From contig NZ_AP019373.1 of NCBI RefSeq assembly GCF_004323595.1, positions 744,001-808,000 on the forward strand: 64,000 bases of DNA, given 5' to 3'. The translations under genes and the position numbers were made by a program. Positions 1 to 64,000 of this stretch are shown piece after piece. This DNA comes from Sulfuricystis thermophila. Lineage in GTDB: Bacteria; Pseudomonadota; Gammaproteobacteria; Burkholderiales; Rhodocyclaceae. The notes under the pieces were generated by a model. That model did not search any database, had not been told where the DNA came from, and saw only the letters and a list, made by a program, of their open reading frames with translations. Numbering within the stretch: the stretch's first letter is position 1; every line of letters starts with the position of its first letter.

Positions 1-1
1 T

Positions 2-763
2 GTCGCCAACGACCAGCGCAAGGTGATCTACCAGCAGAGGAACGAGCTGCTCGATGCCGCGGATATTTCCGACACGATTCATGCCATGCGCCAGGGGGTG
101 ATACACGATCTGTTCCGTGAGTTCGTCCCCCCCGAGAGCGTCGAGGAGCAGTGGAACCTGGCCGGCCTCGAAACGGCGCTGGCCGGCGAGCTGGCGCTCA
201 AGCTGCCGGTCGTGCAATGGGTCAAGGATGATCCCAAGCTCAACGACGACGATCTGTTGAAGCGCATCCTCGATGCCGCCGATGCCGCCTATGCGGAGAA
301 GGTGGCGAAGGTGGATCTCGCTGCCTGGCAGGGCTTCGAGCGCAGTGTGATGCTGCAAAGCCTCGACAACCACTGGCGCGAGCATCTCGCCGCACTCGAT
401 CATCTGCGTCAGGGCATCCACCTGCGTGGCTACGCGCAGAAGAATCCGAAGCAGGAATACAAGCGCGAGGCCTTCGAGCTGTTCGAGGCTTTACTGAACA
501 CGGTGCGCAACGAGGTCACGCGTCTGTTGATGACCGTCGAGATTCGCAGCGAAGCGCAGATCGAGGAAGTCGAGCAGACTCATCCGCGGGTCGAGAACGT
601 GCAGTATCACCATGCCGACTACGAAGAAGCGCTCGCCAGCGCGGCCACGGCCGAGAAAAAGCCCCAGCCGCTGGAGCGCGCCTTGCCCAAGGTCGGCAGG
701 AACGACCCCTGCCCCTGCGGTTCCGGCAAGAAGTACAAGCACTGTCACGGCAAGTTGAGTTGA
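2..763 (+). CDS. secA: SecA preprotein translocase ATPase, C-terminal part (5' end outside window)
   Basis: The window opens inside this frame, so only the last ~253 codons are present. SecA is the ATP-driven motor that pushes unfolded preproteins through SecYEG in the inner membrane. The visible part covers the helical scaffold and wing region ([15 protein letters not shown], then [19 protein letters not shown]), a variable acidic linker, and the C-terminal zinc-binding tail [14 protein letters not shown], which in the family binds SecB and lipids. The three cysteines and the histidine of the zinc site are intact. The stop codon overlaps the TTG start proposed for the next gene. Identification is secure; only the N-terminal motor domains are missing from view. 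Confidence 0.97.
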
Positions 764-1746
764 ACGAGCTCTCTACCATCGCCGAAGACGGCGGCGACAT
801 CGTCATCCTCGATCAGACGAAGCTGCCGCGCGAGACGACTTATCAGCGGCTGAAGACCTTGGCCGATGCCGCTCATGCGATCCGCTCGATGCAGGTGCGC
901 GGCGCGCCCTTGATCGGCGCCACGGCGGCCTATGGCGTCGCGCTGGGTCTCCGGGAAGGCAAACCGCTCGACGAAATCCTCGCCACGCTTGCTGCGACAC
1001 GGCCGACGGCCGTCAATCTGCATTGGGCGCTGGAGAGGATGCGCCGCGTGCTCGAAAAATCGGCGCTGGCGGAACGGCTCCCGCGCGCCTGGGAAGAGGC
1101 GCGCGCCATCGCTCGCGAGGACCGTGAGGCGAATGCTGCGATCGGGCGGCATGGTCTGGCCGTTCTCGAAGCCATCGTCGAGCGCAAGGGTGCCGTCTCG
1201 GTGATGACCCATTGCAATGCCGGTTGGCTGGCCACCGTCGCCCACGGCACGGCGCTGGCGCCGATCTATGCCGCCCACGCAGCGGGACTCGCCGTGCATG
1301 TCTGGGTTTCCGAAACCCGCCCGCGCAACCAGGGTCGGCTCACCGCCTGGGAACTCGCGCAGTCGCAGGTTCCCCATACGTTCATCGCCGACAATGCTGC
1401 GGGCCTGCTGATGATGCAAGGCAAGGTGGATGTTGTGATCGTCGGCGCCGACCGCATCGCCGCCAATGGCGATACCGCCAACAAGGTCGGCACCTATCTG
1501 AAGGCGCTCGCCGCCCATGCGCACGAGGTGCCGTTCTATGTCGCGGCGCCGGTGTCGACGATCGATTTCGCCTGCCCAAATGGCGCGCAGATCCCGATCG
1601 AGGAGCGTGCCGCGGAGGAATTCGGCGAACTGCACACACCGGTCGCCAACCCGGCCTTCGACATCACGCCGGCCGCACTGATCTCCGGCATCATCACCGA
1701 ACGCGGGATCGTCGCCGCGAATGAGCTCCTGCGACTGAAGCCATGA
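760..1746 (+). CDS. mtnA: S-methyl-5-thioribose-1-phosphate isomerase
   Basis: 328 residues. MtnA converts 5-methylthioribose-1-phosphate (from methylthioadenosine) to the ribulose form in the cytoplasm; members can also act on 5-deoxyribose-1-phosphate. Visible family motifs are [16 protein letters not shown] near residue 45, the catalytic cysteine in [18 protein letters not shown], and the catalytic aspartate in [20 protein letters not shown]. The start is a TTG overlapping the secA stop; no good ATG lies upstream, so the N-terminus is slightly shorter than in many homologues and a few more residues are possible. The 3' end overlaps the next gene by 4 bases, which suggests translational coupling. 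A 25-nt dispersed motif lies inside at 1055-1080. Confidence 0.93.
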
Positions 1747-2372
1747 GCGATCTCGCCGCCGCCGTGCTCGCCACTGCGCGGGCGATGAACGCCTCTGGGA
1801 TCAATCGCGGCGCCGCCGGCAATGTCAGCGCGCGTGACGGGGAGGGTTTCATCATCACGCCGACCGGCATGGCCTATGACCAGTGCATTGCGGCGGACAT
1901 GGTGAAAGTCGGCGCTGACGGCACGGCACAGGGAAGGCGCAGGCCCTCGTCCGAATGGCGTTTCCACCACGACATCTATGCCACCCGGCCAGAGGCCGGG
2001 GCGATCCTCCATGCGCATTCGCCGTTCGCCACCGCGCTCGCCTGCCAGGAACTCGACATCCCGCCTTTTCACTACATGATCGCGCGCTTCGGCGGTGAGA
2101 CGGTGCGCTGTGCGGCTTATGCCACCTTCGGCACGCAGGCGCTTTCCGATGCCATCGTCGCGGCGCTGACCGATCGACGCGCCTGCCTGATGGCGCACCA
2201 CGGCATGGTGGTGTTCGGCGCCGATCTCGACGAGGCCCTGGCGCTGGCGATCGAGTTCGAGGCGCTGTGCGAGCAGTACTGGCGCGTGTTACAGCTCGGC
2301 GCACCGAAGCTTTTGCCGGCCGACGAGATGGCGCGCGTGATCGAGAAGTTCAAGAGCTACGGCAAGCAGTAG
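1743..2372 (+). CDS. Class II aldolase/adducin family protein, probable 5-(methylthio)ribulose-1-phosphate or deoxyribulose-1-phosphate aldolase
   Basis: 209 residues, the usual length for FucA-type class II aldolases. The metal ligands are visible in HAHSPFAT (two His) and MAHHGMVVFG (His), and the acid/base glutamate in SSEWRFHHDIY. The early GINRGAAGNVSAR motif binds the phosphate. It overlaps mtnA (ATGA), so the two are coexpressed. Known pairs of this kind (mtnA plus 'ald2') split methylthioribulose-1-phosphate into dihydroxyacetone phosphate and (methylthio)acetaldehyde without oxygen. The MtnB dehydratase also belongs to this superfamily, so a dehydratase role cannot be excluded from sequence alone. 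No mtnC or mtnD follows, which favours the aldolase reading. Confidence 0.82.
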   Translation: MSDLAAAVLATARAMNASGINRGAAGNVSARDGEGFIITPTGMAYDQCIAADMVKVGADGTAQGRRRPSSEWRFHHDIYATRPEAGAILHAHSPFATALACQELDIPPFHYMIARFGGETVRCAAYATFGTQALSDAIVAALTDRRACLMAHHGMVVFGADLDEALALAIEFEALCEQYWRVLQLGAPKLLPADEMARVIEKFKSYGKQ

Positions 2373-2397
2373 ACCATCGTGGCAGTCGGGCGGTTAC

Positions 2398-2440
2398 GCA
2401 CGAAAGGGCTGCGCAGCGTTGGCGCAGGGCCGCGCACTAC
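2398..2440. repeat. Short dispersed repeat, copy 1 (intergenic)
   Basis: The stretch starting CACGAAAGGGCTGCGCAGCG and running on through TTGGCGCAGGGCCGC recurs nearly identically at 12101-12135. It contains a hairpin (CTGCGCAGCG with GGCGCAG). It fills most of the 101-base gap between the convergent aldolase and nasA genes and may serve as a bidirectional terminator; that role is inference. Confidence 0.6.
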
Positions 2441-2473
2441 CCACGAAGGCCCGCACAACGGGCATCTCGGACA

Positions 2474-5197
2474 TCAGACGGCCATGCCGCTGCCGGACAA
2501 CATGCGCCTGATCTCGGGCACGCAGGAACCGCACGAGGTGCCGCACTTGAGTTTCTCCTGCAGCGTCGCGAGGTCGGCGCCGGCGGCGATTGCGCGCATG
2601 ATTTCATCCTCGCTGACGTCGAGGCAGTTGCAGATCACCTTGCGCGGCGCGGCCGCCGCCACGGGCGGCTCGGCGCGCGGGGCGAAGAGCCAGCGGCGCA
2701 GGGCATCGATGGGCACGCCGTCCTTCATCGCCGCACGCAGCCAGTTTCCCGCTTGGTCCTCGCCGGCGAGCAGGAGGCCGGCCAGCCGTTCGTCCTCGAT
2801 CCTTGCGCGTTTGATCACGTTTTTGGCCGGATCCCGGTAGGCAAGGCAGGCGCCCTCGGGCATCTCCAGCACGCGGGCGATCTGTTCGATGCGCGCGGCG
2901 GGCATCGGCTCGGCCGTTGCCACGCGCAGGGCGACGAGGGGGCGTTCGCGGCCGTCGAGGGTCAGCGTGGCATAGTCAAACCCGGCCAGCAGCGGAGCGA
3001 GTTTCGCGCGCCAGGCCAGCACGGTTTCGTGCGCGTCTGCCGCCAGGCCCGGCGAGCGCAGCGCCACCAGCCGCCACGGTAGGGTGGCCGGCTCGACGCG
3101 CAGCGCGGCGTGCTTGAGTTCGGGCTGCTTCGAGACCGGGTCGAAGGCCGGGATGGTCAGCACGTTGACGCCGTCGTGCGACAGGCTGCGCGCGCCCCAG
3201 TGCATGGCGACGAAGGCCTGCCCCGGGCGCACTTCCTCGCTGGCGGCGACGGGCAGCACGATCTCGCCGCGCCGGCTCTTCACGCGTATCAGCTGGCCTT
3301 CCTGCCAGCCGCGGCGGTTTAGGTCGGAGGGGTGCAAATGGATGCGCGGCTCGGGCTCGTGGCTGTAGAGGCGCGGCACGCGGCCGGTGCGGCTCATGCC
3401 GTGCCACTGGTCGCGCAGGCGGCCGGTGATGAGGCGGAAGGGATGGCGGGCGTCGGGCGCCTCGGCGGTGAGGCGCGTGTCGATGGGAATGAACTTCGCC
3501 TTACCGTCGGGGAAGGCGAAGTGGTGGTCGGCGTAGAGGCGCTGCGTGCCTTTGTTCTCGATCACAGGCCACTGTAACGGGCCGAGCTGGTCGAGCGCAT
3601 CGTGTGACAGAGTGCTGATGTCGAGATCGCGGCCCAAAGTCGTTTTGACGTACTCGGCGAAGACCTCTTCGACCGAATGGAAGTCAAAGCGTGCCGTCCT
3701 GCCAGCGCCGATTTTTTTAGAAAGCTTGAGTGCAAAGTCGCGGGCAATGCGCCAGTCGGCGCGGGCCTCTCCGGGTGGAGGCACGGCGGCGCGCACGCGC
3801 GAAATGCGGCGCTCGGAGTTGGTGACGGTGCCGTCCTTCTCTCCCCAGGTCGCGGCGGGGAGCAGCAGGTCGGCATAAGCGGCGGTCTCGGTGTCGGCCC
3901 AGGCATCCTGCACCACGACGAACTCGGCGTTGGTCAGCGCCTGTTTCACTTTCGCGAGGTCGGGCAGCGACTGGGACGGGTTGGTGCAGGCGATCCACAC
4001 CGCCTTGATGCTGCCTTCGGCAAGTGCGTCAAACATTTCCACGGCTGTTTTGCCGGGACGATCGGGCAAGGCGGGAATGCCCCACAGCGCGGCCAGCTCG
4101 GCACGGTCGGCGGGATTGTTGATGTCGCGGTGGCCGGGCAGAAGATTGGCCATCGTACCGGTTTCGCGTCCTCCCATGGCATTGGGCTGGCCGGTGAGCG
4201 AGAAGGGGCCCATACCGGGTTTGCCGATCTTGCCGGTGGCCAGATGCAGGTGGATGAGTGCGGCGCCATTGGCAGTGCCGTGGATCGACTGATTGAGACC
4301 CTGGCACCAGAAGGAGAGCGGGGCTTTCGCGTGGCCGAACATGCGAGCGGCGGTGACGATTTCCTCGGGCTTCAAGCCGCAGGCGGCGGCAACGGCACCA
4401 GGGGTGAGTTCGGCAAGCTGCGCGCGCAATGCGTCGAATCCGCAGGTGTGCGCCTGGATGAAGGCGTTGTCGGCCAGTCCCTCCCAGAGCAGCACGTGGA
4501 GCATGGCCGAATAGAGTAGGGCATCGCTGCCAGGAAGGATCGCCAGGTGCAGGGAGGATGAAGCGGCGGTGTCGGTGCGGCGCGGGTCGACGACGATCAG
4601 CTTGAGATCGGGATTCTTCTCACGCGCGGCCTCGATGCGACGGAAGACGATGGGGTGGGCATAGGCGGTGTTCGAACCGGCGATCAGGATCAGATCGGCC
4701 AGATCGATATCCTCGTAACAACAGGGTACCGCGTCGCTACCCAATGTGGCTTTGTAAGCGGCAACCGCCGAGGACATGCACAGGCGCGAGTTGGAGTCGA
4801 TGTTGTTGGTGCCGACCAGCGCGCGCGCCAGCTTGTTGAAGACGTAGTAGTCCTCGGTCAGGAGCTGGCCGGAGACGTAGAAGGCGACGGCGTCCGGGCC
4901 GTGCTCATGGATGATCGCGGCGAAACGCTCGGTCGCGACCTCCAGCGCGTTGTCCCAGGAAGTCGGCGCCGGCAGGACGGTGCGGCTCTCGCGCAGCAGC
5001 GGTACGGTGGCCCGCCCCGTACGCACGGCCGAAAGATGTAGGGTGTTGCCCTTCGAGCAGAGCTTGCCGAAATTGGCCGGATGATCGGGGTCGCCCCGCA
5101 CGCCGACGATCCTGTCGCCGGCGGCCTGGACGATGACGCCGCAGCCGGTGCCGCAGTAGCAGCAGACGCTGCGCGTCTCGGTCAAAGTGCGATCCAT
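2474..5197 (-). CDS. nasA: Assimilatory nitrate reductase, molybdopterin catalytic subunit with C-terminal [2Fe-2S] domain
   Basis: 907 residues. It reduces nitrate to nitrite in the cytoplasm for nitrogen assimilation. The N-terminal [4Fe-4S] ligands are in SVCCYCGTGCGV with the fourth Cys in GKLCSKGNTLH; the molybdopterin guanine dinucleotide domains follow. The last ~60 residues are a BFD-like [2Fe-2S] domain (ICNCLDVSEDEI and CGTSCGSCVPEI), as in the NasA type that takes electrons internally. The frame is open further upstream, but those codons lie inside nirD; the ATG at 5197 leaves a 16-base overlap with nirD and begins MDRTLTETRSVCCYCG as in homologues. The in-frame peptide KKIGAGRTA (3691-3718) comes from a dispersed 25-nt motif. 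Confidence 0.95.
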   Translation of the reverse strand: MDRTLTETRSVCCYCGTGCGVIVQAAGDRIVGVRGDPDHPANFGKLCSKGNTLHLSAVRTGRATVPLLRESRTVLPAPTSWDNALEVATERFAAIIHEHGPDAVAFYVSGQLLTEDYYVFNKLARALVGTNNIDSNSRLCMSSAVAAYKATLGSDAVPCCYEDIDLADLILIAGSNTAYAHPIVFRRIEAAREKNPDLKLIVVDPRRTDTAASSSLHLAILPGSDALLYSAMLHVLLWEGLADNAFIQAHTCGFDALRAQLAELTPGAVAAACGLKPEEIVTAARMFGHAKAPLSFWCQGLNQSIHGTANGAALIHLHLATGKIGKPGMGPFSLTGQPNAMGGRETGTMANLLPGHRDINNPADRAELAALWGIPALPDRPGKTAVEMFDALAEGSIKAVWIACTNPSQSLPDLAKVKQALTNAEFVVVQDAWADTETAAYADLLLPAATWGEKDGTVTNSERRISRVRAAVPPPGEARADWRIARDFALKLSKKIGAGRTARFDFHSVEEVFAEYVKTTLGRDLDISTLSHDALDQLGPLQWPVIENKGTQRLYADHHFAFPDGKAKFIPIDTRLTAEAPDARHPFRLITGRLRDQWHGMSRTGRVPRLYSHEPEPRIHLHPSDLNRRGWQEGQLIRVKSRRGEIVLPVAASEEVRPGQAFVAMHWGARSLSHDGVNVLTIPAFDPVSKQPELKHAALRVEPATLPWRLVALRSPGLAADAHETVLAWRAKLAPLLAGFDYATLTLDGRERPLVALRVATAEPMPAARIEQIARVLEMPEGACLAYRDPAKNVIKRARIEDERLAGLLLAGEDQAGNWLRAAMKDGVPIDALRRWLFAPRAEPPVAAAAPRKVICNCLDVSEDEIMRAIAAGADLATLQEKLKCGTSCGSCVPEIRRMLSGSGMAV
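3691..3718 (-). repeat. Dispersed 25-nt motif inside nasA
   Basis: Plus strand reads GTGCCGTCCT followed by GCCAGCGCCGATTTTTTT. On the coding strand it is read K-I-G-A-G-R-T-A. The same motif recurs in at least eleven genes and several intergenic sites of the window. Confidence 0.7.
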
Positions 5198-5490
5198 ACC
5201 ATCCCGCCTTCGACCTTGGTCGGATAAACCCTTGCGCAGCCCTTGTCCGGCGCGACCGCCTCGCCGTTTTCGAGCTGAATCTTCCAGGCGTGAAGCGGGC
5301 AGGTGACCACCTTGCCGGCCACGAGTCCTTGCGACAGCGGGCCGCCTTTGTGGGGACACTTGTCATGCAGGGCGAAGACTTCGTCATCGGCGGTGCGAAA
5401 CACCGCGATCGTGCCGCTTGCGCTGTTTACCTGGCGGCTGCCGAGGCGGGGGATTTCGTCCAGGGGACAGACTTTTTTCCACTCGTTCAT
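5182..5490 (-). CDS. nirD: Nitrite reductase (NADH) small subunit, Rieske-type
   Basis: 102 residues, normal for the short NirD form. It is the small subunit of the cytoplasmic assimilatory NADH-nitrite reductase. The Rieske-fold region is visible as DKCPHKGGPLSQG and VVTCPLHAWKIQL, so here both Cys-X-His pairs that could ligate a [2Fe-2S] cluster (CPH and CPLH) are retained. It starts directly after the nirB stop with no gap and overlaps nasA by 16 bases, so the three reductase genes are translated as a block. Confidence 0.95.
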   Translation of the reverse strand: MNEWKKVCPLDEIPRLGSRQVNSASGTIAVFRTADDEVFALHDKCPHKGGPLSQGLVAGKVVTCPLHAWKIQLENGEAVAPDKGCARVYPTKVEGGMVWIAL

Positions 5491-7926
5491 TCAGACCACC
5501 TCCAGTGCGACATATTCTGCGGGCTGCTTCACCGCCGCCGACCAAGGGTCTTCGTAGCCTTGCAGGGCGTAGAGCAGGCGCTCGTAGAGTTCGGCACGGC
5601 GGTCGGGATCGTCGACGACCTGTGCCTTGACGTAGTCGAGACCGACGCGGGCGACGTAGTGGCAGGTGCGCTCCAGATACCAGCCTTCCTCACGGTAGAG
5701 CTGCAGGAAGGCACCAGCGAATTCGAGCACCTCGGCATCCGATTTCACCTTGCAGAGAAACTGGGCGACCTCGGTCTTGATGCCGCCGTTGCCGGCGATA
5801 TAGATCTCGTAGCCCGAGTCCACCCCGATCACGCCGACGTCCTTGATGCCCGCTTCGGCACAGTTGCGCGGGCAGCCGGACACCGCGAGTTTCACTTTAT
5901 GTGGCGCCCACATGCCGAACAACATTTTTTCCAGCTTGACGCCCATGTCCATCGAGCGCTGAGTGCCGAAGCGGCAGTGCTCGGCACCGACGCAGGTTTT
6001 CACCGTGCGGATCGACTTGCCGTAGGCGTGGCCGGAAACGAGACCGGCCTTGCCGAGATCGGCCCAAACTTTGGGGAGATCCTCCTTGCGGATTCCCAGC
6101 AGATCGATGCGTGCGCCGCCGGTCATCTTCACGGTCGGCACCTGGTATTTTTCCGCCACGTCGGCGATCACGCGCAGTTCGGCCGGCGTGGTGAGACCGC
6201 CCCACATGCGCGGCACGACGCTGAAGGTGCCGTCCTTCTGGATGTTGGCGTGGGCACGCTCGTTGATGAAGCGGGATTGTGGATCATCCTCGGCCTCGTG
6301 CGGCCAGGTAGAGATCAGGTAGTAGTTGAGGGCCGGGCGGCAGGTGGCGCAGCCGTTGGGCGTCTTCCAGCCGAGCTCACGCATCACGGCGGGAATCGAC
6401 AACAGCTTCTTGTCGCGGATTGCGGCCCGCACGACGCCGTGCGAATGTTCGGTGCAGCCGCAGACCGGCTTGTCGTGGGTATCGGCCGGCTGGTAGGCGC
6501 CGCCGACGGTGGAGGCGAGGATCTGCTCGACCAGGCCGGTGCAGGAGCCGCAGGAACTGGAGGCCTTGGTGTGCTTGCGCACGTCCTCCAGCGTGAACAG
6601 GCCGTGGGTCTTGATCGCCTTGACGATGTCGCCCTTGCAGACGCCGTTGCAGCCACAGACCTCGGCCTCGTCTGGCATCGCGGCGGCCCTGTTTTGGCCG
6701 GCGTGACCCGCATCGCCGACGTGGTGGCTGCCGAACATCAGGTGGTCGCGAATGTCGGCGATGTTCTGCCGGTCCTTCAAAAGCTGGAAATACCAGGCGC
6801 CGTCGCCGGTGTCGCCGTAGAGCACGGCACCGGCGAGCGTGTCACCCTTGATCACCAGCTTCTTGTAGATCCCGGCAGCGGGATCGGCCAGCACGATCTC
6901 CTCGCTACCTTCGCCGCCCATGAAATCGCCGGCCGAGAATACGTCGATGCCCGTGACCTTGAGTTTGGTCGAGGTCACCGAGCCGGTATAGCGGCCGATG
7001 CCGATGCGCGCCAGGTGGTTCGCGCAAACCTTGGCCTGCTCGAACAGCGGGGCGACCAGACCATAGGTGACGCCACGATGTTCGACGCATTCGCCCACCG
7101 CATAGATTTTCGGATCATAGGTTTGCATCGTGTCGGAAACGACGATGCCGCGCTGGCAATGGAGGCCGGCGTTTTGCGCAAGCACGATGTTCGGGCGAAT
7201 GCCGACGGCCATGACCACGAGATCGGCGGGGATGCTCGTGCCGTCGTTGAAACGAACGGCGGCGACGCGCCCCGATTCACCGGCGACCAGCTCGGAAGTC
7301 TGCTTGCCGAGCAGGAACTTCAAGCCCTTGTTTTCGAGAGACTTCTGCAGCAGGTCGGCGGCGGTCTTGTCGAGCTGGCGCTCCATGATCCAGTCGGCCA
7401 GGTGCACCACGGTCACGTCCATGCCGCGCAGCGCGAGGCCGTTGGCGGCTTCCAGCCCGAGCAGGCCGGCGCCGATGACGACGGCATGGCTGTAATGCTT
7501 GGCGGCCTCGATCATCGCCTCGGTGTCGGCGATGTCCCGGTAGGCGATCACGCCCGGCAGGTCCTTGCCCGGCACCGGCAGGATGAAGGGCGAGGAGCCG
7601 GTGGCCAGCAGCAGTCTGTCGTAGCTGGCCTCGGTGCCGTCGGCGGCGATTACCTTCTGGGCCTTGCGGTCGATCTTCACGACCTGCTTGCCGAGATGCA
7701 GGGTGATGCCGTTGTCGCGGTACCAGGCGAGGTCGTTGAGGACGATGTCGTCGAATTTCGTTTCGCCTGCCAGCACCGGCGAGAGCATGATGCGGTTGTA
7801 ATTGGGGTGCGGCTCGGCGCCAAACACCGTGATGTCGTAGAGATCGGGGGCGAGCTTCAAGAGCTCCTCGAGGGTACGGCAGCCAGCCATGCCGTTGCCG
7901 ACCATCACCAGTTTCTGTTTCTTCAT
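5491..7926 (-). CDS. nirB: Nitrite reductase (NADH) large subunit
   Basis: 811 residues. It reduces nitrite to ammonium with NADH, six electrons, in the cytoplasm. Domains in order: FAD/NADH pyridine nucleotide-disulfide domain (VGNGMAGCRTLEELL at the start, ATGSSPFILPVPG, VIGAGLLGLEAANGLALRG), a BFD-like [2Fe-2S] domain (CGCNGVCKGDIVKAI with SSCGSCTG), a second similar cysteine set (CGCTEHSHG with NGCATCRPAL), then the sulfite/nitrite reductase domain. The sirohaem-[4Fe-4S] ligands are CVGAEHCRFG and CPRNCAEAG. The start 11 bases after nrtD fits the operon nrtA-nrtB-nrtD-nirB-nirD-nasA. Confidence 0.96.
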   Translation of the reverse strand: MKKQKLVMVGNGMAGCRTLEELLKLAPDLYDITVFGAEPHPNYNRIMLSPVLAGETKFDDIVLNDLAWYRDNGITLHLGKQVVKIDRKAQKVIAADGTEASYDRLLLATGSSPFILPVPGKDLPGVIAYRDIADTEAMIEAAKHYSHAVVIGAGLLGLEAANGLALRGMDVTVVHLADWIMERQLDKTAADLLQKSLENKGLKFLLGKQTSELVAGESGRVAAVRFNDGTSIPADLVVMAVGIRPNIVLAQNAGLHCQRGIVVSDTMQTYDPKIYAVGECVEHRGVTYGLVAPLFEQAKVCANHLARIGIGRYTGSVTSTKLKVTGIDVFSAGDFMGGEGSEEIVLADPAAGIYKKLVIKGDTLAGAVLYGDTGDGAWYFQLLKDRQNIADIRDHLMFGSHHVGDAGHAGQNRAAAMPDEAEVCGCNGVCKGDIVKAIKTHGLFTLEDVRKHTKASSSCGSCTGLVEQILASTVGGAYQPADTHDKPVCGCTEHSHGVVRAAIRDKKLLSIPAVMRELGWKTPNGCATCRPALNYYLISTWPHEAEDDPQSRFINERAHANIQKDGTFSVVPRMWGGLTTPAELRVIADVAEKYQVPTVKMTGGARIDLLGIRKEDLPKVWADLGKAGLVSGHAYGKSIRTVKTCVGAEHCRFGTQRSMDMGVKLEKMLFGMWAPHKVKLAVSGCPRNCAEAGIKDVGVIGVDSGYEIYIAGNGGIKTEVAQFLCKVKSDAEVLEFAGAFLQLYREEGWYLERTCHYVARVGLDYVKAQVVDDPDRRAELYERLLYALQGYEDPWSAAVKQPAEYVALEVV

Positions 7927-7937
7927 TTCTTTCTCCG

Positions 7938-8732
7938 TCAGGCCGCCAGCGGGTGGGACTGCTTGGCGTAGAGAAACTCGATCACCGCCGAGCGGTATTC
8001 CATGTACTTCGGGTCGTGGGCGAGGCTCAGGCGCTCGCGCGGGCGCGGCAGGTCGACCCTCAGGATTTCGCCGATGGTCGCGGCCGGGCCGTTGGTCATC
8101 ATCACGATGCGATCGGAGAGCAACACCGCCTCATCGACGTCGTGGGTGACCATCACCACCGTGGCCTTGGTCGCGTCGCAGATCTTCATCAGCTCGTCTT
8201 GTAGCCGGGCGCGGGTGAGGGCGTCGAGCGCGCCGAAGGGTTCGTCCATCAAGAGCACCTTCGGCTCCATCGCCAGGGCTCTTGCGATCCCCACGCGCTG
8301 CTTCATGCCGCCGGAAATCTCGCCCGGATACTTGTGCAGGGCGTGGCCGAGGCCGACCATTTCGAGCATTTTCGTCGTGCGTTCTTTGAGGCGTGCCTTC
8401 GGCTCGTTGGCGGCGAAGACACGCTCGACGGCGAGATAGACATTCTCGAAGCAGGTGAGCCAGGGCAGCAGGCTATGGTTTTGGAACACCACCGCGCGTT
8501 CCGGGCCGGGGCCGGCGATTTCGCGGTTGGCGCAGAGTATCGCGCCGGCGGTCGGCTTGGTCAGACCGGCGATCAGGTTGAGCAGCGTGGATTTACCGCA
8601 GCCCGAGTGGCCGATCAGGGAGACGAACTCGCCCTGCCGGATGTTGAGGTCGATGTCGCGCAGGGCGACGAACTTGCCCTTCTGGGTGTCGAAGGACATG
8701 CCGACTTTTTCAACTTGCACGAACTTTTCCAT
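7938..8732 (-). CDS. nrtD: Nitrate ABC transporter, ATP-binding protein
   Basis: 264 residues. It powers nitrate/nitrite import. Walker A is GHSGCGKSTLLNLIAG, the signature is EISGGMKQRVGIARAL, Walker B is VLLMDEPFGALDAL, and the switch histidine is in VVMVTHDVDEAVLLSDRI. It is the short NrtD/SsuB/TauB type without a fused solute-binding domain (unlike cyanobacterial NrtC). The gene begins one base after the permease stop. Substrate assignment rests on the NrtA neighbour and the nitrate/nitrite reductase operon. Confidence 0.93.
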   Translation of the reverse strand: MEKFVQVEKVGMSFDTQKGKFVALRDIDLNIRQGEFVSLIGHSGCGKSTLLNLIAGLTKPTAGAILCANREIAGPGPERAVVFQNHSLLPWLTCFENVYLAVERVFAANEPKARLKERTTKMLEMVGLGHALHKYPGEISGGMKQRVGIARALAMEPKVLLMDEPFGALDALTRARLQDELMKICDATKATVVMVTHDVDEAVLLSDRIVMMTNGPAATIGEILRVDLPRPRERLSLAHDPKYMEYRSAVIEFLYAKQSHPLAA

Positions 8733-8733
8733 T

Positions 8734-9657
8734 TCAGCTCTCCGTGTGCAGACGCTTGGCCAGCAGCAGCAAGGTTTGTTCGAGGATCAGGCCGACGATG
8801 CCGATGACGAAGATGGCGATGATGATGTGCTCGACCTTGAGGTTGTTCCACTCGTCCCACACCCAGAAGCCGATGCCGACGCCGCCAGTGAGCATCTCGG
8901 CCGCGACGATCACCAGCCAGGCCGTGCCGATCGACAGCCGGATGCCGGTCAGCATGTAGGGCAGCACGCTGGGGAACAAGATCTTGGTGACGATCTTCCA
9001 CTCGGACAGGTTGAGCACGCGCGCCACGTTGAGGTAGTCCTGCGGCACGCGCACCACGCCCTGGGCGGTGTTCATGATCATCGGCCAGATGGAGCAGATG
9101 AAAATCGTCCAGGTCGCGGCCGGGTCGGCCTTCTTGAACACCAGCAGGCCGATCGGCAGCCAGGCGAGCGGCGAGACGGGCCGCAGCAGGCTGATGATCG
9201 GGTTTGCCATGCTCGAGAGCGTGGCGAAACGCCCGAGCAGGAAGCCGACCGGGATGCCCACCAGTGCCGCGAAGCCGAAGCCGACGGCGACGCGCTGCAG
9301 CGAGGAAAGGATGTTCCAGCCAATGCCCTGGTCGTTCGGCCCGTTGCGGTAGAACGGGTCGGCGAAGAGCTTTGTCGCTGCCTCCCAGGTTTGGCCCGGG
9401 GTCGGGATGCTGCCACCGTTCATGGTGGCCAGTTGCCAGATGGCGAGCAGCAGCACCAGACCCATGACCGGCGGCAGGATGGCGGCGAAGAAGGCGCGCA
9501 TCGCCGCCGAGTTCTGCTCCGTGGTGCTCGGCCCGACGAGTTGCGAAGGAGGCGGAGGCGGGGGTACGCTCAGTTTCGCCGTCCCAGATGGAAAGCTGGC
9601 CGGCTGTGCCGTCGCGCTAGCGCCGACTTTCATGGCATGGATGGTCATTGCCGTCAT
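8734..9657 (-). CDS. nrtB: Nitrate ABC transporter, permease
   Basis: 307 residues, inner-membrane permease of the nitrate importer. A ~65-residue N-terminal extension rich in Ala, Ser and Pro (including PPPPPPSQ) precedes the first hydrophobic helix at VMGLVLLLAIWQLA. The BPD-type coupling loop is visible around VARVLNLSEWKIVTKILFPS (EAA-like region), followed by SIGTAWLVIVAAEML. The ATG at 9657 is used; the early residues MKVGASATA are encoded by a copy of the dispersed 25-nt motif (9606-9630), so part of the extension may come from that repeat. It lies 19 bases after nrtA. Confidence 0.93.
   Translation of the reverse strand: MTAMTIHAMKVGASATAQPASFPSGTAKLSVPPPPPPSQLVGPSTTEQNSAAMRAFFAAILPPVMGLVLLLAIWQLATMNGGSIPTPGQTWEAATKLFADPFYRNGPNDQGIGWNILSSLQRVAVGFGFAALVGIPVGFLLGRFATLSSMANPIISLLRPVSPLAWLPIGLLVFKKADPAATWTIFICSIWPMIMNTAQGVVRVPQDYLNVARVLNLSEWKIVTKILFPSVLPYMLTGIRLSIGTAWLVIVAAEMLTGGVGIGFWVWDEWNNLKVEHIIIAIFVIGIVGLILEQTLLLLAKRLHTES
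9606..9630 (-). repeat. Dispersed 25-nt motif inside nrtB N-terminus
   Basis: GTGCCGTCGCGCTAGCGCC followed by GACTTT, one of the degenerate copies. It is read K-V-G-A-S-A-T-A in nrtB, in the same frame as the nasA, carA, nosF and nosG copies. Confidence 0.6.
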
Positions 9658-9676
9658 GACATACTCCTTGTGCGTG

Positions 9677-10930
9677 TTATGCCTTGACCTTGAAGCCGTC
9701 GGCGTACTTCTTGGGATCCTTGCCGTTCCAGACCACGCCGTCGATCAGTTTCGATTCGCGCAACTCGCTCTTGGGCAGCGGCACCTTGAGCTGGCTGGCC
9801 GCTTCCTTGTAGAGGTCGATGCGGTTGACCTTCTTCGCTACGGCGAGATAGTCCGGGTGTTCTTTCAATAGTCCCCAGCGCTTGTGCTGGGTCATGAACC
9901 ACATGCCGTCGGAGAGGTAAGGGAAGTTGACCGCGCCGTCGTTGTAGAACTTCATGTGGTTCTTGTCGGACCAGCTCTTGCCCAGGCCGTTTTCGTACTG
10001 GCCGATCATGCGGCCGCGGATCACCTCGACATCGGTGTTGACGTAAGCCTTGGCGGCGATGATCTCGGCGGTCTTGCTGCGGTTGCTGGCGGAGGCATCG
10101 ATCCACATCGAGGCTTCGAGCACGGCCATGATGACGGCGCGTGCGGTGTTCGGGTACTTGGCGACCCATTCGGCCGTGGTGCCGACGACCTTTTCCGGAT
10201 GATCGACCCAGACGTCCTGCGAGGTGGCGACAGAGAAGCCGACCTTGTCGATGATCGCGCGCTGGTTCCAGGGCTCGCCGACGCAGAAACCGTCCATGTT
10301 GCCGACGCGCGCGTTGGCGACCATCTGCGGCGGCGGCACGACGATGGTCTTGACGTCCTTGAACGGGTTGATACCGTAGGTGGCCAGCCAGTAGTAGAGC
10401 CACATCGCGTGGGTGCCGGTCGGGAAGGTCTGGGCGAAGGTGTATTCCTTCTCCTTCTTCGCCACCAGCTTGGCGAGCGATTCGCCATCGGTGACACCCT
10501 TGTCCTTCATCTGGCTCGACAGGCTGATGCCCTGGCCGTTGTTGTTGATGGTCATGAGGACGTTCATGTCCTTCTTCGGCCCGCCGATGCCGAGCTGGAC
10601 GCCGTAGATCAGGCCGTAGAGCACATGCGCGGCGTCGAGCTCGCCATTGATCAGCTTGTCGCGCACGCCGGCCCAGCTCGCTTCCTTGGTCGGCACGATC
10701 TTGATGCCATACTTCTTGTCGAAGCCCATCACCGAGGCCATGACGATGGAAGCGCAGTCGGTCAGCGGGATGAAGCCGATCTTCACCTCTTCTTTCTCGG
10801 GCTTGTCCGAGCCGGCGGCCCAGACGTGTGGCATCGCGGTCATGAGCGCGGCTCCCGTGGCGAGGCGCAGGAAATCGCGGCGTGTCGTTTCAACTGAAGC
10901 AGGTGAAGGGCAGGTAGTTTCATTTTTCAT
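9677..10930 (-). CDS. nrtA: Nitrate ABC transporter, substrate-binding protein with Tat signal
   Basis: 417 residues. It captures nitrate/nitrite in the periplasm for NrtBD. The N-terminus has a twin-arginine signal (TTRRDFLRLATGAALMTA) ending near HVWAAG. NrtA/NasF family features are visible: KIGFIPLTDCASIVMA, a GELDAAHVLYGL stretch and VGNMDGFCVGEPWN. The ATG at 10930 is chosen because GGAGATCGAG sits directly upstream; the frame is open 21 codons further but those overlap the leader terminator. It is the first gene of the operon and is controlled by the leader at 10951-11203. Confidence 0.94.
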   Translation of the reverse strand: MKNETTCPSPASVETTRRDFLRLATGAALMTAMPHVWAAGSDKPEKEEVKIGFIPLTDCASIVMASVMGFDKKYGIKIVPTKEASWAGVRDKLINGELDAAHVLYGLIYGVQLGIGGPKKDMNVLMTINNNGQGISLSSQMKDKGVTDGESLAKLVAKKEKEYTFAQTFPTGTHAMWLYYWLATYGINPFKDVKTIVVPPPQMVANARVGNMDGFCVGEPWNQRAIIDKVGFSVATSQDVWVDHPEKVVGTTAEWVAKYPNTARAVIMAVLEASMWIDASASNRSKTAEIIAAKAYVNTDVEVIRGRMIGQYENGLGKSWSDKNHMKFYNDGAVNFPYLSDGMWFMTQHKRWGLLKEHPDYLAVAKKVNRIDLYKEAASQLKVPLPKSELRESKLIDGVVWNGKDPKKYADGFKVKA

Positions 10931-10950
10931 CTCGATCTCCGAAGGACAAT

Positions 10951-11002
10951 AAAAAAGGCGTCGATCGCCAACCCGCGTTCGTCGGGCTTGCAATCAGACG
11001 CC
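10951..11002 (-). terminator. Conditional intrinsic terminator in nrtA leader
   Basis: On the minus strand GGCGTC pairs with GACGCC, extended inward by GATTGCAAGCCCG against CGGGTTGGCGATC (mostly paired, one bulged T between the helices), and is followed by six T (10956-10951). The 5' arm (11002-10997) is part of the second ANTAR hairpin, so the two structures exclude each other. That is the classic antitermination arrangement for NasR/NasT-type regulators. Confidence 0.85.
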
Positions 11003-11034
11003 GTTGTCTGGTGGCCGGGCCGCCGTTGGCCCGG
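10995..11034 (-). promoter_or_regulatory. Tandem ANTAR-protein binding hairpins
   Basis: Two adjacent hairpins on the minus (transcribed) strand: CCGGGCC-AACGGC-GGCCCGG (11034-11015) and CAGAC-AACGGC-GTCTG (11010-10995). Both loops are the same hexamer with A at position 1 and G at position 4, the known ANTAR recognition feature. They are four bases apart. The nasT gene next door encodes an ANTAR protein, the expected ligand. Confidence 0.88.
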
Positions 11035-11050
11035 ACTTGCCGGCTAAACC

Positions 11051-11065
11051 GCAATCATCGTGCCA
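11051..11065 (-). promoter_or_regulatory. Sigma-54 promoter of the nrt-nir-nas operon
   Basis: Minus strand TGGCACGATGATTGC matches the -24/-12 consensus TGGCACG-N4-TTGC exactly, with the GG and GC doublets 10 bases apart. Transcription would start near 11040, just before the first ANTAR hairpin (11034). Confidence 0.85.
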
Positions 11066-11114
11066 GTCATCGCGTGGAAAAAGAAAACCATTGCAAAACA
11101 ACAGAGATGCCCGC

Positions 11115-11139
11115 GAAAGCCGGCGCTGGCGAGACGGCA
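11115..11139. repeat. Degenerate 25-nt dispersed motif in the promoter region
   Basis: AAAGCCGGCGCTGGCGAGAC followed by GGCAT differs at three positions from the consensus of the family seen in nasA, menE, menC and others. It lies between the sigma-54 promoter and the NtrC-like sites. Confidence 0.5.
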
Positions 11140-11157
11140 TGTCTGCTCGTGCAAGCT

Positions 11158-11172
11158 GCACTGCTTCTGTGC
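11158..11172. promoter_or_regulatory. NtrC-like binding site 1
   Basis: GCAC-TGCTTCT-GTGC, matching the NtrC palindrome core GCAC-N7-GTGC. It lies ~100 bases upstream of the sigma-54 promoter, a normal enhancer distance. Confidence 0.65.
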
Positions 11173-11188
11173 GGCTTGCGTTCTATTT

Positions 11189-11203
11189 GCACGGGTTTAG
11201 TGC
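11189..11203. promoter_or_regulatory. NtrC-like binding site 2
   Basis: GCAC-GGGTTTA-GTGC, a second GCAC-N7-GTGC palindrome centred 31 bases (about three helical turns) from the first, so two NtrC dimers could sit on the same DNA face. Confidence 0.65.
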
Positions 11204-11207
11204 GCGT

Positions 11208-11393
11208 TAACGTGAAAATACGGAGCAAAAAGTGCGCCGCCATTTGTTTCCTTGACGGCAGTCTGCCTTCGCGGCGCAAGCCGCGCTGATCGTCTCCCCT
11301 CCCGCGAGGGAGGGGCTGGGGGAGGGCGGGCGTTTATTTTTGCGCATGGGTATTTCATCCTCCGCGGGTGCCGATTGCCGGCATGCGCGTTAG
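11208..11393. repeat. Large dispersed repeat, copy 1
   Basis: Begins TAACGTGAAAATAC and ends GCCGGCATGCGCGTTAG; related copies are at 23084-23257 and 45172-45434. Shared blocks include GCAAAAAGTGCGC, GTTTCCTTGACGGCAG, TATTTTTGCGCATGG and TTTCATCCTCCGCGGGTGCC. The middle varies and carries a C-rich/G-rich hairpin (CCCCTCCCGCGAGGGAGGGG). The right end contains a TGCCG-ATTG-CCGGCA hairpin and supplies the stop codon of nasT. Confidence 0.85.
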
Positions 11394-11965
11394 AGCAGCA
11401 GCTCCGCCATCTCGACAAGGCTGGCGGCCACCTTGCCGAGCGGCTGCGACTTTTCCATCGCCAGCTTGCGCAGCGCCGCATAGGCAGCATCCTCGTCCAT
11501 GCCGCGCGTCTTCATGAGGATGCCTTTGGCCTTTTCGATGATCTTGCGCTCGGACAGCTTGCGGCTCGTCTCGGCGAGCTCCCGCCTGAGCGTCTGGAGT
11601 TCCTCGAAGCGCGCGATGGCGACCTCGACCACCGGCTTGAGCCGGTCGATCTCGAAGCCATCGACGACGTAGGCCGCTACGCCGGCCTTGATCGCCGACC
11701 GGATCGTCTCGCTGTTGCCATCCTGCGTGAACATGACCACCGGACGCGGCATCGACTGGCTCATCACGGCCAAATGCTCGAGCGTGTCCCGCGACGGCGA
11801 CTCGGTATCGATCAAAATGATGTCCGGCTTGATTTCCTCGATGCGGCTGATCAAGTCGAGCGCCGAAGGCAGAACTGCCGCGACCTGATGGCCGGCCTTG
11901 ATCAGTCCGGCGCAGACTTCCATCGCGCGCTGCTGGGATTCGTCAATGACGAGGATGTTGGCCAT
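11390..11965 (-). CDS. nasT: ANTAR-domain antiterminator, NasT-like response regulator
   Basis: 191 residues. An N-terminal receiver-like domain (residues 1-120: ILVIDESQQRAM, IILIDTES with the phospho-acceptor-like Asp) is followed by a coiled coil and the C-terminal ANTAR RNA-binding domain (RKLSERKIIEKAKGILMKT, then MDEDAAYAALRKLAMEK). The usual receiver Lys region reads MFTQDGN, so normal phosphorylation is doubtful, as in other NasT proteins that are instead held by the nitrate sensor NasS. No nasS lies beside it. It is expected to bind the hairpins at 10995-11034 and let transcription reach nrtA. Its stop codon lies inside a dispersed repeat. Confidence 0.9.
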   Translation of the reverse strand: MANILVIDESQQRAMEVCAGLIKAGHQVAAVLPSALDLISRIEEIKPDIILIDTESPSRDTLEHLAVMSQSMPRPVVMFTQDGNSETIRSAIKAGVAAYVVDGFEIDRLKPVVEVAIARFEELQTLRRELAETSRKLSERKIIEKAKGILMKTRGMDEDAAYAALRKLAMEKSQPLGKVAASLVEMAELLL

Positions 11966-12041
11966 ACCGCTGCTATAGCAACTTGCGCGCCACTGTTCAT
12001 CTTTCTGAAGGCCGAATGAATACTTAAGGTTTGTTCATAAT

Positions 12042-12098
12042 CGAGCGCAGCGAGCCAGTCTGGAACCCCCCACGAGGGGGGCGAAGGGGGGGCGGGCG
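12042..12098. repeat. G/C-run repeat, copy A (intergenic)
   Basis: Reads GAGCGCAGCGAGCCAGTCTGG, then a run of C, CGA, and two G runs joined by CGAA. A near-identical copy lies at 12206-12263, and the C-run/G-run core also appears in the large repeat at 23168-23200. The C and G runs pair into a very stable hairpin. Confidence 0.75.
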
Positions 12099-12100
12099 GT

Positions 12101-12135
12101 CACGAAAGGGCTGCGCAGCGTTGGCGCAGGGCCGC
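12101..12135. repeat. Short dispersed repeat, copy 2 (intergenic)
   Basis: CACGAAAGGGCTGCGCAGCG followed by TTGGCGCAGGGCCGC, matching 2398-2432. Together with the flanking G/C-run repeats it fills the 298-base gap between nasT and greA, where no gene is supported. Confidence 0.6.
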
Positions 12136-12205
12136 CCCAAGCCAACGCGGCACGCGGCGAAGCCGAAAATCACCCCTGCTTGGCGACGAAGAGCCCGTCA
12201 CATTT

Positions 12206-12263
12206 GCGAGCGTAGCGAGCCAGTCTGGAACCCCCCGCGAGGGGGGCGAAGGGGGGTGGGCGT
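12206..12263. repeat. G/C-run repeat, copy B (intergenic, abuts greA stop)
   Basis: GCGAGCGTAGCGAGCCAGTC then CTGGAACCCCCC, CGCGA, and the two G runs. The copy ends right at the greA stop codon (12264-12266), so the C6/G6 hairpin could terminate the carB-greA transcript. Confidence 0.75.
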
Positions 12264-12740
12264 TTACTCATAGCGCACGTCGAGGATTTCGTATTCGCGC
12301 CGGCCGCCGGGCGTCTGCACCTCGACGACGTCGCCGGCGAACTTGCCGATCAGCGCACGGGCGACGGGCGAGTTGAGCGAGATCTTGTTCTGCTTGATAT
12401 CGGCTTCATCGTCGCCGACGATCTGGTAGCTGACCGTCTGGCCGGCGTCAATGTCCTCGATGTCCACCGTGGCGCCAAAGACGACGCGTCCGTCGGCATC
12501 GAGCGTACGTGGGTCGATGATCTGGGCATTGGCGAGCTTGCTTTCGATCTCGGCGATGCGGCCCTCGATGAAGCCTTGCCGTTCCTTGGCGGCATCGTAT
12601 TCGGCGTTTTCGGAGAGATCGCCGTGCGAGCGCGCCTCGGCGATCGCGGCGATCACTGCCGGCCGATCCACGGTTTTCAGGCGCTGCAGCTCGTCCTTGA
12701 GCTGCTGGGCGCCGTTGAGGGTCAGGGGAATCTTGCTCAT
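12264..12740 (-). CDS. greA: Transcription elongation factor GreA
   Basis: 158 residues, the standard length. GreA rescues backtracked RNA polymerase by stimulating cleavage of the 3' end of the nascent RNA. The N-terminal coiled coil ([20 protein letters not shown], then [20 protein letters not shown]) carries the acidic tip residues D and E. The C-terminal FKBP-like domain includes [13 protein letters not shown], then [20 protein letters not shown] and the [11 protein letters not shown] end. It overlaps carB by 4 bases (ATGA), the usual betaproteobacterial order. Confidence 0.97.
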
Positions 12741-15700
12741 GGATGCAATTCGGCGTGCAGCGCCTGCAGCGCATAGGTCTCGAGGCCGGAGTGCTGCATG
12801 CCGATACAGGCGGCGCGCGCTCCCTCGATGGTGGTAAACAAGGTCACCTTCTGGCTCAGCGCCGAGGTGCGGATCGAGCGCGAAGCCTGAATGGCCGTGC
12901 GTTTCTCATCGACGGTATTGACGATCAGGGCGATCTCGTCATTCTTGATCATGTCGACGATGTGCGGGCGACCTTCACTGACCTTGTTGACCGCGGCGAC
13001 CGGAATGCCGGCGGCTTCGATCGACGCGGCCGTGCCACTCGTTGCCAGCAGCGTGAAACCGAGTTGGTGCAGCAGCCGCGCGACTTCGATGGCCTTGTGC
13101 TTGTCGGCGGGCTTGACGCTGATGAACGCCTTGCCGGCTTTGGGCAGACGCGTGCCGGAGGCGATCTGCGACTTGACGAAGGCTTCGCCGAAGCTGCGGC
13201 CGATGCCCATCACCTCGCCGGTCGATTTCATCTCCGGGCCGAGCAGGGTATCGACGCCCGGGAACTTGTTGAACGGGAATACCGCTTCCTTGACCGAGAA
13301 GTAGGGCGGCACGACCTCGTGCGTGATGCCCTGCTCGGCAAGGCTGCGGCCGGCCATGCAGCGCGCGGCGATCTTGGCCAGCGGCAAACCGGTGGCCTTG
13401 GAAACGAACGGCACCGTGCGCGAGGCGCGCGGGTTGACTTCCAGCACATAGACGACGGAATCGGGCCCATGTCCCTGGATCGCGAACTGCACGTTCATCA
13501 GGCCGACGACGTTGAGCGCCTTGGCCATCAGCGCGGTCTGGCGCCGCAGCTCGTCCTGCACCTCGCGGCTCAGCGAAAAAGGCGGCAGCGAACAGGCGGA
13601 ATCGCCCGAATGCACGCCGGCCTGCTCGATGTGCTCCATGATGCCGCCGATGATCACCTGTTGGCCATCGCACAGCGCATCGACATCGACCTCGGTGGCA
13701 TCGTTCAGGAAGCGGTCGAGCAGCACCGGCGAATCATTGGAAACCTTGACCGCCTCACGCATATAGCGCTCGAGATCCTTCTCTTCATGCACGATTTCCA
13801 TCGCCCGACCACCGAGCACATAGGAGGGGCGCACGACCAGCGGATAGCCGATCTCGGCGGCGAGCCGCAAGGCATCCTCTTCGGTGCGCGCGGTGCGGTT
13901 CGGCGGCTGCTTGAGGCCGAGCGTATCGAGCAACTTCTGGAAACGCTCACGGTCTTCCGCGGCATCGATCGACTCCGGCGAGGTGCCGATGATCGGCACG
14001 CCAGCGGCTTCCAGCGCCAGTGCGAGTTTGAGCGGCGTCTGGCCACCGAATTGGACGATCACGCCGACGGGCTTTTCGACATGGACGATCTCGAGCACGT
14101 CTTCGAGCGTCAGCGGCTCGAAATAGAGGCGATCCGAAGTGTCGTAGTCGGTCGAGACGGTCTCCGGGTTGCAGTTGACCATGATGGTCTCATAGCCGTC
14201 CTCGCGGCACGCCTGCGCCGCATGCACACAGCAGTAATCGAATTCGATGCCCTGGCCGATGCGGTTCGGGCCGCCGCCCAGCACCATGATCTTCTTCTTG
14301 TCCGTGGGCTGGGCCTCGCACTCTTCCTCGTAGGTCGAATACAGATAGGCGGTGCTGGTGGCGAACTCCGCGGCACAGGTGTCGACACGCTTGTAGACCG
14401 GCCGCACCCCCAGCGCGTGCCGCCGTGCGCGCACCTCATGTTCGGAGGTCGACAACAGATGGGCGAGACGGCGGTCCGAGAAGCCCTTGCGCTTGAGCTG
14501 GCGCAACTCGTCGGCAGCAAAGGAATCCAGCGTGCGCTGCTCGATGGCGAGTTCCAGATCGACCAGCTCCTTGATCTGGGCGAGGAACCAGGGGTCGATG
14601 CGGGTGAGCCGATGCACCTTGTCGATCGACATGCCGATGCCGAAGGCATCGGCGACGTACCACAGCCGCTCCGCCGACGGGCGCGCCAGCTGTTCGTCGA
14701 TGGTGTCCGGGTCGACGCTCTTCAGGTTGAAGCCGTCCACACCGACCTCCAGACCGCGCAGCGCCTTCTGCAGCGATTCCTGGAAGGTGCGGCCGATCGC
14801 CATCACCTCGCCGACCGATTTCATTTGCGTGGTGAGCGTCGCGTCGGCCTGGGGGAATTTCTCGAAGGTGAAGCGCGGCACCTTGGTGACGACGTAGTCG
14901 ATCGACGGCTCGAACGAAGCGGGCGTGGCACCGCCGGTGATCTCGTTCTTCAGCTCGTCGAGCGTATAGCCCACCGCCAGTTTGGCGGCGACCTTGGCGA
15001 TCGGAAAGCCGGTGGCCTTCGAGGCGAGCGCCGAAGAGCGCGACACGCGCGGGTTCATCTCGATCACGATCATGCGCCCATCCTTGGGGTTGATCGCGAA
15101 CTGCACGTTCGAACCGCCGGTGTCGACGCCGATCTCGCGCAGCACGGCGATCGCGGCATCGCGCATCAGCTGATATTCCTTGTCGGTGAGTGTTTGCGCC
15201 GGCGCGACGGTGATCGAATCGCCGGTATGCACCCCCATCGGGTCGAGGTTCTCGATCGAGCAAACGATGATGCAGTTGTCGTGCTTGTCGCGCACCACCT
15301 CCATCTCGAATTCTTTCCAGCCCAGCAGTGATTCCTCGATCAGCAGCTCGTGGGTGGGTGAGGCTTCGAGGCCGCGCTTGCAGATCTCGATGAATTCTTC
15401 CTGGTTGTAGGCGATGCCGCCGCCCGAGCCGCCCATCGTGAAGGAAGGCCGGATGATGGTGGGAAAGCCCATCGCGCCTTGCACTTGCTGCGCTTCTTCC
15501 AGGCTGTGGGCGATGCCGGAACGTGCCGAGCCCAGCCCGATCTTCGTCATCGCCTTCTTGAATTTCTCGCGGTCCTCGGCCTTGTCGATCGCCTCGCGCG
15601 ATGCGCCGATCAGCTCGACGCCATATTTTTCCAGCACGCCATGTTTGGCGAGATCGAGCGCGCAGTTCAACGCCGTCTGACCGCCCATGGTCGGCAACAG

Positions 15701-15955
15701 CGCGTCGGGCTGCTCTTTGGCGATGATGTTTTCCAGCACCTGCCAGGTGATCGGCTCGATGTAGGTGACATCCGCCATTTCCGGGTCGGTCATGATCGTC
15801 GCCGGGTTGGAATTGACGAGGATGACCTTGTAGCCTTCTTCCTTCAGCGCCTTGCAGGCCTGGGCGCCGGAATAGTCGAATTCGCAGGCCTGGCCGATGA
15901 TGATCGGGCCCGCGCCGATGATGAGGATGGAGTGAATGTCGGTGCGTTTAGGCAT
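12737..15955 (-). CDS. carB: Carbamoyl-phosphate synthase, large subunit
   Basis: 1072 residues, full length. It makes carbamoyl phosphate for arginine and pyrimidine synthesis from ammonia (from CarA), bicarbonate and 2 ATP. The two ATP-grasp halves are visible: the first opens with [20 protein letters not shown] and the second with [17 protein letters not shown]. Oligomerisation and C-terminal allosteric (MGS-like) domains follow ([19 protein letters not shown], then [16 protein letters not shown]). It overlaps both carA (8 bases) and greA (4 bases). Confidence 0.98.
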
Positions 15956-17087
15956 TCGTGTTTTTCTCCATCATCGCGATGAAGCGATCGAACAGATAGG
16001 CGACGTCGTGCGGGCCGGGGCTCGCTTCGGGGTGGCCCTGGAAGCACAGCGCCGGACGGTCGGTCCAGGCCATGCCCTGCAGCGAGCCGTCGAACAACGA
16101 GACATGGGTGACCTTGACGTTTGCCGGCAACGTCGCCGGGTCGACGGCGAAGCCGTGGTTCTGGCTGGTGATCAATACCTGGCCGGTGTCCAGGTCCTTG
16201 ACCGGGTGGTTGGCGCCATGGTGGCCGAACTTCATCTTCAACGTCTTGCCACCGGCGGCCAGACCCATCAGCTGATGGCCGAGACAGATGCCGAAGGCGG
16301 GAATCTTGCGGTCGAGGAGTTCCCGGATCGCGGCGATCGCGTAGTCGCAGGGTTCGGGATCGCCCGGCCCGTTGGAGAAGAATACGCCGTCCGGGTTCAT
16401 CGCCAGCACCTCGCTGGCGGGGGTTTGCGCCGGCACGACGGTGAGGCGGCAGCCGCGGCTGGCGAGCATGCGCAGGATATTGCGTTTGACGCCGAAGTCA
16501 TAGGCGACGACATGGAATCTGTCCTGTGCCGGTGCCGTGTAGCCAGCGCCGAGTTTCCATTCACCTTCGTTCCATGAATAGGGCTTGGAGGTGGTGACGA
16601 CCTTGGCGAGATCCATGCCGGCCAGTCCCGGGAAGGCGCGTGCCCGGGCAATCGCGTCATCCGCATCGAGGTCCTCGCCGGTCATCAGACAGCCGGCCTG
16701 CGCGCCTTTCTCGCGCAAGATGCGGGTGAGTTTGCGGGTATCGATGTCGGCGATGGCGACGACGTTCTCGCGCTTCAGATAATCGCTGAGCGTCTGTTCG
16801 GAACGGAAGTTCGAGGCAATGAGGGGCAGATCGCGGATCACCAGCCCGGCGGCGTAAATCCGGTCTGCCTCGCAGTCTTCGCGATTGATGCCGGTATTGC
16901 CGATGTGTGGGTAGGTGAGGGTGACGATCTGGCGCGTGTAGGAAGGATCCGTGAGGATCTCCTGATAGCCGGTCATCGCGGTGTTGAACACCACTTCCCC
17001 GACCGATACGCCGGTCGCGCCGATGCCCTTGCCCCGAAATACCGTTCCGTCGGCGAGGGCGAGCAAGGCAGACGGAAATGCGGTCAA
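15948..17087 (-). CDS. carA: Carbamoyl-phosphate synthase, small (glutaminase) subunit
   Basis: 379 residues. It hydrolyses glutamine and feeds ammonia to CarB. The class I glutamine amidotransferase triad region is visible as [16 protein letters not shown] (nucleophile Cys) and [14 protein letters not shown] (His, Glu). The N-terminal CPSase domain has [16 protein letters not shown]. The peptide KLGAGYTAP (16532-16558) comes from a degenerate dispersed 25-nt motif lying in the linker between the two domains. Confidence 0.97.
16532..16558 (-). repeat. Dispersed 25-nt motif inside carA
   Basis: GTGCCGTGTAGCCAGCGCC followed by GAGTTTCC; read K-L-G-A-G-Y-T-A on the coding strand in the interdomain linker. 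Confidence 0.55.
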
Positions 17088-17192
17088 AATCGGGCTCCTG
17101 GTCGAATATTGCGCCGCATCAATCCATTAAAAACAGGATGATGGGCAAACCGGCGCATTATAGCCGATTCGCCTCGCCTTCGGCGGACGCGG

Positions 17193-17936
<744 letters not shown>

Positions 17937-18365
17937 TCAGTCCTTCTTCGGTTCGGCAGGGACTTCGATGATGCGCGAGGACGGGGCAGGTGCCGCTTCG
18001 TCCGTCGCGCCGGCTTCAGCTGACGGCACGACATCACCCCCGACGCGCACCAGCTTGTCGTCCTCGAAGAACACCGACAGCCGGCGCAACTGCACCTCCC
18101 CGCGGCCGGGCTGGAAGCGATAGACATAGTCCCAGCGATTGGCGTGGAAGATGTCGGTCACCAGCGGGGTGCCGAGCGCGAAACGCACCTGGTCGCGGCT
18201 CATGCCCGGCTTGAGTTTCGCCACCATCTCCTGGGTGACGAAATTGCCCTGGCGCACGTCGATGCGATAAGGCGAGAGGCGGGAGGTGATGTCCGGTGCG
18301 CTGGAACAGGCAGTGAGAGCGGTGACGAGCAACAGCAGGCTCGGAAGCGATGGGCGCGACGGCAT
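17937..18365 (-). CDS. bamE: Outer-membrane assembly lipoprotein BamE (SmpA/OmlA)
   Basis: 142 residues. BamE is a lipoprotein of the BAM complex that inserts beta-barrel proteins in the outer membrane. The signal peptide SLPSLLLLVTALTAC ends in a lipobox (LTAC), followed by the SmpA/OmlA fold: YRIDVRQGNFVTQEMVAKL, GMSRDQVRFALGTPLV, WDYVYRF. A C-terminal Ala/Pro-rich tail is of low complexity. It is divergent from fur across ~76 bases, the usual fur-bamE arrangement in betaproteobacteria. Confidence 0.95.
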   Translation of the reverse strand: MPSRPSLPSLLLLVTALTACSSAPDITSRLSPYRIDVRQGNFVTQEMVAKLKPGMSRDQVRFALGTPLVTDIFHANRWDYVYRFQPGRGEVQLRRLSVFFEDDKLVRVGGDVVPSAEAGATDEAAPAPSSRIIEVPAEPKKD

Positions 18366-18441
18366 GGACGGGAAGGGAAATGGATGAGATGCAGAAAAAC
18401 TATATCATACGGCCATCCACCCATCAGAGAGCCCGTCAAAC

Positions 18442-18879
18442 ATGACCGAGCGTGCTGAATTACAAAGCATCGGCCTCAAGGCGACGGTGCCGCGCATGAC
18501 GATCCTCGATTTGTTCCGCAAATCGACGACCCGTCATCTGAGCGCCGAGGACGTCTATCGCCTGCTCATCGCCGACAATGTCGATATTGGCCTCGCGACC
18601 GTGTATCGCGTGCTGACGCAGTTCGAGCAGGCCGGCTTGCTCGAACGGCACCACTTCGAATCCGGCAAATCGGTGTTCGAGCTCAAGGACGGCAAGCACC
18701 ACGACCATCTCGTCTGTCTGCAATGCGGACGTGTCGAGGAATTCACCGATCCGGAAATCGAACGGCGCCAGGTCAAGGTGGCCAAGGAGCGTGGCTTTCG
18801 CATCGTCGACCATGCGCTTTACCTCTATTGCGAATGCACCAAGAAGGACTGTCCATATCGTCCCATGGCCAAGGATTGA
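18442..18879 (+). CDS. fur: Ferric uptake regulator
   Basis: 145 residues. Fe(II)-dependent repressor of iron uptake genes. The winged helix ([47 protein letters not shown]) and metal sites ([17 protein letters not shown]) are intact, with a second Cys pair [10 protein letters not shown] near the end. It is divergent from bamE, with AT-rich ACTATATCATACGG in between as a plausible -10 region. Confidence 0.97.
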
Positions 18880-18890
18880 CTCCGACCACC

Positions 18891-19685
18891 ATGCCATCGA
18901 TGCAGTTCTGGATTCTCTCCCTGGTGATTTCGTTCATAGGGCTGACCAAAGCCCAGGCCAGCGATGGGCTGTCAAGAGATTTGCCCAAGGGTGACTGTGG
19001 AAAACCCGTGGCCCGCACCGATTTGTCACACTGCGATTTCTCGCATCGCAAGCTGTCGGGTTGGGATTTGTCTGGCGTTCGTTTGTCGGGCGTCAAGCTC
19101 GACAATGCCGATCTGCGCCGTGCGAAGCTCGCCGGTGCCGATCTTTCCGGTGCGAGCGCCAAATGGGTCAATTTCACGGCTGCCGATCTCAGACAAGCCA
19201 ATTTCAGGAAGGCCGACCTCTTTCACGCCATCTTCGACGATGCAGTACTCGAAGAGGCACAAATGCAGGAAACCAACCTTTTCGGGGCCAATCTGATCAA
19301 TTCACGAGCCGCCAGGGCTGATTTTTCCGGCGCCTATCTGAAGGACGTGCTGATGGAAAACATCGATCTCACCGGCGGCTCGATCCGCCGCTGTTATGCC
19401 CTCCGGGGAGTGTTCAGCGGCGCGCGCCTGACAGGCGCCGATCTTTCCGGCGCGGATCTCACCGGGGCGGCTATGGAAGACGTCGATTTCAGCGGTGCGA
19501 AGCTTACCGGCGCCAAGCTGCTGGGCGCCAGTTTGCGCAGGACTCGATATGCACAAGCCGACCTTGCGGGAGCCGACTTCACCAATGCCGATGTCTGGGA
19601 AGCCGATTTCGGCCATGCACTCAATCGACCACCATCCGCCGATGAAGCGCTGATCGAACCCTTCGTCGTGCGTGAGCGGCGCTGA
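18891..19685 (+). CDS. Exported pentapeptide-repeat protein, function unknown
   Basis: 264 residues from the ATG at 18891, 11 bases after fur. The frame is open further upstream but that part lies inside fur. A signal peptide (MQFWILSLVISFIGLTKAQA) suggests export. From about residue 50 the protein is a run of A(D/N)LXX pentapeptides (for example ADLSGASAKW, ADLRQANFRKADL, GADLSGADLTGAAMEDVDF), which fold as a right-handed quadrilateral beta-helix. Such proteins can mimic DNA or serve as scaffolds; the role here is unknown. It may share transcription with fur. A few early cysteines (GDCGKP, SHCDFSH) could form a disulfide. Confidence 0.8.
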   Translation: MPSMQFWILSLVISFIGLTKAQASDGLSRDLPKGDCGKPVARTDLSHCDFSHRKLSGWDLSGVRLSGVKLDNADLRRAKLAGADLSGASAKWVNFTAADLRQANFRKADLFHAIFDDAVLEEAQMQETNLFGANLINSRAARADFSGAYLKDVLMENIDLTGGSIRRCYALRGVFSGARLTGADLSGADLTGAAMEDVDFSGAKLTGAKLLGASLRRTRYAQADLAGADFTNADVWEADFGHALNRPPSADEALIEPFVVRERR

Positions 19686-19690
19686 GGTTT

Positions 19691-20458
19691 TTATTTTTCC
19701 GCTTCTTCCATCACCAGCCGAAAGCCGACAAAGTCGAAACGAGCGGTCGGACGGCAGTGCATATGCCGCTTGCTGCAGCGGGCAAAAAAGGCGTCGTGGC
19801 TCCAGGCGCCGCCACGCAGCAAGCGAGCCGGTCCCTCGCTTATATGCTGCGGATTGTCGCGGGAATGTCGGGTGTAGGCATCGGCTGCATAGACGTCGCT
19901 GACCCACTCCCAGAGATTGCCGCTCATGTCGTGGATACCCAAGGCATTGGGTGGAAAGCTGCCGACGGCACGGCTGCCTTCACCGTGACGATTGGCATAC
20001 TCGGCGGTATTGGCGCCTTCGGGGGGCGGGAGTCCACCGAACTTCTCCTGCCGGCCGCCTGCCCGGCAGGCATATTCCCATTCGGCCTCGGTCGGTAAGC
20101 GAAAGCGCCGGCCTGGATTGACGGCCATCAGGCGAGCGACGAAATCGGCGATGTCTTGTTGGTTGACACTGTCGACGGGATGACGCTGGCTGTCGTTCCA
20201 AATGGAGGGATTGTTGGGCATCAGGCGCTGCCATTCGCCTTGGGTGACCTCGAAACGACCAATCCAGAAGCTGCTGACGCAAACCTCATGGACGGGAAAT
20301 TCGTTGTGGTCTCCACCGCCGAAGGTGTCGCCCATCGAGTAGCAGCCGCCAGGCACAAGCACGAATTCCATCCCCGTCGTCGGCTCGCGCCAGGTTTCGG
20401 CGTGGAGTGGACTGGCCAAGAGTGTTGCGAGCAACAGAATGCTACGGCAACGCATCAC
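19691..20458 (-). CDS. Exported SUMF1/formylglycine-generating-enzyme-like protein
   Basis: 255 residues with a signal peptide (SILLLATLLASPLHA). Family motifs are GMEFVLVPGGCYSMGDTFGG, GRFEVTQGEWQRLM, RLPTEAEWEYACRAGG, GIHDMSGNLWEWVSD and LLRGGAW. This superfamily includes true formylglycine-generating enzymes, EgtB and many proteins of unknown job. I do not see the catalytic Cys spacing of sulfatase-activating FGE, so enzyme activity is not claimed. The next gene downstream on the same strand is the unknown exported protein's partner: this gene follows it by 9 bases, so the two probably form an operon. Confidence 0.75.
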   Translation of the reverse strand: MMRCRSILLLATLLASPLHAETWREPTTGMEFVLVPGGCYSMGDTFGGGDHNEFPVHEVCVSSFWIGRFEVTQGEWQRLMPNNPSIWNDSQRHPVDSVNQQDIADFVARLMAVNPGRRFRLPTEAEWEYACRAGGRQEKFGGLPPPEGANTAEYANRHGEGSRAVGSFPPNALGIHDMSGNLWEWVSDVYAADAYTRHSRDNPQHISEGPARLLRGGAWSHDAFFARCSKRHMHCRPTARFDFVGFRLVMEEAEK

Positions 20459-20467
20459 GGCCTGGAT

Positions 20468-21190
20468 TCATCGCGGTGCGCGAGAAGACAGCCGGACCAG
20501 CGTCTGGCCCGTCGCGGCATCATAAAAGCGTACCTCTGCCAGTTTACCGATCAGGTAGCGTTTTTTGAGCGTGAAATCGACTGGTTTGGAAATGGTCGCT
20601 TTCCAGAAGGTGGTGCTGTCGCTGAGGCACTTTTCAGCGAGACGCGCACTCACGGCCATGCGCAGATCGCCGGCTGCGAGACGCTGCGCTGCCGCTGCCG
20701 GCAGCGCGATCTCGGCGGTGAAGCCGGCCTGCTCTCCGGCATCGCGGGGATAGAACTCATAAGGGTTGTCGAAGGCGAGGAAGTAATCGAAGCGCCACTC
20801 GACCGGGTATTCGATCGGCTTGCCGTCCAAGCCTGTCAGCCGGCCGCTGCCACGCGATTCGGTGGTCGAGCCGAGCGGCAGATATTTGAAGGTGTAATAG
20901 TCTCGCCCGGCGGCCACCTCTTCCGGGTGCCAGTTCCAGCCTTCCGTCAAATCGTTGAACTGCATCGGATAGAAAACGCGCAGGTGGCCGCTCGCGGCGT
21001 CGTAGTCGATCTGCAGGTCGTTGGGCAGCGGCACGGCGAGCAGGACCGTTTCGCCGGCGATGCAACGCAGCTCCGCTGCCCGTGCGAGATATTCACTCTT
21101 GCCATCGCGCGGGGTCTCATCGGCTGCCTGAACGGCCGACACGGCCAGTGCGAGAGCGGCCGGCAGCCAGCGAAGCGTTTCGGTTTTCAT
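20468..21190 (-). CDS. Exported protein of unknown function
   Basis: 240 residues starting at the ATG at 21190, where a signal peptide begins (LRWLPAALALAVSAVQA). The open frame continues far upstream, but that part is a shadow of the membrane protein gene beyond. Mature protein has no domain I recognise; it contains two isolated Cys (ELRCIAG, AEKCLSDS) and aromatic-rich stretches (TEGWNWHPEEV, EWRFDYFLAFDNPYEFYPRD). It is followed 9 bases later by the FGE-like gene. Likely periplasmic; no function proposed. Confidence 0.6.
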   Translation of the reverse strand: MKTETLRWLPAALALAVSAVQAADETPRDGKSEYLARAAELRCIAGETVLLAVPLPNDLQIDYDAASGHLRVFYPMQFNDLTEGWNWHPEEVAAGRDYYTFKYLPLGSTTESRGSGRLTGLDGKPIEYPVEWRFDYFLAFDNPYEFYPRDAGEQAGFTAEIALPAAAAQRLAAGDLRMAVSARLAEKCLSDSTTFWKATISKPVDFTLKKRYLIGKLAEVRFYDAATGQTLVRLSSRAPR

Positions 21191-21297
21191 GGTATTCGAA
21201 TATACGGAAGTTTGAATCACGGCATTATCGGATTGCAGACGATACTCGTCCTTGATCACGATCAGGTGCCGTATCGGGCCGCCGACCCTTGCGAGCT

Positions 21298-22383
21298 TCA
21301 GCGCGCTCTGGCGGAGAACACCTGCACGAGAATGGTCAGCACGAAGGCGAGCAGCGTCAGCGCATTGCCGATCGCCGCCGCCTGCGTCATGACGGGCAGA
21401 GGCGCGAGATCGCCGACGATGCGGGCAAACACCGTCAGGTGCAACAGTGCCAGCGGCAGGTAGAACGCCGGGTGGTAGGGAATCTTCACCTTGGCGACCG
21501 CCGGGAAGATGATCGGCGCATGGCCGAAGATCATTGCGAATACGAAGCCGAGCAGGATGGCGTGCAGCGCTGCGTCGCGCCACTGATTGCCCGGCACGAG
21601 GCCGCCGAAAACTCCCAGCAGACCGCCGACCGCCAGCCAAACATAGCCCGTCAGCAGGCAGACCGCGATATAACGGGTGAGCCCACGCTGCCTGACCGTC
21701 TGGCGTGCAATGTCGTGGCGCAGCAGCCACGCAGCCAGCGCCACCAGCATCAGCGCGAACAGGGAAAGGCCGGCCGGCTCGAACCACAGGCTCAGCGTAG
21801 CAGCGCCTAGCAGGCCAATGACGATGGCTGCAAAGCCCTGACGCGCCGTTTGCGGAGTGGGCAAAAAGCGCGTCAGCTCCAGCCGTTCGCCGGCGATGGT
21901 CAGCACCAGAAAGGCAAGCCACCACGGCACGGCTGGCAACAGCGTGCCAGCCACCATCCATACCAGATTGCCGGCAAGCCAGCTCAGCGCGCCGAGCGTC
22001 AGTGTGGCGAGGTAAATCGCGGGCTGGCGCACGAAGAGCAAGGCGCTGCCGGCCGTCACGATGGCACTGGCGGCAATGAAAAGAAATTGCGTCAGGACGA
22101 GCGGCGCGCCGAAGAGAAGCGCCAGCCCGCCGCTGCCGGCGCTAAGCGGTCCCAGAAACGGCCAGGAAAGCCCGCTGGCGGCAAGCGCCACGGCGCGTTC
22201 GAGCGCAATCACCGTGCCGAGAAAACCGCAGATCATCAGCGCGCCATGACTGCCCGCCTGTGCGGCGGCGAACACTGGGACATCCACGGCCAGCCTCGCC
22301 AGGCCGGCCAGCACACCGCTCACCAGGGCCAGCATGCCCAGCAACAAGAGCGGCAGACGGGAGACTGCCGAAGAAAATGTCAT
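21298..22383 (-). CDS. NnrS-like polytopic membrane protein
   Basis: 361 residues with about 11-12 hydrophobic helices. The stretch SHGALMICGFLGTVIALERAV near the N-terminus and GHAPIIFPAV near the C-terminus resemble the NnrS family of haem/copper membrane proteins linked to nitrosative stress, but similarity by eye is partial. The ATG at 22383 overlaps the DUF59 stop (ATGA), so it is cotranscribed with the DUF2249 and DUF59 genes under the FNR-type promoter at 23018-23059. A clearer nnrS lies at 35749-36966. Confidence 0.65.
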   Translation of the reverse strand: MTFSSAVSRLPLLLLGMLALVSGVLAGLARLAVDVPVFAAAQAGSHGALMICGFLGTVIALERAVALAASGLSWPFLGPLSAGSGGLALLFGAPLVLTQFLFIAASAIVTAGSALLFVRQPAIYLATLTLGALSWLAGNLVWMVAGTLLPAVPWWLAFLVLTIAGERLELTRFLPTPQTARQGFAAIVIGLLGAATLSLWFEPAGLSLFALMLVALAAWLLRHDIARQTVRQRGLTRYIAVCLLTGYVWLAVGGLLGVFGGLVPGNQWRDAALHAILLGFVFAMIFGHAPIIFPAVAKVKIPYHPAFYLPLALLHLTVFARIVGDLAPLPVMTQAAAIGNALTLLAFVLTILVQVFSARAR

Positions 22384-22709
22384 GCCGACCACTGGCGGTC
22401 GAAATGGCGGCGTGCGGCTGCCGACATCATCTCCGGCGACCAAGGGGGATCCCAGACCAGCCGCACATCGATGGGGGTATTGGGCGGCAAGCGCCTGCGC
22501 AGGACTTCATCGACCTCGTCGGCGATCATGTCGCCGAGCGGACAAGCCGGCGAGGTCATGGTCATCTCGACCACCACGACGCCATCTTCATACGCCAGAC
22601 GATAGACGAGGCCCAGATCGACGATGTTGACGCCGACTTCGGGGTCGATCACCTCACGCAGGGCTTCGCGCAAGGCGTCAGGCTCGGGCAGCGCGCTGGA
22701 ATGGTTCAT
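22380..22709 (-). CDS. MIP18/DUF59 family iron-sulfur assembly protein (SufT/PaaD-like)
   Basis: 109 residues. Family hallmarks are DPEVGVNIVDLGLVYRL and TSPACPLGDMIADEV, with the reactive Cys of the T-X3-CP motif. Members help insert or mature Fe-S clusters. It lies 3 bases after the DUF2249 gene and overlaps the NnrS-like gene. In denitrifier genomes DUF59 and DUF2249 genes often travel together, but a specific client is not known from the sequence. Confidence 0.85.
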   Translation of the reverse strand: MNHSSALPEPDALREALREVIDPEVGVNIVDLGLVYRLAYEDGVVVVEMTMTSPACPLGDMIADEVDEVLRRRLPPNTPIDVRLVWDPPWSPEMMSAAARRHFDRQWSA

Positions 22710-22712
22710 GCC

Positions 22713-22982
22713 TCATGCGCGCTTGATGAAATCGATCATCACGCCCTCTGGCTCGCGGGCGCGATAGGCGATCTCGACGGCATCCCCGTAGCGTGCCTGC
22801 ATCTGCTGCAGCAGCGGAATCGGGTCATGGTCATTGACGAAGCGCATCACCTCGCCCGGGTGCAAGGCATCGAGCGCACCGAAAATGGCGGCATGACGGA
22901 AACGCTTGGCGATGCCGCGCGCGTCGAAGCCGTAGATGCCTTCGGGATTGGTGTGGCTGTGGACGTGGATGGTGGTGGTCAT
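22713..22982 (-). CDS. DUF2249 domain protein
   Basis: 89 residues, a single DUF2249 (TusA-like fold). Visible: FGALDALHPGEVMRFVNDHD, then PIPLLQQMQARYG, a typical DUF2249 core. It is the first gene after an FNR-type promoter (23018-23059), with AGGAG seven bases before the ATG. Function in the family is unsettled; it often occurs with haemerythrins and nitric oxide genes. Confidence 0.85.
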   Translation of the reverse strand: MTTTIHVHSHTNPEGIYGFDARGIAKRFRHAAIFGALDALHPGEVMRFVNDHDPIPLLQQMQARYGDAVEIAYRAREPEGVMIDFIKRA

Positions 22983-23017
22983 GAGCTGGCTCCTGAATGA
23001 TGAGTGACGCAGCGCTC

Positions 23018-23059
23018 ATCATAGTTGACCGAGGAACTCAAGTAATTGATCTGGATCAT
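23018..23059 (-). promoter_or_regulatory. FNR/DNR-type class II promoter for the DUF2249 operon
   Basis: On the minus strand ATGAT-CCAG-ATCAA (23059-23046) matches the FNR/DNR box TTGAT-N4-ATCAA in nine of ten bases. Exactly 22 bases further is TATGAT (23023-23018), a good -10. This is the geometry of a class II FNR promoter (box centred at -41.5), giving a start near 23011. Confidence 0.75.
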
Positions 23060-23083
23060 CCGGAGGCGGACCGGAATGGGTGT

Positions 23084-23257
23084 TAACGTGAAATACAAAG
23101 CAAAAAGTGCGCTGCCCTTCGTTTCCTTGACGGCAGGCAACACTCGCGGCAACGCCGCGCAAATGGGAACCCCCCGAGAGGGGGGCGAAGGGGGGTGTTA
23201 TTTTTGCGCATGGAGTTTTCATCCTCCGCGGGTGCCGATTGCCGGCATGCGCGTTAG
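23084..23257. repeat. Large dispersed repeat, copy 2
   Basis: Begins TAACGTGAAATACAAAGC and ends GCCGGCATGCGCGTTAG; related to 11208-11393 and 45172-45434. The middle holds the C-run/G-run hairpin also found at 12042 and 12206. The right end supplies the stop codon of the HPP gene at 23254. Confidence 0.85.
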
Positions 23258-23811
23258 ATCCAGAATTCCGGATAACGTCGCGTGCGGGGCAGGTTGTTTA
23301 CGACCAGCGCGACGGCGAGCAGGGTCAGTGATCCCAGCAATGCCGGTACCAACGCGTAGAGAAAGCCGAGTGCATGAATCTGCGGCCCGCCGATGACGGC
23401 GATCAGCGCGGTGGCACCCCCGGGGGGATGCAGTGTGCGTGTCAGGTGCATCAGCGCGATTGAGGTGGCAACCGCCAATGACTGTGCGAGCACTGGAAAG
23501 TCTTGGAACAACTTCCAGCACAATACGCCGATCAGCGCCGAGACGACATGGCCACCGACGAGATTGCGCGGCTGGGCCAAGGGGCTGCGCGGGGCGCCAT
23601 AGAGCAGCACGGCCGAAGCGCCGAAGGAGCCGATCACCAGCGGCAGATCACGCGGCGCGAAGAAACGCGCACCGAGCCAGCTGAGCAAGCCGAGGCCCAG
23701 CAATGCACCCACCCATGACCAGAATACCTCGTCGCTGTGGATGCGCGGCGGTGCGCCGGCCGTCGTGCCGCGCCACTTGCGCCAGTAATCGCGCCAGCCC
23801 TCGATTTTCAC
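23254..23811 (-). CDS. HPP family integral membrane protein
   Basis: 185 residues, four hydrophobic helices after a short cytoplasmic start. The signature HPPGGATALIAVIGG is present. HPP proteins are small membrane proteins; some chloroplast and cyanobacterial members transport nitrite, which would suit this nitrate/nitrite-rich neighbourhood, but that function is inferred only. It overlaps the 71-residue gene by 4 bases and ends inside a dispersed repeat. Confidence 0.85.
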   Translation of the reverse strand: MKIEGWRDYWRKWRGTTAGAPPRIHSDEVFWSWVGALLGLGLLSWLGARFFAPRDLPLVIGSFGASAVLLYGAPRSPLAQPRNLVGGHVVSALIGVLCWKLFQDFPVLAQSLAVATSIALMHLTRTLHPPGGATALIAVIGGPQIHALGFLYALVPALLGSLTLLAVALVVNNLPRTRRYPEFWI

Positions 23812-24023
23812 CGCCCGCCGCCCTGTCGTCCACGCAGCCGCGCCACGGCATGCCGCCAGGCGAGGTGGTAGATGGTGCGGAAATCCTCGGTGCTGATGTC
23901 CAGATAGCCTTCGATGTGGCGCATCGCGTCGAGGATGTCCTCGTCGGTGAGTTCCGGCTCGTGATCGAGGTCGATGTCGCCGGTCTCCTCAGGGCATGAT
24001 TTCGACGTATTCATAGACCTCAT
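23808..24023 (-). CDS. Small protein sharing a 39-residue module with the CBS protein at 26261
   Basis: 71 residues, soluble. Residues ~25-63 (LTDEDILDAMRHIEGYLDIS onward) match the N-terminal part of the CBS-domain protein at 26261-26887 in about 27 of 39 positions. The gene overlaps the radical SAM gene by 35 bases and the HPP gene by 4. The start at 24023 has GGTGG upstream; the ATG three codons later is also possible. Function unknown; the shared module suggests that it works with HPP and CBS partners. Confidence 0.7.
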   Translation of the reverse strand: MRSMNTSKSCPEETGDIDLDHEPELTDEDILDAMRHIEGYLDISTEDFRTIYHLAWRHAVARLRGRQGGGR

Positions 24024-25161
24024 TATCCACCAGGCGCTTTCGTACCGGCACGGTCAGTTTGCCAAACCAGGCGTGCGGGTCGTGTTTGTCGATTTCGCGG
24101 CCGATGAATTTGACGAGTTCGCAGATCGGTTCGACGACGTTCTTGCGGTAACGCTCATCGTTCTTGACGTAGCCGAGATAGAGATTCTTCATGCAGTTCC
24201 TGCGGCACCAGGCGAAGGCTTCGCAGGACTCGCAGGGCATCGCCGGGGTCGGCTGCAGCGGGCTTTTCTTCAGCCAGTTGCCCTGGATCTCGCCCATCTT
24301 CATCTCGTGCGCATACATCATGTCCGGGCAGGGATAGATCTCGCCGCTGGGCATGACGTTGATCAGATGTGAGGAGACACGGCACTGGGTGAGCCCCCCA
24401 TAGAGCTCGATGCCGCGGTTGGGCAAGAGCTTGTTCCGGACGATGCCCATCAGCGGGATGAACGGATAGAGTTCGTCGGTGTGGGAGAAGAACTTGTCGA
24501 TCAGCCTGACCAGCACCGCCTTGCGCTTGTCGACCGAATCGCCGAAATACATCTCGTCGGCGACGAACTGCCAGTAGACGTAGTCGATCGCCTCGATCGC
24601 GGTGGCCAGTTCGTCGAGCTCCTCGAAGCTGGTGTCCGGATTGCCCCAGGTCACCCGCGCGGTGATCGTGCCGTCGACCTTGTCATGCACCTTGGAGAGG
24701 TTGTCGATCACCTGGCGCCAGATGCCGCGCCCACGATAGCCGTCGGTGATCTGCTCGCCGCCGTCGATCGAGACGAGGATGTTGGAGAGCTTTGCCAATA
24801 CCCAGTCCGGCAGGCCGTCGAGCAGCGTGCCGTTGGTCTGCAGCTGATAGCGGAATTCGGGAAAACGTCGCATCACGTCTTCCATCATGCGACGGTTCAA
24901 GGTCGGCTCGCCGCCATAGAAGGTGACGTAGATTTCCTTGCCCTCGAGATGCGTATCGATGAAGCGGGAGAGCTGATCGATGTCGTATTTGAGCTCGGTC
25001 TGCGAGCCGAGCACGTCGCCGACACCGAGCGAGCAGTAAGTGCATTTCAGATTGCACTTGAGCGTGGTGAGCAACTGCAATTCGACGCGCCCGCCTAGGA
25101 TCGGCTCGGGATCGGAAATGGGAGCGCACTGCGGCGCGAATTCGAGCGTGTGCGGGGTCAT
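23989..25161 (-). CDS. Radical SAM enzyme with SPASM-like C-terminal cysteine domain
   Basis: 390 residues. The radical SAM [4Fe-4S] motif is CNLKCTYCSLG (residues ~40-50), followed by TFYGGEPTLN. The C-terminal region has SPASM-like cysteines (QCRVSSH, GEIYPCPDMM, CESCEAFAWCRRNC, EPICELV) that would bind auxiliary clusters, a layout typical of peptide- or protein-modifying enzymes. The ATG at 25161 is chosen because GGAGGA sits at the right distance; a TTG five codons upstream is the alternative. It overlaps the 71-residue gene. Substrate unknown; a 48-codon ORF just upstream is a candidate precursor. Confidence 0.88.
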   Translation of the reverse strand: MTPHTLEFAPQCAPISDPEPILGGRVELQLLTTLKCNLKCTYCSLGVGDVLGSQTELKYDIDQLSRFIDTHLEGKEIYVTFYGGEPTLNRRMMEDVMRRFPEFRYQLQTNGTLLDGLPDWVLAKLSNILVSIDGGEQITDGYRGRGIWRQVIDNLSKVHDKVDGTITARVTWGNPDTSFEELDELATAIEAIDYVYWQFVADEMYFGDSVDKRKAVLVRLIDKFFSHTDELYPFIPLMGIVRNKLLPNRGIELYGGLTQCRVSSHLINVMPSGEIYPCPDMMYAHEMKMGEIQGNWLKKSPLQPTPAMPCESCEAFAWCRRNCMKNLYLGYVKNDERYRKNVVEPICELVKFIGREIDKHDPHAWFGKLTVPVRKRLVDNEVYEYVEIMP

Positions 25162-25217
25162 GAATGCTTCCTCCAAATAGAATCGAATGGGTCAGCGGCC
25201 GTGGCCGGCCAGTGTGG

Positions 25218-25364
25218 TCAGGAGGAAGCGCAGGGCGGGGCGGTCTTGGGCAGCGCAGTGATACCGAAACGCAGCCAGCCGGTCGCGGCTTCCGGGATGG
25301 CGCCCAGAGCACGAGCGTGAAATCTGCTCGAGAAAATGCGATCCAGCGTGGCAGTGGCAAGCAT
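25218..25364 (-). CDS. Possible 48-residue peptide upstream of the radical SAM gene
   Basis: An ATG at 25364 opens 48 codons ending in PKTAPPCASS; it lies 57 bases before the radical SAM start on the same strand. TATAAT stands nine bases upstream of the ATG, so a transcript could be leaderless or nearly so; no Shine-Dalgarno is seen. The frame is open further upstream, within the MarR gene region, so it may be non-coding. I do not recognise the sequence. Confidence 0.3.
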   Translation of the reverse strand: MLATATLDRIFSSRFHARALGAIPEAATGWLRFGITALPKTAPPCASS

Positions 25365-25374
25365 GGTGAGGAAA

Positions 25375-25839
25375 TTATAGGCGAGTGCCCCGGTTGGAAA
25401 CTTGATCCAGGTTGCCTTTGCGCAACTGCGCTTCGCCGGGGACGGTGAACAAGCCTTCGAGGCGCAGCAGCTCGTCGCGGTGTTGGCGTGCCAGTTTTTC
25501 GACCAGCCGGGCGCCTTTACGGGTGAGATGCACTTCGACCGTTCGCCCGTCGTTGCGTCCGGGACGACGTTCGACCAGTCCCAGCCGTTCACAGCGTGTG
25601 ACTAGCGCCACCGTGCCATGAGGCTTGGCAACGAGGCGCTCGGCGAGTTCCCCGACGGTTGCCCAGTCGCGGCCGGGGAAGCCCTTCACATGCAGCAGCA
25701 AAAGGTATTGCAAGTTGGTGATGCCGGCGCGCCGGGTCAGCTCTTCGCTCCAATGCACGAAACGTCGCAGCTGATAGCGAAAGTGCGACAGTGTCTCGAA
25801 ATCCTCTTTGGTGAACTCGACATCATTCATGACGCTCAT
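25375..25839 (-). CDS. MarR-family transcriptional regulator
   Basis: 154 residues from the ATG at 25839 (MSVMNDVEF); an internal ATG three codons on is possible. The winged helix is visible in TNLQYLLLLHVKGFPG, VGELAERLVAKPHGTVALVT and RLGLVERRPGRNDGRTVEVH. It is divergent from the DsrC-like gene; the shared intergenic region holds a 25-base inverted repeat (25880-25904), a likely operator. The ligand is unknown. Confidence 0.9.
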   Translation of the reverse strand: MSVMNDVEFTKEDFETLSHFRYQLRRFVHWSEELTRRAGITNLQYLLLLHVKGFPGRDWATVGELAERLVAKPHGTVALVTRCERLGLVERRPGRNDGRTVEVHLTRKGARLVEKLARQHRDELLRLEGLFTVPGEAQLRKGNLDQVSNRGTRL

Positions 25840-25879
25840 AACCCATCCGGGGAGTTGACTGCAATCGAGATGCCAGCAA

Positions 25880-25904
25880 AATAATATCACGGTGTGACAT
25901 AATT
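25880..25904. promoter_or_regulatory. Probable MarR operator between divergent genes
   Basis: AATAATATCAC-GGT-GTGACATAATT: the two 11-base arms agree in nine positions. It overlaps AT-rich -10-like sequence (CATAAT) for the DsrC-like gene, so binding would block that promoter. Confidence 0.6.
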
Positions 25905-25930
25905 CATCAACCCGAACGAAGGAGATCGAC

Positions 25931-26257
25931 ATGAGCGCTACCATCGAGATGCCCGCACGCGATGCCGAAGGCTACCTGGTCGAACCAGCGGAATGGAATG
26001 AAGCGGTGGCGGCCGCGCTGGCGGAAGAGCTCGGTATCGAGCTGGGTTCCGATCACTGGGACGTGATCCGCTTCATGCGCGAGTATTACGACGAACACCA
26101 GGTCGCGGCGGATGCTCGTCATGTCATCAAGCATCTTGAGGCACGTTATCAGGGCAATGCACGTCAACGGCTGTTCGAGCTGTTCCCCTACGGTTACCCC
26201 GCCCAGGCTTGTAAGATCGCTGGCATGAAACGGCCGCGCGCTTGGAGCACGGGTTGA
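25931..26257 (+). CDS. DsrC/TusE-family protein lacking the C-terminal penultimate cysteine
   Basis: 108 residues. The DsrC/TusE fold is clear: EGYLVEPAEWNEAVAAALAE, DHWDVIRFMREYYDEH, LFELFPYGYPAQACKIAGM. In DsrC and TusE the flexible C-terminal arm ends with a conserved penultimate Cys (CysA) that carries sulfur; here the arm ends KRPRAWSTG with no Cys. Only the Cys in QACKIAG (CysB position) remains. So it is unlikely to act as a normal sulfur carrier and may be one of the regulatory-type members. GAAGGAGATCGAC gives a good ribosome site. It is divergent from MarR and 3 bases before the CBS gene. Confidence 0.88.
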   Translation: MSATIEMPARDAEGYLVEPAEWNEAVAAALAEELGIELGSDHWDVIRFMREYYDEHQVAADARHVIKHLEARYQGNARQRLFELFPYGYPAQACKIAGMKRPRAWSTG

Positions 26258-26260
26258 ACC

Positions 26261-26887
26261 ATGTCACCACCCACTTTGCACGAAATCGACGAAATCGCCT
26301 TGTCCGATGAAGACATCGTCGCGGCGATGCGTGACATTCCGGGCTATCTGGATATCAGCACCGAAGATTTCCGGCAAATCTATCACCTCGCCCATCAACG
26401 TGCGTTAGAGCACCTGATGGCAGGCCTCACTCCGGCCAGGCTGATGCGCGGCGGGATGACGCCTTTGACTGGGGATCTGGCGATGGACGAGGCCGCGCGG
26501 CGTATCGTCGCCAGCGGTGGCAAGGGCCTGCCGGTGGTCGATGCCGCTGGCCGTGTGATCGGCATCCTGACGGAAACCGACTTCCTGCGTCGGCTCAAAG
26601 CCAACAGTTTTCTCGAACTGATGCTGCGTCTGCTGACCGATCCGGCCAGTTTTTCGCATCGTTGCCACGAAACGCGGGTCGCGGACGCGATGACCACACC
26701 GGTGGTATCGATCGGCCTCGATGCCGACTTCGACGAAGTGATGCGACGCTTTGCACAGCACCCGGGTCGCAGCATGCCGGTGGTCGATGCCGCGGGACGT
26801 TTCGTCGGCATGTTGCTGCGCAAAGACTTCTTGGCTGCGCTCTATCGCCGCTCCTGCACCAGTATGGCTGCGGAAGTGGCCGGCTGA
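26261..26887 (+). CDS. CBS-domain pair protein with N-terminal shared module
   Basis: 208 residues. The first ~60 residues (LSDEDIVAAMRDIPGYLDIS onward) match the 71-residue protein at 23808-24023. Two CBS domains follow: TGDLAMDEAARRIVASG with GLPVVDAAGRVIGILTETD, and VADAMTTPVVSIGLD with SMPVVDAAGRFVGMLLRKD. CBS pairs bind adenine nucleotides and often gate transporters. HPP proteins are fused to CBS domains in other bacteria, so this protein may partner the HPP protein at 23254. It starts 3 bases after the DsrC-like gene. Confidence 0.85.
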   Translation: MSPPTLHEIDEIALSDEDIVAAMRDIPGYLDISTEDFRQIYHLAHQRALEHLMAGLTPARLMRGGMTPLTGDLAMDEAARRIVASGGKGLPVVDAAGRVIGILTETDFLRRLKANSFLELMLRLLTDPASFSHRCHETRVADAMTTPVVSIGLDADFDEVMRRFAQHPGRSMPVVDAAGRFVGMLLRKDFLAALYRRSCTSMAAEVAG

Positions 26888-26907
26888 CCACGTCGCGCTT
26901 GACTGGT

Positions 26908-26985
26908 TCCGTCCCGCCAGCGCCGATGCTGCGAGATGAGTCGGCGCCCGGCGGGACGTTTTCATTTCCGCCAGCGCCGACTTTT
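26908..26985. repeat. Palindromic repeat of the 25-nt/54-bp family, intergenic
   Basis: GTCCCGCCAGCGCCGA (26911) pairs with TCGGCGCCCGGCGGGAC (ending 26957), followed by GTTTTC; a second half-unit CCGCCAGCGCCGACTTTT follows. It lies between the convergent CBS and ABC-exporter genes and could terminate transcription from either side. Confidence 0.8.
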
Positions 26986-26988
26986 CAT

Positions 26989-27705
26989 TCAGATCGGTCG
27001 CCCTTCACCCGCTTCTTCGTGGGTCTTGCCGTCGCGGATGTGATAGATGCGCTTGAAGGTCGGGATGATCTTTTCGTCATGGGTGACGACGACGATCGCG
27101 GTGCGATACTCGTGAGCCAGATCGTTGAGAATGCGCACGACGGTGAGCGCGCGCGCCGAATCGAGCGGCGCAGTGGGTTCGTCGGCGAGAATCACCGGAG
27201 CGTGATTGGCGAGCGAGCGGGCGATGGCGACCCGCTGCTGCTCGCCGCCGGAGAGCTGCGATACCGATGCGCCGGCGCGATGCGCCACATCCAGCGCGGT
27301 CAATAGCTCCAGGGCGCGTTTGCGCGCACTGGCATTGTCCTGACCGGCGAGCATCGGCAGCAGTGCGACATTGTCGGTGACATCGAGGAAGGGAATCAGA
27401 TAAGGCGCCTGGAAGACGAAGCCGATCTTGTCGCGCCGCAAGGCACGCAGGTCACGGATCTTCCAGCCATCGTCATAAATCACCTCACCGGCCAGCTCCA
27501 TGCGCCCGGCGGTCGGTTCGATCACTGCGCCGAGGCATTTGAGCAAGGTGCTCTTGCCCGAGCCGCTTGGGCCGACCAGGCCGACGACCTCGCCAGGCCA
27601 GACGGTCATGTCGACACCTTTCAACGCATCGACCGCGGCCTCGCCGCTACCGTAGCGTTTTTTCAGTCCGGTCAGCCGGATCGCCGGAATCTCGACCTTA
27701 TCCAC
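26989..27705 (-). CDS. ABC exporter ATP-binding protein (MacB/DevA type)
   Basis: 238 residues. Walker A GPSGSGKSTLLKCLGA, signature SQLSGGEQQRVAIARSL, Walker B VILADEPTAPLDSA, switch VVVTHDEK. It belongs to the type that works with an FtsX-like permease and a periplasmic adaptor (DevABC, MacAB). It overlaps the permease gene by 8 bases. Substrate unknown. Confidence 0.92.
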   Translation of the reverse strand: MDKVEIPAIRLTGLKKRYGSGEAAVDALKGVDMTVWPGEVVGLVGPSGSGKSTLLKCLGAVIEPTAGRMELAGEVIYDDGWKIRDLRALRRDKIGFVFQAPYLIPFLDVTDNVALLPMLAGQDNASARKRALELLTALDVAHRAGASVSQLSGGEQQRVAIARSLANHAPVILADEPTAPLDSARALTVVRILNDLAHEYRTAIVVVTHDEKIIPTFKRIYHIRDGKTHEEAGEGRPI

Positions 27706-28900
27706 CGATGGCCTCCGCCGGGTCGATGCGCAGCGCGGTGCGGATGGCGACGCTGCTCGCCAGCGCGCAGATCGTCAGGACGATCACGAAACCGGTTATG
27801 GCATCCTGCGGCAGGAGCAGCACATACTTCGGGAAGGCCGGCCCCCATAGGCCGGCGGCGATGCGACCGACGAGAAAGCCGATGACGCCGAGCGCCAGCG
27901 CCTGTTGCAGGATCATTCCGGCGATGATGCGGTTCTTTGCGCCGATCAGTTTCAGCACGGCGATCTCGCGCACCTTGGCGAGCGTCATCGTGTAGATGAT
28001 GAAGGCGACGATGGCCGCGGTGACGATGGCGAGGATGACGAGAAACATGCCGATTTGCTTGGCCGACGTGGCGATCAGTTTGGCGATGAGGATGTCTTCC
28101 ATTTGCGCCCTGGTGTAGGCAGTCAGCCGCTTCCAGCGCTGGATTTCGTCGGCAACGATGGCAGGATCGGCGCCGGGGACAAGACGTACCAGCACCGCAT
28201 TCACGTTGCGCGCCTGAGTTGCCCCGGCCTGTGCCGCTTCGAGCAGGCCCGGCACGCCAGGCCGGTTGAAGGCCGGGTTGGCGGCGGTGCGCGCACGCTC
28301 ATTCACCAACGCATCGTTGTCCTTGAGGAACTGGATTTCCTGTGCGTCTTTGAGCGGCACGAAGATCATCGGGTCGCCGGAGGACGACACCAAACGACGC
28401 GTGAGGCCGACGACGGTGTAGTCGTGGCGACGAATTTTCACGCGTTCGCCGAGTTTCAGGCCGGTGCGCTCGTCGGCGATGGCTTCGTAATGGCTCTGCA
28501 AAATGGGCCGACCGGCGGTGAGATAACGCGGCGCACCTGGGCGGTGGGGGCGATCCACCTCGATGCCGACGATCATCACACGCAGGTCGTGACCGTTGTG
28601 CGTGAGCTGGATGGTCAGATAGGCGGCGTTGCCGGTTTCCGCCACACCCTCGATAGCGGCGATGCCACGCCAGACGTCGTCATGCAGACTGGAAGGTTCG
28701 GCGTAGGGGCCGAGCGTGCCTTGCTGCACCACCCACAAATCGGCGCCGCTGTTATCGACCAGTACCTGGCCGTCGTCGACCATGCCGCGAAACACGCCAG
28801 CCATGGTCAGCGTCGCGCCGATCAATAGACCCAGTCCGATGCCGGTGAACAGGAATTTGCCCCAGCCATGCAGCACATCGCGGGCGGCGAGATTGATCAT
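27698..28900 (-). CDS. ABC exporter permease (FtsX/MacB-like, DevC type)
   Basis: 400 residues. One N-terminal membrane helix (FLFTGIGLGLLIGATLTMA), a large periplasmic domain, then three C-terminal helices (LVILAIVTAAIVAFIIYTM; LGVIGFLVGRIAAGLWG; TGFVIVLTICALASSVAI), the FtsX-like layout. It overlaps the adaptor gene by 4 bases. It probably exports a hydrophobic molecule with the neighbouring ATPase and adaptor. Confidence 0.9.
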   Translation of the reverse strand: MINLAARDVLHGWGKFLFTGIGLGLLIGATLTMAGVFRGMVDDGQVLVDNSGADLWVVQQGTLGPYAEPSSLHDDVWRGIAAIEGVAETGNAAYLTIQLTHNGHDLRVMIVGIEVDRPHRPGAPRYLTAGRPILQSHYEAIADERTGLKLGERVKIRRHDYTVVGLTRRLVSSSGDPMIFVPLKDAQEIQFLKDNDALVNERARTAANPAFNRPGVPGLLEAAQAGATQARNVNAVLVRLVPGADPAIVADEIQRWKRLTAYTRAQMEDILIAKLIATSAKQIGMFLVILAIVTAAIVAFIIYTMTLAKVREIAVLKLIGAKNRIIAGMILQQALALGVIGFLVGRIAAGLWGPAFPKYVLLLPQDAITGFVIVLTICALASSVAIRTALRIDPAEAIGG

Positions 28901-30069
28901 CGCAGTGACTCGACCGGCTTGACACGTGTGCCGTCGCTGAGCGCCTTGGCGCTATGCACGATCACCGCATCGCCCGCGGCGAGTCCCTCGCGGATTTCGA
29001 CGAATCCGTTGGCCGAGATCGCACCCGCCGTCACCGGCGCGAAGCGCGCCCGGCCTTCGACCACCTGCCAGACGCCGCTTTGCGCTCCGCGGCGTTGAAG
29101 GGCGGCCAGCGGAATCGCCAGCGCCTGCTCGATGGCCGGCAGGCGCAAGGTGACTTCCGCCAATTCGCCGATCGCAAGACCGTCAGGACGTCGATCGAAG
29201 ACGACGTTGGCGATGCGTTCCTCGGTGATCGAATCGCCGTTCCAGTCGAGGCGCTCGACCCGGCCGGCGAAACGTTCATCGGGTCGTGAGCGCAGCACGA
29301 TCTCGGCAGGCAGACCGACCGCGAGACCCTGCGATCGCCCCTGGTCGATGCGCACGCGCAGCCACAGCGAGGCCGGATCGACGACCTGCACGACCGATTG
29401 GCCGGCGACCACGGTCGAGCCCGGTTCGGCGAGTCTTGCGCTCACTACGCCCGCGACGGGACTGACCAGCCGCAGATGAGCGCGGCTCGATCCGGCACCG
29501 GACAATTCCGCCTGCGCGCGTTTCGCTTCGTCGATGGCAGCGGCCAACGCGGCCACTGCGGCGCTGTGGGCCGCGTCGGCCGCGGCGGCCTCGTGGGTCT
29601 TGGTATCGGCGGCCTCCTGGCTGACGAAATTCTTGCGGCGCAATTCGGCATAGCGTTCGGCGCTGTTTTTCGCCAGCCGGGCGCGACTCGCGGCCTCAAG
29701 CACCGCGGCTTGCGCCGACTGCACGCGTTTTGTCGCCGCTTCCATTGCTGCTTTGCCGGCGACGATCCGCGCATCGAGGTCGACCGGCTCCATTTCAGCA
29801 AGCAGCTGGCCGGCCGCGACCGCATCACCCTGATCGACCAACACCCGCGCGACGCGCCCGGCCAGCGTCGGACCGATCGAATAGCTGCGCCGCGCCTCGA
29901 CGGTGGCGATACCGAACAACGTGCGTTCGAGTCGCATCGCGCGCGCTGTGTCGAGGGTCACCCGGACCGGGGCGAGCGGCCCCTGGGTGGTGACGATCCA
30001 GCCGAAAGCGACGAGGAAAGCCAGTGCGAGCGCGCTGAGGATCAGGCTGCGACGGGTCGGGGTTTTCAT
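28897..30069 (-). CDS. Periplasmic adaptor (HlyD/membrane fusion) protein, DevB type
   Basis: 390 residues from the ATG at 30069; the open frame further upstream lies in the tetR gene. An N-terminal anchor (ILSALALAFLVAFGWIV) precedes the biotinyl-lipoyl half-motif GRVARVLVDQGDAVAAGQLL, an Ala-rich coiled coil (residues ~110-190), and the second half SPVAGVVSARLAEPGSTVVAG. It links the inner-membrane exporter to an outer-membrane channel, none of which is encoded here. Overlaps tetR by 4 bases. Confidence 0.9.
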   Translation of the reverse strand: MKTPTRRSLILSALALAFLVAFGWIVTTQGPLAPVRVTLDTARAMRLERTLFGIATVEARRSYSIGPTLAGRVARVLVDQGDAVAAGQLLAEMEPVDLDARIVAGKAAMEAATKRVQSAQAAVLEAASRARLAKNSAERYAELRRKNFVSQEAADTKTHEAAAADAAHSAAVAALAAAIDEAKRAQAELSGAGSSRAHLRLVSPVAGVVSARLAEPGSTVVAGQSVVQVVDPASLWLRVRIDQGRSQGLAVGLPAEIVLRSRPDERFAGRVERLDWNGDSITEERIANVVFDRRPDGLAIGELAEVTLRLPAIEQALAIPLAALQRRGAQSGVWQVVEGRARFAPVTAGAISANGFVEIREGLAAGDAVIVHSAKALSDGTRVKPVESLR

Positions 30070-30704
30070 GGTCGTGCTCCGCGAAAGCCATCCATCAACA
30101 GCGGGAAGACGCGCTGCGCCGCTGCGCGCAGATCGAGCGCACCGGAAAACAAGGCGCTTTGCACCACCAGCCCTTGTACCGTACCGATGAACAACAAGGC
30201 GGCGGCTTCCTCGTCGAGTGTCGCGGGCAACTGGCCGGCCTGTTTGGCACGCATCAGCAATGACTTCACGCGTTCGCGATAACCGCCGACGATACGGCGC
30301 GCCACGCCAGAGAGCACCGAACCGCGCGGCCGCTGCAGTTCGTGGAACAGGAGGCGCGGAACACCCGGGTGGCCGGCAACGAAATCGACTTGAGCCTGGA
30401 ACAATCGCTCCAGCATTTCCAGCGGCGTGCCGCCCGCTGCGATGGCGGAGTCGGCCAGTCGGCCGAGTTGCTCGCCCAGCCAATCGAACACCGCCGCCCA
30501 GATCGAGGCTTTGTCTGGAAAATGACGGAACAGCGCACCATGTGTCACGCCGATGCGCGATGCGATCGCTTGGGTGGTGATGCCCTCAGGGCCGTGTTCG
30601 CGGGCTAGATCGACGACGGCGGCGACGGTCTGCTCGCGTCTTTCCTCTGCCGAATGACGCTGGCGCGCGGTTTCGGCGGCAATGGTGGGAACGGTGATCG
30701 GCAT
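30066..30704 (-). CDS. TetR-family regulator of the ABC exporter
   Basis: 212 residues. The helix-turn-helix is GITTQAIASRIGVTHGALFR with HFPDKASIWAAVFDWL. It is the first gene of the exporter operon, so it likely represses its own operon until an inducer binds. A perfect 14-base palindrome (30738-30751) in the divergent promoter region is the likely operator. Confidence 0.92.
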   Translation of the reverse strand: MPITVPTIAAETARQRHSAEERREQTVAAVVDLAREHGPEGITTQAIASRIGVTHGALFRHFPDKASIWAAVFDWLGEQLGRLADSAIAAGGTPLEMLERLFQAQVDFVAGHPGVPRLLFHELQRPRGSVLSGVARRIVGGYRERVKSLLMRAKQAGQLPATLDEEAAALLFIGTVQGLVVQSALFSGALDLRAAAQRVFPLLMDGFRGARP

Positions 30705-30737
30705 GGTGAAAACGAAGATTTGTCGTACCGCTAAGTA

Positions 30738-30751
30738 AGTAACCTGTTACT
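30738..30751. promoter_or_regulatory. Probable TetR operator
   Basis: AGTAAC-CT-GTTACT, perfect inverted repeat between the divergent tetR and FmdE-like genes, 34 bases upstream of the tetR start codon. Confidence 0.6.
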
Positions 30752-30797
30752 ATCCTACTGCAATTTTCCGTTCCACAATTTCCGGAAAGGTTACGAA

Positions 30798-31409
30798 ATG
30801 CGTTTCCCCGATTTTTTCTCCGCCGCACCGGCGATCCGAATGCGTGATCCGCTGACGGATTTCCTTGGCGCCACTAACGATGGCGAGCTCGAATATCGTT
30901 TCGAAGATGCCGTGCGGCTTGCCGGCCACAGCTGCCCGACGGTCGCTTCAGCCTTCCTGATGACGCGTGCGGCGCTCGCAAAGCTCTATCCGGCTGAATT
31001 GCCCGTGCGCGGCGAGATTCGTGTCGATCTCGCCGACGAGCGTGATGCCGGAGTGGCGGGCGTGATCGCCAGCATCGCGACGCTCGTCACCGGTGCTGCC
31101 GGTGACACCGGCTTCAAGGGTATCGGGGGGCGATTCGATCGCCGCGAGCGGCTTTTTTTCGCCCAACCGCTCGAACACGGCAACCTGCGTTTCACGCGTC
31201 TCGACAGTGGCGCCGCCGTCGAGGTGGCCGCAGATCTGTCACGTGTGCCAGGCGACCCCCGGATGGCTGAGCTGCTGCCGCGCTGCCTATCCGGCCGCGC
31301 CAGCACGCAGGAAATGAGCACGTTTCGCAGCTTGTGGCAGGATCGCGTGCGGCTGCTGCTGCTCGAACACGCCCACGATCCGCAGACGATTCTGATCTTC
31401 CCGGTTTGA
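30798..31409 (+). CDS. FmdE-like domain protein
   Basis: 203 residues. The stretch LAGHSCPTVASAFLMTRAAL resembles the metal-binding start of FmdE-family domains (GHxCP). FmdE proteins occur as orphan genes beside molybdenum or formate enzymes and have no agreed function. GGAAAGG lies eight bases before the ATG. It is divergent from the tetR-exporter operon. There is a C-terminal region with no recognised domain (residues ~120-203). The family call is by eye and moderate. Confidence 0.6.
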   Translation: MRFPDFFSAAPAIRMRDPLTDFLGATNDGELEYRFEDAVRLAGHSCPTVASAFLMTRAALAKLYPAELPVRGEIRVDLADERDAGVAGVIASIATLVTGAAGDTGFKGIGGRFDRRERLFFAQPLEHGNLRFTRLDSGAAVEVAADLSRVPGDPRMAELLPRCLSGRASTQEMSTFRSLWQDRVRLLLLEHAHDPQTILIFPV

Positions 31410-31410
31410 G

Positions 31411-31490
31411 GTGCCGTCCCGCCAGCACCGACTCTCCGAGAATGAGTCGGCGCCCGGCGGGATGTCTAAGTCTCTGACAGCGCCGACCTT
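31411..31490. repeat. Palindromic repeat of the 25-nt/54-bp family, intergenic
   Basis: GTGCCGTCCCGCCAGCACCG at 31411, then GAGTCGGCGCCCGGCGGGA forming the other arm, then a half unit ACAGCGCCGACCTT. As at 26908 it lies between convergent genes (FmdE-like and DUF2892). Confidence 0.8.
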
Positions 31491-31558
31491 ACAAAGTAGG
31501 CGGCACTGGCTGGATCTCACCTATTTATGGCTAGCCTGGTGCGGCGATATGTGATAGG

Positions 31559-31768
31559 TCACGAACAGCAACTGCCATCAGGCACGCCAATCTTTTTCAG
31601 CATGAATGCAAGAGGACAGAAGTTGGTCAATCCACTTTGCGCCAGATTCAAACCGACGAGGACAGGTAACAACAGCCAGTATTCATGAACAAAATGAGCC
31701 AGCATCAGACCCAACAGCACCATCAAGCCAGCCACGAGATGCACGATACGATCGACAGTCATGTCCAT
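31559..31768 (-). CDS. DUF2892 (YgaP transmembrane-like) small membrane protein
   Basis: 69 residues with two hydrophobic helices (LVAGLMVLLGLMLAHF; WLLLPVLVGLNLAQSGL) and the conserved NFCPLAFMLKKIG. The C-terminus PDGSCCS has two further Cys. DUF2892 proteins often occur near sulfur- or metal-handling genes. It is encoded 8 bases after the FadL-like gene, probably in one operon with it and the cytochrome gene. Confidence 0.85.
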   Translation of the reverse strand: MDMTVDRIVHLVAGLMVLLGLMLAHFVHEYWLLLPVLVGLNLAQSGLTNFCPLAFMLKKIGVPDGSCCS

Positions 31769-31776
31769 TTCTCCAT

Positions 31777-32931
31777 TTAGTATTGATAGCTGATTTGGAA
31801 ATTGATGATGTTTTGTTTCAGCTCAATCGTGTTGGGACTGGTATTTGAGGTCACGCTGTTGTTGAAAGCGTGAACATAAGAGAGTGAGCCAATCACCTTA
31901 TCACTGAATTTGCGCGACAGTCCAAACGTCAAATGTTTTTCAACAACGGCCAGAGAGCCGAAATTCTGATTGACGTCCTCGGAGCCAATTGGGGATTTGC
32001 CATAGTTGAAGCCTGCCCGAATTTGCATCATTCCGCCGATATCCTTCTGCACGCCGATCGCAAAAACCGTCTGATTGCTCCAGCCAAAATTAAAGGCTGC
32101 TGGCACTGGACTCCCGGCAGGACGTTTGACGGGTACCATATCAAGCACGTTGGCAAACCAGATTCGTTTCACATCCGCTTCAATCAGCAAATTCGAAGTG
32201 GGCTTAAACGCTATGCCAAAAGCAAGCGTTTGTGGTGCGTCCATGCGCATCGACACCTTCCCTTGGGCGGTATTCCATTCGAAATCACTCATCTTTTGCT
32301 TGCTTGACCAGGAGATGCCTAGCTGCATTTTGGAGTTGGGTTTCCAGATAGCACCTGCAGTGATACCCCAGCCGAACACCTGATTCTGAGGTAGAGAGAA
32401 CAACGGATTGGCGAGCGCGAGGCTTTGGTAATTGAGATTGATGGTTCCCCCAATTGCCAAAGCATCATTGATGCGATACGCAAGACCGGGAGAGACTTTA
32501 AAAAACTGCTTGGTGGTAACGACGAATTGATTACCAGACAGCGCTGTGGTGTCGGAAAAATCAACGCCCATTCCTGAAATACCACCAAGACCCATGCCCA
32601 ATGTTAGTTTGTCATTAACGTGGAAAGCCACGGCGCCGGTTGGCATCATATAAAGGTTCGAATCGCTTTCATAACCATTGACCTTCCGCGGTGGGTTGAG
32701 GAAACCAAGGCCGAGGTCGAACCGGACATCCTTGATGTCGAGCATGGCCATGCCTGCGGGATTGATGAGCACGGTGGTGGCTTCTTGCGGTGCAGCAACG
32801 ACGGCCCCAGCCATGCCATTCTGAATAGCAGTCAATCCAATCATGTTATCGCCGTTGGTGGCAGCCGCATGTGTAGTAATACCGGCTAATGCGACAGCAG
32901 CCAAGTTTGTGGATAGGCTTTTACTGGTCAT
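31777..32931 (-). CDS. FadL/TodX-family outer-membrane porin
   Basis: 384 residues. The signal region is LAAVALAGITTHAAA, and the mature start NGDNMIGLTAIQNGMAGA plus INPAGMAMLDIKDV is typical of FadL hatch domains. The rest alternates amphipathic strands and ends in an aromatic residue (FQISYQY), as outer-membrane barrels do. FadL proteins admit hydrophobic compounds such as fatty acids or aromatics. The G+C content is clearly lower than in flanking genes, suggesting transfer. It is followed by DUF2892 and preceded by a cytochrome c'-like gene. Confidence 0.85.
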   Translation of the reverse strand: MTSKSLSTNLAAVALAGITTHAAATNGDNMIGLTAIQNGMAGAVVAAPQEATTVLINPAGMAMLDIKDVRFDLGLGFLNPPRKVNGYESDSNLYMMPTGAVAFHVNDKLTLGMGLGGISGMGVDFSDTTALSGNQFVVTTKQFFKVSPGLAYRINDALAIGGTINLNYQSLALANPLFSLPQNQVFGWGITAGAIWKPNSKMQLGISWSSKQKMSDFEWNTAQGKVSMRMDAPQTLAFGIAFKPTSNLLIEADVKRIWFANVLDMVPVKRPAGSPVPAAFNFGWSNQTVFAIGVQKDIGGMMQIRAGFNYGKSPIGSEDVNQNFGSLAVVEKHLTFGLSRKFSDKVIGSLSYVHAFNNSVTSNTSPNTIELKQNIINFQISYQY

Positions 32932-32960
32932 TGTTCTACTCCTATGTCAGTTCTGACTTA

Positions 32961-33557
32961 CTACTTCAGGCGCGGGGTGTAGGGGGTGGCCCCGGGTTGG
33001 CCACGAAAATGCATGTGACAGGCAACGCATCCGGCTGTCATTTCTCCATAGTGGTGTGCAGCGGCGACCATGTCGCCCTTTTCAGCAGCTTCGGCGATTT
33101 TCTGGGCATTGCCTTCTACCGCCGCTTCCATGCTCGGTAGCACCGATAGCGACTCAGTCGTCACTTTCTCGATTTTCAAATAGGGCAGCATGCCGCCTTT
33201 CGGTAGCCGATGAAGGGCAAGGCGACGTGCGGCATCGGCTGCCATCGGGCCATTATCGGTGGCAATTGCTGCACCAATCATCTGATGCTCGGCCAAGATC
33301 TCCTGCATCACTTGACGAAGTGTCAACGTATCACTGCGGCGCTCATGCCGTAATGCCACATGCATCAGAAATTTCTTGATTTCTGGTGATAATGCATTCG
33401 CTTTCTCAGCCAGTTCGGGTGACATCACGGCCATTTGTCGCTGCATCAGCTCCATGCCGCGCTTCATGTCTTCGGGGGTGCCTTGTGCCTGAGCACCGAA
33501 GATCACGCTGCTCAATGTCAATGTAATGCCCCATTGCCAAGCTTGCCCGTTCTTCAT
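32961..33557 (-). CDS. Exported cytochrome c'-like (class II) protein
   Basis: 198 residues. A signal peptide (QWGITLTLSSVIFGAQA) is followed by a mostly helical protein with one haem site near the C-terminus (GCVACHMHFRG), the position expected for class II cytochromes such as c' and c556. The N-terminal half is longer than in typical cytochrome c', so the assignment is provisional. Cytochromes c' bind NO, which suits the context. It is divergent from the two-component system. Confidence 0.65.
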   Translation of the reverse strand: MKNGQAWQWGITLTLSSVIFGAQAQGTPEDMKRGMELMQRQMAVMSPELAEKANALSPEIKKFLMHVALRHERRSDTLTLRQVMQEILAEHQMIGAAIATDNGPMAADAARRLALHRLPKGGMLPYLKIEKVTTESLSVLPSMEAAVEGNAQKIAEAAEKGDMVAAAHHYGEMTAGCVACHMHFRGQPGATPYTPRLK

Positions 33558-33637
33558 GAAAAATTTCTCCTGTGTTATGTTCCCGAGCGGTCAGGATAGG
33601 AGTGAAGAATTTCGAGCCTGTTGCCAATGGGGCACTT

Positions 33638-33654
33638 TTGTTACAAGTTGTTAC
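33638..33654. promoter_or_regulatory. Tandem TTGTTAC direct repeats, possible response-regulator site
   Basis: TTGTTAC at 33638 and again at 33648, ten bases apart, between the cytochrome c'-like gene and the divergent response regulator. One-turn spaced direct repeats are the usual OmpR/PhoB-family site. Confidence 0.4.
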
Positions 33655-33695
33655 TAAAACCCAGGCGATTGAGAAGATGAGCTGAGGAGGTGTCG

Positions 33696-34409
33696 GTGAC
33701 TGAACGCAATTACGTACTGGTTGTCGATGACGACGAAGGCCTACGCGAACTGCTGGTCCGCTATCTGGCCGATAATGGGTATATTGCGACGGCTGTTGGC
33801 GATGGAGTGGCGATGAGGGCTCATTTGCGGACATGCCCTGTGGATGTCATCCTGCTCGACGTGATGCTCCCCGGTGAGGATGGCTTGTCGCTGGCACGTA
33901 ACCTCAATGCCGAGGCGACCGATTATGCACCAGCTATCATCATGTTGTCGGCGCGCGGTGAAGAGGTCGATCGTGTCGTCGGCCTCGAATTGGGAGCCGA
34001 TGATTACCTTACAAAACCCTTTAGCCATCGTGAGTTGTTGGCACGAATCTCCGCCGTGCTGCGGCGACGCCAACCCACATCGAGTGCAGGAAAGATACGG
34101 CGTTTCGGCCCCTACGTCGTCGATATCGAGGCACACTGCCTTACCTGCAATGGTAAAGAGATCAATCTTTCTGGCGCTGAATTTTCTCTTTTGCAGGTGC
34201 TGCTTGATCATCCCAATCGCGTTCTCAGCCGTGATGCGTTAGTGGAATTGTTGAAAGGTTATGACCGTGCGCCATTCGATCGCATGGTCGATGTGCGCGT
34301 TACACGACTGCGCCGCAAGATCGAACCCGATCCGGCGCATCCGATCTATCTCCGCACTGTCTGGGGAGAGGGATATCTTTTTTCTCCGCGAGGGGTGATA
34401 GGCAAATGA
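33696..34409 (+). CDS. OmpR-family response regulator
   Basis: 237 residues from the GTG at 33696, chosen because GAGGAGG ends six bases upstream; a GTG two codons earlier would lie on that ribosome site. The receiver has the acidic pair VVDDDEG, the phospho-acceptor Asp in VILLDVMLPGEDG, and Lys in DDYLTKPF. The winged-helix C-terminal domain ends VDVRVTRLRRKIEPDP, then RTVWGEGYLF. It overlaps the kinase gene by 4 bases. Probably controls the divergent cytochrome/porin genes. Confidence 0.93.
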   Translation: MTERNYVLVVDDDEGLRELLVRYLADNGYIATAVGDGVAMRAHLRTCPVDVILLDVMLPGEDGLSLARNLNAEATDYAPAIIMLSARGEEVDRVVGLELGADDYLTKPFSHRELLARISAVLRRRQPTSSAGKIRRFGPYVVDIEAHCLTCNGKEINLSGAEFSLLQVLLDHPNRVLSRDALVELLKGYDRAPFDRMVDVRVTRLRRKIEPDPAHPIYLRTVWGEGYLFSPRGVIGK

Positions 34410-35752
34410 GCTGGCTACTGCAACGGTTCATCCCTTCAACATTGTTTGGCCGCACGGCAATGGTCATTGCCGCAGCCTCCATTGCGTTTCAAATGTTTAC
34501 CCTGGGGGTGATCGTCTATTTCGCATTGATGCCGCTCGGGCGCCTGGCTACCGATGATTTCGCAGCTCTACTGCTGGCTAGCGCTCGAACCTGGCAGGCA
34601 GCCCCTGCTGCCGAACGGGGTGCGCTGAAAGAACGATTCAACCAACAATACCGCATAGCGATCAGCGATACTCCAGTAGTAACCGGGGAGTTCGTCAGAA
34701 TCCTGCCTTACTTCCATTTTCTTGAACATGCCCTGTCCTCCCGTACCGGAATTCCGATTCACCTTGGCAAAGGCGTGGCGAAGGATGGGGCTGTCTGGTA
34801 TTGGACAAAGGTTCCCGTTGATGATCCCAACGGGGCTAATGCGAACCTGTATATAGGCTTCCCAGCAGATCGCGTCGCAGTACAGCCTTCCGTCGCTCTC
34901 ATGATCATTTTGCTGGTTGGTGCGATCGTCACCCTGCTAACTTCGGCGCGTCTAGCACATTGGCTTATCCGCCCTTTGTCTCAATTGGCGGCAGCGACGC
35001 AACGTATTGGCAAGGGCCAACGACCGGTTCCATTGCCTGAAACTGGACCGACTGAACTGGCAACGCTGGCTCGTGAGTTCAACCGGATGGGGGAAGAAGT
35101 GGAAACTCTTCTCGCTAATCGAACCACGCTCTTGGCGGGAATCTCGCATGATTTGCGTTCACCTCTGGCGCGCATACGTCTGGCGCTGGGCATGGCAATC
35201 GAAAAGCCTGACCCGGAATTATTGGAGCGCTGCATGCGCGATGTGGAGAACATGAATCAATTGATCGCACGTTGCCTCGAAGTGGGGCGCGATTTTGCCG
35301 AACAGGATACGGTCGAGATCAGCTTGTGCCAGCTGCTCGAAGAGGTGGTGCGCGAACATGCCTACGGTGCCGACATCCGGGGCCGCAAAGGAGCAGATTG
35401 TCGCGTCCATGCCAAGCCATTGGCTCTGAAACGCATCCTGACAAATCTGGTCGAGAATGCAGTTCGTTACGGAGAAGGACAGCCCATCGACATCGAATAC
35501 GATCTTTTTCAGAAAAATGTCGAGATCCGTATCCTCGACCGTGGGCCGGGGATTCCAGAGAGTGAACGTGAGGCGGTTTTTCAGCCATTCCGTCGCCTGG
35601 ATCCTTCACGCAGCAGCCGTACTGGGGGGAGTGGCCTCGGGTTAGCGATCGTGCGCCAGATTGCACAAACTAACGGATGGATCGTCGAGCTCGAAACACG
35701 CCCAGGAGGTGGCACGATCGCGCGCGTCAGGCTGCCGCTCGATACGAACTAG
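34406..35752 (+). CDS. Membrane sensor histidine kinase (EnvZ-like)
   Basis: 448 residues. Two membrane helices (about residues 15-37 and ~165-185) flank a ~125-residue periplasmic sensor domain. A HAMP region (LIRPLSQLAAATQRIGKG) leads to the H-box LAGISHDLRSPLARIRLAL with the phosphorylated His, then the N box LTNLVENAVRYGEG and the G box SGLGLAIVRQIAQ. It is partner of the preceding regulator. It overlaps nnrS at the 3' end by 4 bases, tail to tail. Confidence 0.93.
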   Translation: MSWLLQRFIPSTLFGRTAMVIAAASIAFQMFTLGVIVYFALMPLGRLATDDFAALLLASARTWQAAPAAERGALKERFNQQYRIAISDTPVVTGEFVRILPYFHFLEHALSSRTGIPIHLGKGVAKDGAVWYWTKVPVDDPNGANANLYIGFPADRVAVQPSVALMIILLVGAIVTLLTSARLAHWLIRPLSQLAAATQRIGKGQRPVPLPETGPTELATLAREFNRMGEEVETLLANRTTLLAGISHDLRSPLARIRLALGMAIEKPDPELLERCMRDVENMNQLIARCLEVGRDFAEQDTVEISLCQLLEEVVREHAYGADIRGRKGADCRVHAKPLALKRILTNLVENAVRYGEGQPIDIEYDLFQKNVEIRILDRGPGIPESEREAVFQPFRRLDPSRSSRTGGSGLGLAIVRQIAQTNGWIVELETRPGGGTIARVRLPLDTN

Positions 35753-36966
35753 CCCTCCCGCCCATCCACCCGCGGCGCGGCGAGCATCGGCAGGATGCGC
35801 CAGAGCAGGATGGCGAAGGCGACGAGCCAGAAGCTGGCGGCGAGAATGAGCCACGTCAGATAGCCGGACGGATATAGTTGCGGCGCGACGACGCGGGCAA
35901 GGAATCCCAGGATCATGATCCACAGCACCGCCTTGTCGAGGTGCGTGAACACCACCTCGCGGCCGGTGTGGCCTTTCGAGATGCGCACGATCATCGCCGG
36001 ACCGATGAGGCCCATGACGCCGACGGTGAACAGATGCACCGCCACCGTACCGACCCACGCCAGCTCGATGAAGCGGCCGATGCCCGCCACGATGAGCTGC
36101 GCGACGATCAAGAGATAGCCGACATACATGATGCCGATGTCGAGCCGCGAGAGCGCCTTGGCCGGATGCCAGAAGGCGAAGCGCCAGAGCAGCAGCGCGG
36201 CGAGCATCAATTCGAGTGCTCCAGCGAGCGACGCGGGCATTGCTTCGGCAAAGACGAGCGCTACGGCAAACCACTTGATCGGCAGGTCGAGGCGACGATC
36301 GCGCAGGATCTCGACACCAAAGCCATGGCGCATGAACTGCACCTGCGTGCGTTCGAGCATGATCAGGAAGGCCAGCCGGAAGAGCGCCAGCGACATGCCG
36401 ACGCCGAGCGCATAGAAGTCGCCCTGCAGGATGAGGACTTTCGCCGGCAAAAAGAGCGGCAGCGCGATCCAGAAGAAGTAGTTGTCGCTGCCGGACGCGC
36501 GTAGATTTTGCTTGAGCAGCGTGTGCATCAGCATCACGGTGATCGCGAGCTGGAAGAGCAGCGTGGCCGGCCAGAAGAGCCATGGCGACCAGGCCGTGCC
36601 GACGCTCAGCGCGATGCGGTCGAGAAACCAGGCGCCGGCGAGCAACGCGAGCGCGCCGCCGTGCCAGCCGCGCACGCCGACCCAGTTCTTCGTCGCGGTG
36701 AGCAGAAAGCCGCCGAGGAGCGCCCAGCCGAAGCCATAGAACATCTCGTGGGCGTGCCATTGCAATGGCGCCTGGACGAAACTCGGCGCTGGCGGAAGCG
36801 AGGGCGTCCCGCCGGGCGCCGACTCACCTCCCAAACTCGGCGCTGGCGGGACGGCACCCGAGAACACCAACACCCACCAAAGCGGCAGGATCATCCCGGC
36901 CAAGCAGGCGAGCGGAAACAGGGTGCGAAAGCCGAGGGCGAAAATCGGATGGGCCAGGCGTTTCAT
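35749..36966 (-). CDS. nnrS: NnrS family haem-copper membrane protein with in-frame repeat insertion
   Basis: 405 residues from the ATG at 36966, which overlaps the norD stop. About twelve helices are visible; the family motif QWHAHEMFYGFGWALLGGFL and LTATKNWVGVRGWHG are intact, as are the later VGVMGLIGPAMIVRISKGHTG and HLDKAVLWIMILGFL. NnrS counters nitrosative stress during denitrification. Between helix 1 and the QWHAHEM motif a stretch of ~25 residues (PPAPSLGGESAPGGTPSLPP region, 36779-36857) is encoded by a 54-bp-family repeat, so this periplasmic loop is longer than expected. Confidence 0.9.
   Translation of the reverse strand: MKRLAHPIFALGFRTLFPLACLAGMILPLWWVLVFSGAVPPAPSLGGESAPGGTPSLPPAPSFVQAPLQWHAHEMFYGFGWALLGGFLLTATKNWVGVRGWHGGALALLAGAWFLDRIALSVGTAWSPWLFWPATLLFQLAITVMLMHTLLKQNLRASGSDNYFFWIALPLFLPAKVLILQGDFYALGVGMSLALFRLAFLIMLERTQVQFMRHGFGVEILRDRRLDLPIKWFAVALVFAEAMPASLAGALELMLAALLLWRFAFWHPAKALSRLDIGIMYVGYLLIVAQLIVAGIGRFIELAWVGTVAVHLFTVGVMGLIGPAMIVRISKGHTGREVVFTHLDKAVLWIMILGFLARVVAPQLYPSGYLTWLILAASFWLVAFAILLWRILPMLAAPRVDGREG
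36779..36857 (-). repeat. 54-bp-family repeat inserted in nnrS
   Basis: One full unit plus a half unit: CTCGGCGCTGGCGGAAGCG, then GCGTCCCGCCGGGCGCCGAC, then a second CTCGGCGCTGGCGGGACGGC. It is read as a Pro/Gly-rich peptide (PPAPSL, GGESAPGGTPS) in the same frame as in menE. Confidence 0.85.
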
Positions 36967-38825
36967 GCGTTGCCGGTCAGTTGCGCGTACAAGAGCGGCA
37001 GGCGGTCGGGCAGCTCCTCGGGCTTTCTGACGATGGTGTAGCCCGCCGGGCCGAAGAGATGCGGCAGATAGCCGGCGCCCTCGCGATCGATGGTGACGCA
37101 AAACGGCTTGATGCCGGCTTCGCGTGCTTCGATCAGCGCCATGCGCGTGTCCTCGATGCCGTAGCGGCCTTCATACAGGTCGATGTCGTGCGGCTTGCCG
37201 TCGGAGAGGATCAAGAGCAGCCGGCGATTGGCCGGCTGTTTTTCGAGGAGTTGCGTCGCGCGTCGCACCGACGCACCCATGCGCGTATACCAGCCGGGTT
37301 TGATGGCCGCGATGCGGCCGCGTGCGATGGCGTCGAGCGGGCGGTCGAAGGGCTTGATCTCGTGGAAGCGCACGAAGCTGCGCTTCAAGGACGAGAAGCC
37401 GTAGAAGGCAAAGGCATCGCCGGTGGCGGAGAGCGCCTCGCCGAAGAGCATCAGGCTATCGCGGATCACATCGATCACCTTCTGCGTGTCATTGGCATAG
37501 GCATCGGTGGACAGCGACAGATCGGCGAGCACGAGACAGGCGAGATCGCGCTCGGTCGGCCGCTGGTTCAAATACGCGCCGGCGCCCGAGAAATGCCAGC
37601 CGGCCAGTCGATCCGCGGCGATGCGCACGCAGGCGTCGATGTCGAGCTCCGAGCCTTCGGGCTGGGCCTTCTGCCAGCGGCGCACCGGCGCGAGCGCGGC
37701 GAACTGGTTCTTGAGCTTCCGCGCATGGCGCCGCAGGCGCTCGGGCAGCGGCTGCGCCTCGACTTGGCGCGCCACCATCGTCTGCAGCCGGCAGAAATCC
37801 GGCTTCATCGTCTGGCGCTTCCAGTCCCATTCGGGCAGCAGAATGCCGGGGCCGACGAGAAGATCGTCCTCGGCCGCCGCCGGCAGATCGAGATCGAAGC
37901 GCACCTTCGAGGCGACACGCTCGCCTCCTTCGGCGAGCGTGAGCTTGTCGAGTGTCTCGGCGGCGCGGCCGGCGTCCGGGTTCTCGTCCTCGTCGAGCGC
38001 GCGATTGACGCGCAGATATTCGGCCCAGGACAAAAGGCTTTCGGCGCGGAAGAGCAGGATCAGCGGCGATTCGTTCTCCGGCAGCTCGCCGCGTTCGGCC
38101 TGGTAGCGCTTGTTCTCGACCGGCTGTTCCTTCGGCTGCTCGCCCTGTGTTTCCTCACTGCCGGGATCGTGCCGGCGCTGCTTCGTAGCGGCCGGTGGCA
38201 CGGGATAGAGCCACAGCGGCACCGGCTGCAAAGCCTTCGCCCTCTTGCGGGTGAGCGGCGGCAGCTCGGCGACGCTGCCGGGATCGACAAGCGCCTGGCG
38301 CACGGCGCGCTCCTGCGCCGCCTCGTCGGCCGGCATCTGCTCGGGCGGGATGCGCTCGGCGAGCACGGCCTCGACCAGCTGCCGGTAACGTGCCGTCAGG
38401 CCCGGATAGCGTTGCAGGGTGACCCAGGTGGCAAACTGGTTCTGGACGATCCAAGCCTCTGTAAATTTTTCCAGCGCCGGCCCCGCGCTGGCCGCCAGCG
38501 CCGCGAGCCAGACATAAAGATCGCGGTTCAAACTCGGCGCTGGCAGGACGGCAAGCCGCGGCGGCAAGACGAGGGTTTCGCGGTCGAGCGCGGCATGGGC
38601 GGCGCGACTGTCCGTGCCGGCGATGCGTTGCATCAGGCGCCGGCGCGCGCCGTGCGCCACATCGGCCGCCGCCGCGATGCGTAGGCCCGGATCTCCCCCC
38701 AGCGCACGGAAGATCACGCCGAGCGTCTTTTCGATGTCCTTGAGTGCGACGGCCGCCTCGGGATGATCGCGCCGCGCCGTCTGGGTGATCCAGCGATCCC
38801 ACAGTGCGCCGACCCATTCTTCCAT
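36963..38825 (-). CDS. norD: Nitric oxide reductase activation protein NorD
   Basis: 620 residues. NorD is a soluble VWA-domain protein that, with the NorQ ATPase, activates nitric oxide reductase. The C-terminal von Willebrand A domain has the MIDAS start VLADLSLSTDAYAND and LILSDGKPHDIDLYEGRYG. The N-terminal two-thirds are helical and poorly conserved. A half copy of the dispersed motif (38529-38552) encodes LPAPSLN. The gene starts one base after the 133-residue membrane protein and overlaps nnrS. Confidence 0.93.
   Translation of the reverse strand: MEEWVGALWDRWITQTARRDHPEAAVALKDIEKTLGVIFRALGGDPGLRIAAAADVAHGARRRLMQRIAGTDSRAAHAALDRETLVLPPRLAVLPAPSLNRDLYVWLAALAASAGPALEKFTEAWIVQNQFATWVTLQRYPGLTARYRQLVEAVLAERIPPEQMPADEAAQERAVRQALVDPGSVAELPPLTRKRAKALQPVPLWLYPVPPAATKQRRHDPGSEETQGEQPKEQPVENKRYQAERGELPENESPLILLFRAESLLSWAEYLRVNRALDEDENPDAGRAAETLDKLTLAEGGERVASKVRFDLDLPAAAEDDLLVGPGILLPEWDWKRQTMKPDFCRLQTMVARQVEAQPLPERLRRHARKLKNQFAALAPVRRWQKAQPEGSELDIDACVRIAADRLAGWHFSGAGAYLNQRPTERDLACLVLADLSLSTDAYANDTQKVIDVIRDSLMLFGEALSATGDAFAFYGFSSLKRSFVRFHEIKPFDRPLDAIARGRIAAIKPGWYTRMGASVRRATQLLEKQPANRRLLLILSDGKPHDIDLYEGRYGIEDTRMALIEAREAGIKPFCVTIDREGAGYLPHLFGPAGYTIVRKPEELPDRLPLLYAQLTGNA
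38529..38552 (-). repeat. Dispersed 25-nt motif inside norD
   Basis: CAAACTCGGCGCTGGCAGGA followed by CGGC; read A-V-L-P-A-P-S-L, the same frame as the nnrS and menE copies. Confidence 0.7.
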
Positions 38826-38826
38826 T

Positions 38827-39228
38827 TCAGAGACCCTCGCAGCGCGGCCCGATCCAGGGATAGCGGTAAGGCTTGCCGGCCATCGCCTTGGCCAGTCCCA
38901 GCATGCCGAGCAGGATCAGTGTCGAATGGATGGCAGTGAAATAGATGATCACGAACACCCAGGTCCATTCCCAATCCCAGCCAAAGACGAAGAACAGCAC
39001 GGCATTGGCGGCGATGATCAGCACGCCACCCCAGAGGCTCACGAAGAAGGTCTGATCGAGATGGCAGCGCGCCAAGGGCGGCAGGGGCGGGGTAGCACGA
39101 CGATGCTTGAGCCATAGCCAGGCGAGGATCAGGAAGGTGAGCCCCGGCGCCAGCATGAGATTGATCAGATACAGCGATTCCGCAGTGATGGCGAGGCGCT
39201 GGCCAGGGGTTGCGTCTGCGCGGTTCAT
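38827..39228 (-). CDS. Conserved membrane protein of the nor cluster
   Basis: 133 residues with three hydrophobic helices (LINLMLAPGLTFLILAWLWL; FVSLWGGVLIIAANAVLFFV; WVFVIIYFTAIHSTLILLGM). It ends GKPYRYPWIGPRCEGL. It is wedged between norQ (4-base overlap) and norD (1-base gap), so it belongs to the nor accessory set, but I know no assigned function. Confidence 0.75.
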   Translation of the reverse strand: MNRADATPGQRLAITAESLYLINLMLAPGLTFLILAWLWLKHRRATPPLPPLARCHLDQTFFVSLWGGVLIIAANAVLFFVFGWDWEWTWVFVIIYFTAIHSTLILLGMLGLAKAMAGKPYRYPWIGPRCEGL

Positions 39229-40007
39229 TTGCCGAACGTGGCGAGCACGACTTCCTCGAGCGCGGCGGCGACTTCGAGATCGTCGGTGAGCGCCTCGATG
39301 AGTGCCGCGCGGCAGGCTGCCACCGGCTCCATGCCGTCGCGGATCAGGATTGCCGCATAGACCAGCAGCCGTGTGCTGGCGACCTCTTCGAGATCGACGT
39401 CTTTCAATGCGCGCAAAGCGCGGCCGATATTGACGAGCCGTTTCGCGGTCATCGCATCGCAGCCGGTCTCGCCAATGAGGATCGCCTCCTCGCGCGCGGC
39501 ATCGGGAAAGCCGAAGCGCAGCGCGACGAAGCGCTGGCGCGTCGAAGGCTTCATGCCTTTGAGGAAATTCTGGTAGCCGGGGTTGTAGGAGACCACCAGC
39601 ATGAAGCTGTCGGGCGCATGGAGCACTTCGCCGGTGCGGTCGATCGGCAGCACGCGGCGGTGGTCGGCGAGCGGATGGATCACCACCGTGGTGTCCTTGC
39701 GCGCTTCGACCACCTCGTCGAGATAGCAGATGCCGCCTTCGCGCACTGCGCGGGTGAGCGGCCCATCCGACCAGTAGGTGGCGCCATCGCCGATCAGATG
39801 GCGGCCGACGAGATCGGCGGCGGTGAGATCGTCATGGCAGGCGACGGTGAATAGCGGCAGGCCGAGCTTCGCCGCCATGAACGCGACGAAGCGGGTCTTG
39901 CCCACGCCGGTCGGCCCCTTGATCAGCACCGGCAGGCGATTGCGGTGCGCGTGTTCGAACAGATCGATCTCGTTGCCGGCGGGCTGGTAGAAAGGGAGTT
40001 CGCTCAT
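39225..40007 (-). CDS. norQ: NorQ/CbbQ-type MoxR AAA+ ATPase
   Basis: 260 residues from the ATG at 40007; a GTG five codons upstream is the alternative. Walker A is IKGPTGVGKTRFVAFMA, Walker B GICYLDEVVEARKD, and the sensor region VVSYNPGYQNFLKGM. NorQ works with NorD to insert the non-haem iron or otherwise activate NO reductase. It overlaps the small membrane protein gene by 4 bases and follows norF by 75 bases. Confidence 0.93.
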   Translation of the reverse strand: MSELPFYQPAGNEIDLFEHAHRNRLPVLIKGPTGVGKTRFVAFMAAKLGLPLFTVACHDDLTAADLVGRHLIGDGATYWSDGPLTRAVREGGICYLDEVVEARKDTTVVIHPLADHRRVLPIDRTGEVLHAPDSFMLVVSYNPGYQNFLKGMKPSTRQRFVALRFGFPDAAREEAILIGETGCDAMTAKRLVNIGRALRALKDVDLEEVASTRLLVYAAILIRDGMEPVAACRAALIEALTDDLEVAAALEEVVLATFGK

Positions 40008-40082
40008 GGCTTGGTTGGGCACGGTGCGGGAAAGCGCGGATGCTACTTTATGCGCTGCACTCGTGCGCGTCCTTGACAGCCA

Positions 40083-40370
40083 TCAATGCAGCGTGGTGAG
40101 GCGCCGCAGCACATCCCCCCAGCCATGGCTGAAGATCACCAAGAGCGGCACGAGGGTGACGAAGCCATGCAGGATGCGGCGGATGCGCGGATGCGCGGCG
40201 GTGATCGCCATGTAATGGTCGATCACCAGCCGACCTTTGAAGGCGATCAGGCCGGCGACGACGAAAGTCAGCGGCCATCCGGCATGGCCGGTTTCGGCAA
40301 GCCAGGCGCCGGCGAGGGTGAGCGCCAGGAGCAGCAGCCAGATTTTTTCGGCGTGGCCCAGACGATTCAT
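40083..40370 (-). CDS. norF: NorF-like small membrane protein (cytochrome c oxidase subunit IV type)
   Basis: 95 residues, three helices (WLLLLALTLAGAWLAET; WPLTFVVAGLIAFKGRLVI; LHGFVTLVPLLVIFSHGWG). The start at 40370 overlaps the norE stop (ATGA). NorF and NorE are accessory membrane proteins needed for full NO reductase activity in some denitrifiers. Confidence 0.82.
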   Translation of the reverse strand: MNRLGHAEKIWLLLLALTLAGAWLAETGHAGWPLTFVVAGLIAFKGRLVIDHYMAITAAHPRIRRILHGFVTLVPLLVIFSHGWGDVLRRLTTLH

Positions 40371-40945
40371 CGCAGCACGTAGAAGAACGGAAAGATGATC
40401 AGCCACAGCACGTCGGTGCTGTGCCAGTACATTGCGGCCGCTTCGAGGCCGCTGTAGTCGCGTGACGAATAGACACCGAGGGCGGTGCGCGTCGCCACCC
40501 ACGCTAGTCCCAGCAGGCCCCAGCTGACATGCACCAGATGGTTGAGCGTCAGGTAGTAATACACCGTGTAGAAGATGCCGGCGGCGCCGTCGATGCCGTG
40601 GGCGACGTTCCAGCGGATTTCGAAGAACTTGACGCACGGGTAGCCCAGACCGAGCAGCAGGGCCGCCAGCACCCAGCGCAGCGTGGCGCGCCGCGCATCG
40701 CGGCGAATCGCCGCGACGGCCTTGACCATGCAATAGCCGCTGGTGAGCAGCAGCAAGGTTATCGTGACGCCGGCGACGGTGGCGAGCTGATCCGGCCCTC
40801 TTTCGAAGGCGGCCGGATGGTGTGCCTTGGCGATGAAATAGACGCAGAACAGCAGCAGGAACTCGACCAGCACGCAGAAGATGCCAACCCAGATGCCGCG
40901 GTTGCCCGGAACGGACTCGCCGACGAGTTCTGCTGCTGTAGTCAC
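40367..40945 (-). CDS. norE: NorE-like cytochrome c oxidase subunit III family protein
   Basis: 192 residues, five helices. Subunit III features are GIWVGIFCVLVEFLLLFCVY, the FEIRWNVAHG loop, and HLVHVSWGLLGLAWVATR near the C-terminus, ending in YWHSTDVLWLIIFPFFYVL. Without a subunit I gene nearby and beside norF/norQ/norD, NorE is the best call. An inverted-repeat element (40956-41101) separates it from the cytochrome gene upstream. Confidence 0.88.
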   Translation of the reverse strand: MTTAAELVGESVPGNRGIWVGIFCVLVEFLLLFCVYFIAKAHHPAAFERGPDQLATVAGVTITLLLLTSGYCMVKAVAAIRRDARRATLRWVLAALLLGLGYPCVKFFEIRWNVAHGIDGAAGIFYTVYYYLTLNHLVHVSWGLLGLAWVATRTALGVYSSRDYSGLEAAAMYWHSTDVLWLIIFPFFYVLR

Positions 40946-40955
40946 TATTGGCCTC

Positions 40956-41101
40956 AGAGGCTATGAAAAAATTCGTCGCGAGCGCTGCCAGGTTGGGGGA
41001 GGCCGGAGCGCAGCCACCGGAGTGTATGTGGCAATACATGAGGATGGTGAGCACCGCCCGACCCCAAGATGGCAAGCGCAGCAGAATTTTTCATGGCCTC
41101 T
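40956..41101. repeat. Inverted-repeat element, intergenic copy
   Basis: Ends are inverted: AGAGGCTATGAAAAAATTCG at the left and GAATTTTTCATGGCCTCT at the right. Internal blocks TTCGTCGCGAGCG and GCGCAGCAGAA match the two ends of the element inside menD (46181-46389). About 146 bp; no ORF. It reaches the stop codon of the dihaem cytochrome gene. Confidence 0.8.
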
Positions 41102-41805
41102 CATTCATCCTGTAGGTGCGTGATGTAGGCCAGAATGTCCTGGATGTCTTTCTCAGTGAGCCGGTTGAGCACGCCGAGCTTCACGGCCTTGGGTTTGGAC
41201 TTGTCGTCTTCTTCCTCGTCGTCGGCGACCTTGTCGTGCGGCCGTTCGCCCTTGATATAGGCGGCGATCTGCTTTTGCAGGTAATTCGTGTATTGCCCGA
41301 CCAGCATCGGAAAGCGCGTCTTGCCGCGGCCATCGACGCCGTGACAGTAGGCGCATTCCTCCTGATAGAGCCGTTTGCCGTTTTCCAGATCGCCTTCGAG
41401 CTTCGGGATGATCATCACCTTTTCCATCGCCAGCAGGCGCGTCAAGGCGTCATCGGTCGGCTTGAACTCGGGGATCTTGGTCGGCAGTTGGATGCTGGCG
41501 AGATAGGCGGCGACCACTTTGATGTCCGCGTCCGGCAGCTCGCGTTCCTGTGTGTAGGGGAACATCGGGATGTTGATGCGCTCGCGCGAGCGGAATTTCT
41601 TCAGCGTGTATTCGATGTAGGCGGCACGCTGGCCGGCCAGACGCGGATATTCGCCGCGCTTGCCGCCCTGGCCGAGATCGCCATGGCAGGCGGCGCAGGG
41701 GCCATAGATTTCCTTGCCGGATTCCTGCTCCGGCACGGCGGCATGAACAAGCGCCGGTAGGGTGGCCAGACAGAGCACGATGCGGAGAAAAAGGCGTGTA
41801 GACAT
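41101..41805 (-). CDS. Periplasmic dihaem c-type cytochrome
   Basis: 234 residues. Signal peptide LRIVLCLATLPALVHA; haem sites GPCAACHGDLGQGG and EECAYCHGVDGRG; each domain is of the cytochrome c553/cyc2 type with a distal Met candidate (IPMFPYTQ, FPMLVGQY). An acidic insert (ADDEEEDDKSK) lies near the C-terminus. It lies 10 bases after the NosD-like gene and upstream of norE, so it may carry electrons to a nitric oxide or other terminal reductase. The wider open frame upstream is a shadow of the NosD-like gene. Confidence 0.9.
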   Translation of the reverse strand: MSTRLFLRIVLCLATLPALVHAAVPEQESGKEIYGPCAACHGDLGQGGKRGEYPRLAGQRAAYIEYTLKKFRSRERINIPMFPYTQERELPDADIKVVAAYLASIQLPTKIPEFKPTDDALTRLLAMEKVMIIPKLEGDLENGKRLYQEECAYCHGVDGRGKTRFPMLVGQYTNYLQKQIAAYIKGERPHDKVADDEEEDDKSKPKAVKLGVLNRLTEKDIQDILAYITHLQDE

Positions 41806-41815
41806 GGGGGCCTCG

Positions 41816-43006
41816 TCAATGCATGGCAGGGGTTGGGTCGGAGAGGATACGGTAAGGCGCAGAGAACGGCGCCAGCCGTTCGAGAAAATCGAGCAGCTCG
41901 AGCACCGGAGAGCTGCGGAAGAAGGTTGCCATCGGTGTTTCCATCCAGATGCGGTCGGCATAGAGCCAGTCTTCGTGAGGGGTGTCGCCGATGCCGTCGC
42001 GGTTGCGGTCGAAGCCCTGGTATTCATCCCAGCGGTTGTGCCGCCAGACGTTCGCGGCGGCCGCGCCCACCCCGCTGATCGCCACCGTGGTGAGGTTGTT
42101 GTCGAAGCGGTTGTTCTCGAAAGTGTGGCCGCCGGCCTCGCCGTAGAAGAACAGGCCGATGATGTTGTGCGCGAAGCGGTTGTCACGGACGTCGAGCAGG
42201 CCGATCTTTTCGGGCGGCGCATCCACCTTGAGACCGACCGTGCAATGCAGCACGCTGTTGCCGGTGACGATGCCGGAATCGCTTTCCTTGAAGACGATGC
42301 CGGCACCGCCGCCGGTCAGCGCATGGGCGATGTGATTGCCGCGCAGCACGACGTCGCGCGAATAGAGCACGACGATACCGGTGGCCATCCGTTCGATGCG
42401 ATTATTCTCGATCAACAGGCGCGGCGAGAAGACCACCTGCATGCCATAGCGGCCATCGCTGAACTGGTTGCCGATGATCACGCTGTCCTGCGAGTTGATG
42501 AAAGTCAGGTCGCGCGCGCGCCGAAAGCGGTTGTTCTCGATGCGGTTGCCGCTGCCATGCCACATGCGGATCGCATCGCCGCGCATCGCCAGCGCGAGCG
42601 GCTTGCCGGTCACTTCGTTACCGCGCACCACGGTATTCGCCGCCTGACGCAGATGGATGCCGAACAGCACATCCTCGATGCGGTTGTTCTCGATGACGTG
42701 GTCGCGGCCCTCGGCTAGCACGCCGGCATCGACGCCATCGTGCAGCGTGCCGCTGCCGACGATCGTGAAGCCGCGCAAGCTCACGCCCCGTCCGCCGATG
42801 CTGACCACCGTGCCGCGACCCTCGCCGCGAATCTCCGCCTGACCGCCGCCGTCGAGCGCTAGCGGCTTGTCGATGCGGACCGGGCCGGCATAGACGCCGG
42901 GGGGCACGCGCAGCACGCTGCCCGGCGCCGCGGCATCGATCAGCGCCTGCAATGAGGGCGCCGCCAGCGCGGGAAGGCTGAGGAACAGAAGAAGGAGCAA
43001 TTTCAT
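41816..43006 (-). CDS. NosD-like periplasmic beta-helix copper-handling protein (paralogue)
   Basis: 396 residues from the ATG at 43006 with a signal peptide (LLLLLFLSLPALAAPS). Parallel beta-helix repeats with N-N motifs (VIENNRIEDVLFGIHL, TVVRGNEVTGK, RIENNRFRRARDLTF) are typical of NosD/carbohydrate-binding CASH domains. The C-terminal region RNRDGIGDTPHEDWLYADRI and LELLDFLERLAPF matches the true NosD at 62590. The predicted FNR-dependent start near 43034 lies after the earlier in-frame ATG at 43087, which supports this shorter start. It heads the nor accessory operon, not nos. Confidence 0.88.
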   Translation of the reverse strand: MKLLLLLFLSLPALAAPSLQALIDAAAPGSVLRVPPGVYAGPVRIDKPLALDGGGQAEIRGEGRGTVVSIGGRGVSLRGFTIVGSGTLHDGVDAGVLAEGRDHVIENNRIEDVLFGIHLRQAANTVVRGNEVTGKPLALAMRGDAIRMWHGSGNRIENNRFRRARDLTFINSQDSVIIGNQFSDGRYGMQVVFSPRLLIENNRIERMATGIVVLYSRDVVLRGNHIAHALTGGGAGIVFKESDSGIVTGNSVLHCTVGLKVDAPPEKIGLLDVRDNRFAHNIIGLFFYGEAGGHTFENNRFDNNLTTVAISGVGAAAANVWRHNRWDEYQGFDRNRDGIGDTPHEDWLYADRIWMETPMATFFRSSPVLELLDFLERLAPFSAPYRILSDPTPAMH

Positions 43007-43033
43007 GCCGGGATCGCAGCGAGGCTCGTCGAA

Positions 43034-43116
43034 CCGAGCATTGAAGCCTAACTTTCGTCTAATGGCGTTGATGGGGATCAAGCGCACGAACCGGGGTCAT
43101 GGGTAAGATTTTGGTA
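43034..43116. promoter_or_regulatory. Divergent FNR-type promoters around one perfect FNR box
   Basis: TTGAT-GGGG-ATCAA at 43068-43081 is a perfect FNR/DNR half-site pair. On each side, after exactly 22 bases, lies a -10-like hexamer: TTCAAT on the minus strand (43045-43040) for the NosD-like/nor operon and TAAGAT on the plus strand (43104-43109) for the GGDEF/EAL gene. The plus-strand start would fall at or beside the ATG at 43116. Confidence 0.72.
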
Positions 43117-45179
43117 TGGATTCTCTTTTCAAACCAGCATCCGATCGGATCGTTCGTCGCTGGGCCTGGCTGGGGGCCGTGGTGTGGACCTTGCTGGTCG
43201 GCGTCTCGCTGGGCTGGAACATCTACCGCAGCCGGAGCGAGGCCATGGCGATGGCCTATGCCGAGGCGCGTGCCGTGCGCGACAAGGACATGGCCTTCCG
43301 GCGCTGGGGGCTCAAGCATTCGGGCGTCTATGTGCCCGTGACGGAAAAAGAACAGCCTTCGCCCTCTCTTGCTCATCTGCCCGATCGCGACCTCGTCACC
43401 ACCGATGGCCGCAGCCTCACCCTGCGGGCGCCGGCGACGATGGTGCGCGAAATGATGGATGACTATGTGCGAGAAACGGGCGGGGCGCGCGGACGCATCG
43501 TCGGCCTGCGCACGCTCAATCCGGCCAATCAGCCGGATGAGTGGGAAAAGCGCCAGCTCGAAGCGTTCGAACTCGGTGAGATCGACGAAGTCTGGGAGGT
43601 CGCCGATCTCGACGGCCAACCGCACTTGCGCTATCTGAAGGCGTGGTTCATGGGAGAAGGATGCGTGCGCTGTCATGGCATCCTCGGTTACAAGGTCGGT
43701 GATTTGCGCGGTGCGACGGGCGTGAACCTGCCTTTGGCGCCCTATCTTGCACACGCCGACGGCGTGATCCGTGGTTTGGCGCTATCGCATGGGGTGTTCT
43801 GGTTCCTGGGGCTGGCGGGCATCGGCTGGGCAGGTCGCGAGGTCGGTCAGCGGGCGCGCGAGCGTGAAGCGACGCTCGCACGCATCGAACATCTGGCGCG
43901 CCACGATGCGCTCACCGGGCTCGAAAACCGCTACAGCCTGTTGATCCGTCTCGACCAGGCTATGGCGACGGCGCGTCGCAACGAATCGAAGCTTGCCGTG
44001 ATGCTGATCGACATGGATCGTTTCAAGAACATCAACGATACGCTCGGTCATCAGGTCGGCGATCAAATGCTCGTCGAAGTGGCGCGTCGCCTCAAAGCAG
44101 AGGTCCGCGAATCCGACATCGTCGCGCGCCTCGGAGGTGACGAGTTCGTCGTCGTGCTGACGGCGATCGCCGCTTCCGGCGACGCGCTCGCTGCCGGCAA
44201 CAAGCTGCTCGCCGTCCTCGCCGAGCCCTATCGCGTCGATGGGCAATCGCTCCATTCGACACCGAGCATCGGGGTCAGCCTGTTCCCCGACAATGCACGA
44301 AATGCCCGTGAGCTACTCAGCACCGCCGATACGGCGATGTATCGCGCCAAGGCGGAGGGGCGCAATCAGCTGGCCTTTTTCACTCCCGAGCTCGCAGAGG
44401 CCGCGCATCATCGGCTCGAGATCGAACGCGAACTGCGCCACGCCTTGGCCAGCAATGGGCTGGCCGTGGTTTTCCAGCCCCAGGTCGAGGCCCGCAGCGG
44501 ACGAGTTCATGCCTTCGAGGCCCTGGTGCGTTGGCCACATCCCCAGCGCGGCTGGATTTCGCCCGAGGACTTCATCCCGGTGGCCGAGGAAACGGGACTG
44601 ATCGAAGCCGTGGGTGAATGGGTGTTGGAGCAGGCCTGCGCGCAGGTCGCGGCCTGGCGTGCGGCAGGGTTCGCAGGGATACGCGTCGCGGTCAATCTTT
44701 CGGCCCGGCAGCTGGCGGCTACGACGCTGGTCGAACGGGTGTGGGCGATCATGGAGCGCCATGCCATCGCCCCGGGTGAGATCGAAATCGAAGTCACCGA
44801 ATCGGTCGTGATGGCCGATGCCGAGAAAGCAATCCAGCGATTGCAGGGGCTGCGTGCCCTTGGCCTGAAGATCGCCATCGACGACTTCGGCACCGGCTAT
44901 TCCTCATTGGCGTATTTGAAGCGGCTGCCGCTCGACGTGTTGAAGATCGACCGCGCCTTCGTTGCCGACATCGAGCATGACGGCAACGATGCGGCGATCT
45001 GTGCGGCCACCATCGCCCTCGCCAAGAGTCTGGGATTGGCCGTGGTTGCCGAAGGCGTCGAAACGGAAGGGCAGCGCGCCTATCTGGTCGGCCTTGGCTG
45101 CGATTATCTGCAGGGCTACCTGTTTGCCCGTCCCGGCCCGGCCGGAACCTTTACTGCGATGTTGCGGCAAGTAACGTGA
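43116..45179 (+). CDS. Haem-sensor (DUF3365) diguanylate cyclase/phosphodiesterase
   Basis: 687 residues. An N-terminal helix (WLGAVVWTLLVGVSLGW) precedes a periplasmic DUF3365/Tll0287-like domain with a c-type haem site (EGCVRCHGILGYK), a second helix (SHGVFWFLGLAGIGWAG), then GGDEF (ARLGGDEFVVVLT, intact) and EAL (FEALVRWPHPQRG, EVTESVVM, IDDFGTGYSSLAYLK, intact). It should make and/or break cyclic di-GMP in response to redox state or NO. The last codons (VAT-like RQVT) and the stop lie in the left end of a dispersed repeat. Divergent from the nor operon with a shared FNR box. Confidence 0.92.
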   Translation: MDSLFKPASDRIVRRWAWLGAVVWTLLVGVSLGWNIYRSRSEAMAMAYAEARAVRDKDMAFRRWGLKHSGVYVPVTEKEQPSPSLAHLPDRDLVTTDGRSLTLRAPATMVREMMDDYVRETGGARGRIVGLRTLNPANQPDEWEKRQLEAFELGEIDEVWEVADLDGQPHLRYLKAWFMGEGCVRCHGILGYKVGDLRGATGVNLPLAPYLAHADGVIRGLALSHGVFWFLGLAGIGWAGREVGQRAREREATLARIEHLARHDALTGLENRYSLLIRLDQAMATARRNESKLAVMLIDMDRFKNINDTLGHQVGDQMLVEVARRLKAEVRESDIVARLGGDEFVVVLTAIAASGDALAAGNKLLAVLAEPYRVDGQSLHSTPSIGVSLFPDNARNARELLSTADTAMYRAKAEGRNQLAFFTPELAEAAHHRLEIERELRHALASNGLAVVFQPQVEARSGRVHAFEALVRWPHPQRGWISPEDFIPVAEETGLIEAVGEWVLEQACAQVAAWRAAGFAGIRVAVNLSARQLAATTLVERVWAIMERHAIAPGEIEIEVTESVVMADAEKAIQRLQGLRALGLKIAIDDFGTGYSSLAYLKRLPLDVLKIDRAFVADIEHDGNDAAICAATIALAKSLGLAVVAEGVETEGQRAYLVGLGCDYLQGYLFARPGPAGTFTAMLRQVT

Positions 45180-45434
45180 AATACAAAGCAAAAAGAGCGC
45201 TAACCTTCGTTTCCTTGACGGCAGCATACCTTCGCGGCGCAAGCCGCGCACAAAGTCTCCCCTCCCGCGAGGGGCGGAGGCGGGGTTTCGCGAAGCACTG
45301 CTTCGCGCCGCCGGAGCCGGCCGGCTGTGCAAAGCCGGCCGTGGGACAGGCTGGGGGGAGGGTGGGCGTTTATTTTTGCGCATGGTCATGGTATTTCATC
45401 CTCCGCGGGTGCCGATTGCCGGCATGCGCGTTAG
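45172..45434. repeat. Large dispersed repeat, copy 3
   Basis: Begins TAACGTGAAATACAAAGC and ends GCCGGCATGCGCGTTAG, related to 11208 and 23084. This copy is longer because of extra hairpins (TTCGCGAAGCACTGCTTCGCG region and GCCGGCC palindromes). Its left end encodes the end of the GGDEF/EAL gene, its right end encodes the last ~21 residues of menD. Confidence 0.85.
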
Positions 45435-47292
45435 CCGGAGACGAAAACCCGGCGCGGCTTGTCGCGGGATCGATCACCGCTTCGATGAGGCAGGCGCGCG
45501 GCAGCGGTGTGAGGGCCTCCGCGAGCGCCTCCAACGAGGTCACGCGCCGATGCTCGAGACGGAAGGCGGCGGCAAGCGCAGCGAAATCGCCGCCTTGCGG
45601 CGCGCGCCAGCCGCGTTCGAGCAGTTCCGCCGGCAGCGCTGGCGCGAACGGCAGATGATCGAAGATGCCGCCGCCGCCGTTGTTGAGCAGCACGACGGTC
45701 ACGCCGTGACGGGCGGCGAGGGCGAGGCTCGTCGCGTCGTGCAGCAGCGTCTGATCGCCGATGAGCGCGACGGTGGGCGCCTGGCTCGCCTGTGCGATGC
45801 CGGCGGCCGTGGCGAGATTGCCATCGATCCCTGAGGCGCCGCGGTTGCCGTAAAGCGTCAGGGGCGTCTCCCCCAGGCCGCCGAAGGCATCGACGGCGCG
45901 GATCGCCAGCGAGTTGCCGACGAAGACCTGGCTGCCGGCGGGCAGCCGTCTGAGCAGCTCACGCGCGATCGTGCCCTCGAAGAAGCGGGTGTCGGTCATG
46001 GCGCGGGCGGCGGCCTCGGCGGCCAGCCACTGGGTGGAAAAGTCGGCGCTGGCAGGACGGCACATGGACGCGAGCGCCGAGGCGATCGCGAGCGGCTCGC
46101 CGCGCAGCCAGGTGCTGCTCTGCCACAGCGGATCGGGCCAGCGGGCAGGCGGGGCGACGAGGAAGTGCTCGGCATCGGCGAGAGCTTGTGAAAAATTCTG
46201 CTGCGCGGCCCGCTGGCTGCGTTGCGCGGTGTTGGCTTCGGCCGCTTCGCTTAACCTCGGCTGCGCCGAGGTTAGCCTACGCCGAAACTCCGTTTTCGCT
46301 CCCTCGCCTAACTCGATGTTATGTCTCGGTCGCTGCGCTCCGGGCGCCTTGCCATCAGCCCGCTCGCGACGAATTTTTTCACAAGCTCTGAGACTATTGA
46401 GCCAGCGTTCGATCGTGCGCGAGACGGGAAAGGCGCCGAAGCGCAGCACCCAGGCCGGCCGGGGTAGGTCGGTATCGCGCAGAAAGCGCGCGGCGTGAGC
46501 GACGAAGTGCGACTTGTCGTGTGGGCCGAAGCGCAGGTTGGCGAGTGCTTCAGCGATCACGGGCGCATCGAGCGCGATGCCCAAGCGTGCCACCGTATCG
46601 GCAAAGCCATCCGGATAGTGCGCCTCGCCGCAGACGATCACCCCCGGCCGGCTGGTGAGCCGCGCGGCGATCGCTGCGAGCCCTTGCGGCACTGCGGCGG
46701 GCGGCGCCTGGACGGCCACGGCGGCCGGCAAAGGCGACGGCGCGGGGATCGTTTCCGGCAAGAGCGGCTCGGCAAACGGCACGTTGACATGCACGGGTCC
46801 GGCGACGGGAAAGCTCGCCGTCTCGATGAGTCGTGCCGCGAAGGCGGCAAAGAAGCGCGCCTCGATCGCCTCATCCGGCGGCGGCAGCGCATGAAAGGCG
46901 CGCACATGCTCGCCAAAAAGCTTCGTCTGATCGACGGTCTGGTTTGCGCCCCAGCCGTGGATTTCCGCTGGGCGGTCAGCCGTGAGGACGATCAGCGGCA
47001 CAGCGGCGAGGTTCGCCTCCATCACCGCCGGCAAGAGGTTCGCCGCGGCGGTGCCCGAGGTGGTCACCACCAGCGCCGGCCGTCCGCTCGCCTTGCCCAG
47101 CCCCAGCGCGAAGAAGCCGGCGGCGCGCTCGTCGTTGATGACCTGGCAAGCCAGCTCCGGACGGCGCAAGGCGGCCAGCGCGAGCGGCGCCGAGCGCGCG
47201 CCGGGGGCGAGCACCGCATCGCGCACGCCGGCGGCGGCGAGTGCGGCGATCAGGCGATCGGCCCAGGCGAGATTGCGCGCCCCCGTGTTCAT
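45370..47292 (-). CDS. menD: 2-succinyl-5-enolpyruvyl-6-hydroxy-3-cyclohexene-1-carboxylate synthase, with two repeat insertions
   Basis: 640 residues versus ~555-580 in relatives. MenD is the thiamine-diphosphate enzyme that joins isochorismate and 2-oxoglutarate in menaquinone synthesis. Motifs are intact: LAPGARSAPLALAAL, ANLAAVPLIVLTADRP, GNRGASGIDGNLATAAG, VVLLNNGGGGIFDHLPF. The excess comes from three places: an inverted-repeat element (46181-46389) in frame between WLNSL and ADAEHFL adding about 65-70 residues; the motif RPASADF (46038-46063); and a C-terminal tail (NAHAGNRHPRRMKY) encoded by a dispersed repeat. The frame is open throughout, so the protein is probably made; activity needs test. 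Overlaps menF by 4 bases. Confidence 0.9.
   Translation of the reverse strand: MNTGARNLAWADRLIAALAAAGVRDAVLAPGARSAPLALAALRRPELACQVINDERAAGFFALGLGKASGRPALVVTTSGTAAANLLPAVMEANLAAVPLIVLTADRPAEIHGWGANQTVDQTKLFGEHVRAFHALPPPDEAIEARFFAAFAARLIETASFPVAGPVHVNVPFAEPLLPETIPAPSPLPAAVAVQAPPAAVPQGLAAIAARLTSRPGVIVCGEAHYPDGFADTVARLGIALDAPVIAEALANLRFGPHDKSHFVAHAARFLRDTDLPRPAWVLRFGAFPVSRTIERWLNSLRACEKIRRERADGKAPGAQRPRHNIELGEGAKTEFRRRLTSAQPRLSEAAEANTAQRSQRAAQQNFSQALADAEHFLVAPPARWPDPLWQSSTWLRGEPLAIASALASMCRPASADFSTQWLAAEAAARAMTDTRFFEGTIARELLRRLPAGSQVFVGNSLAIRAVDAFGGLGETPLTLYGNRGASGIDGNLATAAGIAQASQAPTVALIGDQTLLHDATSLALAARHGVTVVLLNNGGGGIFDHLPFAPALPAELLERGWRAPQGGDFAALAAAFRLEHRRVTSLEALAEALTPLPRACLIEAVIDPATSRAGFSSPANAHAGNRHPRRMKYHDHAQK
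46038..46063 (-). repeat. Dispersed 25-nt motif inside menD
   Basis: AAAAGTCGGCGCTGGCAGGA followed by CGGCAC; read C-R-P-A-S-A-D-F, the same frame as in menC. Confidence 0.75.
46181..46389. repeat. Inverted-repeat element inserted in menD
   Basis: 209 bp bounded by inverted ends AGAGCTTGTGAAAAATTC and GAATTTTTTCACAAGCTCT. Internal blocks TTCTGCTGCGC and GCTCGCGACGAA match the ends of the element at 40956-41101. An inner hairpin is AACCTCGGCTGCGCCGAGGTT-like (46251-46273). It is translated through in frame. Confidence 0.85.
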
Positions 47293-48599
47293 GCGGCGGC
47301 CCGCCGATGCGGACTGGCAAAGAGCGCATCGCGCATGGCGCGGAATTTCGCCTCGGTCTCGGCCAGCTCCTGTGCCGGGTCCGAGCCGGCGACGAAGCCG
47401 GCGCCGGCGTAGAGGGTGATGCGTTCGCCCTCGATCAGGCCGCAGCGCAGGGCAACCACGATGTCGGCATCGCCCGCGGCATCGAGCCAGCCAAAGCCGC
47501 CGGTATACCAGGCGCCGCGCCGGTCATGGTGACGTTCGAGCCAGTCGAGCGCGGCCGGCGTCGGGGTGCCGCCGACCGCCGGCGTCGGATGGAGCCGGGC
47601 GATCAGATCGAAAGGCCCGACCTCCGCGCGACGGCGCGCGAGGATGCGGCGGCGCAGATGGCTCAAGCCTTCGAGCTGCATCACTTCGGGCGCGGGCGGC
47701 AGCAGGATGTCCGTGCACTGATCCTCGAGCGCCGCGATGATCGCCTGGGCGACGAAATCGTGCTCGCGCCGGTTCTTGGCGTCGGAAAGCGCCCGGGGGG
47801 AGGTGTGCCAGCCGGTGCCGGCGAGCGCATCGACACTGACCGTCGTCGCCGAGAGCATGAGCAGGGTTTCGGGCGAGGCGCCGATGAAGGCGAAGCCGGG
47901 GCCGCCGATGGCGTAGGTTGCGCAGGAAGGGTGGTGACGGGTGAGGAAGTCGATCAGCGCGGCGGGTTCATGGGCATCGCCACGCAGCTCGAGCGTGCGG
48001 GTCAGCACTACCTTGTCGAGCTCACCGCGCCGGATCGCCGCGAGCGCCGCACGGCCGCGCGCGAGGAAGGCCTGCTCGGCAAGCGGCGCCGGTTCCAAGC
48101 TGAGGGGCGAGCTGCGGCGCGGGGATCGCGGGCGAAGCAGATCGTTCCAGAGTGAGCGCCAGCGGGCCAAGGCCGTTGGCGCGCGTTCTGCGGCCGTGCT
48201 CAGGGTGAGACTGACTTGTCCGCTCCTTTCGGTGAGCAGAAGCTCCGGCACCCAGAGGCTGGCATTGGGCAGGGGCGCGCCGCCTTCGGGGGCGAAGGCG
48301 AAGCCGGTGAAGGCGCGCGGCGTCTCGCCTAAATAGCGCCAGCCGGCGACGAGGCCCCGGCGTGCGGCGGCCAGCGCGGTGAACCGCCCTTCGCCGCTGC
48401 TCGTGGCTTTGAGCGCGACGCCGACCCCGGCAAGGCGTAACCCCTGGTCGGGACGCTGCCAGAAGCACCAGTCCTCGAGCGCATCGAAGCATGCGACCGG
48501 CCAGTGGGGCAGCGGGAGCGTCAGGGACAGCAGCCGCGCGGCCGGGGTCTCCTCGCTGAGCGCGGCCAGCTGCCGTTCGATGCGTGGCCAGTCGATCAT
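47289..48599 (-). CDS. menF: Isochorismate synthase
   Basis: 436 residues from the ATG at 48599, which overlaps the menE stop (ATGA). It converts chorismate to isochorismate, the first committed step to menaquinone. Chorismate-binding motifs are visible: FIGASPETLLMLS, LSDAKNRREHDFV, HPTPAVGGTPTPAA, YTGGFGWLDAAGDADIVVAL. An entC-type siderophore role is less likely given menE and menD on both sides. Confidence 0.93.
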   Translation of the reverse strand: MIDWPRIERQLAALSEETPAARLLSLTLPLPHWPVACFDALEDWCFWQRPDQGLRLAGVGVALKATSSGEGRFTALAAARRGLVAGWRYLGETPRAFTGFAFAPEGGAPLPNASLWVPELLLTERSGQVSLTLSTAAERAPTALARWRSLWNDLLRPRSPRRSSPLSLEPAPLAEQAFLARGRAALAAIRRGELDKVVLTRTLELRGDAHEPAALIDFLTRHHPSCATYAIGGPGFAFIGASPETLLMLSATTVSVDALAGTGWHTSPRALSDAKNRREHDFVAQAIIAALEDQCTDILLPPAPEVMQLEGLSHLRRRILARRRAEVGPFDLIARLHPTPAVGGTPTPAALDWLERHHDRRGAWYTGGFGWLDAAGDADIVVALRCGLIEGERITLYAGAGFVAGSDPAQELAETEAKFRAMRDALFASPHRRAAA

Positions 48600-49954
48600 C
48601 GCCAGAGACTCGGCAGCGCGCGCCGGTCGAGCTTGCCGGAAGCGAGCCTGGGCAGCCGCGCCACGCGCAGGAAGCGCCGCGGCCGGCGGGTGGAAGGTAG
48701 TTGGGCGCGACACCAGGCCTCGACCGCCGCCTCATCCGCGTCGCCCTCGAAAGCCGCGGCGATCAGATCGCCCCAGACCGGGTCAGAGAGCCCCGTCACC
48801 GCCGCCGCACGCACGCCGGGACAGGCGGCAAGCCGTGCCTCGACTTCGAGCGGATGAACCTTCACGCCGGCGGAGTTCAGCACGTCGTCGACGCGGCCGA
48901 GGATCGTGACGTGACCGTCGGCATCGATCCTGGCGAGATCGCGGGTGGCGATCCACTCGCCGACATCGGCCTCGTTCAGGTAGCCGGCCATGCGGGCGGG
49001 GGTGGCGACTTCGAGGGTGCCGGCCTCCGACAGGCGTACCCGCACGCCGGGCAACGGCCGGCCGTCGACGAGGGCGGTGGCGCAGGTTTCCGTCATGCCA
49101 TAGGAGAGGCGGATCGGCCAGCCTGCCGCGCGCGCTTGGCTTTCCAGCAGCGGGGAAAGCGCCGCGCCGCCGATGAGCGCACATTTCAAACTCGGCGCTG
49201 GCGGAAATGAAGGCGTCCCGCCGGGCGCCGACTCACCTCCAAAAGTCGGCGCTGGCGGAAATGAAAGCGTCCCGCCGGGCGCCGACTCACCTCCAAAAGT
49301 CGGCGCTGGCGGAAATGAAGGCGTCCCGCCGGGCGCCGCCTTGTTTCGGAGAGTCGGCGCTGGCGGGACGGCACCCTCGATGAGTTGCGCCAGCATCGCC
49401 GGCACCAAAGAGACGTGGGTGATGCGCCGCTCGGCGAGGGCGCGTGCTACGGCTGCGACTTCGAAGCCTTCCTGCACGATGGCCGTCGCGCCGGCGCGCA
49501 AAGAGCGGTAGAGGGTCATCGCGCCGGCGATGAAATGGAGCGGCAGACAGCACAGCCAGGCATCCCGCGGCTGCAAGTCGAGCGCGCGTGCACTGATGCG
49601 CGCGGCAGCGGCGATCGACCGCCGGGTCAGGCGCACGCCCTTCGGCTCTCCGGTCGAGCCGGAGGTGGCGATGATCAGCGCCAAGCGTGGGTTTGCCGCC
49701 GCCGCGGCCTGTTCGATGAGCCGCGCGCGTGTTGCACTGGACAGATGGGGCGGCAGGGGAAAAGCGGTGCCACCGCCCAGGGCGCAGTCGATGAGGCCGA
49801 GCGCGATGGTTGCTGCATCGCCTTCGAGCACGGCCAAACCCCGGCAGCCTGCTCTGCCGGCGAGCTCGCCATAGGAAAAGCTGCGGCCATCGGGCAAGAC
49901 GAGCGCGGGCCGGTCGGGGTCGGTGCGGGAGAGCCAGCGGCGGAAGAGGTGCAT
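48596..49954 (-). CDS. menE: o-Succinylbenzoate-CoA ligase with tandem 18-residue repeat insertion
   Basis: 452 residues. MenE activates o-succinylbenzoate with ATP and CoA. Adenylate-forming motifs: IIATSGSTGEPKGVRLT, LSYGMTETCATAL, GYLNEADVGEWIATRDLARI, VKVHPLEVEARL, and the catalytic-Lys end SGKLDRRALPSLW. Between LIEGAVPP and SLKCALIGGA lies a ~62-residue stretch of 18-residue units (FPPAPTFGGESAPGGT type) encoded by three to four 54-bp repeats (49188-49374). Without it the protein has normal length. The insertion falls in the N-terminal domain before a beta strand, probably as a surface loop. Confidence 0.92.
   Translation of the reverse strand: MHLFRRWLSRTDPDRPALVLPDGRSFSYGELAGRAGCRGLAVLEGDAATIALGLIDCALGGGTAFPLPPHLSSATRARLIEQAAAAANPRLALIIATSGSTGEPKGVRLTRRSIAAAARISARALDLQPRDAWLCCLPLHFIAGAMTLYRSLRAGATAIVQEGFEVAAVARALAERRITHVSLVPAMLAQLIEGAVPPAPTLRNKAAPGGTPSFPPAPTFGGESAPGGTLSFPPAPTFGGESAPGGTPSFPPAPSLKCALIGGAALSPLLESQARAAGWPIRLSYGMTETCATALVDGRPLPGVRVRLSEAGTLEVATPARMAGYLNEADVGEWIATRDLARIDADGHVTILGRVDDVLNSAGVKVHPLEVEARLAACPGVRAAAVTGLSDPVWGDLIAAAFEGDADEAAVEAWCRAQLPSTRRPRRFLRVARLPRLASGKLDRRALPSLWR
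49188..49374 (-). repeat. Tandem 54-bp repeats inside menE
   Basis: Three full 54-bp units plus a half unit. Each starts with GTCGGCGCTGGCGGAAATGA (or CTCGGCGCTGG) and includes GCGTCCCGCCGGGCGCCG; the last unit changes to CCTTGTTTCGGAGA before the closing half unit. 54 bases is 18 codons, so copy number can change without frameshift. Confidence 0.92.
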
Positions 49955-50051
49955 GAGTGCATTCTAGGCAACTTGGCTTTGATGAACCCATGAGTCAGAT
50001 CAAGCCGGAGATCGACGTGGCGGGCATGCATCGTGGTAAAAACCATACTCC

Positions 50052-50771
50052 ATGGAGGTGTATCTGTTCGCCAGCCTGATCGCGCTGGCTGCGTATTTCG
50101 TCCGCGGCATCGCCGGTTTCGGCTCGGCGCTGGTTGCCTCGCCGCTGCTGGCGCAAATGCTGCCGCTGGCGATCGTCGTCCCGCTGGTGGTGATCCTCGA
50201 CAATTCCGGCTCGATCCTGCAAGCCTGGCGCCATCGGCGCCTGATCGTCTGGGAGGATCTGCGCCCGCTGCTGCCGTTTTCGTTCGTCGGCATCGCGTTG
50301 GCGATGGCGCTGCACAACTGGATCGACGCTCGGCTGTTGAAACTGGCGCTCGGCGCTTTCGTCATCCTGTTCGGCGCGTATCAGTTCCTGCCCCAGCCGA
50401 GCGCGCATCTGTCGCGGCGCTGGGCGGCGCCGGCAGGCCTGCTCGGCGGGCTCGTCGGCGGACTCTTCGGCACCGGTGGGCCGTTCTACGTGATGTATTT
50501 CCGCCTGCGCCAACTGGAGAAAACCGTTTTTCTCGCTACGATCGCGATGCTGTGGGTCGTCGATGGCGGCTTGCGCATCGCCGGTTTTGCTCTCGGCGGC
50601 CACTATGGCGAGCAGCATCTGTGGCTGCTCGCGGCGATGGCGCCGACGGCCTGGCTCGGATTACACTGGGGCCAGCGGGTCCATTTCGGCATTTCACCAG
50701 CCGCCTTCCGCCATATCATCGGCGGATTGCTGCTGGTCAGCGGCGGCATGTTGATCTGGAGGCAGACATGA
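50052..50771 (+). CDS. TauE/SafE (TSUP) family anion exporter
   Basis: 239 residues, about eight helices. TSUP features are AYFVRGIAGFGSALVASPLL near the start and GLLGGLVGGLFGTGGPFYVMY in the middle. The family moves sulfite, sulfoacetate or other small organosulfur anions. No good Shine-Dalgarno precedes the ATG. It overlaps the PhnD-like gene (ATGA). The substrate is unknown; the link to a phosphonate/phosphite-type binding protein is unusual. Confidence 0.88.
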   Translation: MEVYLFASLIALAAYFVRGIAGFGSALVASPLLAQMLPLAIVVPLVVILDNSGSILQAWRHRRLIVWEDLRPLLPFSFVGIALAMALHNWIDARLLKLALGAFVILFGAYQFLPQPSAHLSRRWAAPAGLLGGLVGGLFGTGGPFYVMYFRLRQLEKTVFLATIAMLWVVDGGLRIAGFALGGHYGEQHLWLLAAMAPTAWLGLHWGQRVHFGISPAAFRHIIGGLLLVSGGMLIWRQT

Positions 50772-51613
50772 AACGACTCGCCGGTTTCTTTTTGTCGTGG
50801 CTGATCGCGCTTGCCGCCCATGCCTGGGAAGCGGGCGGCCCTTATCCGTTCGGCGTGCTCAACCACCGCTCGCTGACCTTCACCGCCGAATACTGGAATC
50901 CGATCCTCGCCTGGGTATCCGAACGCGCGGGTGTCAAGCTGGAACTGCGCGTCGCCCGCACCGCCAACGAGACCACCGACATGGCCGCGCGCGGCGAGCT
51001 CGCCTTCGTCTATTCGAATCATTTTTTCACGCCGGAACGCGCGAAACTGGGGTTTTCCGTGCTCGCCCGTCAGGAAGGCGAAGGCATCAAGGGACAGGTG
51101 GTGGTGCGCGACGACAGTCCGGCAAAGCGTCTGGAAGAGCTCGCCGGCAAGAAAGTCGCTTTCGCCAATCCTTATGGCTTCACCGGCTATTTCGTCCCTT
51201 ATGACGCGCTGCTCAAGGCGGGGGTCAAGGTCGAGCCGGTCTTCGCCGGCACCCAGGAGGCGGCGATGGGGCAGCTCAAGTTCGGCCAGGTCGCGGCCGC
51301 CGGCGTCAACAGCCAGGTGATGGCCGATTATGCGCAGCGCGAGCATTTCGCCTATCGGGTGCTCTGGGAATCGGCGCCTTATTTCGATCTGGCGGTGATG
51401 GCGCATCCCAAAGTGCCGGCGGCCCACCAAGAGGCGGTCAGGCAGGCTTTCCTCGCGCTGCGCGAAGAGGCCAGCGGCCGCGCGGTGCTGCTCGAGGCGG
51501 CAAAGAAGCTCGGCCTCAGTGAGCCGCGCGGCTTCGTCGCCGCATCAGACGCCGATTACGAGAATTACCGGCGCTTCTTCCGCGAGACCCTGGTGCCCGT
51601 CAAAGGACAATGA
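50768..51613 (+). CDS. PhnD-like periplasmic binding protein
   Basis: 281 residues. A signal peptide (FFLSWLIALAAHAWEAG) is followed by a PhnD/SsuA2-type fold: PFGVLNHRSLTFTAEYWNPI, ELAFVYSNHFFTP, GQVVVRDDSP, GKKVAFANPYGFTGYFVPYD, and QEAAMGQLKFGQVAAAGVN. No ABC transporter is encoded nearby; instead the gene overlaps the GGDEF/EAL sensor gene on its 3' side. Such orphan PhnD proteins can act as ligand sensors for membrane signalling proteins. Confidence 0.88.
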   Translation: MKRLAGFFLSWLIALAAHAWEAGGPYPFGVLNHRSLTFTAEYWNPILAWVSERAGVKLELRVARTANETTDMAARGELAFVYSNHFFTPERAKLGFSVLARQEGEGIKGQVVVRDDSPAKRLEELAGKKVAFANPYGFTGYFVPYDALLKAGVKVEPVFAGTQEAAMGQLKFGQVAAAGVNSQVMADYAQREHFAYRVLWESAPYFDLAVMAHPKVPAAHQEAVRQAFLALREEASGRAVLLEAAKKLGLSEPRGFVAASDADYENYRRFFRETLVPVKGQ

Positions 51614-53994
51614 GCCTGCTTGCCCGTCTGTCGCTGCGCAGCCGACTGCTGATCGCGCTGGTGAGCATTGGTCTGCTGCTGTTCGTCCTGGGCGGTCTGG
51701 CCGTGCTCAAAATCGCACAGGGGGTTGCCACTCAATTGCTCGTTCAAACCGCGCAGCGTGAAGCACGGCTGTTGGCGACGACGCTCACCGAACCGCTGAT
51801 CCTCAAGGATTACAGCACCGTCGAGCAGCTGATGGGCCGCGAGGTGGCCAATGCCGAGGCGAATGCGGTGCGCTTTGCCGGCGATGGGGTGGAGATCGAG
51901 GCCTTGGACCAGCCGGCCGCGTTGCGGCGCCCCGCCTGGTTCGCGGCGCTGTTGGGACTGGCACCGGCCCATGCCGAGGAAGCGATCATCGTCGGCGGCC
52001 GCGACTACGGCCGGCTCAGTGTGACCATTGCGCCCGGCTTCGTCGAAGAGCGTCTGTGGCGGCTCGTCGGTATCGGACTTCTGATCGCCGGCGGCGCGAT
52101 GATCCTGCTGGCGTTGGCGACGCATGTCATCCTGCGCGCCAATTTCGCCGCTCTCGAGGCGATTCGCGCCTCGGCGCGACGGCGTGCGGCGGGGGAGCTT
52201 TCCTCACGCGTCGAACTGCCTAAACATGCGCCGCCGGAGCTCGTCGAGACGGCCCAGGTGTTGAACCGCGCACGCGATCAATTGCAGCAGAAGCTGGACG
52301 AGCTGGCGACCGAGAAGGAGCGCTGGCGCATCACGCTCGCTTCGGTCGGCGACGGCGTCGTCGTCACCGATGCCGACGGCGATGTCGCTTTCATGAACCC
52401 AGTCGCCGAGCGGCTGACTGGCTGGACGCTCGATGAGGCGCGCGGCAAGCCGATCGAGACCGTGATGCCGCTCGTCCATGAAGACACCCGTGCGCCGCAA
52501 GCTAATCCTGCGCGGCTGGCCCTGCGCAGTGGTGAGACGCAGGCGATGGCCAATCATACCTTGCTGATCGCGCGCGACGGTCGTGAAACGCCGGTGCATG
52601 ATTCGGCGGCCGTCGTACCCTCGGTCGCCCACGATACGCCTGGCGAGCTTAGTGGCGCGGTGCTGGTGTTCAGGGACGACTCCGAGCGGCGCGCCTTGCT
52701 GCGGGAGCTGCGCCTGATGGCCTTCCATGATCCGCTCACCGGATTGCCCAACCGCCGCGCGCTGGTCGGGCGCATCGAGCGGGCGTTGCGCCAGGTGGGC
52801 GAGGAAGGCCGCAGCCATGTGTTCTGCTACATCGACCTCGACCAGTTCAAGTTGGTCAACGACACCTGCGGCCATGCCGCCGGCGATGCGCTGCTCGTCG
52901 AAATCGTCGGCCTGATGAAGAACGCCGTGCCGGCGCCGGATGCGCACGGGGGCGAACGCAGCCTGCTGGCGCGTATCGGCGGCGACGAATTCGGCCTGCT
53001 GTTGTTCGACTGCTCCCTCGATGACGCCGTCGCCACCGCCAAACGCCTCGTCGAGCTGATCACTACTCACGGTTTTCGCTATGAGGCACGCCAGTTCCAT
53101 ATCGGCGCCAGCGTCGGCGTGGCAGCGCTCGAACCCGGCATGGGTGTCGACGCAGTGCTCGGCCATGCCGACACGGCCTGCTATCATGCCAAAGATCAGG
53201 GACGCGGGCGTGTCGAGGTGCATAGTGCCGCCCACGCGGGCATCCGCGCGCTCGACGAGGAGATGCAGTGGGTGGCCCGTTTCGACGAATCCCTGGCCGC
53301 GCGCCGCTTCCGCCTCTATCGCCAGCGCATCGCGCCGCTCGCGGCGAAGAACGGCGGCGAACACTACGAAATCCTGCTGCGCGTGCTCGATGCCGAGGGC
53401 GTCGCCGGTCCGCCGGGGCGGGTGCTCTCGGCGGTCGAGCGCTTTGGTTATGCGCATTTGCTCGACCGCTGGGTGTTCGATGCGCTGCTCGATTACCTCG
53501 CCCGACATCCTGAGGATCACGCCCGCTATGCGATCAATCTCTCCGGCGGCACGCTGTCACAGACCGAGTTCCTCGCCCATGTCCAGCAACGCCTGGCGGC
53601 AACGAAGATCGCGCCGACGCGCCTGCTGTTCGAAATCACCGAAACCGCGGCGATCCATCATCTGGCCGAGGCGCGGCATTTGATCGCCACGCTCTCCAGT
53701 CTCGGCTGCCGCTTCTGTCTCGACGACTTCGGTTCGGGACTGTCCTCCTTCGCCTATCTGAAGCAGCTGCCGGTGAGCGTGTTGAAGATCGACGGCGGCT
53801 TCGTGCGTGCCTTGCACGAAGAAGCCAACGACTACGTGATCGTCAATGCGATCGCGCAGATCGGCCGCGATCTGTCGCTCGAAGTGGTCGCCGAGTGGGT
53901 CGAGAACCAGGAGATTTACGACCGGTTGGCCGAGATCGGCGTCGAATACGTGCAGGGGTATTTCATCCACCGGCCGGAACCGCTGCCGGAGTGA
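51610..53994 (+). CDS. Membrane PAS-GGDEF-EAL signalling protein
   Basis: 794 residues. Two helices (LIALVSIGLLLFVLGGLAVL and GIGLLIAGGAMILLALATHV) flank a ~130-residue periplasmic domain; a HAMP-like linker, a PAS domain (ITLASVGDGVVVTDADGD, FMNPVAERLTGWTL), GGDEF (ARIGGDEFGLLLF, intact) and EAL follow. The EAL signature reads EILLRVLD instead of EALLR, but EITETAAI, LDDFGSGLSSFAYLKQ and QGYFIHRP are present, so phosphodiesterase activity is uncertain. It overlaps the PhnD-like gene and, tail to tail, menC by 32 bases. The PhnD-like protein may be its input. Confidence 0.9.
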   Translation: MSLLARLSLRSRLLIALVSIGLLLFVLGGLAVLKIAQGVATQLLVQTAQREARLLATTLTEPLILKDYSTVEQLMGREVANAEANAVRFAGDGVEIEALDQPAALRRPAWFAALLGLAPAHAEEAIIVGGRDYGRLSVTIAPGFVEERLWRLVGIGLLIAGGAMILLALATHVILRANFAALEAIRASARRRAAGELSSRVELPKHAPPELVETAQVLNRARDQLQQKLDELATEKERWRITLASVGDGVVVTDADGDVAFMNPVAERLTGWTLDEARGKPIETVMPLVHEDTRAPQANPARLALRSGETQAMANHTLLIARDGRETPVHDSAAVVPSVAHDTPGELSGAVLVFRDDSERRALLRELRLMAFHDPLTGLPNRRALVGRIERALRQVGEEGRSHVFCYIDLDQFKLVNDTCGHAAGDALLVEIVGLMKNAVPAPDAHGGERSLLARIGGDEFGLLLFDCSLDDAVATAKRLVELITTHGFRYEARQFHIGASVGVAALEPGMGVDAVLGHADTACYHAKDQGRGRVEVHSAAHAGIRALDEEMQWVARFDESLAARRFRLYRQRIAPLAAKNGGEHYEILLRVLDAEGVAGPPGRVLSAVERFGYAHLLDRWVFDALLDYLARHPEDHARYAINLSGGTLSQTEFLAHVQQRLAATKIAPTRLLFEITETAAIHHLAEARHLIATLSSLGCRFCLDDFGSGLSSFAYLKQLPVSVLKIDGGFVRALHEEANDYVIVNAIAQIGRDLSLEVVAEWVENQEIYDRLAEIGVEYVQGYFIHRPEPLPE

Positions 53995-55078
53995 TTCCCA
54001 GTCCTGCGACGTTCGGCAGTTGCAGGATGCCGCCGCTGATGGCGGGGGGCGCGGCCACGTCGAGCGCGAGCCATGCCGAGGTGCCGAGTCCATGCGCGAG
54101 ATCGGGCGCGAGCGCCGCTGCGAGATGCGCGGTGGCGGCAAGCCCGACGGCCGAGTCGATCACCGAGGTGAGCACGACCTCGATGCCGGCTGCCTGTGCC
54201 GCTTGCGCGATGCGACGGGTCGGCGTGATGCCGCCGAGTCGTGCGGGTTTGAGCACCAGCCGGCGCACCGCACGGCTTTCGATGAGCAAAGCGAGGGATG
54301 AGTCCGGCAGCGATTCGTCGAGGGCGAGCGCGAAAGGCAGCTCCGCCTGCAAGGCGGCGAGGCTGGCGAGCGACGGCTGGGCGAGTGGTTCTTCGACCGC
54401 ATCGATCGCCAGATCGCGCAGCGCCAGCAGGAAACGTCGCGCATCGTCCTCTCGCCAGGCGCGGTTGGCGTCGAGCCGCAGGCGCAGCCCATCGGGCAGT
54501 GCGCGCAGACGGGCGATTTCCTCGTCGATCGGCGCGAGCCCGACTTTGATCTTGCCGATGCGATAACCCTCCGCGGCGGCCTCGCCGAGTCGGCGCGGCA
54601 AGTCGTCGTCCAGGGGCCCGAGCGCGGCGTTGACTTCGACTGTATCGCGATTGCCGCCGAGATGACGCCACAAAGCTTGGTTCGCGCGGCGGGCGCCGAG
54701 ATCGGCCTGCGCGGTCTCGATCGCCCAGCGCGCTTCCGGAGGCAGGGTATGAAAATCGGCGCTGGCGGAAATGAGGACGTCCCGCCGGGCACCGCCTTGT
54801 TTCGGAGAGTCGGCGCTGGCGGAAATGAGGACGTCCCGCCGGGTGCCGCCTTGTTTCGGAGAGTCGGCGCTGGCGGGACGGCACGCCCAGCGGTGGAGCG
54901 CATCGAGGACCCGTTGCGGATCGCCGCCAGAAGGCAAGGGCGCGCAATCGCCCCAGCCTTGATACCCGTCGGCGTCGATGAGATGCAGCAGCGCCCCACG
55001 CCGCTCGGTCAGTATGGCGCTCGCCGCCACCCAGGGCCGCACCAAGGGCAGGCGGTAGGGGAGGACTTCGGCGCGCAT
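53963..55078 (-). CDS. menC: o-Succinylbenzoate synthase with tandem repeat insertion
   Basis: 371 residues. MenC (enolase superfamily) dehydrates SHCHC to o-succinylbenzoate. Motifs: GWGDCAPLPSGG, the Lys loop IGKIKVGLAP, metal ligands RLRLDANRAW, VEEPLAQ and ALDESLPD, and the second Lys VLKPARLGG. After HRWA a ~40-residue stretch (RPASADSPKQGG, RRDVLISASADS units) is encoded by 54-bp-family repeats (54752-54884) and read in a frame different from menE. Without it the length is normal. It is the last gene of the nos-men run, 8 bases after menB, and overlaps the convergent GGDEF/EAL gene. Confidence 0.92.
   Translation of the reverse strand: MRAEVLPYRLPLVRPWVAASAILTERRGALLHLIDADGYQGWGDCAPLPSGGDPQRVLDALHRWACRPASADSPKQGGTRRDVLISASADSPKQGGARRDVLISASADFHTLPPEARWAIETAQADLGARRANQALWRHLGGNRDTVEVNAALGPLDDDLPRRLGEAAAEGYRIGKIKVGLAPIDEEIARLRALPDGLRLRLDANRAWREDDARRFLLALRDLAIDAVEEPLAQPSLASLAALQAELPFALALDESLPDSSLALLIESRAVRRLVLKPARLGGITPTRRIAQAAQAAGIEVVLTSVIDSAVGLAATAHLAAALAPDLAHGLGTSAWLALDVAAPPAISGGILQLPNVAGLGITPAAVPAGG
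54752..54884 (-). repeat. Tandem 54-bp repeats inside menC
   Basis: Two full units and a closing half unit. Units contain GTCGGCGCTGGCGGAAATGA, GACGTCCCGCCGGG and CCGCCTTGTTTCGGAGA. Read as R-R-D-V-L-I-S-A-S-A-D-S-P-K-Q-G-G, 18 residues per unit. Confidence 0.92.
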
Positions 55079-55086
55079 CAGCGGGG

Positions 55087-55914
55087 CTACGGCCGCCGGC
55101 GATATTTCGAGAAATCCGGCGGGCGTTTTTCGAGGAAGGCGTTTTTGCCTTCCTGCCCTTCGGCGGTCATGTAGAAGAGCCCGGTTGCCTGGCCGGCGAG
55201 CTCCTGGATGCCGGCCAGGCCATCGGTGTCGGCATTGAAGCCGGCCTTGATCATCCGCAGTGCCGTGGGCGAAAGTTTGAGCATCTCACGACACCAGGCG
55301 ACCGTTTCCGCTTCCAGCCGTTCGAGCGGCACGACGGCATTGACGAGCCCCCATTGCAAGGCCGTCTGCGCATCGTATTGGCGGCAGAGGAACCAGATTT
55401 CCTTCGCGCGTTTCATGCCGATCGTGCGGGCGAGCAGGCCCGCGCCGAGCCCGGCATCGAAGCTGCCGACGCGCGGGCCGGTCTGGCCGAAGCGCGCGTT
55501 CTCCGCAGCGATGGTCAGATCGCAGCATAGATGCAGCACGTGGCCGCCGCCGATCGCATAGCCGGCCACCATCGCGACGACGGGCTTGGGCAGGCGGCGG
55601 ATCTGCATTTGCAGATCGAGCACGTTCAAATGCGGCGTGCCGGTGGCGGCATCGTGATAGCCGCCGTCATCGCCGCGCACGGTCTGATCGCCCCCAGCGC
55701 AGAACGCCTTGTCGCCTGCGCCGGTGAGGATGATGACGCCGACGTCGGGGTCGCGGTGGGCCCGTGCGAAGGCATCCTGCATTTCGACGATCGTCTCGGG
55801 GCGGAAGGCGTTGCGCTTTTCCGGCCGGTTGATGGTGATCTTGGCGATGCCGTCGCCGGAAAGCTCATAGCGGATGTCGCCGTAGCTGGCGGCGGGAGTC
55901 CAGGAAATCGTCAT
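55087..55914 (-). CDS. menB: 1,4-Dihydroxy-2-naphthoyl-CoA synthase
   Basis: 275 residues from the ATG at 55914, overlapping the menA stop. Crotonase-fold enzyme that closes the naphthoquinone ring. Motifs: [64 protein letters not shown] and the C-terminal [16 protein letters not shown], which is close to MenB rather than generic enoyl-CoA hydratases. Confidence 0.96.
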
Positions 55915-56834
55915 GGCGGTAACAGGCAACCGAGGGCAAGGAGGAGGCCGAAAACGAACTGCGCGCGTGCAGTGCCGGCGAGCACTTCATTGAGTTGACC
56001 CCCTTCGGCTTTGCGCATCGCGCGCACGAGCGCAAGACAAACCGGCAACGCGGCGAGGGTGAGCCAGACGCCATGCCGGCTGGGCAGCAGCGCCGCGATC
56101 AATGGCACGAAAAGGAAGGGCGTGACCATCAAAACGGCATAGGTATCGCGAGCGGGCGCGTCACCCAGGACGGCCGCTAGCGTGAAACGGCCGGCGGCGG
56201 TGTCGCTGGCCACATCGCGCAGGTTGTTGACCAGCAGCACTGCGGCGGCGGGCAAGCCCAATGCGGCGCCGGAGAGCAGGGCGGCAGGGGAGGCGCGCTC
56301 GGCCTGCAACCAGTGGCTGCCGGCCACCGCCAGCACGCCGAAGAACAGCCAGACGAAGAGCTCGCCGAACGGCGTATGCGAGATCGGTCGCGGCCCGCCC
56401 GAGTAGGCGTAGCCCGCCGCGAGCGAGGCCAGGCCGATGGCGATGATCGGCCATCCGCCCGCAATGGCGAGGAAGATGCCCAGGACGAAAGCCATGCCGA
56501 AGACGAGCAGCGAGGCGCGGCGCACCGCATCGGCGCTTGCCCAGCCGGCGGCGGTGATGCGCAAGGGGCCGAGACGTCCGGGCCGGTCGTTGCCGCGCTC
56601 GAAGTCGGCGGCGTCGTTGAAGAGATTCGTGCCGATCTGGATCAAGAGCGCGCAAGCCAAGGTCGCCAGGGCCACCCAGCCGCGGGGCGGGGTACCCTCG
56701 GCCCAGGCGATGGCGAGGCCGACCAGCACCGGCGTGGCGGAAAGCGGCAGGGTGCGAGGCCGGGCGGCGGTCCACCAGATGCGCCAGCCGCTCGGTGGCG
56801 CAGCAATGGCGGTGGCGGGCGGTTCGGGTTTCAT
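55911..56834 (-). CDS. menA: 1,4-Dihydroxy-2-naphthoate polyprenyltransferase
   Basis: 307 residues from the ATG at 56834 overlapping the ubiE stop. UbiA-family integral membrane enzyme that attaches the isoprenoid tail to the ring. The first Asp-rich motif is [14 protein letters not shown] and the second is [16 protein letters not shown]; eight to nine helices are visible. It overlaps menB by 4 bases. Confidence 0.94.
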
Positions 56835-57565
56835 GCGGGCTTGGTGCCAAAGTGCAGGCAGGCGATGCCGAACGAGAGGTTTTCCCATCGCACGTCGGTA
56901 AACCCCCCCGCGGCGATCAAAGCGGCGAATTCACGCTGGTCGGGAAAGCGCCGGATCGATTCGATCAGATACTGATAAGCGCCGGGCGCGCGCGCCACCG
57001 CGGCGCCCAAGCGAGGAATGACGAGCTTCGAGTAGGCGTCATAAAAAGGGGCGAACCACTTGTGCGGGCGGGAGAATTCCAGACAGACGAAGCGGCCGCC
57101 GGGTGCGAGCACACGATGGATTTCGGCCAGTGCCGCAGAGAGCCGGGTGACATTGCGGATGCCGAAGGCGATCGTCAGCAGATCGACGCTGCCGTCCGCG
57201 AAAGGCAGGGCTTCGGCCTCGCCGGCCAGCCAGCGGATGCGCGTGTCCGCGGGACGCCGCCCTGCTTGCATCATCGGCACGCTCGGGTCGCAGACGATGA
57301 CGCGCCGGCCACAGCCGTCGAGCAGGCGCGCGACATCGCCGGTGCCGCCGGCGAGATCGACGACGATGCCATGAATCCCTTCGCAGCGGCGGGCGAGACG
57401 ACGTTTCCAGAGCCGGTGGATGCCGAAGCTCATCAGGTCGTTCATCAGGTCGTAGCGCGGCGCGATGCTGTCGAACATGCGCCGGATGCGGCTCTTCCGC
57501 TCTTCCGGGGCGACATCGAAGCGACCGAAGCTCTCGTCGAGCGCGTGACGAGCCGGCATGGTCAT
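56831..57565 (-). CDS. ubiE: Ubiquinone/menaquinone biosynthesis C-methyltransferase
   Basis: 244 residues. It methylates demethylmenaquinone (and the ubiquinone intermediate) with SAM. Motifs: RRMFDSIAPRYDLMNDLMSF, VVDLAGGTGDVARLLDG, FGIRNVTRLSAALAE, and the end LHFGTKPA. The start at 57565 overlaps the tlpA-like stop. Its place next to menA-menB-menC suggests the menaquinone role is the main reason for this location. Confidence 0.94.
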   Translation of the reverse strand: MTMPARHALDESFGRFDVAPEERKSRIRRMFDSIAPRYDLMNDLMSFGIHRLWKRRLARRCEGIHGIVVDLAGGTGDVARLLDGCGRRVIVCDPSVPMMQAGRRPADTRIRWLAGEAEALPFADGSVDLLTIAFGIRNVTRLSAALAEIHRVLAPGGRFVCLEFSRPHKWFAPFYDAYSKLVIPRLGAAVARAPGAYQYLIESIRRFPDQREFAALIAAGGFTDVRWENLSFGIACLHFGTKPA

Positions 57566-58062
57566 TGGAGCAGGGCGTTGGCGGCGGCTTCGAGTTCGCC
57601 TCGGCTGATGCGGCCGAGCTTGTGGCCGATGAGCTTGCCCTGGCGGTCGATGAATACGGTGAAGGGCAGCCCCGCCTTGTCGTTGCCGAGCGTCTTGAGG
57701 AGCTCCGTGCCGCGTGAGCCAGCAAAGAAATTCGGGTAATCGATCTCGTAGGCCTTGAGGAAATCCCGCGCATTGGCGCTGTTGTCTTCGATCGCGATGC
57801 CGATCACGGTGAGTCCCCGGCCGCGGTATTGGCTGTCGATGAGCTTGATTTCCGGCATTTCGTCACGGCACGGCGAGCACCAGCGCGCCCAGAAATTGAC
57901 GATCAAGGGCTTGCCACGGAAGATGGCCAGCGTCGCCGGCTTGTCTTGCGCATCGACGAGCTGGGCGTCAAACAGCGGGGCGGCATCCTGCGCCCATGCC
58001 AGCATCGGCAGCGCAAGCAGCCACAGCATCACCCATGCCAGCCGCTCCGTTTTCCGTTCCAT
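57562..58062 (-). CDS. TlpA-like periplasmic thioredoxin
   Basis: 166 residues from the ATG at 58062. Signal peptide WVMLWLLALPMLAWAQD; the thioredoxin motif is NFWARWCSPCRDEMPEI with the redox pair CSPC; GLPFTVFIDRQGKLIG gives the cis-Pro loop. In this position it may reduce apocytochrome c or NosL/NosZ copper-site cysteines. It follows nosY by 44 bases and overlaps ubiE by 4. Confidence 0.9.
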   Translation of the reverse strand: MERKTERLAWVMLWLLALPMLAWAQDAAPLFDAQLVDAQDKPATLAIFRGKPLIVNFWARWCSPCRDEMPEIKLIDSQYRGRGLTVIGIAIEDNSANARDFLKAYEIDYPNFFAGSRGTELLKTLGNDKAGLPFTVFIDRQGKLIGHKLGRISRGELEAAANALLQ

Positions 58063-58068
58063 GTTCCC

Positions 58069-58104
58069 TGACCTCTGATTCCTGACCTCTGACCTCTGGC
58101 CTCT
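58069..58104. repeat. Short tandem CCTCTGA repeats
   Basis: The gap between nosY and the tlpA-like gene consists of four tandem near-copies of (T)GACCTCTGA. Low-complexity slippage product; no role evident. Confidence 0.7.
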
Positions 58105-58106
58105 GA

Positions 58107-58934
58107 TCACGGTAAATCTCCGCGACGGAAGATGAAGTAACCGAGCCCGGCAGCGATGAGTCCCAGCGCCGTCGGATAGGCGAGCGCGAACAGCTTGTAG
58201 CCGGTAGCGCCGAAGGTGTCGAGGATCACATACGCAGCCGGTCCGAGCACGATGAGCTGCGGGTCGAACAAGGCCAGCGCCGCGGTGCGGAACACCTGCA
58301 AGGGATTCGCGAGTGCGATGCCGATCGCTACCTCGGGGGCGACCCGCCCCTGGATCATCACGCCCAACAGGATCAGGTCGAGGAACAGCAGCAGGATCAG
58401 CCAGGTCAGGAAGGCGGCGCCCTGCGCCATGTCGGTGCTGCGCGCGATCGCGGAAATCAGCATCCCCAGTCCCAGGAAACAGGCAGCCATCGCGGCGAGG
58501 AGGGCCGTGTAATAGCCGAACATGTCCCAAGGAATCTCGATCTCCTTGATCATCGCGATGCCGACCGCGGCCAGCATGGCAAGGAACACGGGCGCGAAGA
58601 TGACCAGATAACGGCCGAGGATCTTGCCCCAGAACCAGGCGGCCAGTCCCACCGGCAGCGACAGCAGATACTCGAAGACGCCCGCTTCGCGATCGCCGGC
58701 GACCGAGCGCACTGTGGTGATCAAGACGAAGATCGGCATGATCGCCATGGTGAGCTGGATGTAGGTGACCAACAGGCGCGATAAGCCGATGAAGCCGAGC
58801 ACGCGCGATTCGGTGAGGCCGAACAGGAACAGCAGGGCGACGATGCCGCCAAACACGCCGGTGTAGATGAGGAACCAGCGCGCGCGCAGCGATTCGACGA
58901 TGTCGAGACGGGCAGTGAGCCAGAGTTGTTTCAT
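58107..58934 (-). CDS. nosY: NosY, ABC-type permease for nitrous oxide reductase maturation
   Basis: 275 residues from the ATG at 58934, overlapping the nosL stop. Six helices (IYTGVFGGIVALLFLFGLT; IQLTMAIMPIFVLITTV and so on) and the ABC-2 type SVAGDREAGVFEYLLSLPV motif. With NosF and NosD it handles the sulfur/copper chemistry of the NosZ CuZ site. The longer open frame upstream is nosL out of frame. Confidence 0.93.
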   Translation of the reverse strand: MKQLWLTARLDIVESLRARWFLIYTGVFGGIVALLFLFGLTESRVLGFIGLSRLLVTYIQLTMAIMPIFVLITTVRSVAGDREAGVFEYLLSLPVGLAAWFWGKILGRYLVIFAPVFLAMLAAVGIAMIKEIEIPWDMFGYYTALLAAMAACFLGLGMLISAIARSTDMAQGAAFLTWLILLLFLDLILLGVMIQGRVAPEVAIGIALANPLQVFRTAALALFDPQLIVLGPAAYVILDTFGATGYKLFALAYPTALGLIAAGLGYFIFRRGDLP

Positions 58935-59419
58935 TTTTGTGGATTCCTGACTTTGGCGACGACGTGTTCGCTCATCGTGGCAAAATCGACCGAGCCGGCC
59001 TGGGGATGGGCGACGGCACCGTAGTTGTAGCCCATCGGCGAGTATTTGGCGATGTAGTGGGCGGTTCTGGCATCGAGCCAGCGCACGGCGTTGCCCTGGC
59101 TGGTGACGTCGGCGACCCAGATCTTCGTCGCCGGATCGCGGATCCAGGGATACTTTTCCGCCTTGTCGTGGAGGAACAGCGCGATGCAGCCGGGGTCGTC
59201 GAACTTGAACACGTTGTTCTTCGGCCCGCCACGCAGCTCGCCGGCAAAGCGTCGGTCGGAGATGCCCATGTTGCAGACCACACAGGTATCGCGATCCCAT
59301 TTGATCGGCTGCATGCCTTCGGGCCAGCCCTCGTCGTTGCCGCAGCCGCCGAGCGAGGCGAGTGCCGCGGCGATCGGCGAGAGCGCGAAGGCGGAACCGA
59401 GAAATTCACGGCGTTTCAT
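58931..59419 (-). CDS. nosL: NosL copper chaperone lipoprotein
   Basis: 162 residues. Twin-arginine-like start MKRREFLGSAFALSPIAA and lipobox SLGGC; the copper site motif RDTCVVCNMGISDRRFAGEL includes the Cys-X2-Cys-X-Met typical of NosL. It delivers Cu(I) to NosZ. It follows nosF by 12 bases and overlaps nosY by 4. Confidence 0.95.
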   Translation of the reverse strand: MKRREFLGSAFALSPIAAALASLGGCGNDEGWPEGMQPIKWDRDTCVVCNMGISDRRFAGELRGGPKNNVFKFDDPGCIALFLHDKAEKYPWIRDPATKIWVADVTSQGNAVRWLDARTAHYIAKYSPMGYNYGAVAHPQAGSVDFATMSEHVVAKVRNPQK

Positions 59420-59431
59420 GGCAGGAGCTCC

Positions 59432-60307
59432 TCAAGGTGCCGTGTCGCCAGCGCCGACTTTTTCGGACAAGCCGAGATCGGCGAGCAGGGCGACATAACG
59501 CGAGAGCATGCCGAGGAAGCGCAGGCGGTCCGGCCCGGCCACTTCGCCGCGCCAAGTGATGCCGTCATCATCGGTGGTGAATTTCCAGCTCGTCAGCGTC
59601 TTGGCTAGTGCGGCGTCCTGACGGCGCACGACGAGGCGGCAGGCGAAAAGACCCGAGAGCGAGACATCGTCGGCGACCTTGTCGTCGAGCACGATCTTGC
59701 CCATGTCCATTTCGATGACGCGATTGACCAGCGCGGCGACTTCGTCGATGCGGTGGCTCGAGATGATCATCGTCGCATCGTGCTGGCGTTCGGCCAGGAG
59801 CTCGAAGAAGATCTTGCGTGCCGCCGGGTCGAGGTTGGCGGCCGGCTCGTCCATGATCAAGAGCTTCGCATTGCGGCCGAGCGCGATGGCGATCAGGAGC
59901 TTCTGCTTCATGCCGCCGGAGAGCCGGTTGAAAGGGCGCGTGCGGATCGAATCGACGGGCAGGCCAAGACGCTCGGCAATCGCGTCGATCTGGCCGTGAT
60001 CGGCCCCGGAGAGTGCGGCGGAGAATTCGATCAGCTGGCCGACCGGCATCTTCAAGGGCGGCGGCAGCTGGGGCACGAAGCCGATCTTGCCGAGCACCGC
60101 GGTGCGCTCGGTGCGTGGAGTATGGCCATCGATGGTCACCTTGCCTTCATGGACGTATTCGCCGAGCAGACAGCGGATCAAGGTGGTCTTGCCGGCGCCG
60201 TTCGAGCCGATCAGCGCGATGCGTTCGCCCAAGCGCACGTCGAGATCGATGCCGTCGAGCACACGCGCGCGGCGGAAGGATTTGGAGAGGTTTTCGCAGC
60301 GGATCAT
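59432..60307 (-). CDS. nosF: NosF, ABC-type ATPase for nitrous oxide reductase maturation
   Basis: 291 residues. Walker A LIGSNGAGKTTLIRCLLGEY, signature NRLSGGMKQKLLIAIAL, Walker B LLIMDEPAANLDPA, switch IISSHRID. It pairs with NosY. The start ATG overlaps the hicA stop codon, so its translation is coupled to a toxin gene. The last residues KVGAGDTAP and the stop codon come from a copy of the dispersed motif (59437-59463). Confidence 0.94.
   Translation of the reverse strand: MIRCENLSKSFRRARVLDGIDLDVRLGERIALIGSNGAGKTTLIRCLLGEYVHEGKVTIDGHTPRTERTAVLGKIGFVPQLPPPLKMPVGQLIEFSAALSGADHGQIDAIAERLGLPVDSIRTRPFNRLSGGMKQKLLIAIALGRNAKLLIMDEPAANLDPAARKIFFELLAERQHDATMIISSHRIDEVAALVNRVIEMDMGKIVLDDKVADDVSLSGLFACRLVVRRQDAALAKTLTSWKFTTDDDGITWRGEVAGPDRLRFLGMLSRYVALLADLGLSEKVGAGDTAP
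59437..59463 (-). repeat. Dispersed 25-nt motif at the nosF C-terminus
   Basis: GTGCCGTGTCGCCAGCGCC followed by GACTTTTT; read K-V-G-A-G-D-T-A-P at the end of NosF. Confidence 0.75.
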
Positions 60308-60486
60308 TTGCAGGTGGTAAGAAACTTGAGGATATGGCGAGCGAGCTGTTCGTCGATTTCGGTATGACGCGGCACCGGTTGTTGTCGTCCGGTGACGGGA
60401 TTGCGATAGAGGTCGTGACGTGATCCGTGGCGAACGAAGATGCAGCCGGCTTCGGTCAGTTTGGCAATCAGTTCCTGGCGCTTCAT
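60304..60486 (-). CDS. hicA: HicA-type mRNA interferase toxin
   Basis: 60 residues, the normal HicA length. The double-stranded RNA-binding-like fold has KRQELIAKLTEAGC and the catalytic His in FVRHGSRHDLYRN, with RQQPVPRHTEIDEQLARHIL at the end (20 residues, typical). It cleaves mRNA unless bound by HicB. It sits between nosH and nosF; its stop overlaps the nosF start and its start overlaps the hicB stop. Confidence 0.92.
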   Translation of the reverse strand: MKRQELIAKLTEAGCIFVRHGSRHDLYRNPVTGRQQPVPRHTEIDEQLARHILKFLTTCK

Positions 60487-60674
60487 AAGGTCAAGGGGAC
60501 TTCCTTGACCCGATAATCGCTTGGGACGTCGTCCATGACCATCAGCAGATAGGCATCCTTCATGTTCTCCTCGAGTTCTTCGAGAGTTTCACCCTGGGTC
60601 ATGATCTCTGGATGATCGACGAGCTTGCCAATCCAGAAACGATCGCTTTTCCAGTAAATCATGTTCAGCTTCAT
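60483..60674 (-). CDS. hicB: HicB-type antitoxin
   Basis: 63 residues from the ATG at 60674, which has GGAG upstream; an ATG seven codons earlier is less likely. The HicB core is FWIGKLVDHPEIMTQGETLE and ELEENMKDAYLLMV. The short form lacks a separate DNA-binding domain, so autoregulation may be weak and the pair may depend on the nos promoter. It overlaps hicA by 4 bases and follows nosH by 38. Confidence 0.9.
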   Translation of the reverse strand: MKLNMIYWKSDRFWIGKLVDHPEIMTQGETLEELEENMKDAYLLMVMDDVPSDYRVKEVPLTL

Positions 60675-60712
60675 GGTTCGCTCCAGCGGTGTCATCCGAT
60701 CGAGGCGTCAGT

Positions 60713-61696
60713 CTACATCAGCTTCGATAGCCCCTTGATGTCGAACTTCAGCGAACCGGTCGGGCAGGTGTCGACGCACAGCCCACAGCGCGTGCAGTCC
60801 GGGCCGATCGGCACTTCGGTGTCGACCGCGCGGCCTTTGATCACCGTGTCCAGTACGTGCGGCACCAGACAGACCTTGCGGCAGTCGCCCTCGTGGAAGC
60901 AGCCTTGGAGCGTGTATTTGACGCGCAGCGGTGAGACGATACCGACCACGCCATAGGTCAGCCCGATCGGGCAGGCATAGCGACACCAGGCGCGGCGCAC
61001 GAAGAATACTTCGAAGACCAGGAGCGCCAGCACCCAGAGCATGGCCAGCACACCGCCGCTGTAGATCAGGGCCCGCGAGACGATGCCGGTCGGCGAGATC
61101 GATTCATACACGGTGTAGCCGGTAATGAGCGCCAGCAGCGCGAAGATGACCCAGGAGACGGTGCGCCAGCGGCGATCGATCGGCGTGTCGGTGACGAGCT
61201 TCTTTTGCACCAGGAAGAGGTGGAGCTTTTCGGCCCATTCGGCGAGGAAATGATAGGGACACACCCAGGAACAGAAGGTGCGCCCGCCGAGCAGGATCCA
61301 CAACGCCAGCACCGTGCCGGTGCCGATCAGGAGGTTGGTGATGATGTGCTTGTGGGCGAGCATCACCTGCAGGGCCGAGTTGAGGTCGATCAGGTGGAAG
61401 CCGGCGAAACGCGAGGCGGTGAGCGCGCCTTCGAGCAGCTGGATGTCGAAGTGGTAAGAGACGACGAACAGCAGATTGACGAAGATCAGCGTCGCCCAGC
61501 GGATGTTGCGCCACTTGTGGTTCTTCTCGCGGGCGCGGTGCGCCTCCTTCGCGGCGGCGAGTTCCGCCTTGTTGGTCATGCGCTTCAACTGATGCACCTC
61601 GATGGCGCGTTCTTCGATCAGCGTGGGCTTTTGCGGTTCGGCGCCGAACATCACCTTGATCTGTTCGACGAAGCGGCGTTTGAGTGCGTTGCTCAT
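60713..61696 (-). CDS. nosH: NosH, NapH-like membrane ferredoxin (quinol-linked electron transfer to NosZ)
   Basis: 327 residues. Four to five membrane helices with Cys motifs CSWVCPYHFLAEW and CRYACPIGLTYG facing the membrane surface, then a ferredoxin domain CFHEGDCRKVCLVP and CTRCGLCVDTCPTGSLKF. NapH relatives oxidise menaquinol and pass electrons to NosG/NapG. It follows nosG by 3 bases. The NosH name reflects the clade II nos cluster order. Confidence 0.92.
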   Translation of the reverse strand: MSNALKRRFVEQIKVMFGAEPQKPTLIEERAIEVHQLKRMTNKAELAAAKEAHRAREKNHKWRNIRWATLIFVNLLFVVSYHFDIQLLEGALTASRFAGFHLIDLNSALQVMLAHKHIITNLLIGTGTVLALWILLGGRTFCSWVCPYHFLAEWAEKLHLFLVQKKLVTDTPIDRRWRTVSWVIFALLALITGYTVYESISPTGIVSRALIYSGGVLAMLWVLALLVFEVFFVRRAWCRYACPIGLTYGVVGIVSPLRVKYTLQGCFHEGDCRKVCLVPHVLDTVIKGRAVDTEVPIGPDCTRCGLCVDTCPTGSLKFDIKGLSKLM

Positions 61697-61699
61697 ACC

Positions 61700-62593
61700 T
61701 TAAGTCCTCCAGCCTTCGCCGGGTATGACCTCGATGCTCGCCGGCTCGGTCGGGCAGATCATCTCGCAGACCCCGCAGCCGACACAGGGCTCATGCACGA
61801 CGGGCGTCTTTCGTTGGCTGCCATCCGGCGCGAACACGGTTTCCAGACTGATCGCACCCTTGATCGGGCAAGCCTGCACGCACAAATCGCACAGTTCGAC
61901 ATCATAGGGATGGTCGGCGACCTTGATCGGCCGCCAGCGATCGACGCTCATGTAGCGCAGCTCGCCCTTGAAGTCGGGGCCGCGCGCCTGCCCCTTGAAG
62001 CCCTTGCCTTGCATCGCGAGGCAGGATTCGGGACGGGTGAGCCGGGCGACACCGATGCGTTCGGTGAGATTGAGCGTCGGCTCGGGGTCTTTCTCCTTGG
62101 CGAGCAAAATCGGCTTTTCAGCCAGCTTCGCACCCGGGCGTACGCTCATGTAGGCCGGCTTCTTGTAGGTCAGCGCCCCGGTTGGGCAGGCGAGGATGCA
62201 CTGCACCGCGTCGCAGGAAAAATCGCAGGCTTGCTCGCGCGCTTCGATGTAGGGCACGCCGACGCCGAAGCCATCGGCAAGGTCGGCGAGTTTGATCGCA
62301 TTCACCGGGCAGACCTGCACGCATTGTCCGCACTTGATGCAGCTGGCGAGAAAATCCTTTTCATCGAGCGCACCGGGCGGGCGCAGGCGTTTCTTCTGCG
62401 CATAGGCGACGGGCAGAAAGCCCGACAGCGCAGCGCCGAACACGCCGCCACCGAGCAGGATGGTGCGCATGAAGCGGCGGCGCGCCTGCAGGCGCCGCTC
62501 CTTGGAAAGGGGCGGTTTGGCGCCGGGGGCTCCCTGGGGGGGCGGGGGTGCCGTGTCAGCAGCGCCGACTTTGGGGGTGTCGTCTTCGCTCAT
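61700..62593 (-). CDS. nosG: NosG, NapG-like periplasmic polyferredoxin
   Basis: 297 residues. A twin-arginine signal (RRRFMRTILLGGGVFGAAL) precedes four [4Fe-4S] cysteine sets: CIKCGQCVQVCPVNAIK, CDFSCDAVQCILACPTGAL, CDLCVQACPIKGAI and CVGCGVCEMICPTEPAS. It accepts electrons from NosH for NosZ. The N-terminal PKVGAADTAP comes from a dispersed motif copy (62548-62574). The start overlaps the nosD stop by 4 bases. Confidence 0.94.
   Translation of the reverse strand: MSEDDTPKVGAADTAPPPPQGAPGAKPPLSKERRLQARRRFMRTILLGGGVFGAALSGFLPVAYAQKKRLRPPGALDEKDFLASCIKCGQCVQVCPVNAIKLADLADGFGVGVPYIEAREQACDFSCDAVQCILACPTGALTYKKPAYMSVRPGAKLAEKPILLAKEKDPEPTLNLTERIGVARLTRPESCLAMQGKGFKGQARGPDFKGELRYMSVDRWRPIKVADHPYDVELCDLCVQACPIKGAISLETVFAPDGSQRKTPVVHEPCVGCGVCEMICPTEPASIEVIPGEGWRT
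62548..62574 (-). repeat. Dispersed 25-nt motif at the nosG N-terminus
   Basis: GTGCCGTGTCAGCAGCGCC followed by GACTTTGG; read K-V-G-A-A-D-T-A-P before the Tat signal. Confidence 0.65.
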
Positions 62594-63969
62594 CCTGCAT
62601 TCCTCGCGGGTTTGTGCATGCGCGGTTTCGGGTCGCGCGCCTGCAGTTCGGGAGAGGTGATCGGGGCCAGCCGTTCGAGGAAATCGAGCAGCTCGAGTAC
62701 CGGCGAAGTCTTGAAGAAACGGGCCGGCGGTGTTTCCATCCAGATCTGGTCGGCGTAGGCGTACTCCTCGTGCGGCGTGTCGCCATAGCCATCCCCATCC
62801 TTGTCGAAACCCTGATAGGTGTCGAAGTAGTTGCCGCGCCAGGTGTTTTTGTCGCCCTGGCCGCGTCCGGCCTGATAGATGTCGGTCAGATTGCCTTCGA
62901 AGATATTGTCGTCGAGGAAGTTGCCGCCGAGTTCGCTGGTCAGTTGCACTGCGATGCCGTTGTAGGCGAAACGATTGCCCTTGAAGCGGATCGTCGTGTT
63001 CGGCTGGAACGGCGACAGATCCGAGCCGACGCCCACGGCGCTGTAGATGATCTCGTTGTTCTCGATGAAGATGTCCGAGGCTTCCTTGAAGCCGAGCGCC
63101 ATGCCGGTCGCACCGGTGGCATGCGAGATGATGTTGTTGCGCGCGCCGCCGCCCTCCATGTACATGAAATAGATGCCGACTGCATTGTCGTAGAAACGGT
63201 TGTTCTCGACGATGTTGTTGTTGGCGAACATGAAGTGGATCGAATAGCGGCTGCGCCGTCCTTCGTTGCCGCGGTAGATGTTGCGATGCGAATACCAGGC
63301 GACGTTGTCGCGCGAATCGGTGACGAGGTTGTTTTCGATCAGGTTGTTGTTGCTGTACCAGAGGCGGATGCCATCTCCACGGATACCCAGATCGAAGGGT
63401 TTCGAGGAGATGCGGTTGCCACGCACGATGTTGTTGCTCGACTGCTTGAGGTCGATGCCGAACAGGCAGTTGTCGATCTGCAGATTCTCGATCACGTTGT
63501 TGTGGCCGCGCACGTCGAGGCAGGAATCATCGGTGTCGTGGTTGGCGCCGGAACCCGTCAGATGCATGCCACGCAAGACTGCCCCATCGGTTTCCAGCGA
63601 GAACACCGTGCCACGATCGCCGGCATCGATCGTCACCTTGCCCTCTCCGTCGATGACGAGCGGTTTCTTGACGACCACCGGCCCGGCGTAGTTGCCGGGG
63701 GGTACTTTCAGCACCGAGCCGGCCGGCGCGGCATCGACGAGCGCCTGGAACGGCGGATAGCCATGCATCCGTTTGTCGCGCTCGTAGAGCGGATAGGTGG
63801 GTTTGGGCCGATCGATCGTGACGCGCGGCGCGTTCGACAGGTCGGCCGTTTCGCCCAAGCGGCCGGAGGTCTCGCCGATGCCGACCTTGTCGCTCACCCC
63901 TTGCGCGGTGACGAGCAGCGAGAAGCCGCCGAGCATCAGACCCGGCACGATCGACCGCCAGCGCGCCAT
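62590..63969 (-). CDS. nosD: NosD, periplasmic maturation factor of nitrous oxide reductase
   Basis: 459 residues. Signal region VPGLMLGGFSLLVTAQG; parallel beta-helix repeats (NNVIENLQIDNCLFGIDL, NNIVRGNRISSKPFDLGI, NNLIENNLVTDSRDN, NNIVENNRFYDNAVGIYFM) and the NosD end KDGDGYGDTPHEEYAYADQI with LELLDFLERLAPI. It helps assemble the copper-sulfide site of NosZ. A paralogue lies at 41816-43006. The upstream gene in this operon is cut by the window edge. Confidence 0.94.
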   Translation of the reverse strand: MARWRSIVPGLMLGGFSLLVTAQGVSDKVGIGETSGRLGETADLSNAPRVTIDRPKPTYPLYERDKRMHGYPPFQALVDAAPAGSVLKVPPGNYAGPVVVKKPLVIDGEGKVTIDAGDRGTVFSLETDGAVLRGMHLTGSGANHDTDDSCLDVRGHNNVIENLQIDNCLFGIDLKQSSNNIVRGNRISSKPFDLGIRGDGIRLWYSNNNLIENNLVTDSRDNVAWYSHRNIYRGNEGRRSRYSIHFMFANNNIVENNRFYDNAVGIYFMYMEGGGARNNIISHATGATGMALGFKEASDIFIENNEIIYSAVGVGSDLSPFQPNTTIRFKGNRFAYNGIAVQLTSELGGNFLDDNIFEGNLTDIYQAGRGQGDKNTWRGNYFDTYQGFDKDGDGYGDTPHEEYAYADQIWMETPPARFFKTSPVLELLDFLERLAPITSPELQARDPKPRMHKPARNAG

Positions 63970-63970
63970 C

Positions 63971-64000
63971 TCAGCTCCCCGCTGGCTGATTCAGCTGCTT
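63971..64000 (-). CDS. C-terminal end of the preceding nos-cluster gene (cut by window edge)
   Basis: Ten in-frame codons ending in TGA (KQLNQPAGS) lie one base upstream of nosD on the same strand. In clade II nos clusters this position is held by nosZ or a cytochrome gene, but nothing here identifies it. Confidence 0.35.
   Translation of the reverse strand, partial: KQLNQPAGS

Follow-up and report, generated by a model that had tools for sequence, protein, structure and literature searches.

A dispersed motif in and between genes

The stretch of DNA analyzed here (the window) comprises 64,000 nt of the genome of Sulfuricystis thermophila (G000; contig NZ_AP019373.1, positions 744,001 to 808,000) and carries a short motif on both strands, inside genes and between them. 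Solo copies lie on the reverse strand in mtnA (1056..1080, with the gene-strand reading E-K-S-A-L-A-E-R-L and a peptide of the same length in the congener G002), in an Aldolase_II gene (1905..1929, also in G002), in a gene labelled norD by the first-pass annotation (38530..38554), in menD (46039..46063, where G002 has a long form instead) and in an intergenic region (11116..11140, one core mismatch). On the forward strand, they are found in a molybdopterin oxidoreductase gene of the nitrate reductase/formate dehydrogenase type (3691..3715, read as K-I-G-A-G-R-T-A), near the N-terminus of a nitrate ABC transporter permease (9606..9630), in carA (16532..16556, with no insertion at the site in 30 aligned CarA), near the C-terminus of an ABC transporter ATPase previously called nosF-like (59437..59461) and near the N-terminus of a 4Fe-4S protein previously called nosG-like (62548..62572, two core mismatches). 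A longer form, in which 54-nt units accompany the motif, occupies two intergenic sites on the forward strand (one unit at 26906..26984 and a degenerate copy at 31411..31490) and three genes on the reverse strand: nnrS (36779..36857, one unit; two in G002), menE (49188..49374, three units; the G002 site has neither motif nor units) and menC (54752..54884, two units; a same-length motif variant and no units in G002).

The first-pass annotation had described one motif at 14 sites. All 14 were found, with 0–3 mismatches to the 15-nt core, but they are not of one form: five (from 26906, 31411, 36779, 49188 and 54752) are the longer form with 54-nt units and the rest are solo. The solo site at 1905–1929, in the aldolase-family gene, was absent from that list. 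Its gene names held for mtnA, carA, menD, menC and the nitrate transporter permease, all over NCBIfam cut-offs; menE matched the expected model but fell short of its cut-off, and Pfam gave a match for NnrS and none for the presumed norD. A known RNA family was rejected as the identity of the motif: at the Rfam gathering score, the sole match in the window is a narK RNA at 10995–11064, which does not overlap any motif copy.

Definition and abundance of the motif

The solo motif was defined from 59 of 82 copies in a 464-kb sample, after dropping those that had another copy 120 nt or less away; copies less than 80 nt from the end of a stretch were skipped. The alignment yields a sharp 25-mer, GTGCCGT-NNN-GCCAGCGCCGASTTT, with near-invariant columns at -9 to -4 and 0 to 14, and three variable columns separating the two conserved blocks. 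Column 11 is C or G in most copies, and the flanks present no clear conservation except for a G-rich column or two.

The 2.74-Mb genome of S. thermophila contains 437 matches to the core at up to one mismatch (207 forward and 230 reverse), relative to 0 for the reversed pattern. Within the window, 30 core matches were detected at up to three mismatches; shuffled sequences gave a mean of 4.5 and none of 100 shuffles reached 30. The reversed control and the shuffles rule out base composition as the source of the copy number, an explanation that had been named as a potential refutation of the family. Such strong over-representation across the genome and on both strands is what would be expected of an uptake sequence. 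The number of copies per 20 kb is consistent with chance scatter (variance/mean of 1.04).

The copies form one dispersed family that tolerates genes and is read in several frames, as had been proposed: 61 of the 82 copies are intragenic. Frame usage is strongly uneven, with 25 of the 61 read as K-V/L-G-A-G-x-T-A, 17 as A-V-P-P-A-P, 11 as C-R-x-A-S-A and seven as K-S-A-L-A; the two Arg-rich frames account for one copy and none. This presence in coding DNA at permissive sites is also a property of uptake sequences. Protein termini, which had been suggested as preferred locations, are not favored: among 44 solo copies inside genes, five are no more than 20 aa from either end of the protein (~13% expected), and the copies are distributed along genes as 9/6/11/10/8 by quintile.

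Comparison of motif sites with orthologues

CarA was matched in 37 genomes, of which 30, including G000, had loci and entered the alignment. The motif is present at the site (up to two core mismatches) in eight of the 30 aligned sequences, and the length at the site is equal in 29 of the 30 genomes, with or without the motif. We then compared G000 to the motif-poor congener G006. Of 76 sites queried (55 solo), those with identity below 45% or without an alignment spanning the site were dropped, which left 12 sites, all solo. The length difference is 0–4 residues at ten of these, while G006 is without 10 and 16 residues at the remaining two; an alignment gap falls at the site in six of the 12. 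Based on these sequence comparisons, substitution more than insertion appears to have produced the solo word at most of the sites compared. The clean peptide insertion for which a check against orthologues had been suggested is not what most of the compared solo sites present, but it is found for the 54-nt units at menC and menE.

Conservation was estimated between G000 and G002 for the 13 of 57 solo sites with usable G002 alignments, and was 0.89 for the motif and 0.86 for its flanks. In a broader survey, 21 of 106 sites could be aligned between these genomes and split 14/5/2, a rough partition since several of the alignable sites are arrays matched to non-orthologous arrays.

Distribution and dialects across the family

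Scanning relatives with the motif revealed 231–645 core copies in 17 of 18 congeners (genus g1). Across the family, 26 of 199 genomes, from nine of 68 genera, show enrichment of the pattern GCCGT-N12-GACTTTT. It has 19–616 matches in the 26 enriched genomes and at most nine in the other 173, relative to at most five for the reversed control. The genera present distinct dialects that share a fixed frame of GCCGT, 12 nt and GACTTTT: GTGCCGT..GCCAGCGCCGASTTT in g1, CGCCGT.. in g2 and g9, ..CCAGCGTCGACTTTT in g69, often ..RTCACCAGCGCCGA.. in g88 and ..GGGACTGACTTTT in g11. Clade-specific dialects of this kind are another trait of uptake sequences.

Single species of motif-rich genera are nearly devoid of the motif, namely G006 (g1) and G558 (g11), and these species have apparently lost it. 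We did not detect a replacement in 634 kb of G006, where no 9- or 11-mer is as enriched as the motif is in motif-rich genomes, and no motif of their own stood out in G033 (160 kb) or G067 (120 kb). Among viral contigs, 47 stretches carry the solo motif, 44 of them a single time.

Competence genes

ComEC was found in 34 of 37 genomes searched and DprA in 36 of the 37 (34 above the cut-off), both including G000; in a second set, DprA was found in 17 of 19 genomes (one below the cut-off). Among motif-rich genomes, the searches did not detect DprA in G114 or G015 and gave only a weak match in G019. A pilin of the ComP_DUS family was identified in 50 of 55 family genomes and in none of 14 controls, and in G000, where the ComP-like pilin gene is at C1:1712620–1712847, it sits among pilin-like genes (neighbors labelled by inspection). 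It was not found in three motif-rich genomes: G086 (98% complete), G013 (76%) and G016 (83%). ComEA (TIGR00426) exceeded the cut-off in four of the 37 genomes and in none of the ten searched from g1. In G000, one of these ten, a weaker match is probably another protein since it is located in an 832-aa open frame. The almost motif-free G006 retains ComEC, DprA and a ComP-family match, so that loss of these three is not supported as the cause of its motif loss. Because G006 and the motif-poor genera possess the same genes, the presence of the motif does not follow that of any competence gene tested.

A putative self-marker of DNA uptake

We propose, at roughly even confidence, that the solo motif is a putative genome-wide self-marker of the DNA-uptake-sequence kind that is spread by recombination. 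During natural transformation, motif-bearing DNA would be favored by a receptor on the cell surface, possibly a minor pilin of the ComP type, and recombination of this preferentially imported DNA would spread and restore copies at every place where the protein can accommodate the peptide. Recurrent peptides in the proteins of these bacteria, KVGAGxTAP for example, are to be read as the product of a DNA-level process and not as a sign of protein function. Several observations count against a self-marker: the scarcity of ComEA above the cut-off, the gaps in DprA and ComP among motif-rich genomes, the presence of the same competence genes in G006 and in motif-poor genera, the gaps at six of 12 sites relative to G006, the slight excess of motif over flank conservation and the length of 24–25 bp.

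Alternatively, the motif might be the binding site of a chromosomal protein involved in nucleoid organization, segregation, repair or replication, which we regard as unlikely but worth weighing. Selection for many spread sites would also produce them by substitution and on both strands, and two conserved blocks at a fixed spacing, a chance-like spread and the lack of any tested competence gene tracking the motif all agree with such a protein. However, the change of dialect between genera and the absence from G006 and G558 would be odd for a core chromosomal function, and conservation per site is weak (0.89 relative to 0.86 in the flanks). No chromosomal protein is known to have sites of 24 bp in such numbers, in the hundreds.

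The long form and mobile elements

In G000, the 54-nt palindromic units of the second form are joined in frame at the motif in menC, menE and nnrS, each adding 18 residues. At menC and menE, this constitutes an in-frame palindromic insertion without counterpart in orthologues, which the solo form does not present at CarA or at ten of the 12 sites compared to G006. Long forms fold strongly (z of -4.4 and -2.9) and the solo motif does not (z of +1.07). The two forms are swapped at the orthologous sites menD and L047_19564. Sampled stretches of G026, G019, G110, G086, G105 and G079, all of which have solo motifs, did not yield the long arm. Three of the 20 rows returned by the long-arm search have no adjoining motif and look like chance. 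The long form had no match among 72,556 plasmid records or 50,697 phage records, and an origin from either source was rejected.

The family had been likened to Rickettsia palindromic elements (RPE). This reading fails for the solo motif, given the equal CarA lengths and the ten sites within 0–4 residues of G006, but it suits the long form with its 18 residues per in-frame unit at menC, menE and nnrS: as far as sequence can tell, the minority 54-nt form is RPE-like. It is improbable, in our view, that the entire family is a mobile palindromic element (REP/RPE/MITE-like) whose 79-nt long form is the element and whose solo motifs are remnants left by deletion between 15-nt direct repeats. Strong folding, the solo/long exchange at menD and L047_19564, the units that amount to exact multiples of 18 aa in menC and menE and the 10 and 16 residues missing from G006 at two of 12 solo sites would all fit such an element, and CGTC-tagged REPs are likewise described as intragenic and without known transposase (PMC3733652). 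Against it stand the constancy of CarA length whether or not the motif is present, the near-equal lengths at most G006 sites, the six solo-bearing genomes whose sampled stretches yielded no long arm, the lack of a fold in the solo motif (z of +1.1), the lack of any match to a Y1 transposase in G000 and the bare, same-length sites of G002 at menE and menC. Under the self-marker proposal, the 54-nt units of genus g1 would represent a secondary layer expanding at pre-existing motif sites.

Very improbably, solo motifs are selfish conversion tracts without selective function, patched in from other copies by templated repair or gene conversion: such patching would replace letters while leaving lengths unchanged and would keep the copies of one genome alike, in keeping with the sharp motif and with the CarA and G006 comparisons, but the 25-bp edges are sharp with no shared flank, usual conversion tracts are longer than 25 bp and the fixed-spacing dialects are left unexplained.

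Comparison with known systems

In the literature searched, genomic uptake words are described for Neisseriaceae and Pasteurellaceae only. We tentatively suggest, at somewhat less than even confidence, that Rhodocyclaceae are a third family with an uptake-type language of its own: a bipartite 24-bp word, a constant 12-nt spacer with a central part that has diverged by genus into dialects, a ComP-like reader, losses in single species and, in one genus, a 54-nt cassette landing on words inside genes. If true, the dialects and apparent losses of this third system would make it a test bed for how self-recognition words originate and change, and would suggest DNA exchange by transformation in these bacteria, many of which are known only from metagenomes.

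High copy number and, in the long form, paired inverted arms are shared with the RAYT-associated GTAG REPs and REPINs. Unlike these, the consensus contains no GTAG and the majority of copies are intragenic; a RAYT REP identity was rejected, with 0 matches to the Y1 transposase (PF01797) in the G000 genome at an E-value of 0.001. The motif includes CGTC, as do CGTC-tagged REPs (Rickettsia RPE-4/RPE-6 among them), and the long form is similarly palindromic, able to sit in genes and without a known linked transposase. In those REPs, however, CGTC is terminal, with a stem of 8–9 bp, a loop of 4–5 nt and a short tail, whereas here CGTC is internal, the solo motif has no such stem and loop, and the long-form stem is different, longer and interrupted, with a 10-nt loop.

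Pasteurellaceae USS are likewise dispersed genome-wide in coding and non-coding DNA, but their sequence is unrelated and, as reported in PMC2346458, they are biased to gene ends, which the motif is not. At 24–25 bp, the motif is longer than both DUS (12 bp) and USS (10 bp; PMC2346458), and its bipartite structure differs from DUS. The CTG core followed by A at +10, which PMC3630211 gives as common to all DUS dialects, is missing from the motif consensus, and copies number in the hundreds, relative to about 900 to 5900 for DUS (PMC3630211). The left block nevertheless reads GCCGTCT in 15 of 64 copies (linker CTC or CTT), as in the AT-DUS ATGCCGTCTGAA (PMC2346458). Parallels have been published: DUS are described as differing in dialect by clade (PMC3630211) and as lying opposite gaps or unrelated sequence in relatives (PMC2397512), and a bias in reading frame and orientation is described inside genes (PMC2346458). 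Like the DUS of Neisseriaceae, the motif is dispersed on both strands, sits in genes with a frame preference, forms clade dialects and is missing altogether from some lineages, and, as in DUS hosts, most members of the family searched encode a ComP-family pilin.

Abundance and placement of the motif

All 14 sites reported by the first-pass annotation were found in the window, together with one further solo site. Solo motifs are 25-mers composed of a left block, three variable nucleotides and a 15-nt core, on which alone core matches were counted. The window contains 30 core matches at ≤3 mismatches vs 4.5 expected from shuffles, and the whole S. thermophila genome (2.74 Mb, one contig) contains 437 at ≤1 mismatch (207 forward, 230 reverse) vs none for the reversed pattern, a copy number that base composition does not explain. 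We examined 464 kb of this genome in detail, namely the window plus 20 stretches of 20 kb each; counts per 20 kb scatter as by chance. At ≤1 core mismatch, this sample yielded 82 usable copies, 59 of them solo with the consensus GTGCCGT-(C/T/G)(C/T)(C/T)-GCCAGCGCCGA(C/G)TTT, whose edges are sharp and which is not followed by A.

Based on our own simple gene caller (90% of the sample coding), 61 of the 82 copies are intragenic, 18 lie between genes and 3 at gene edges; by arithmetic, motif density per base is ~2.5–3 times lower in genes than in the non-coding tenth. The intragenic copies are distributed over the frames as 25, 17, 11, 7, 1 and 0, and the two near-empty frames would encode Arg-rich peptides. 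Read through in all six frames, the consensus is free of stop codons. The motif is thus dispersed in coding regions and read in several frames, as initially described; its proposed location at termini was not borne out, since the 44 solo intragenic copies show no preference for gene ends. One motif peptide, KLGAGGTAP, lies inside a gene that we take to be IspH-like (fetched locus L394, 4054-4983, minus strand), next to the pilin cluster described below.

Origin of solo motifs and of longer units

CarA was found in all 37 genomes searched, and we aligned 30 loci (18 of the genus Sulfuricystis, S. thermophila included, and 12 from elsewhere in the family and order). All align across the motif site, with a one-residue gap there in one row and a four-residue addition beyond it in two. 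Eight loci carry the motif at ≤2 core mismatches; elsewhere, peptides such as LGKGYVPQ are found. The congener G006 has only five core matches and could be compared at 12 solo sites of S. thermophila: five are gapless, one has a three-residue gap nearby and six are gapped at the site (1, 16, 3, 1, 10 and 4 residues). S. thermophila lacks the single residue in locus L051 and those of the 3- and 4-residue gaps; G006 lacks the 16, the 10 and the other single residue. No uniform 24–27-nt insertion was observed across these 12 sites. For solo motifs, a clean insertion relative to orthologues is not supported at CarA or at most of the sites compared with G006, though those where G006 lacks 16 and 10 residues could be insertions. 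These alignments suggest that the solo motif was gained largely by substitution, not insertion. Individual sites are no more than weakly conserved, because identity to a second congener, G002, at 13 solo sites is 0.89 in the motif vs 0.86 in the flanks.

The motif also occurs in a long form with an arm, AGTCGGCGCCCGGCGGGACG. At ≤4 mismatches, the arm has 20 matches in the fetched S. thermophila stretches, 17 of them preceded by the motif; among single arm matches at ≤3 mismatches in the 464-kb sample, 17/19 have the motif ≤45 nt upstream. Together, the motif and the arm make up an interrupted hairpin, after which the motif's right 15 nt recur, giving a 54-nt unit (18 codons). Relative to G002, S. 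thermophila has two more units in menC and three more in menE, sites that by reading are otherwise equal in length, and one fewer in nnrS; its menD has a solo motif where G002 has the long form. No arm was found in the sampled stretches of G006 or in those of six genomes representing five other genera; 1 of 120 named-record loci has it. Units are thus added at existing motif sites and may be peculiar to this genus and close kin.

Other features of the window include a narK RNA (RF03032; 10995-11064, minus strand), just at gathering score and beside nitrate transport genes, and three mostly intergenic copies of another dispersed repeat, families D6 and D10 (11216-11394, 23091-23258 and 45179-45435; 63–95% identity to the reference copy). 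An 89-nt inverted repeat pair (23859-23947 and 26304-26392) is 80% complementary, its two copies lying 2.4 kb apart, and repeated coding segments at 42084-42702 and 63044-63500 are, we assume, perhaps NosD-like beta-helix repeats. G002 harbors a second dispersed word unrelated to the motif, CCAGATTGTCCA, with 20 copies in 400 kb (stretches L211-L230).

Distribution across genomes

Among the 18 congeners, 17 have 231–645 core matches and G006 has 5. Two genomes of two other genera are also motif-rich (G019, 530; G026, 586), and the remaining genomes of this comparison have 0–14 (16 of the same family) or 0–5 (24 others of the order). A stricter pattern was detected in 17 of 399 genomes drawn evenly from the order; four belong to the family, and the 13 outside it have 1–5 matches each. 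The consensus varies between genera, and one genome, G028, uncovered the dialect GCCGT..GGGACTGACTTTT. On the frame GCCGT-N12-GACTTTT, 26/199 family genomes (9/68 genera) have 19–616 matches and the other 173 have ≤9 (reversed control, ≤5). No such match was found in G558, vs 208–300 in three others of its genus. Among the matches listed, most named records with the motif are MAGs of Rhodocyclaceae, several of them bearing the title Sulfuritalea, and other betaproteobacteria are represented by single motif-bearing records. Four copies lie inside 1.4 kb of a viral contig (L284).

Competence genes and interpretation

ComEC was found in 34/37 genomes and DprA in 36/37 (34 above cut-off), S. thermophila and G006 among them; ComEA exceeded the cut-off in 4/37, S. 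thermophila not included. Of 19 genomes in a second set, 17 gave a DprA match (a weak one in G019), and the motif-rich G015 and G114 gave none. ComP_DUS (PF16732) was identified in 50/55 family genomes, motif-rich or not, and in 0/14 controls; the five without it include the motif-rich G013, G016 and G086. The S. thermophila match is a 143-aa pilin-like protein within a cluster of pilin-like genes. These gene results permit competence without demonstrating it.

We assign roughly an even chance to the motif being a self-marker like a DNA uptake sequence (DUS), because it was apparently gained largely by substitution, lies on both strands and varies between clades within a constant frame, and because single species lack it. 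That it is instead a chromosomal binding site appears rather doubtful. A mobile palindrome with solo copies as remnants, which the hairpin of the long form brings to mind, is quite unlikely given the apparent gain of solo motifs by substitution, and spread by selfish conversion is very improbable. No such motif was found described outside Neisseriaceae and Pasteurellaceae in the open-licence PMC literature. We do not class the motif as a DUS, USS or REP, since each of these has a defining feature that the motif lacks or that sequence does not reveal. The DUS-like reading has its parallel in DUS evolution (PMC3630211, PMC2397512 and PMC2346458), which the motif matches in its apparent gain largely by substitution, presence on both strands, clade variation and species-level absence.
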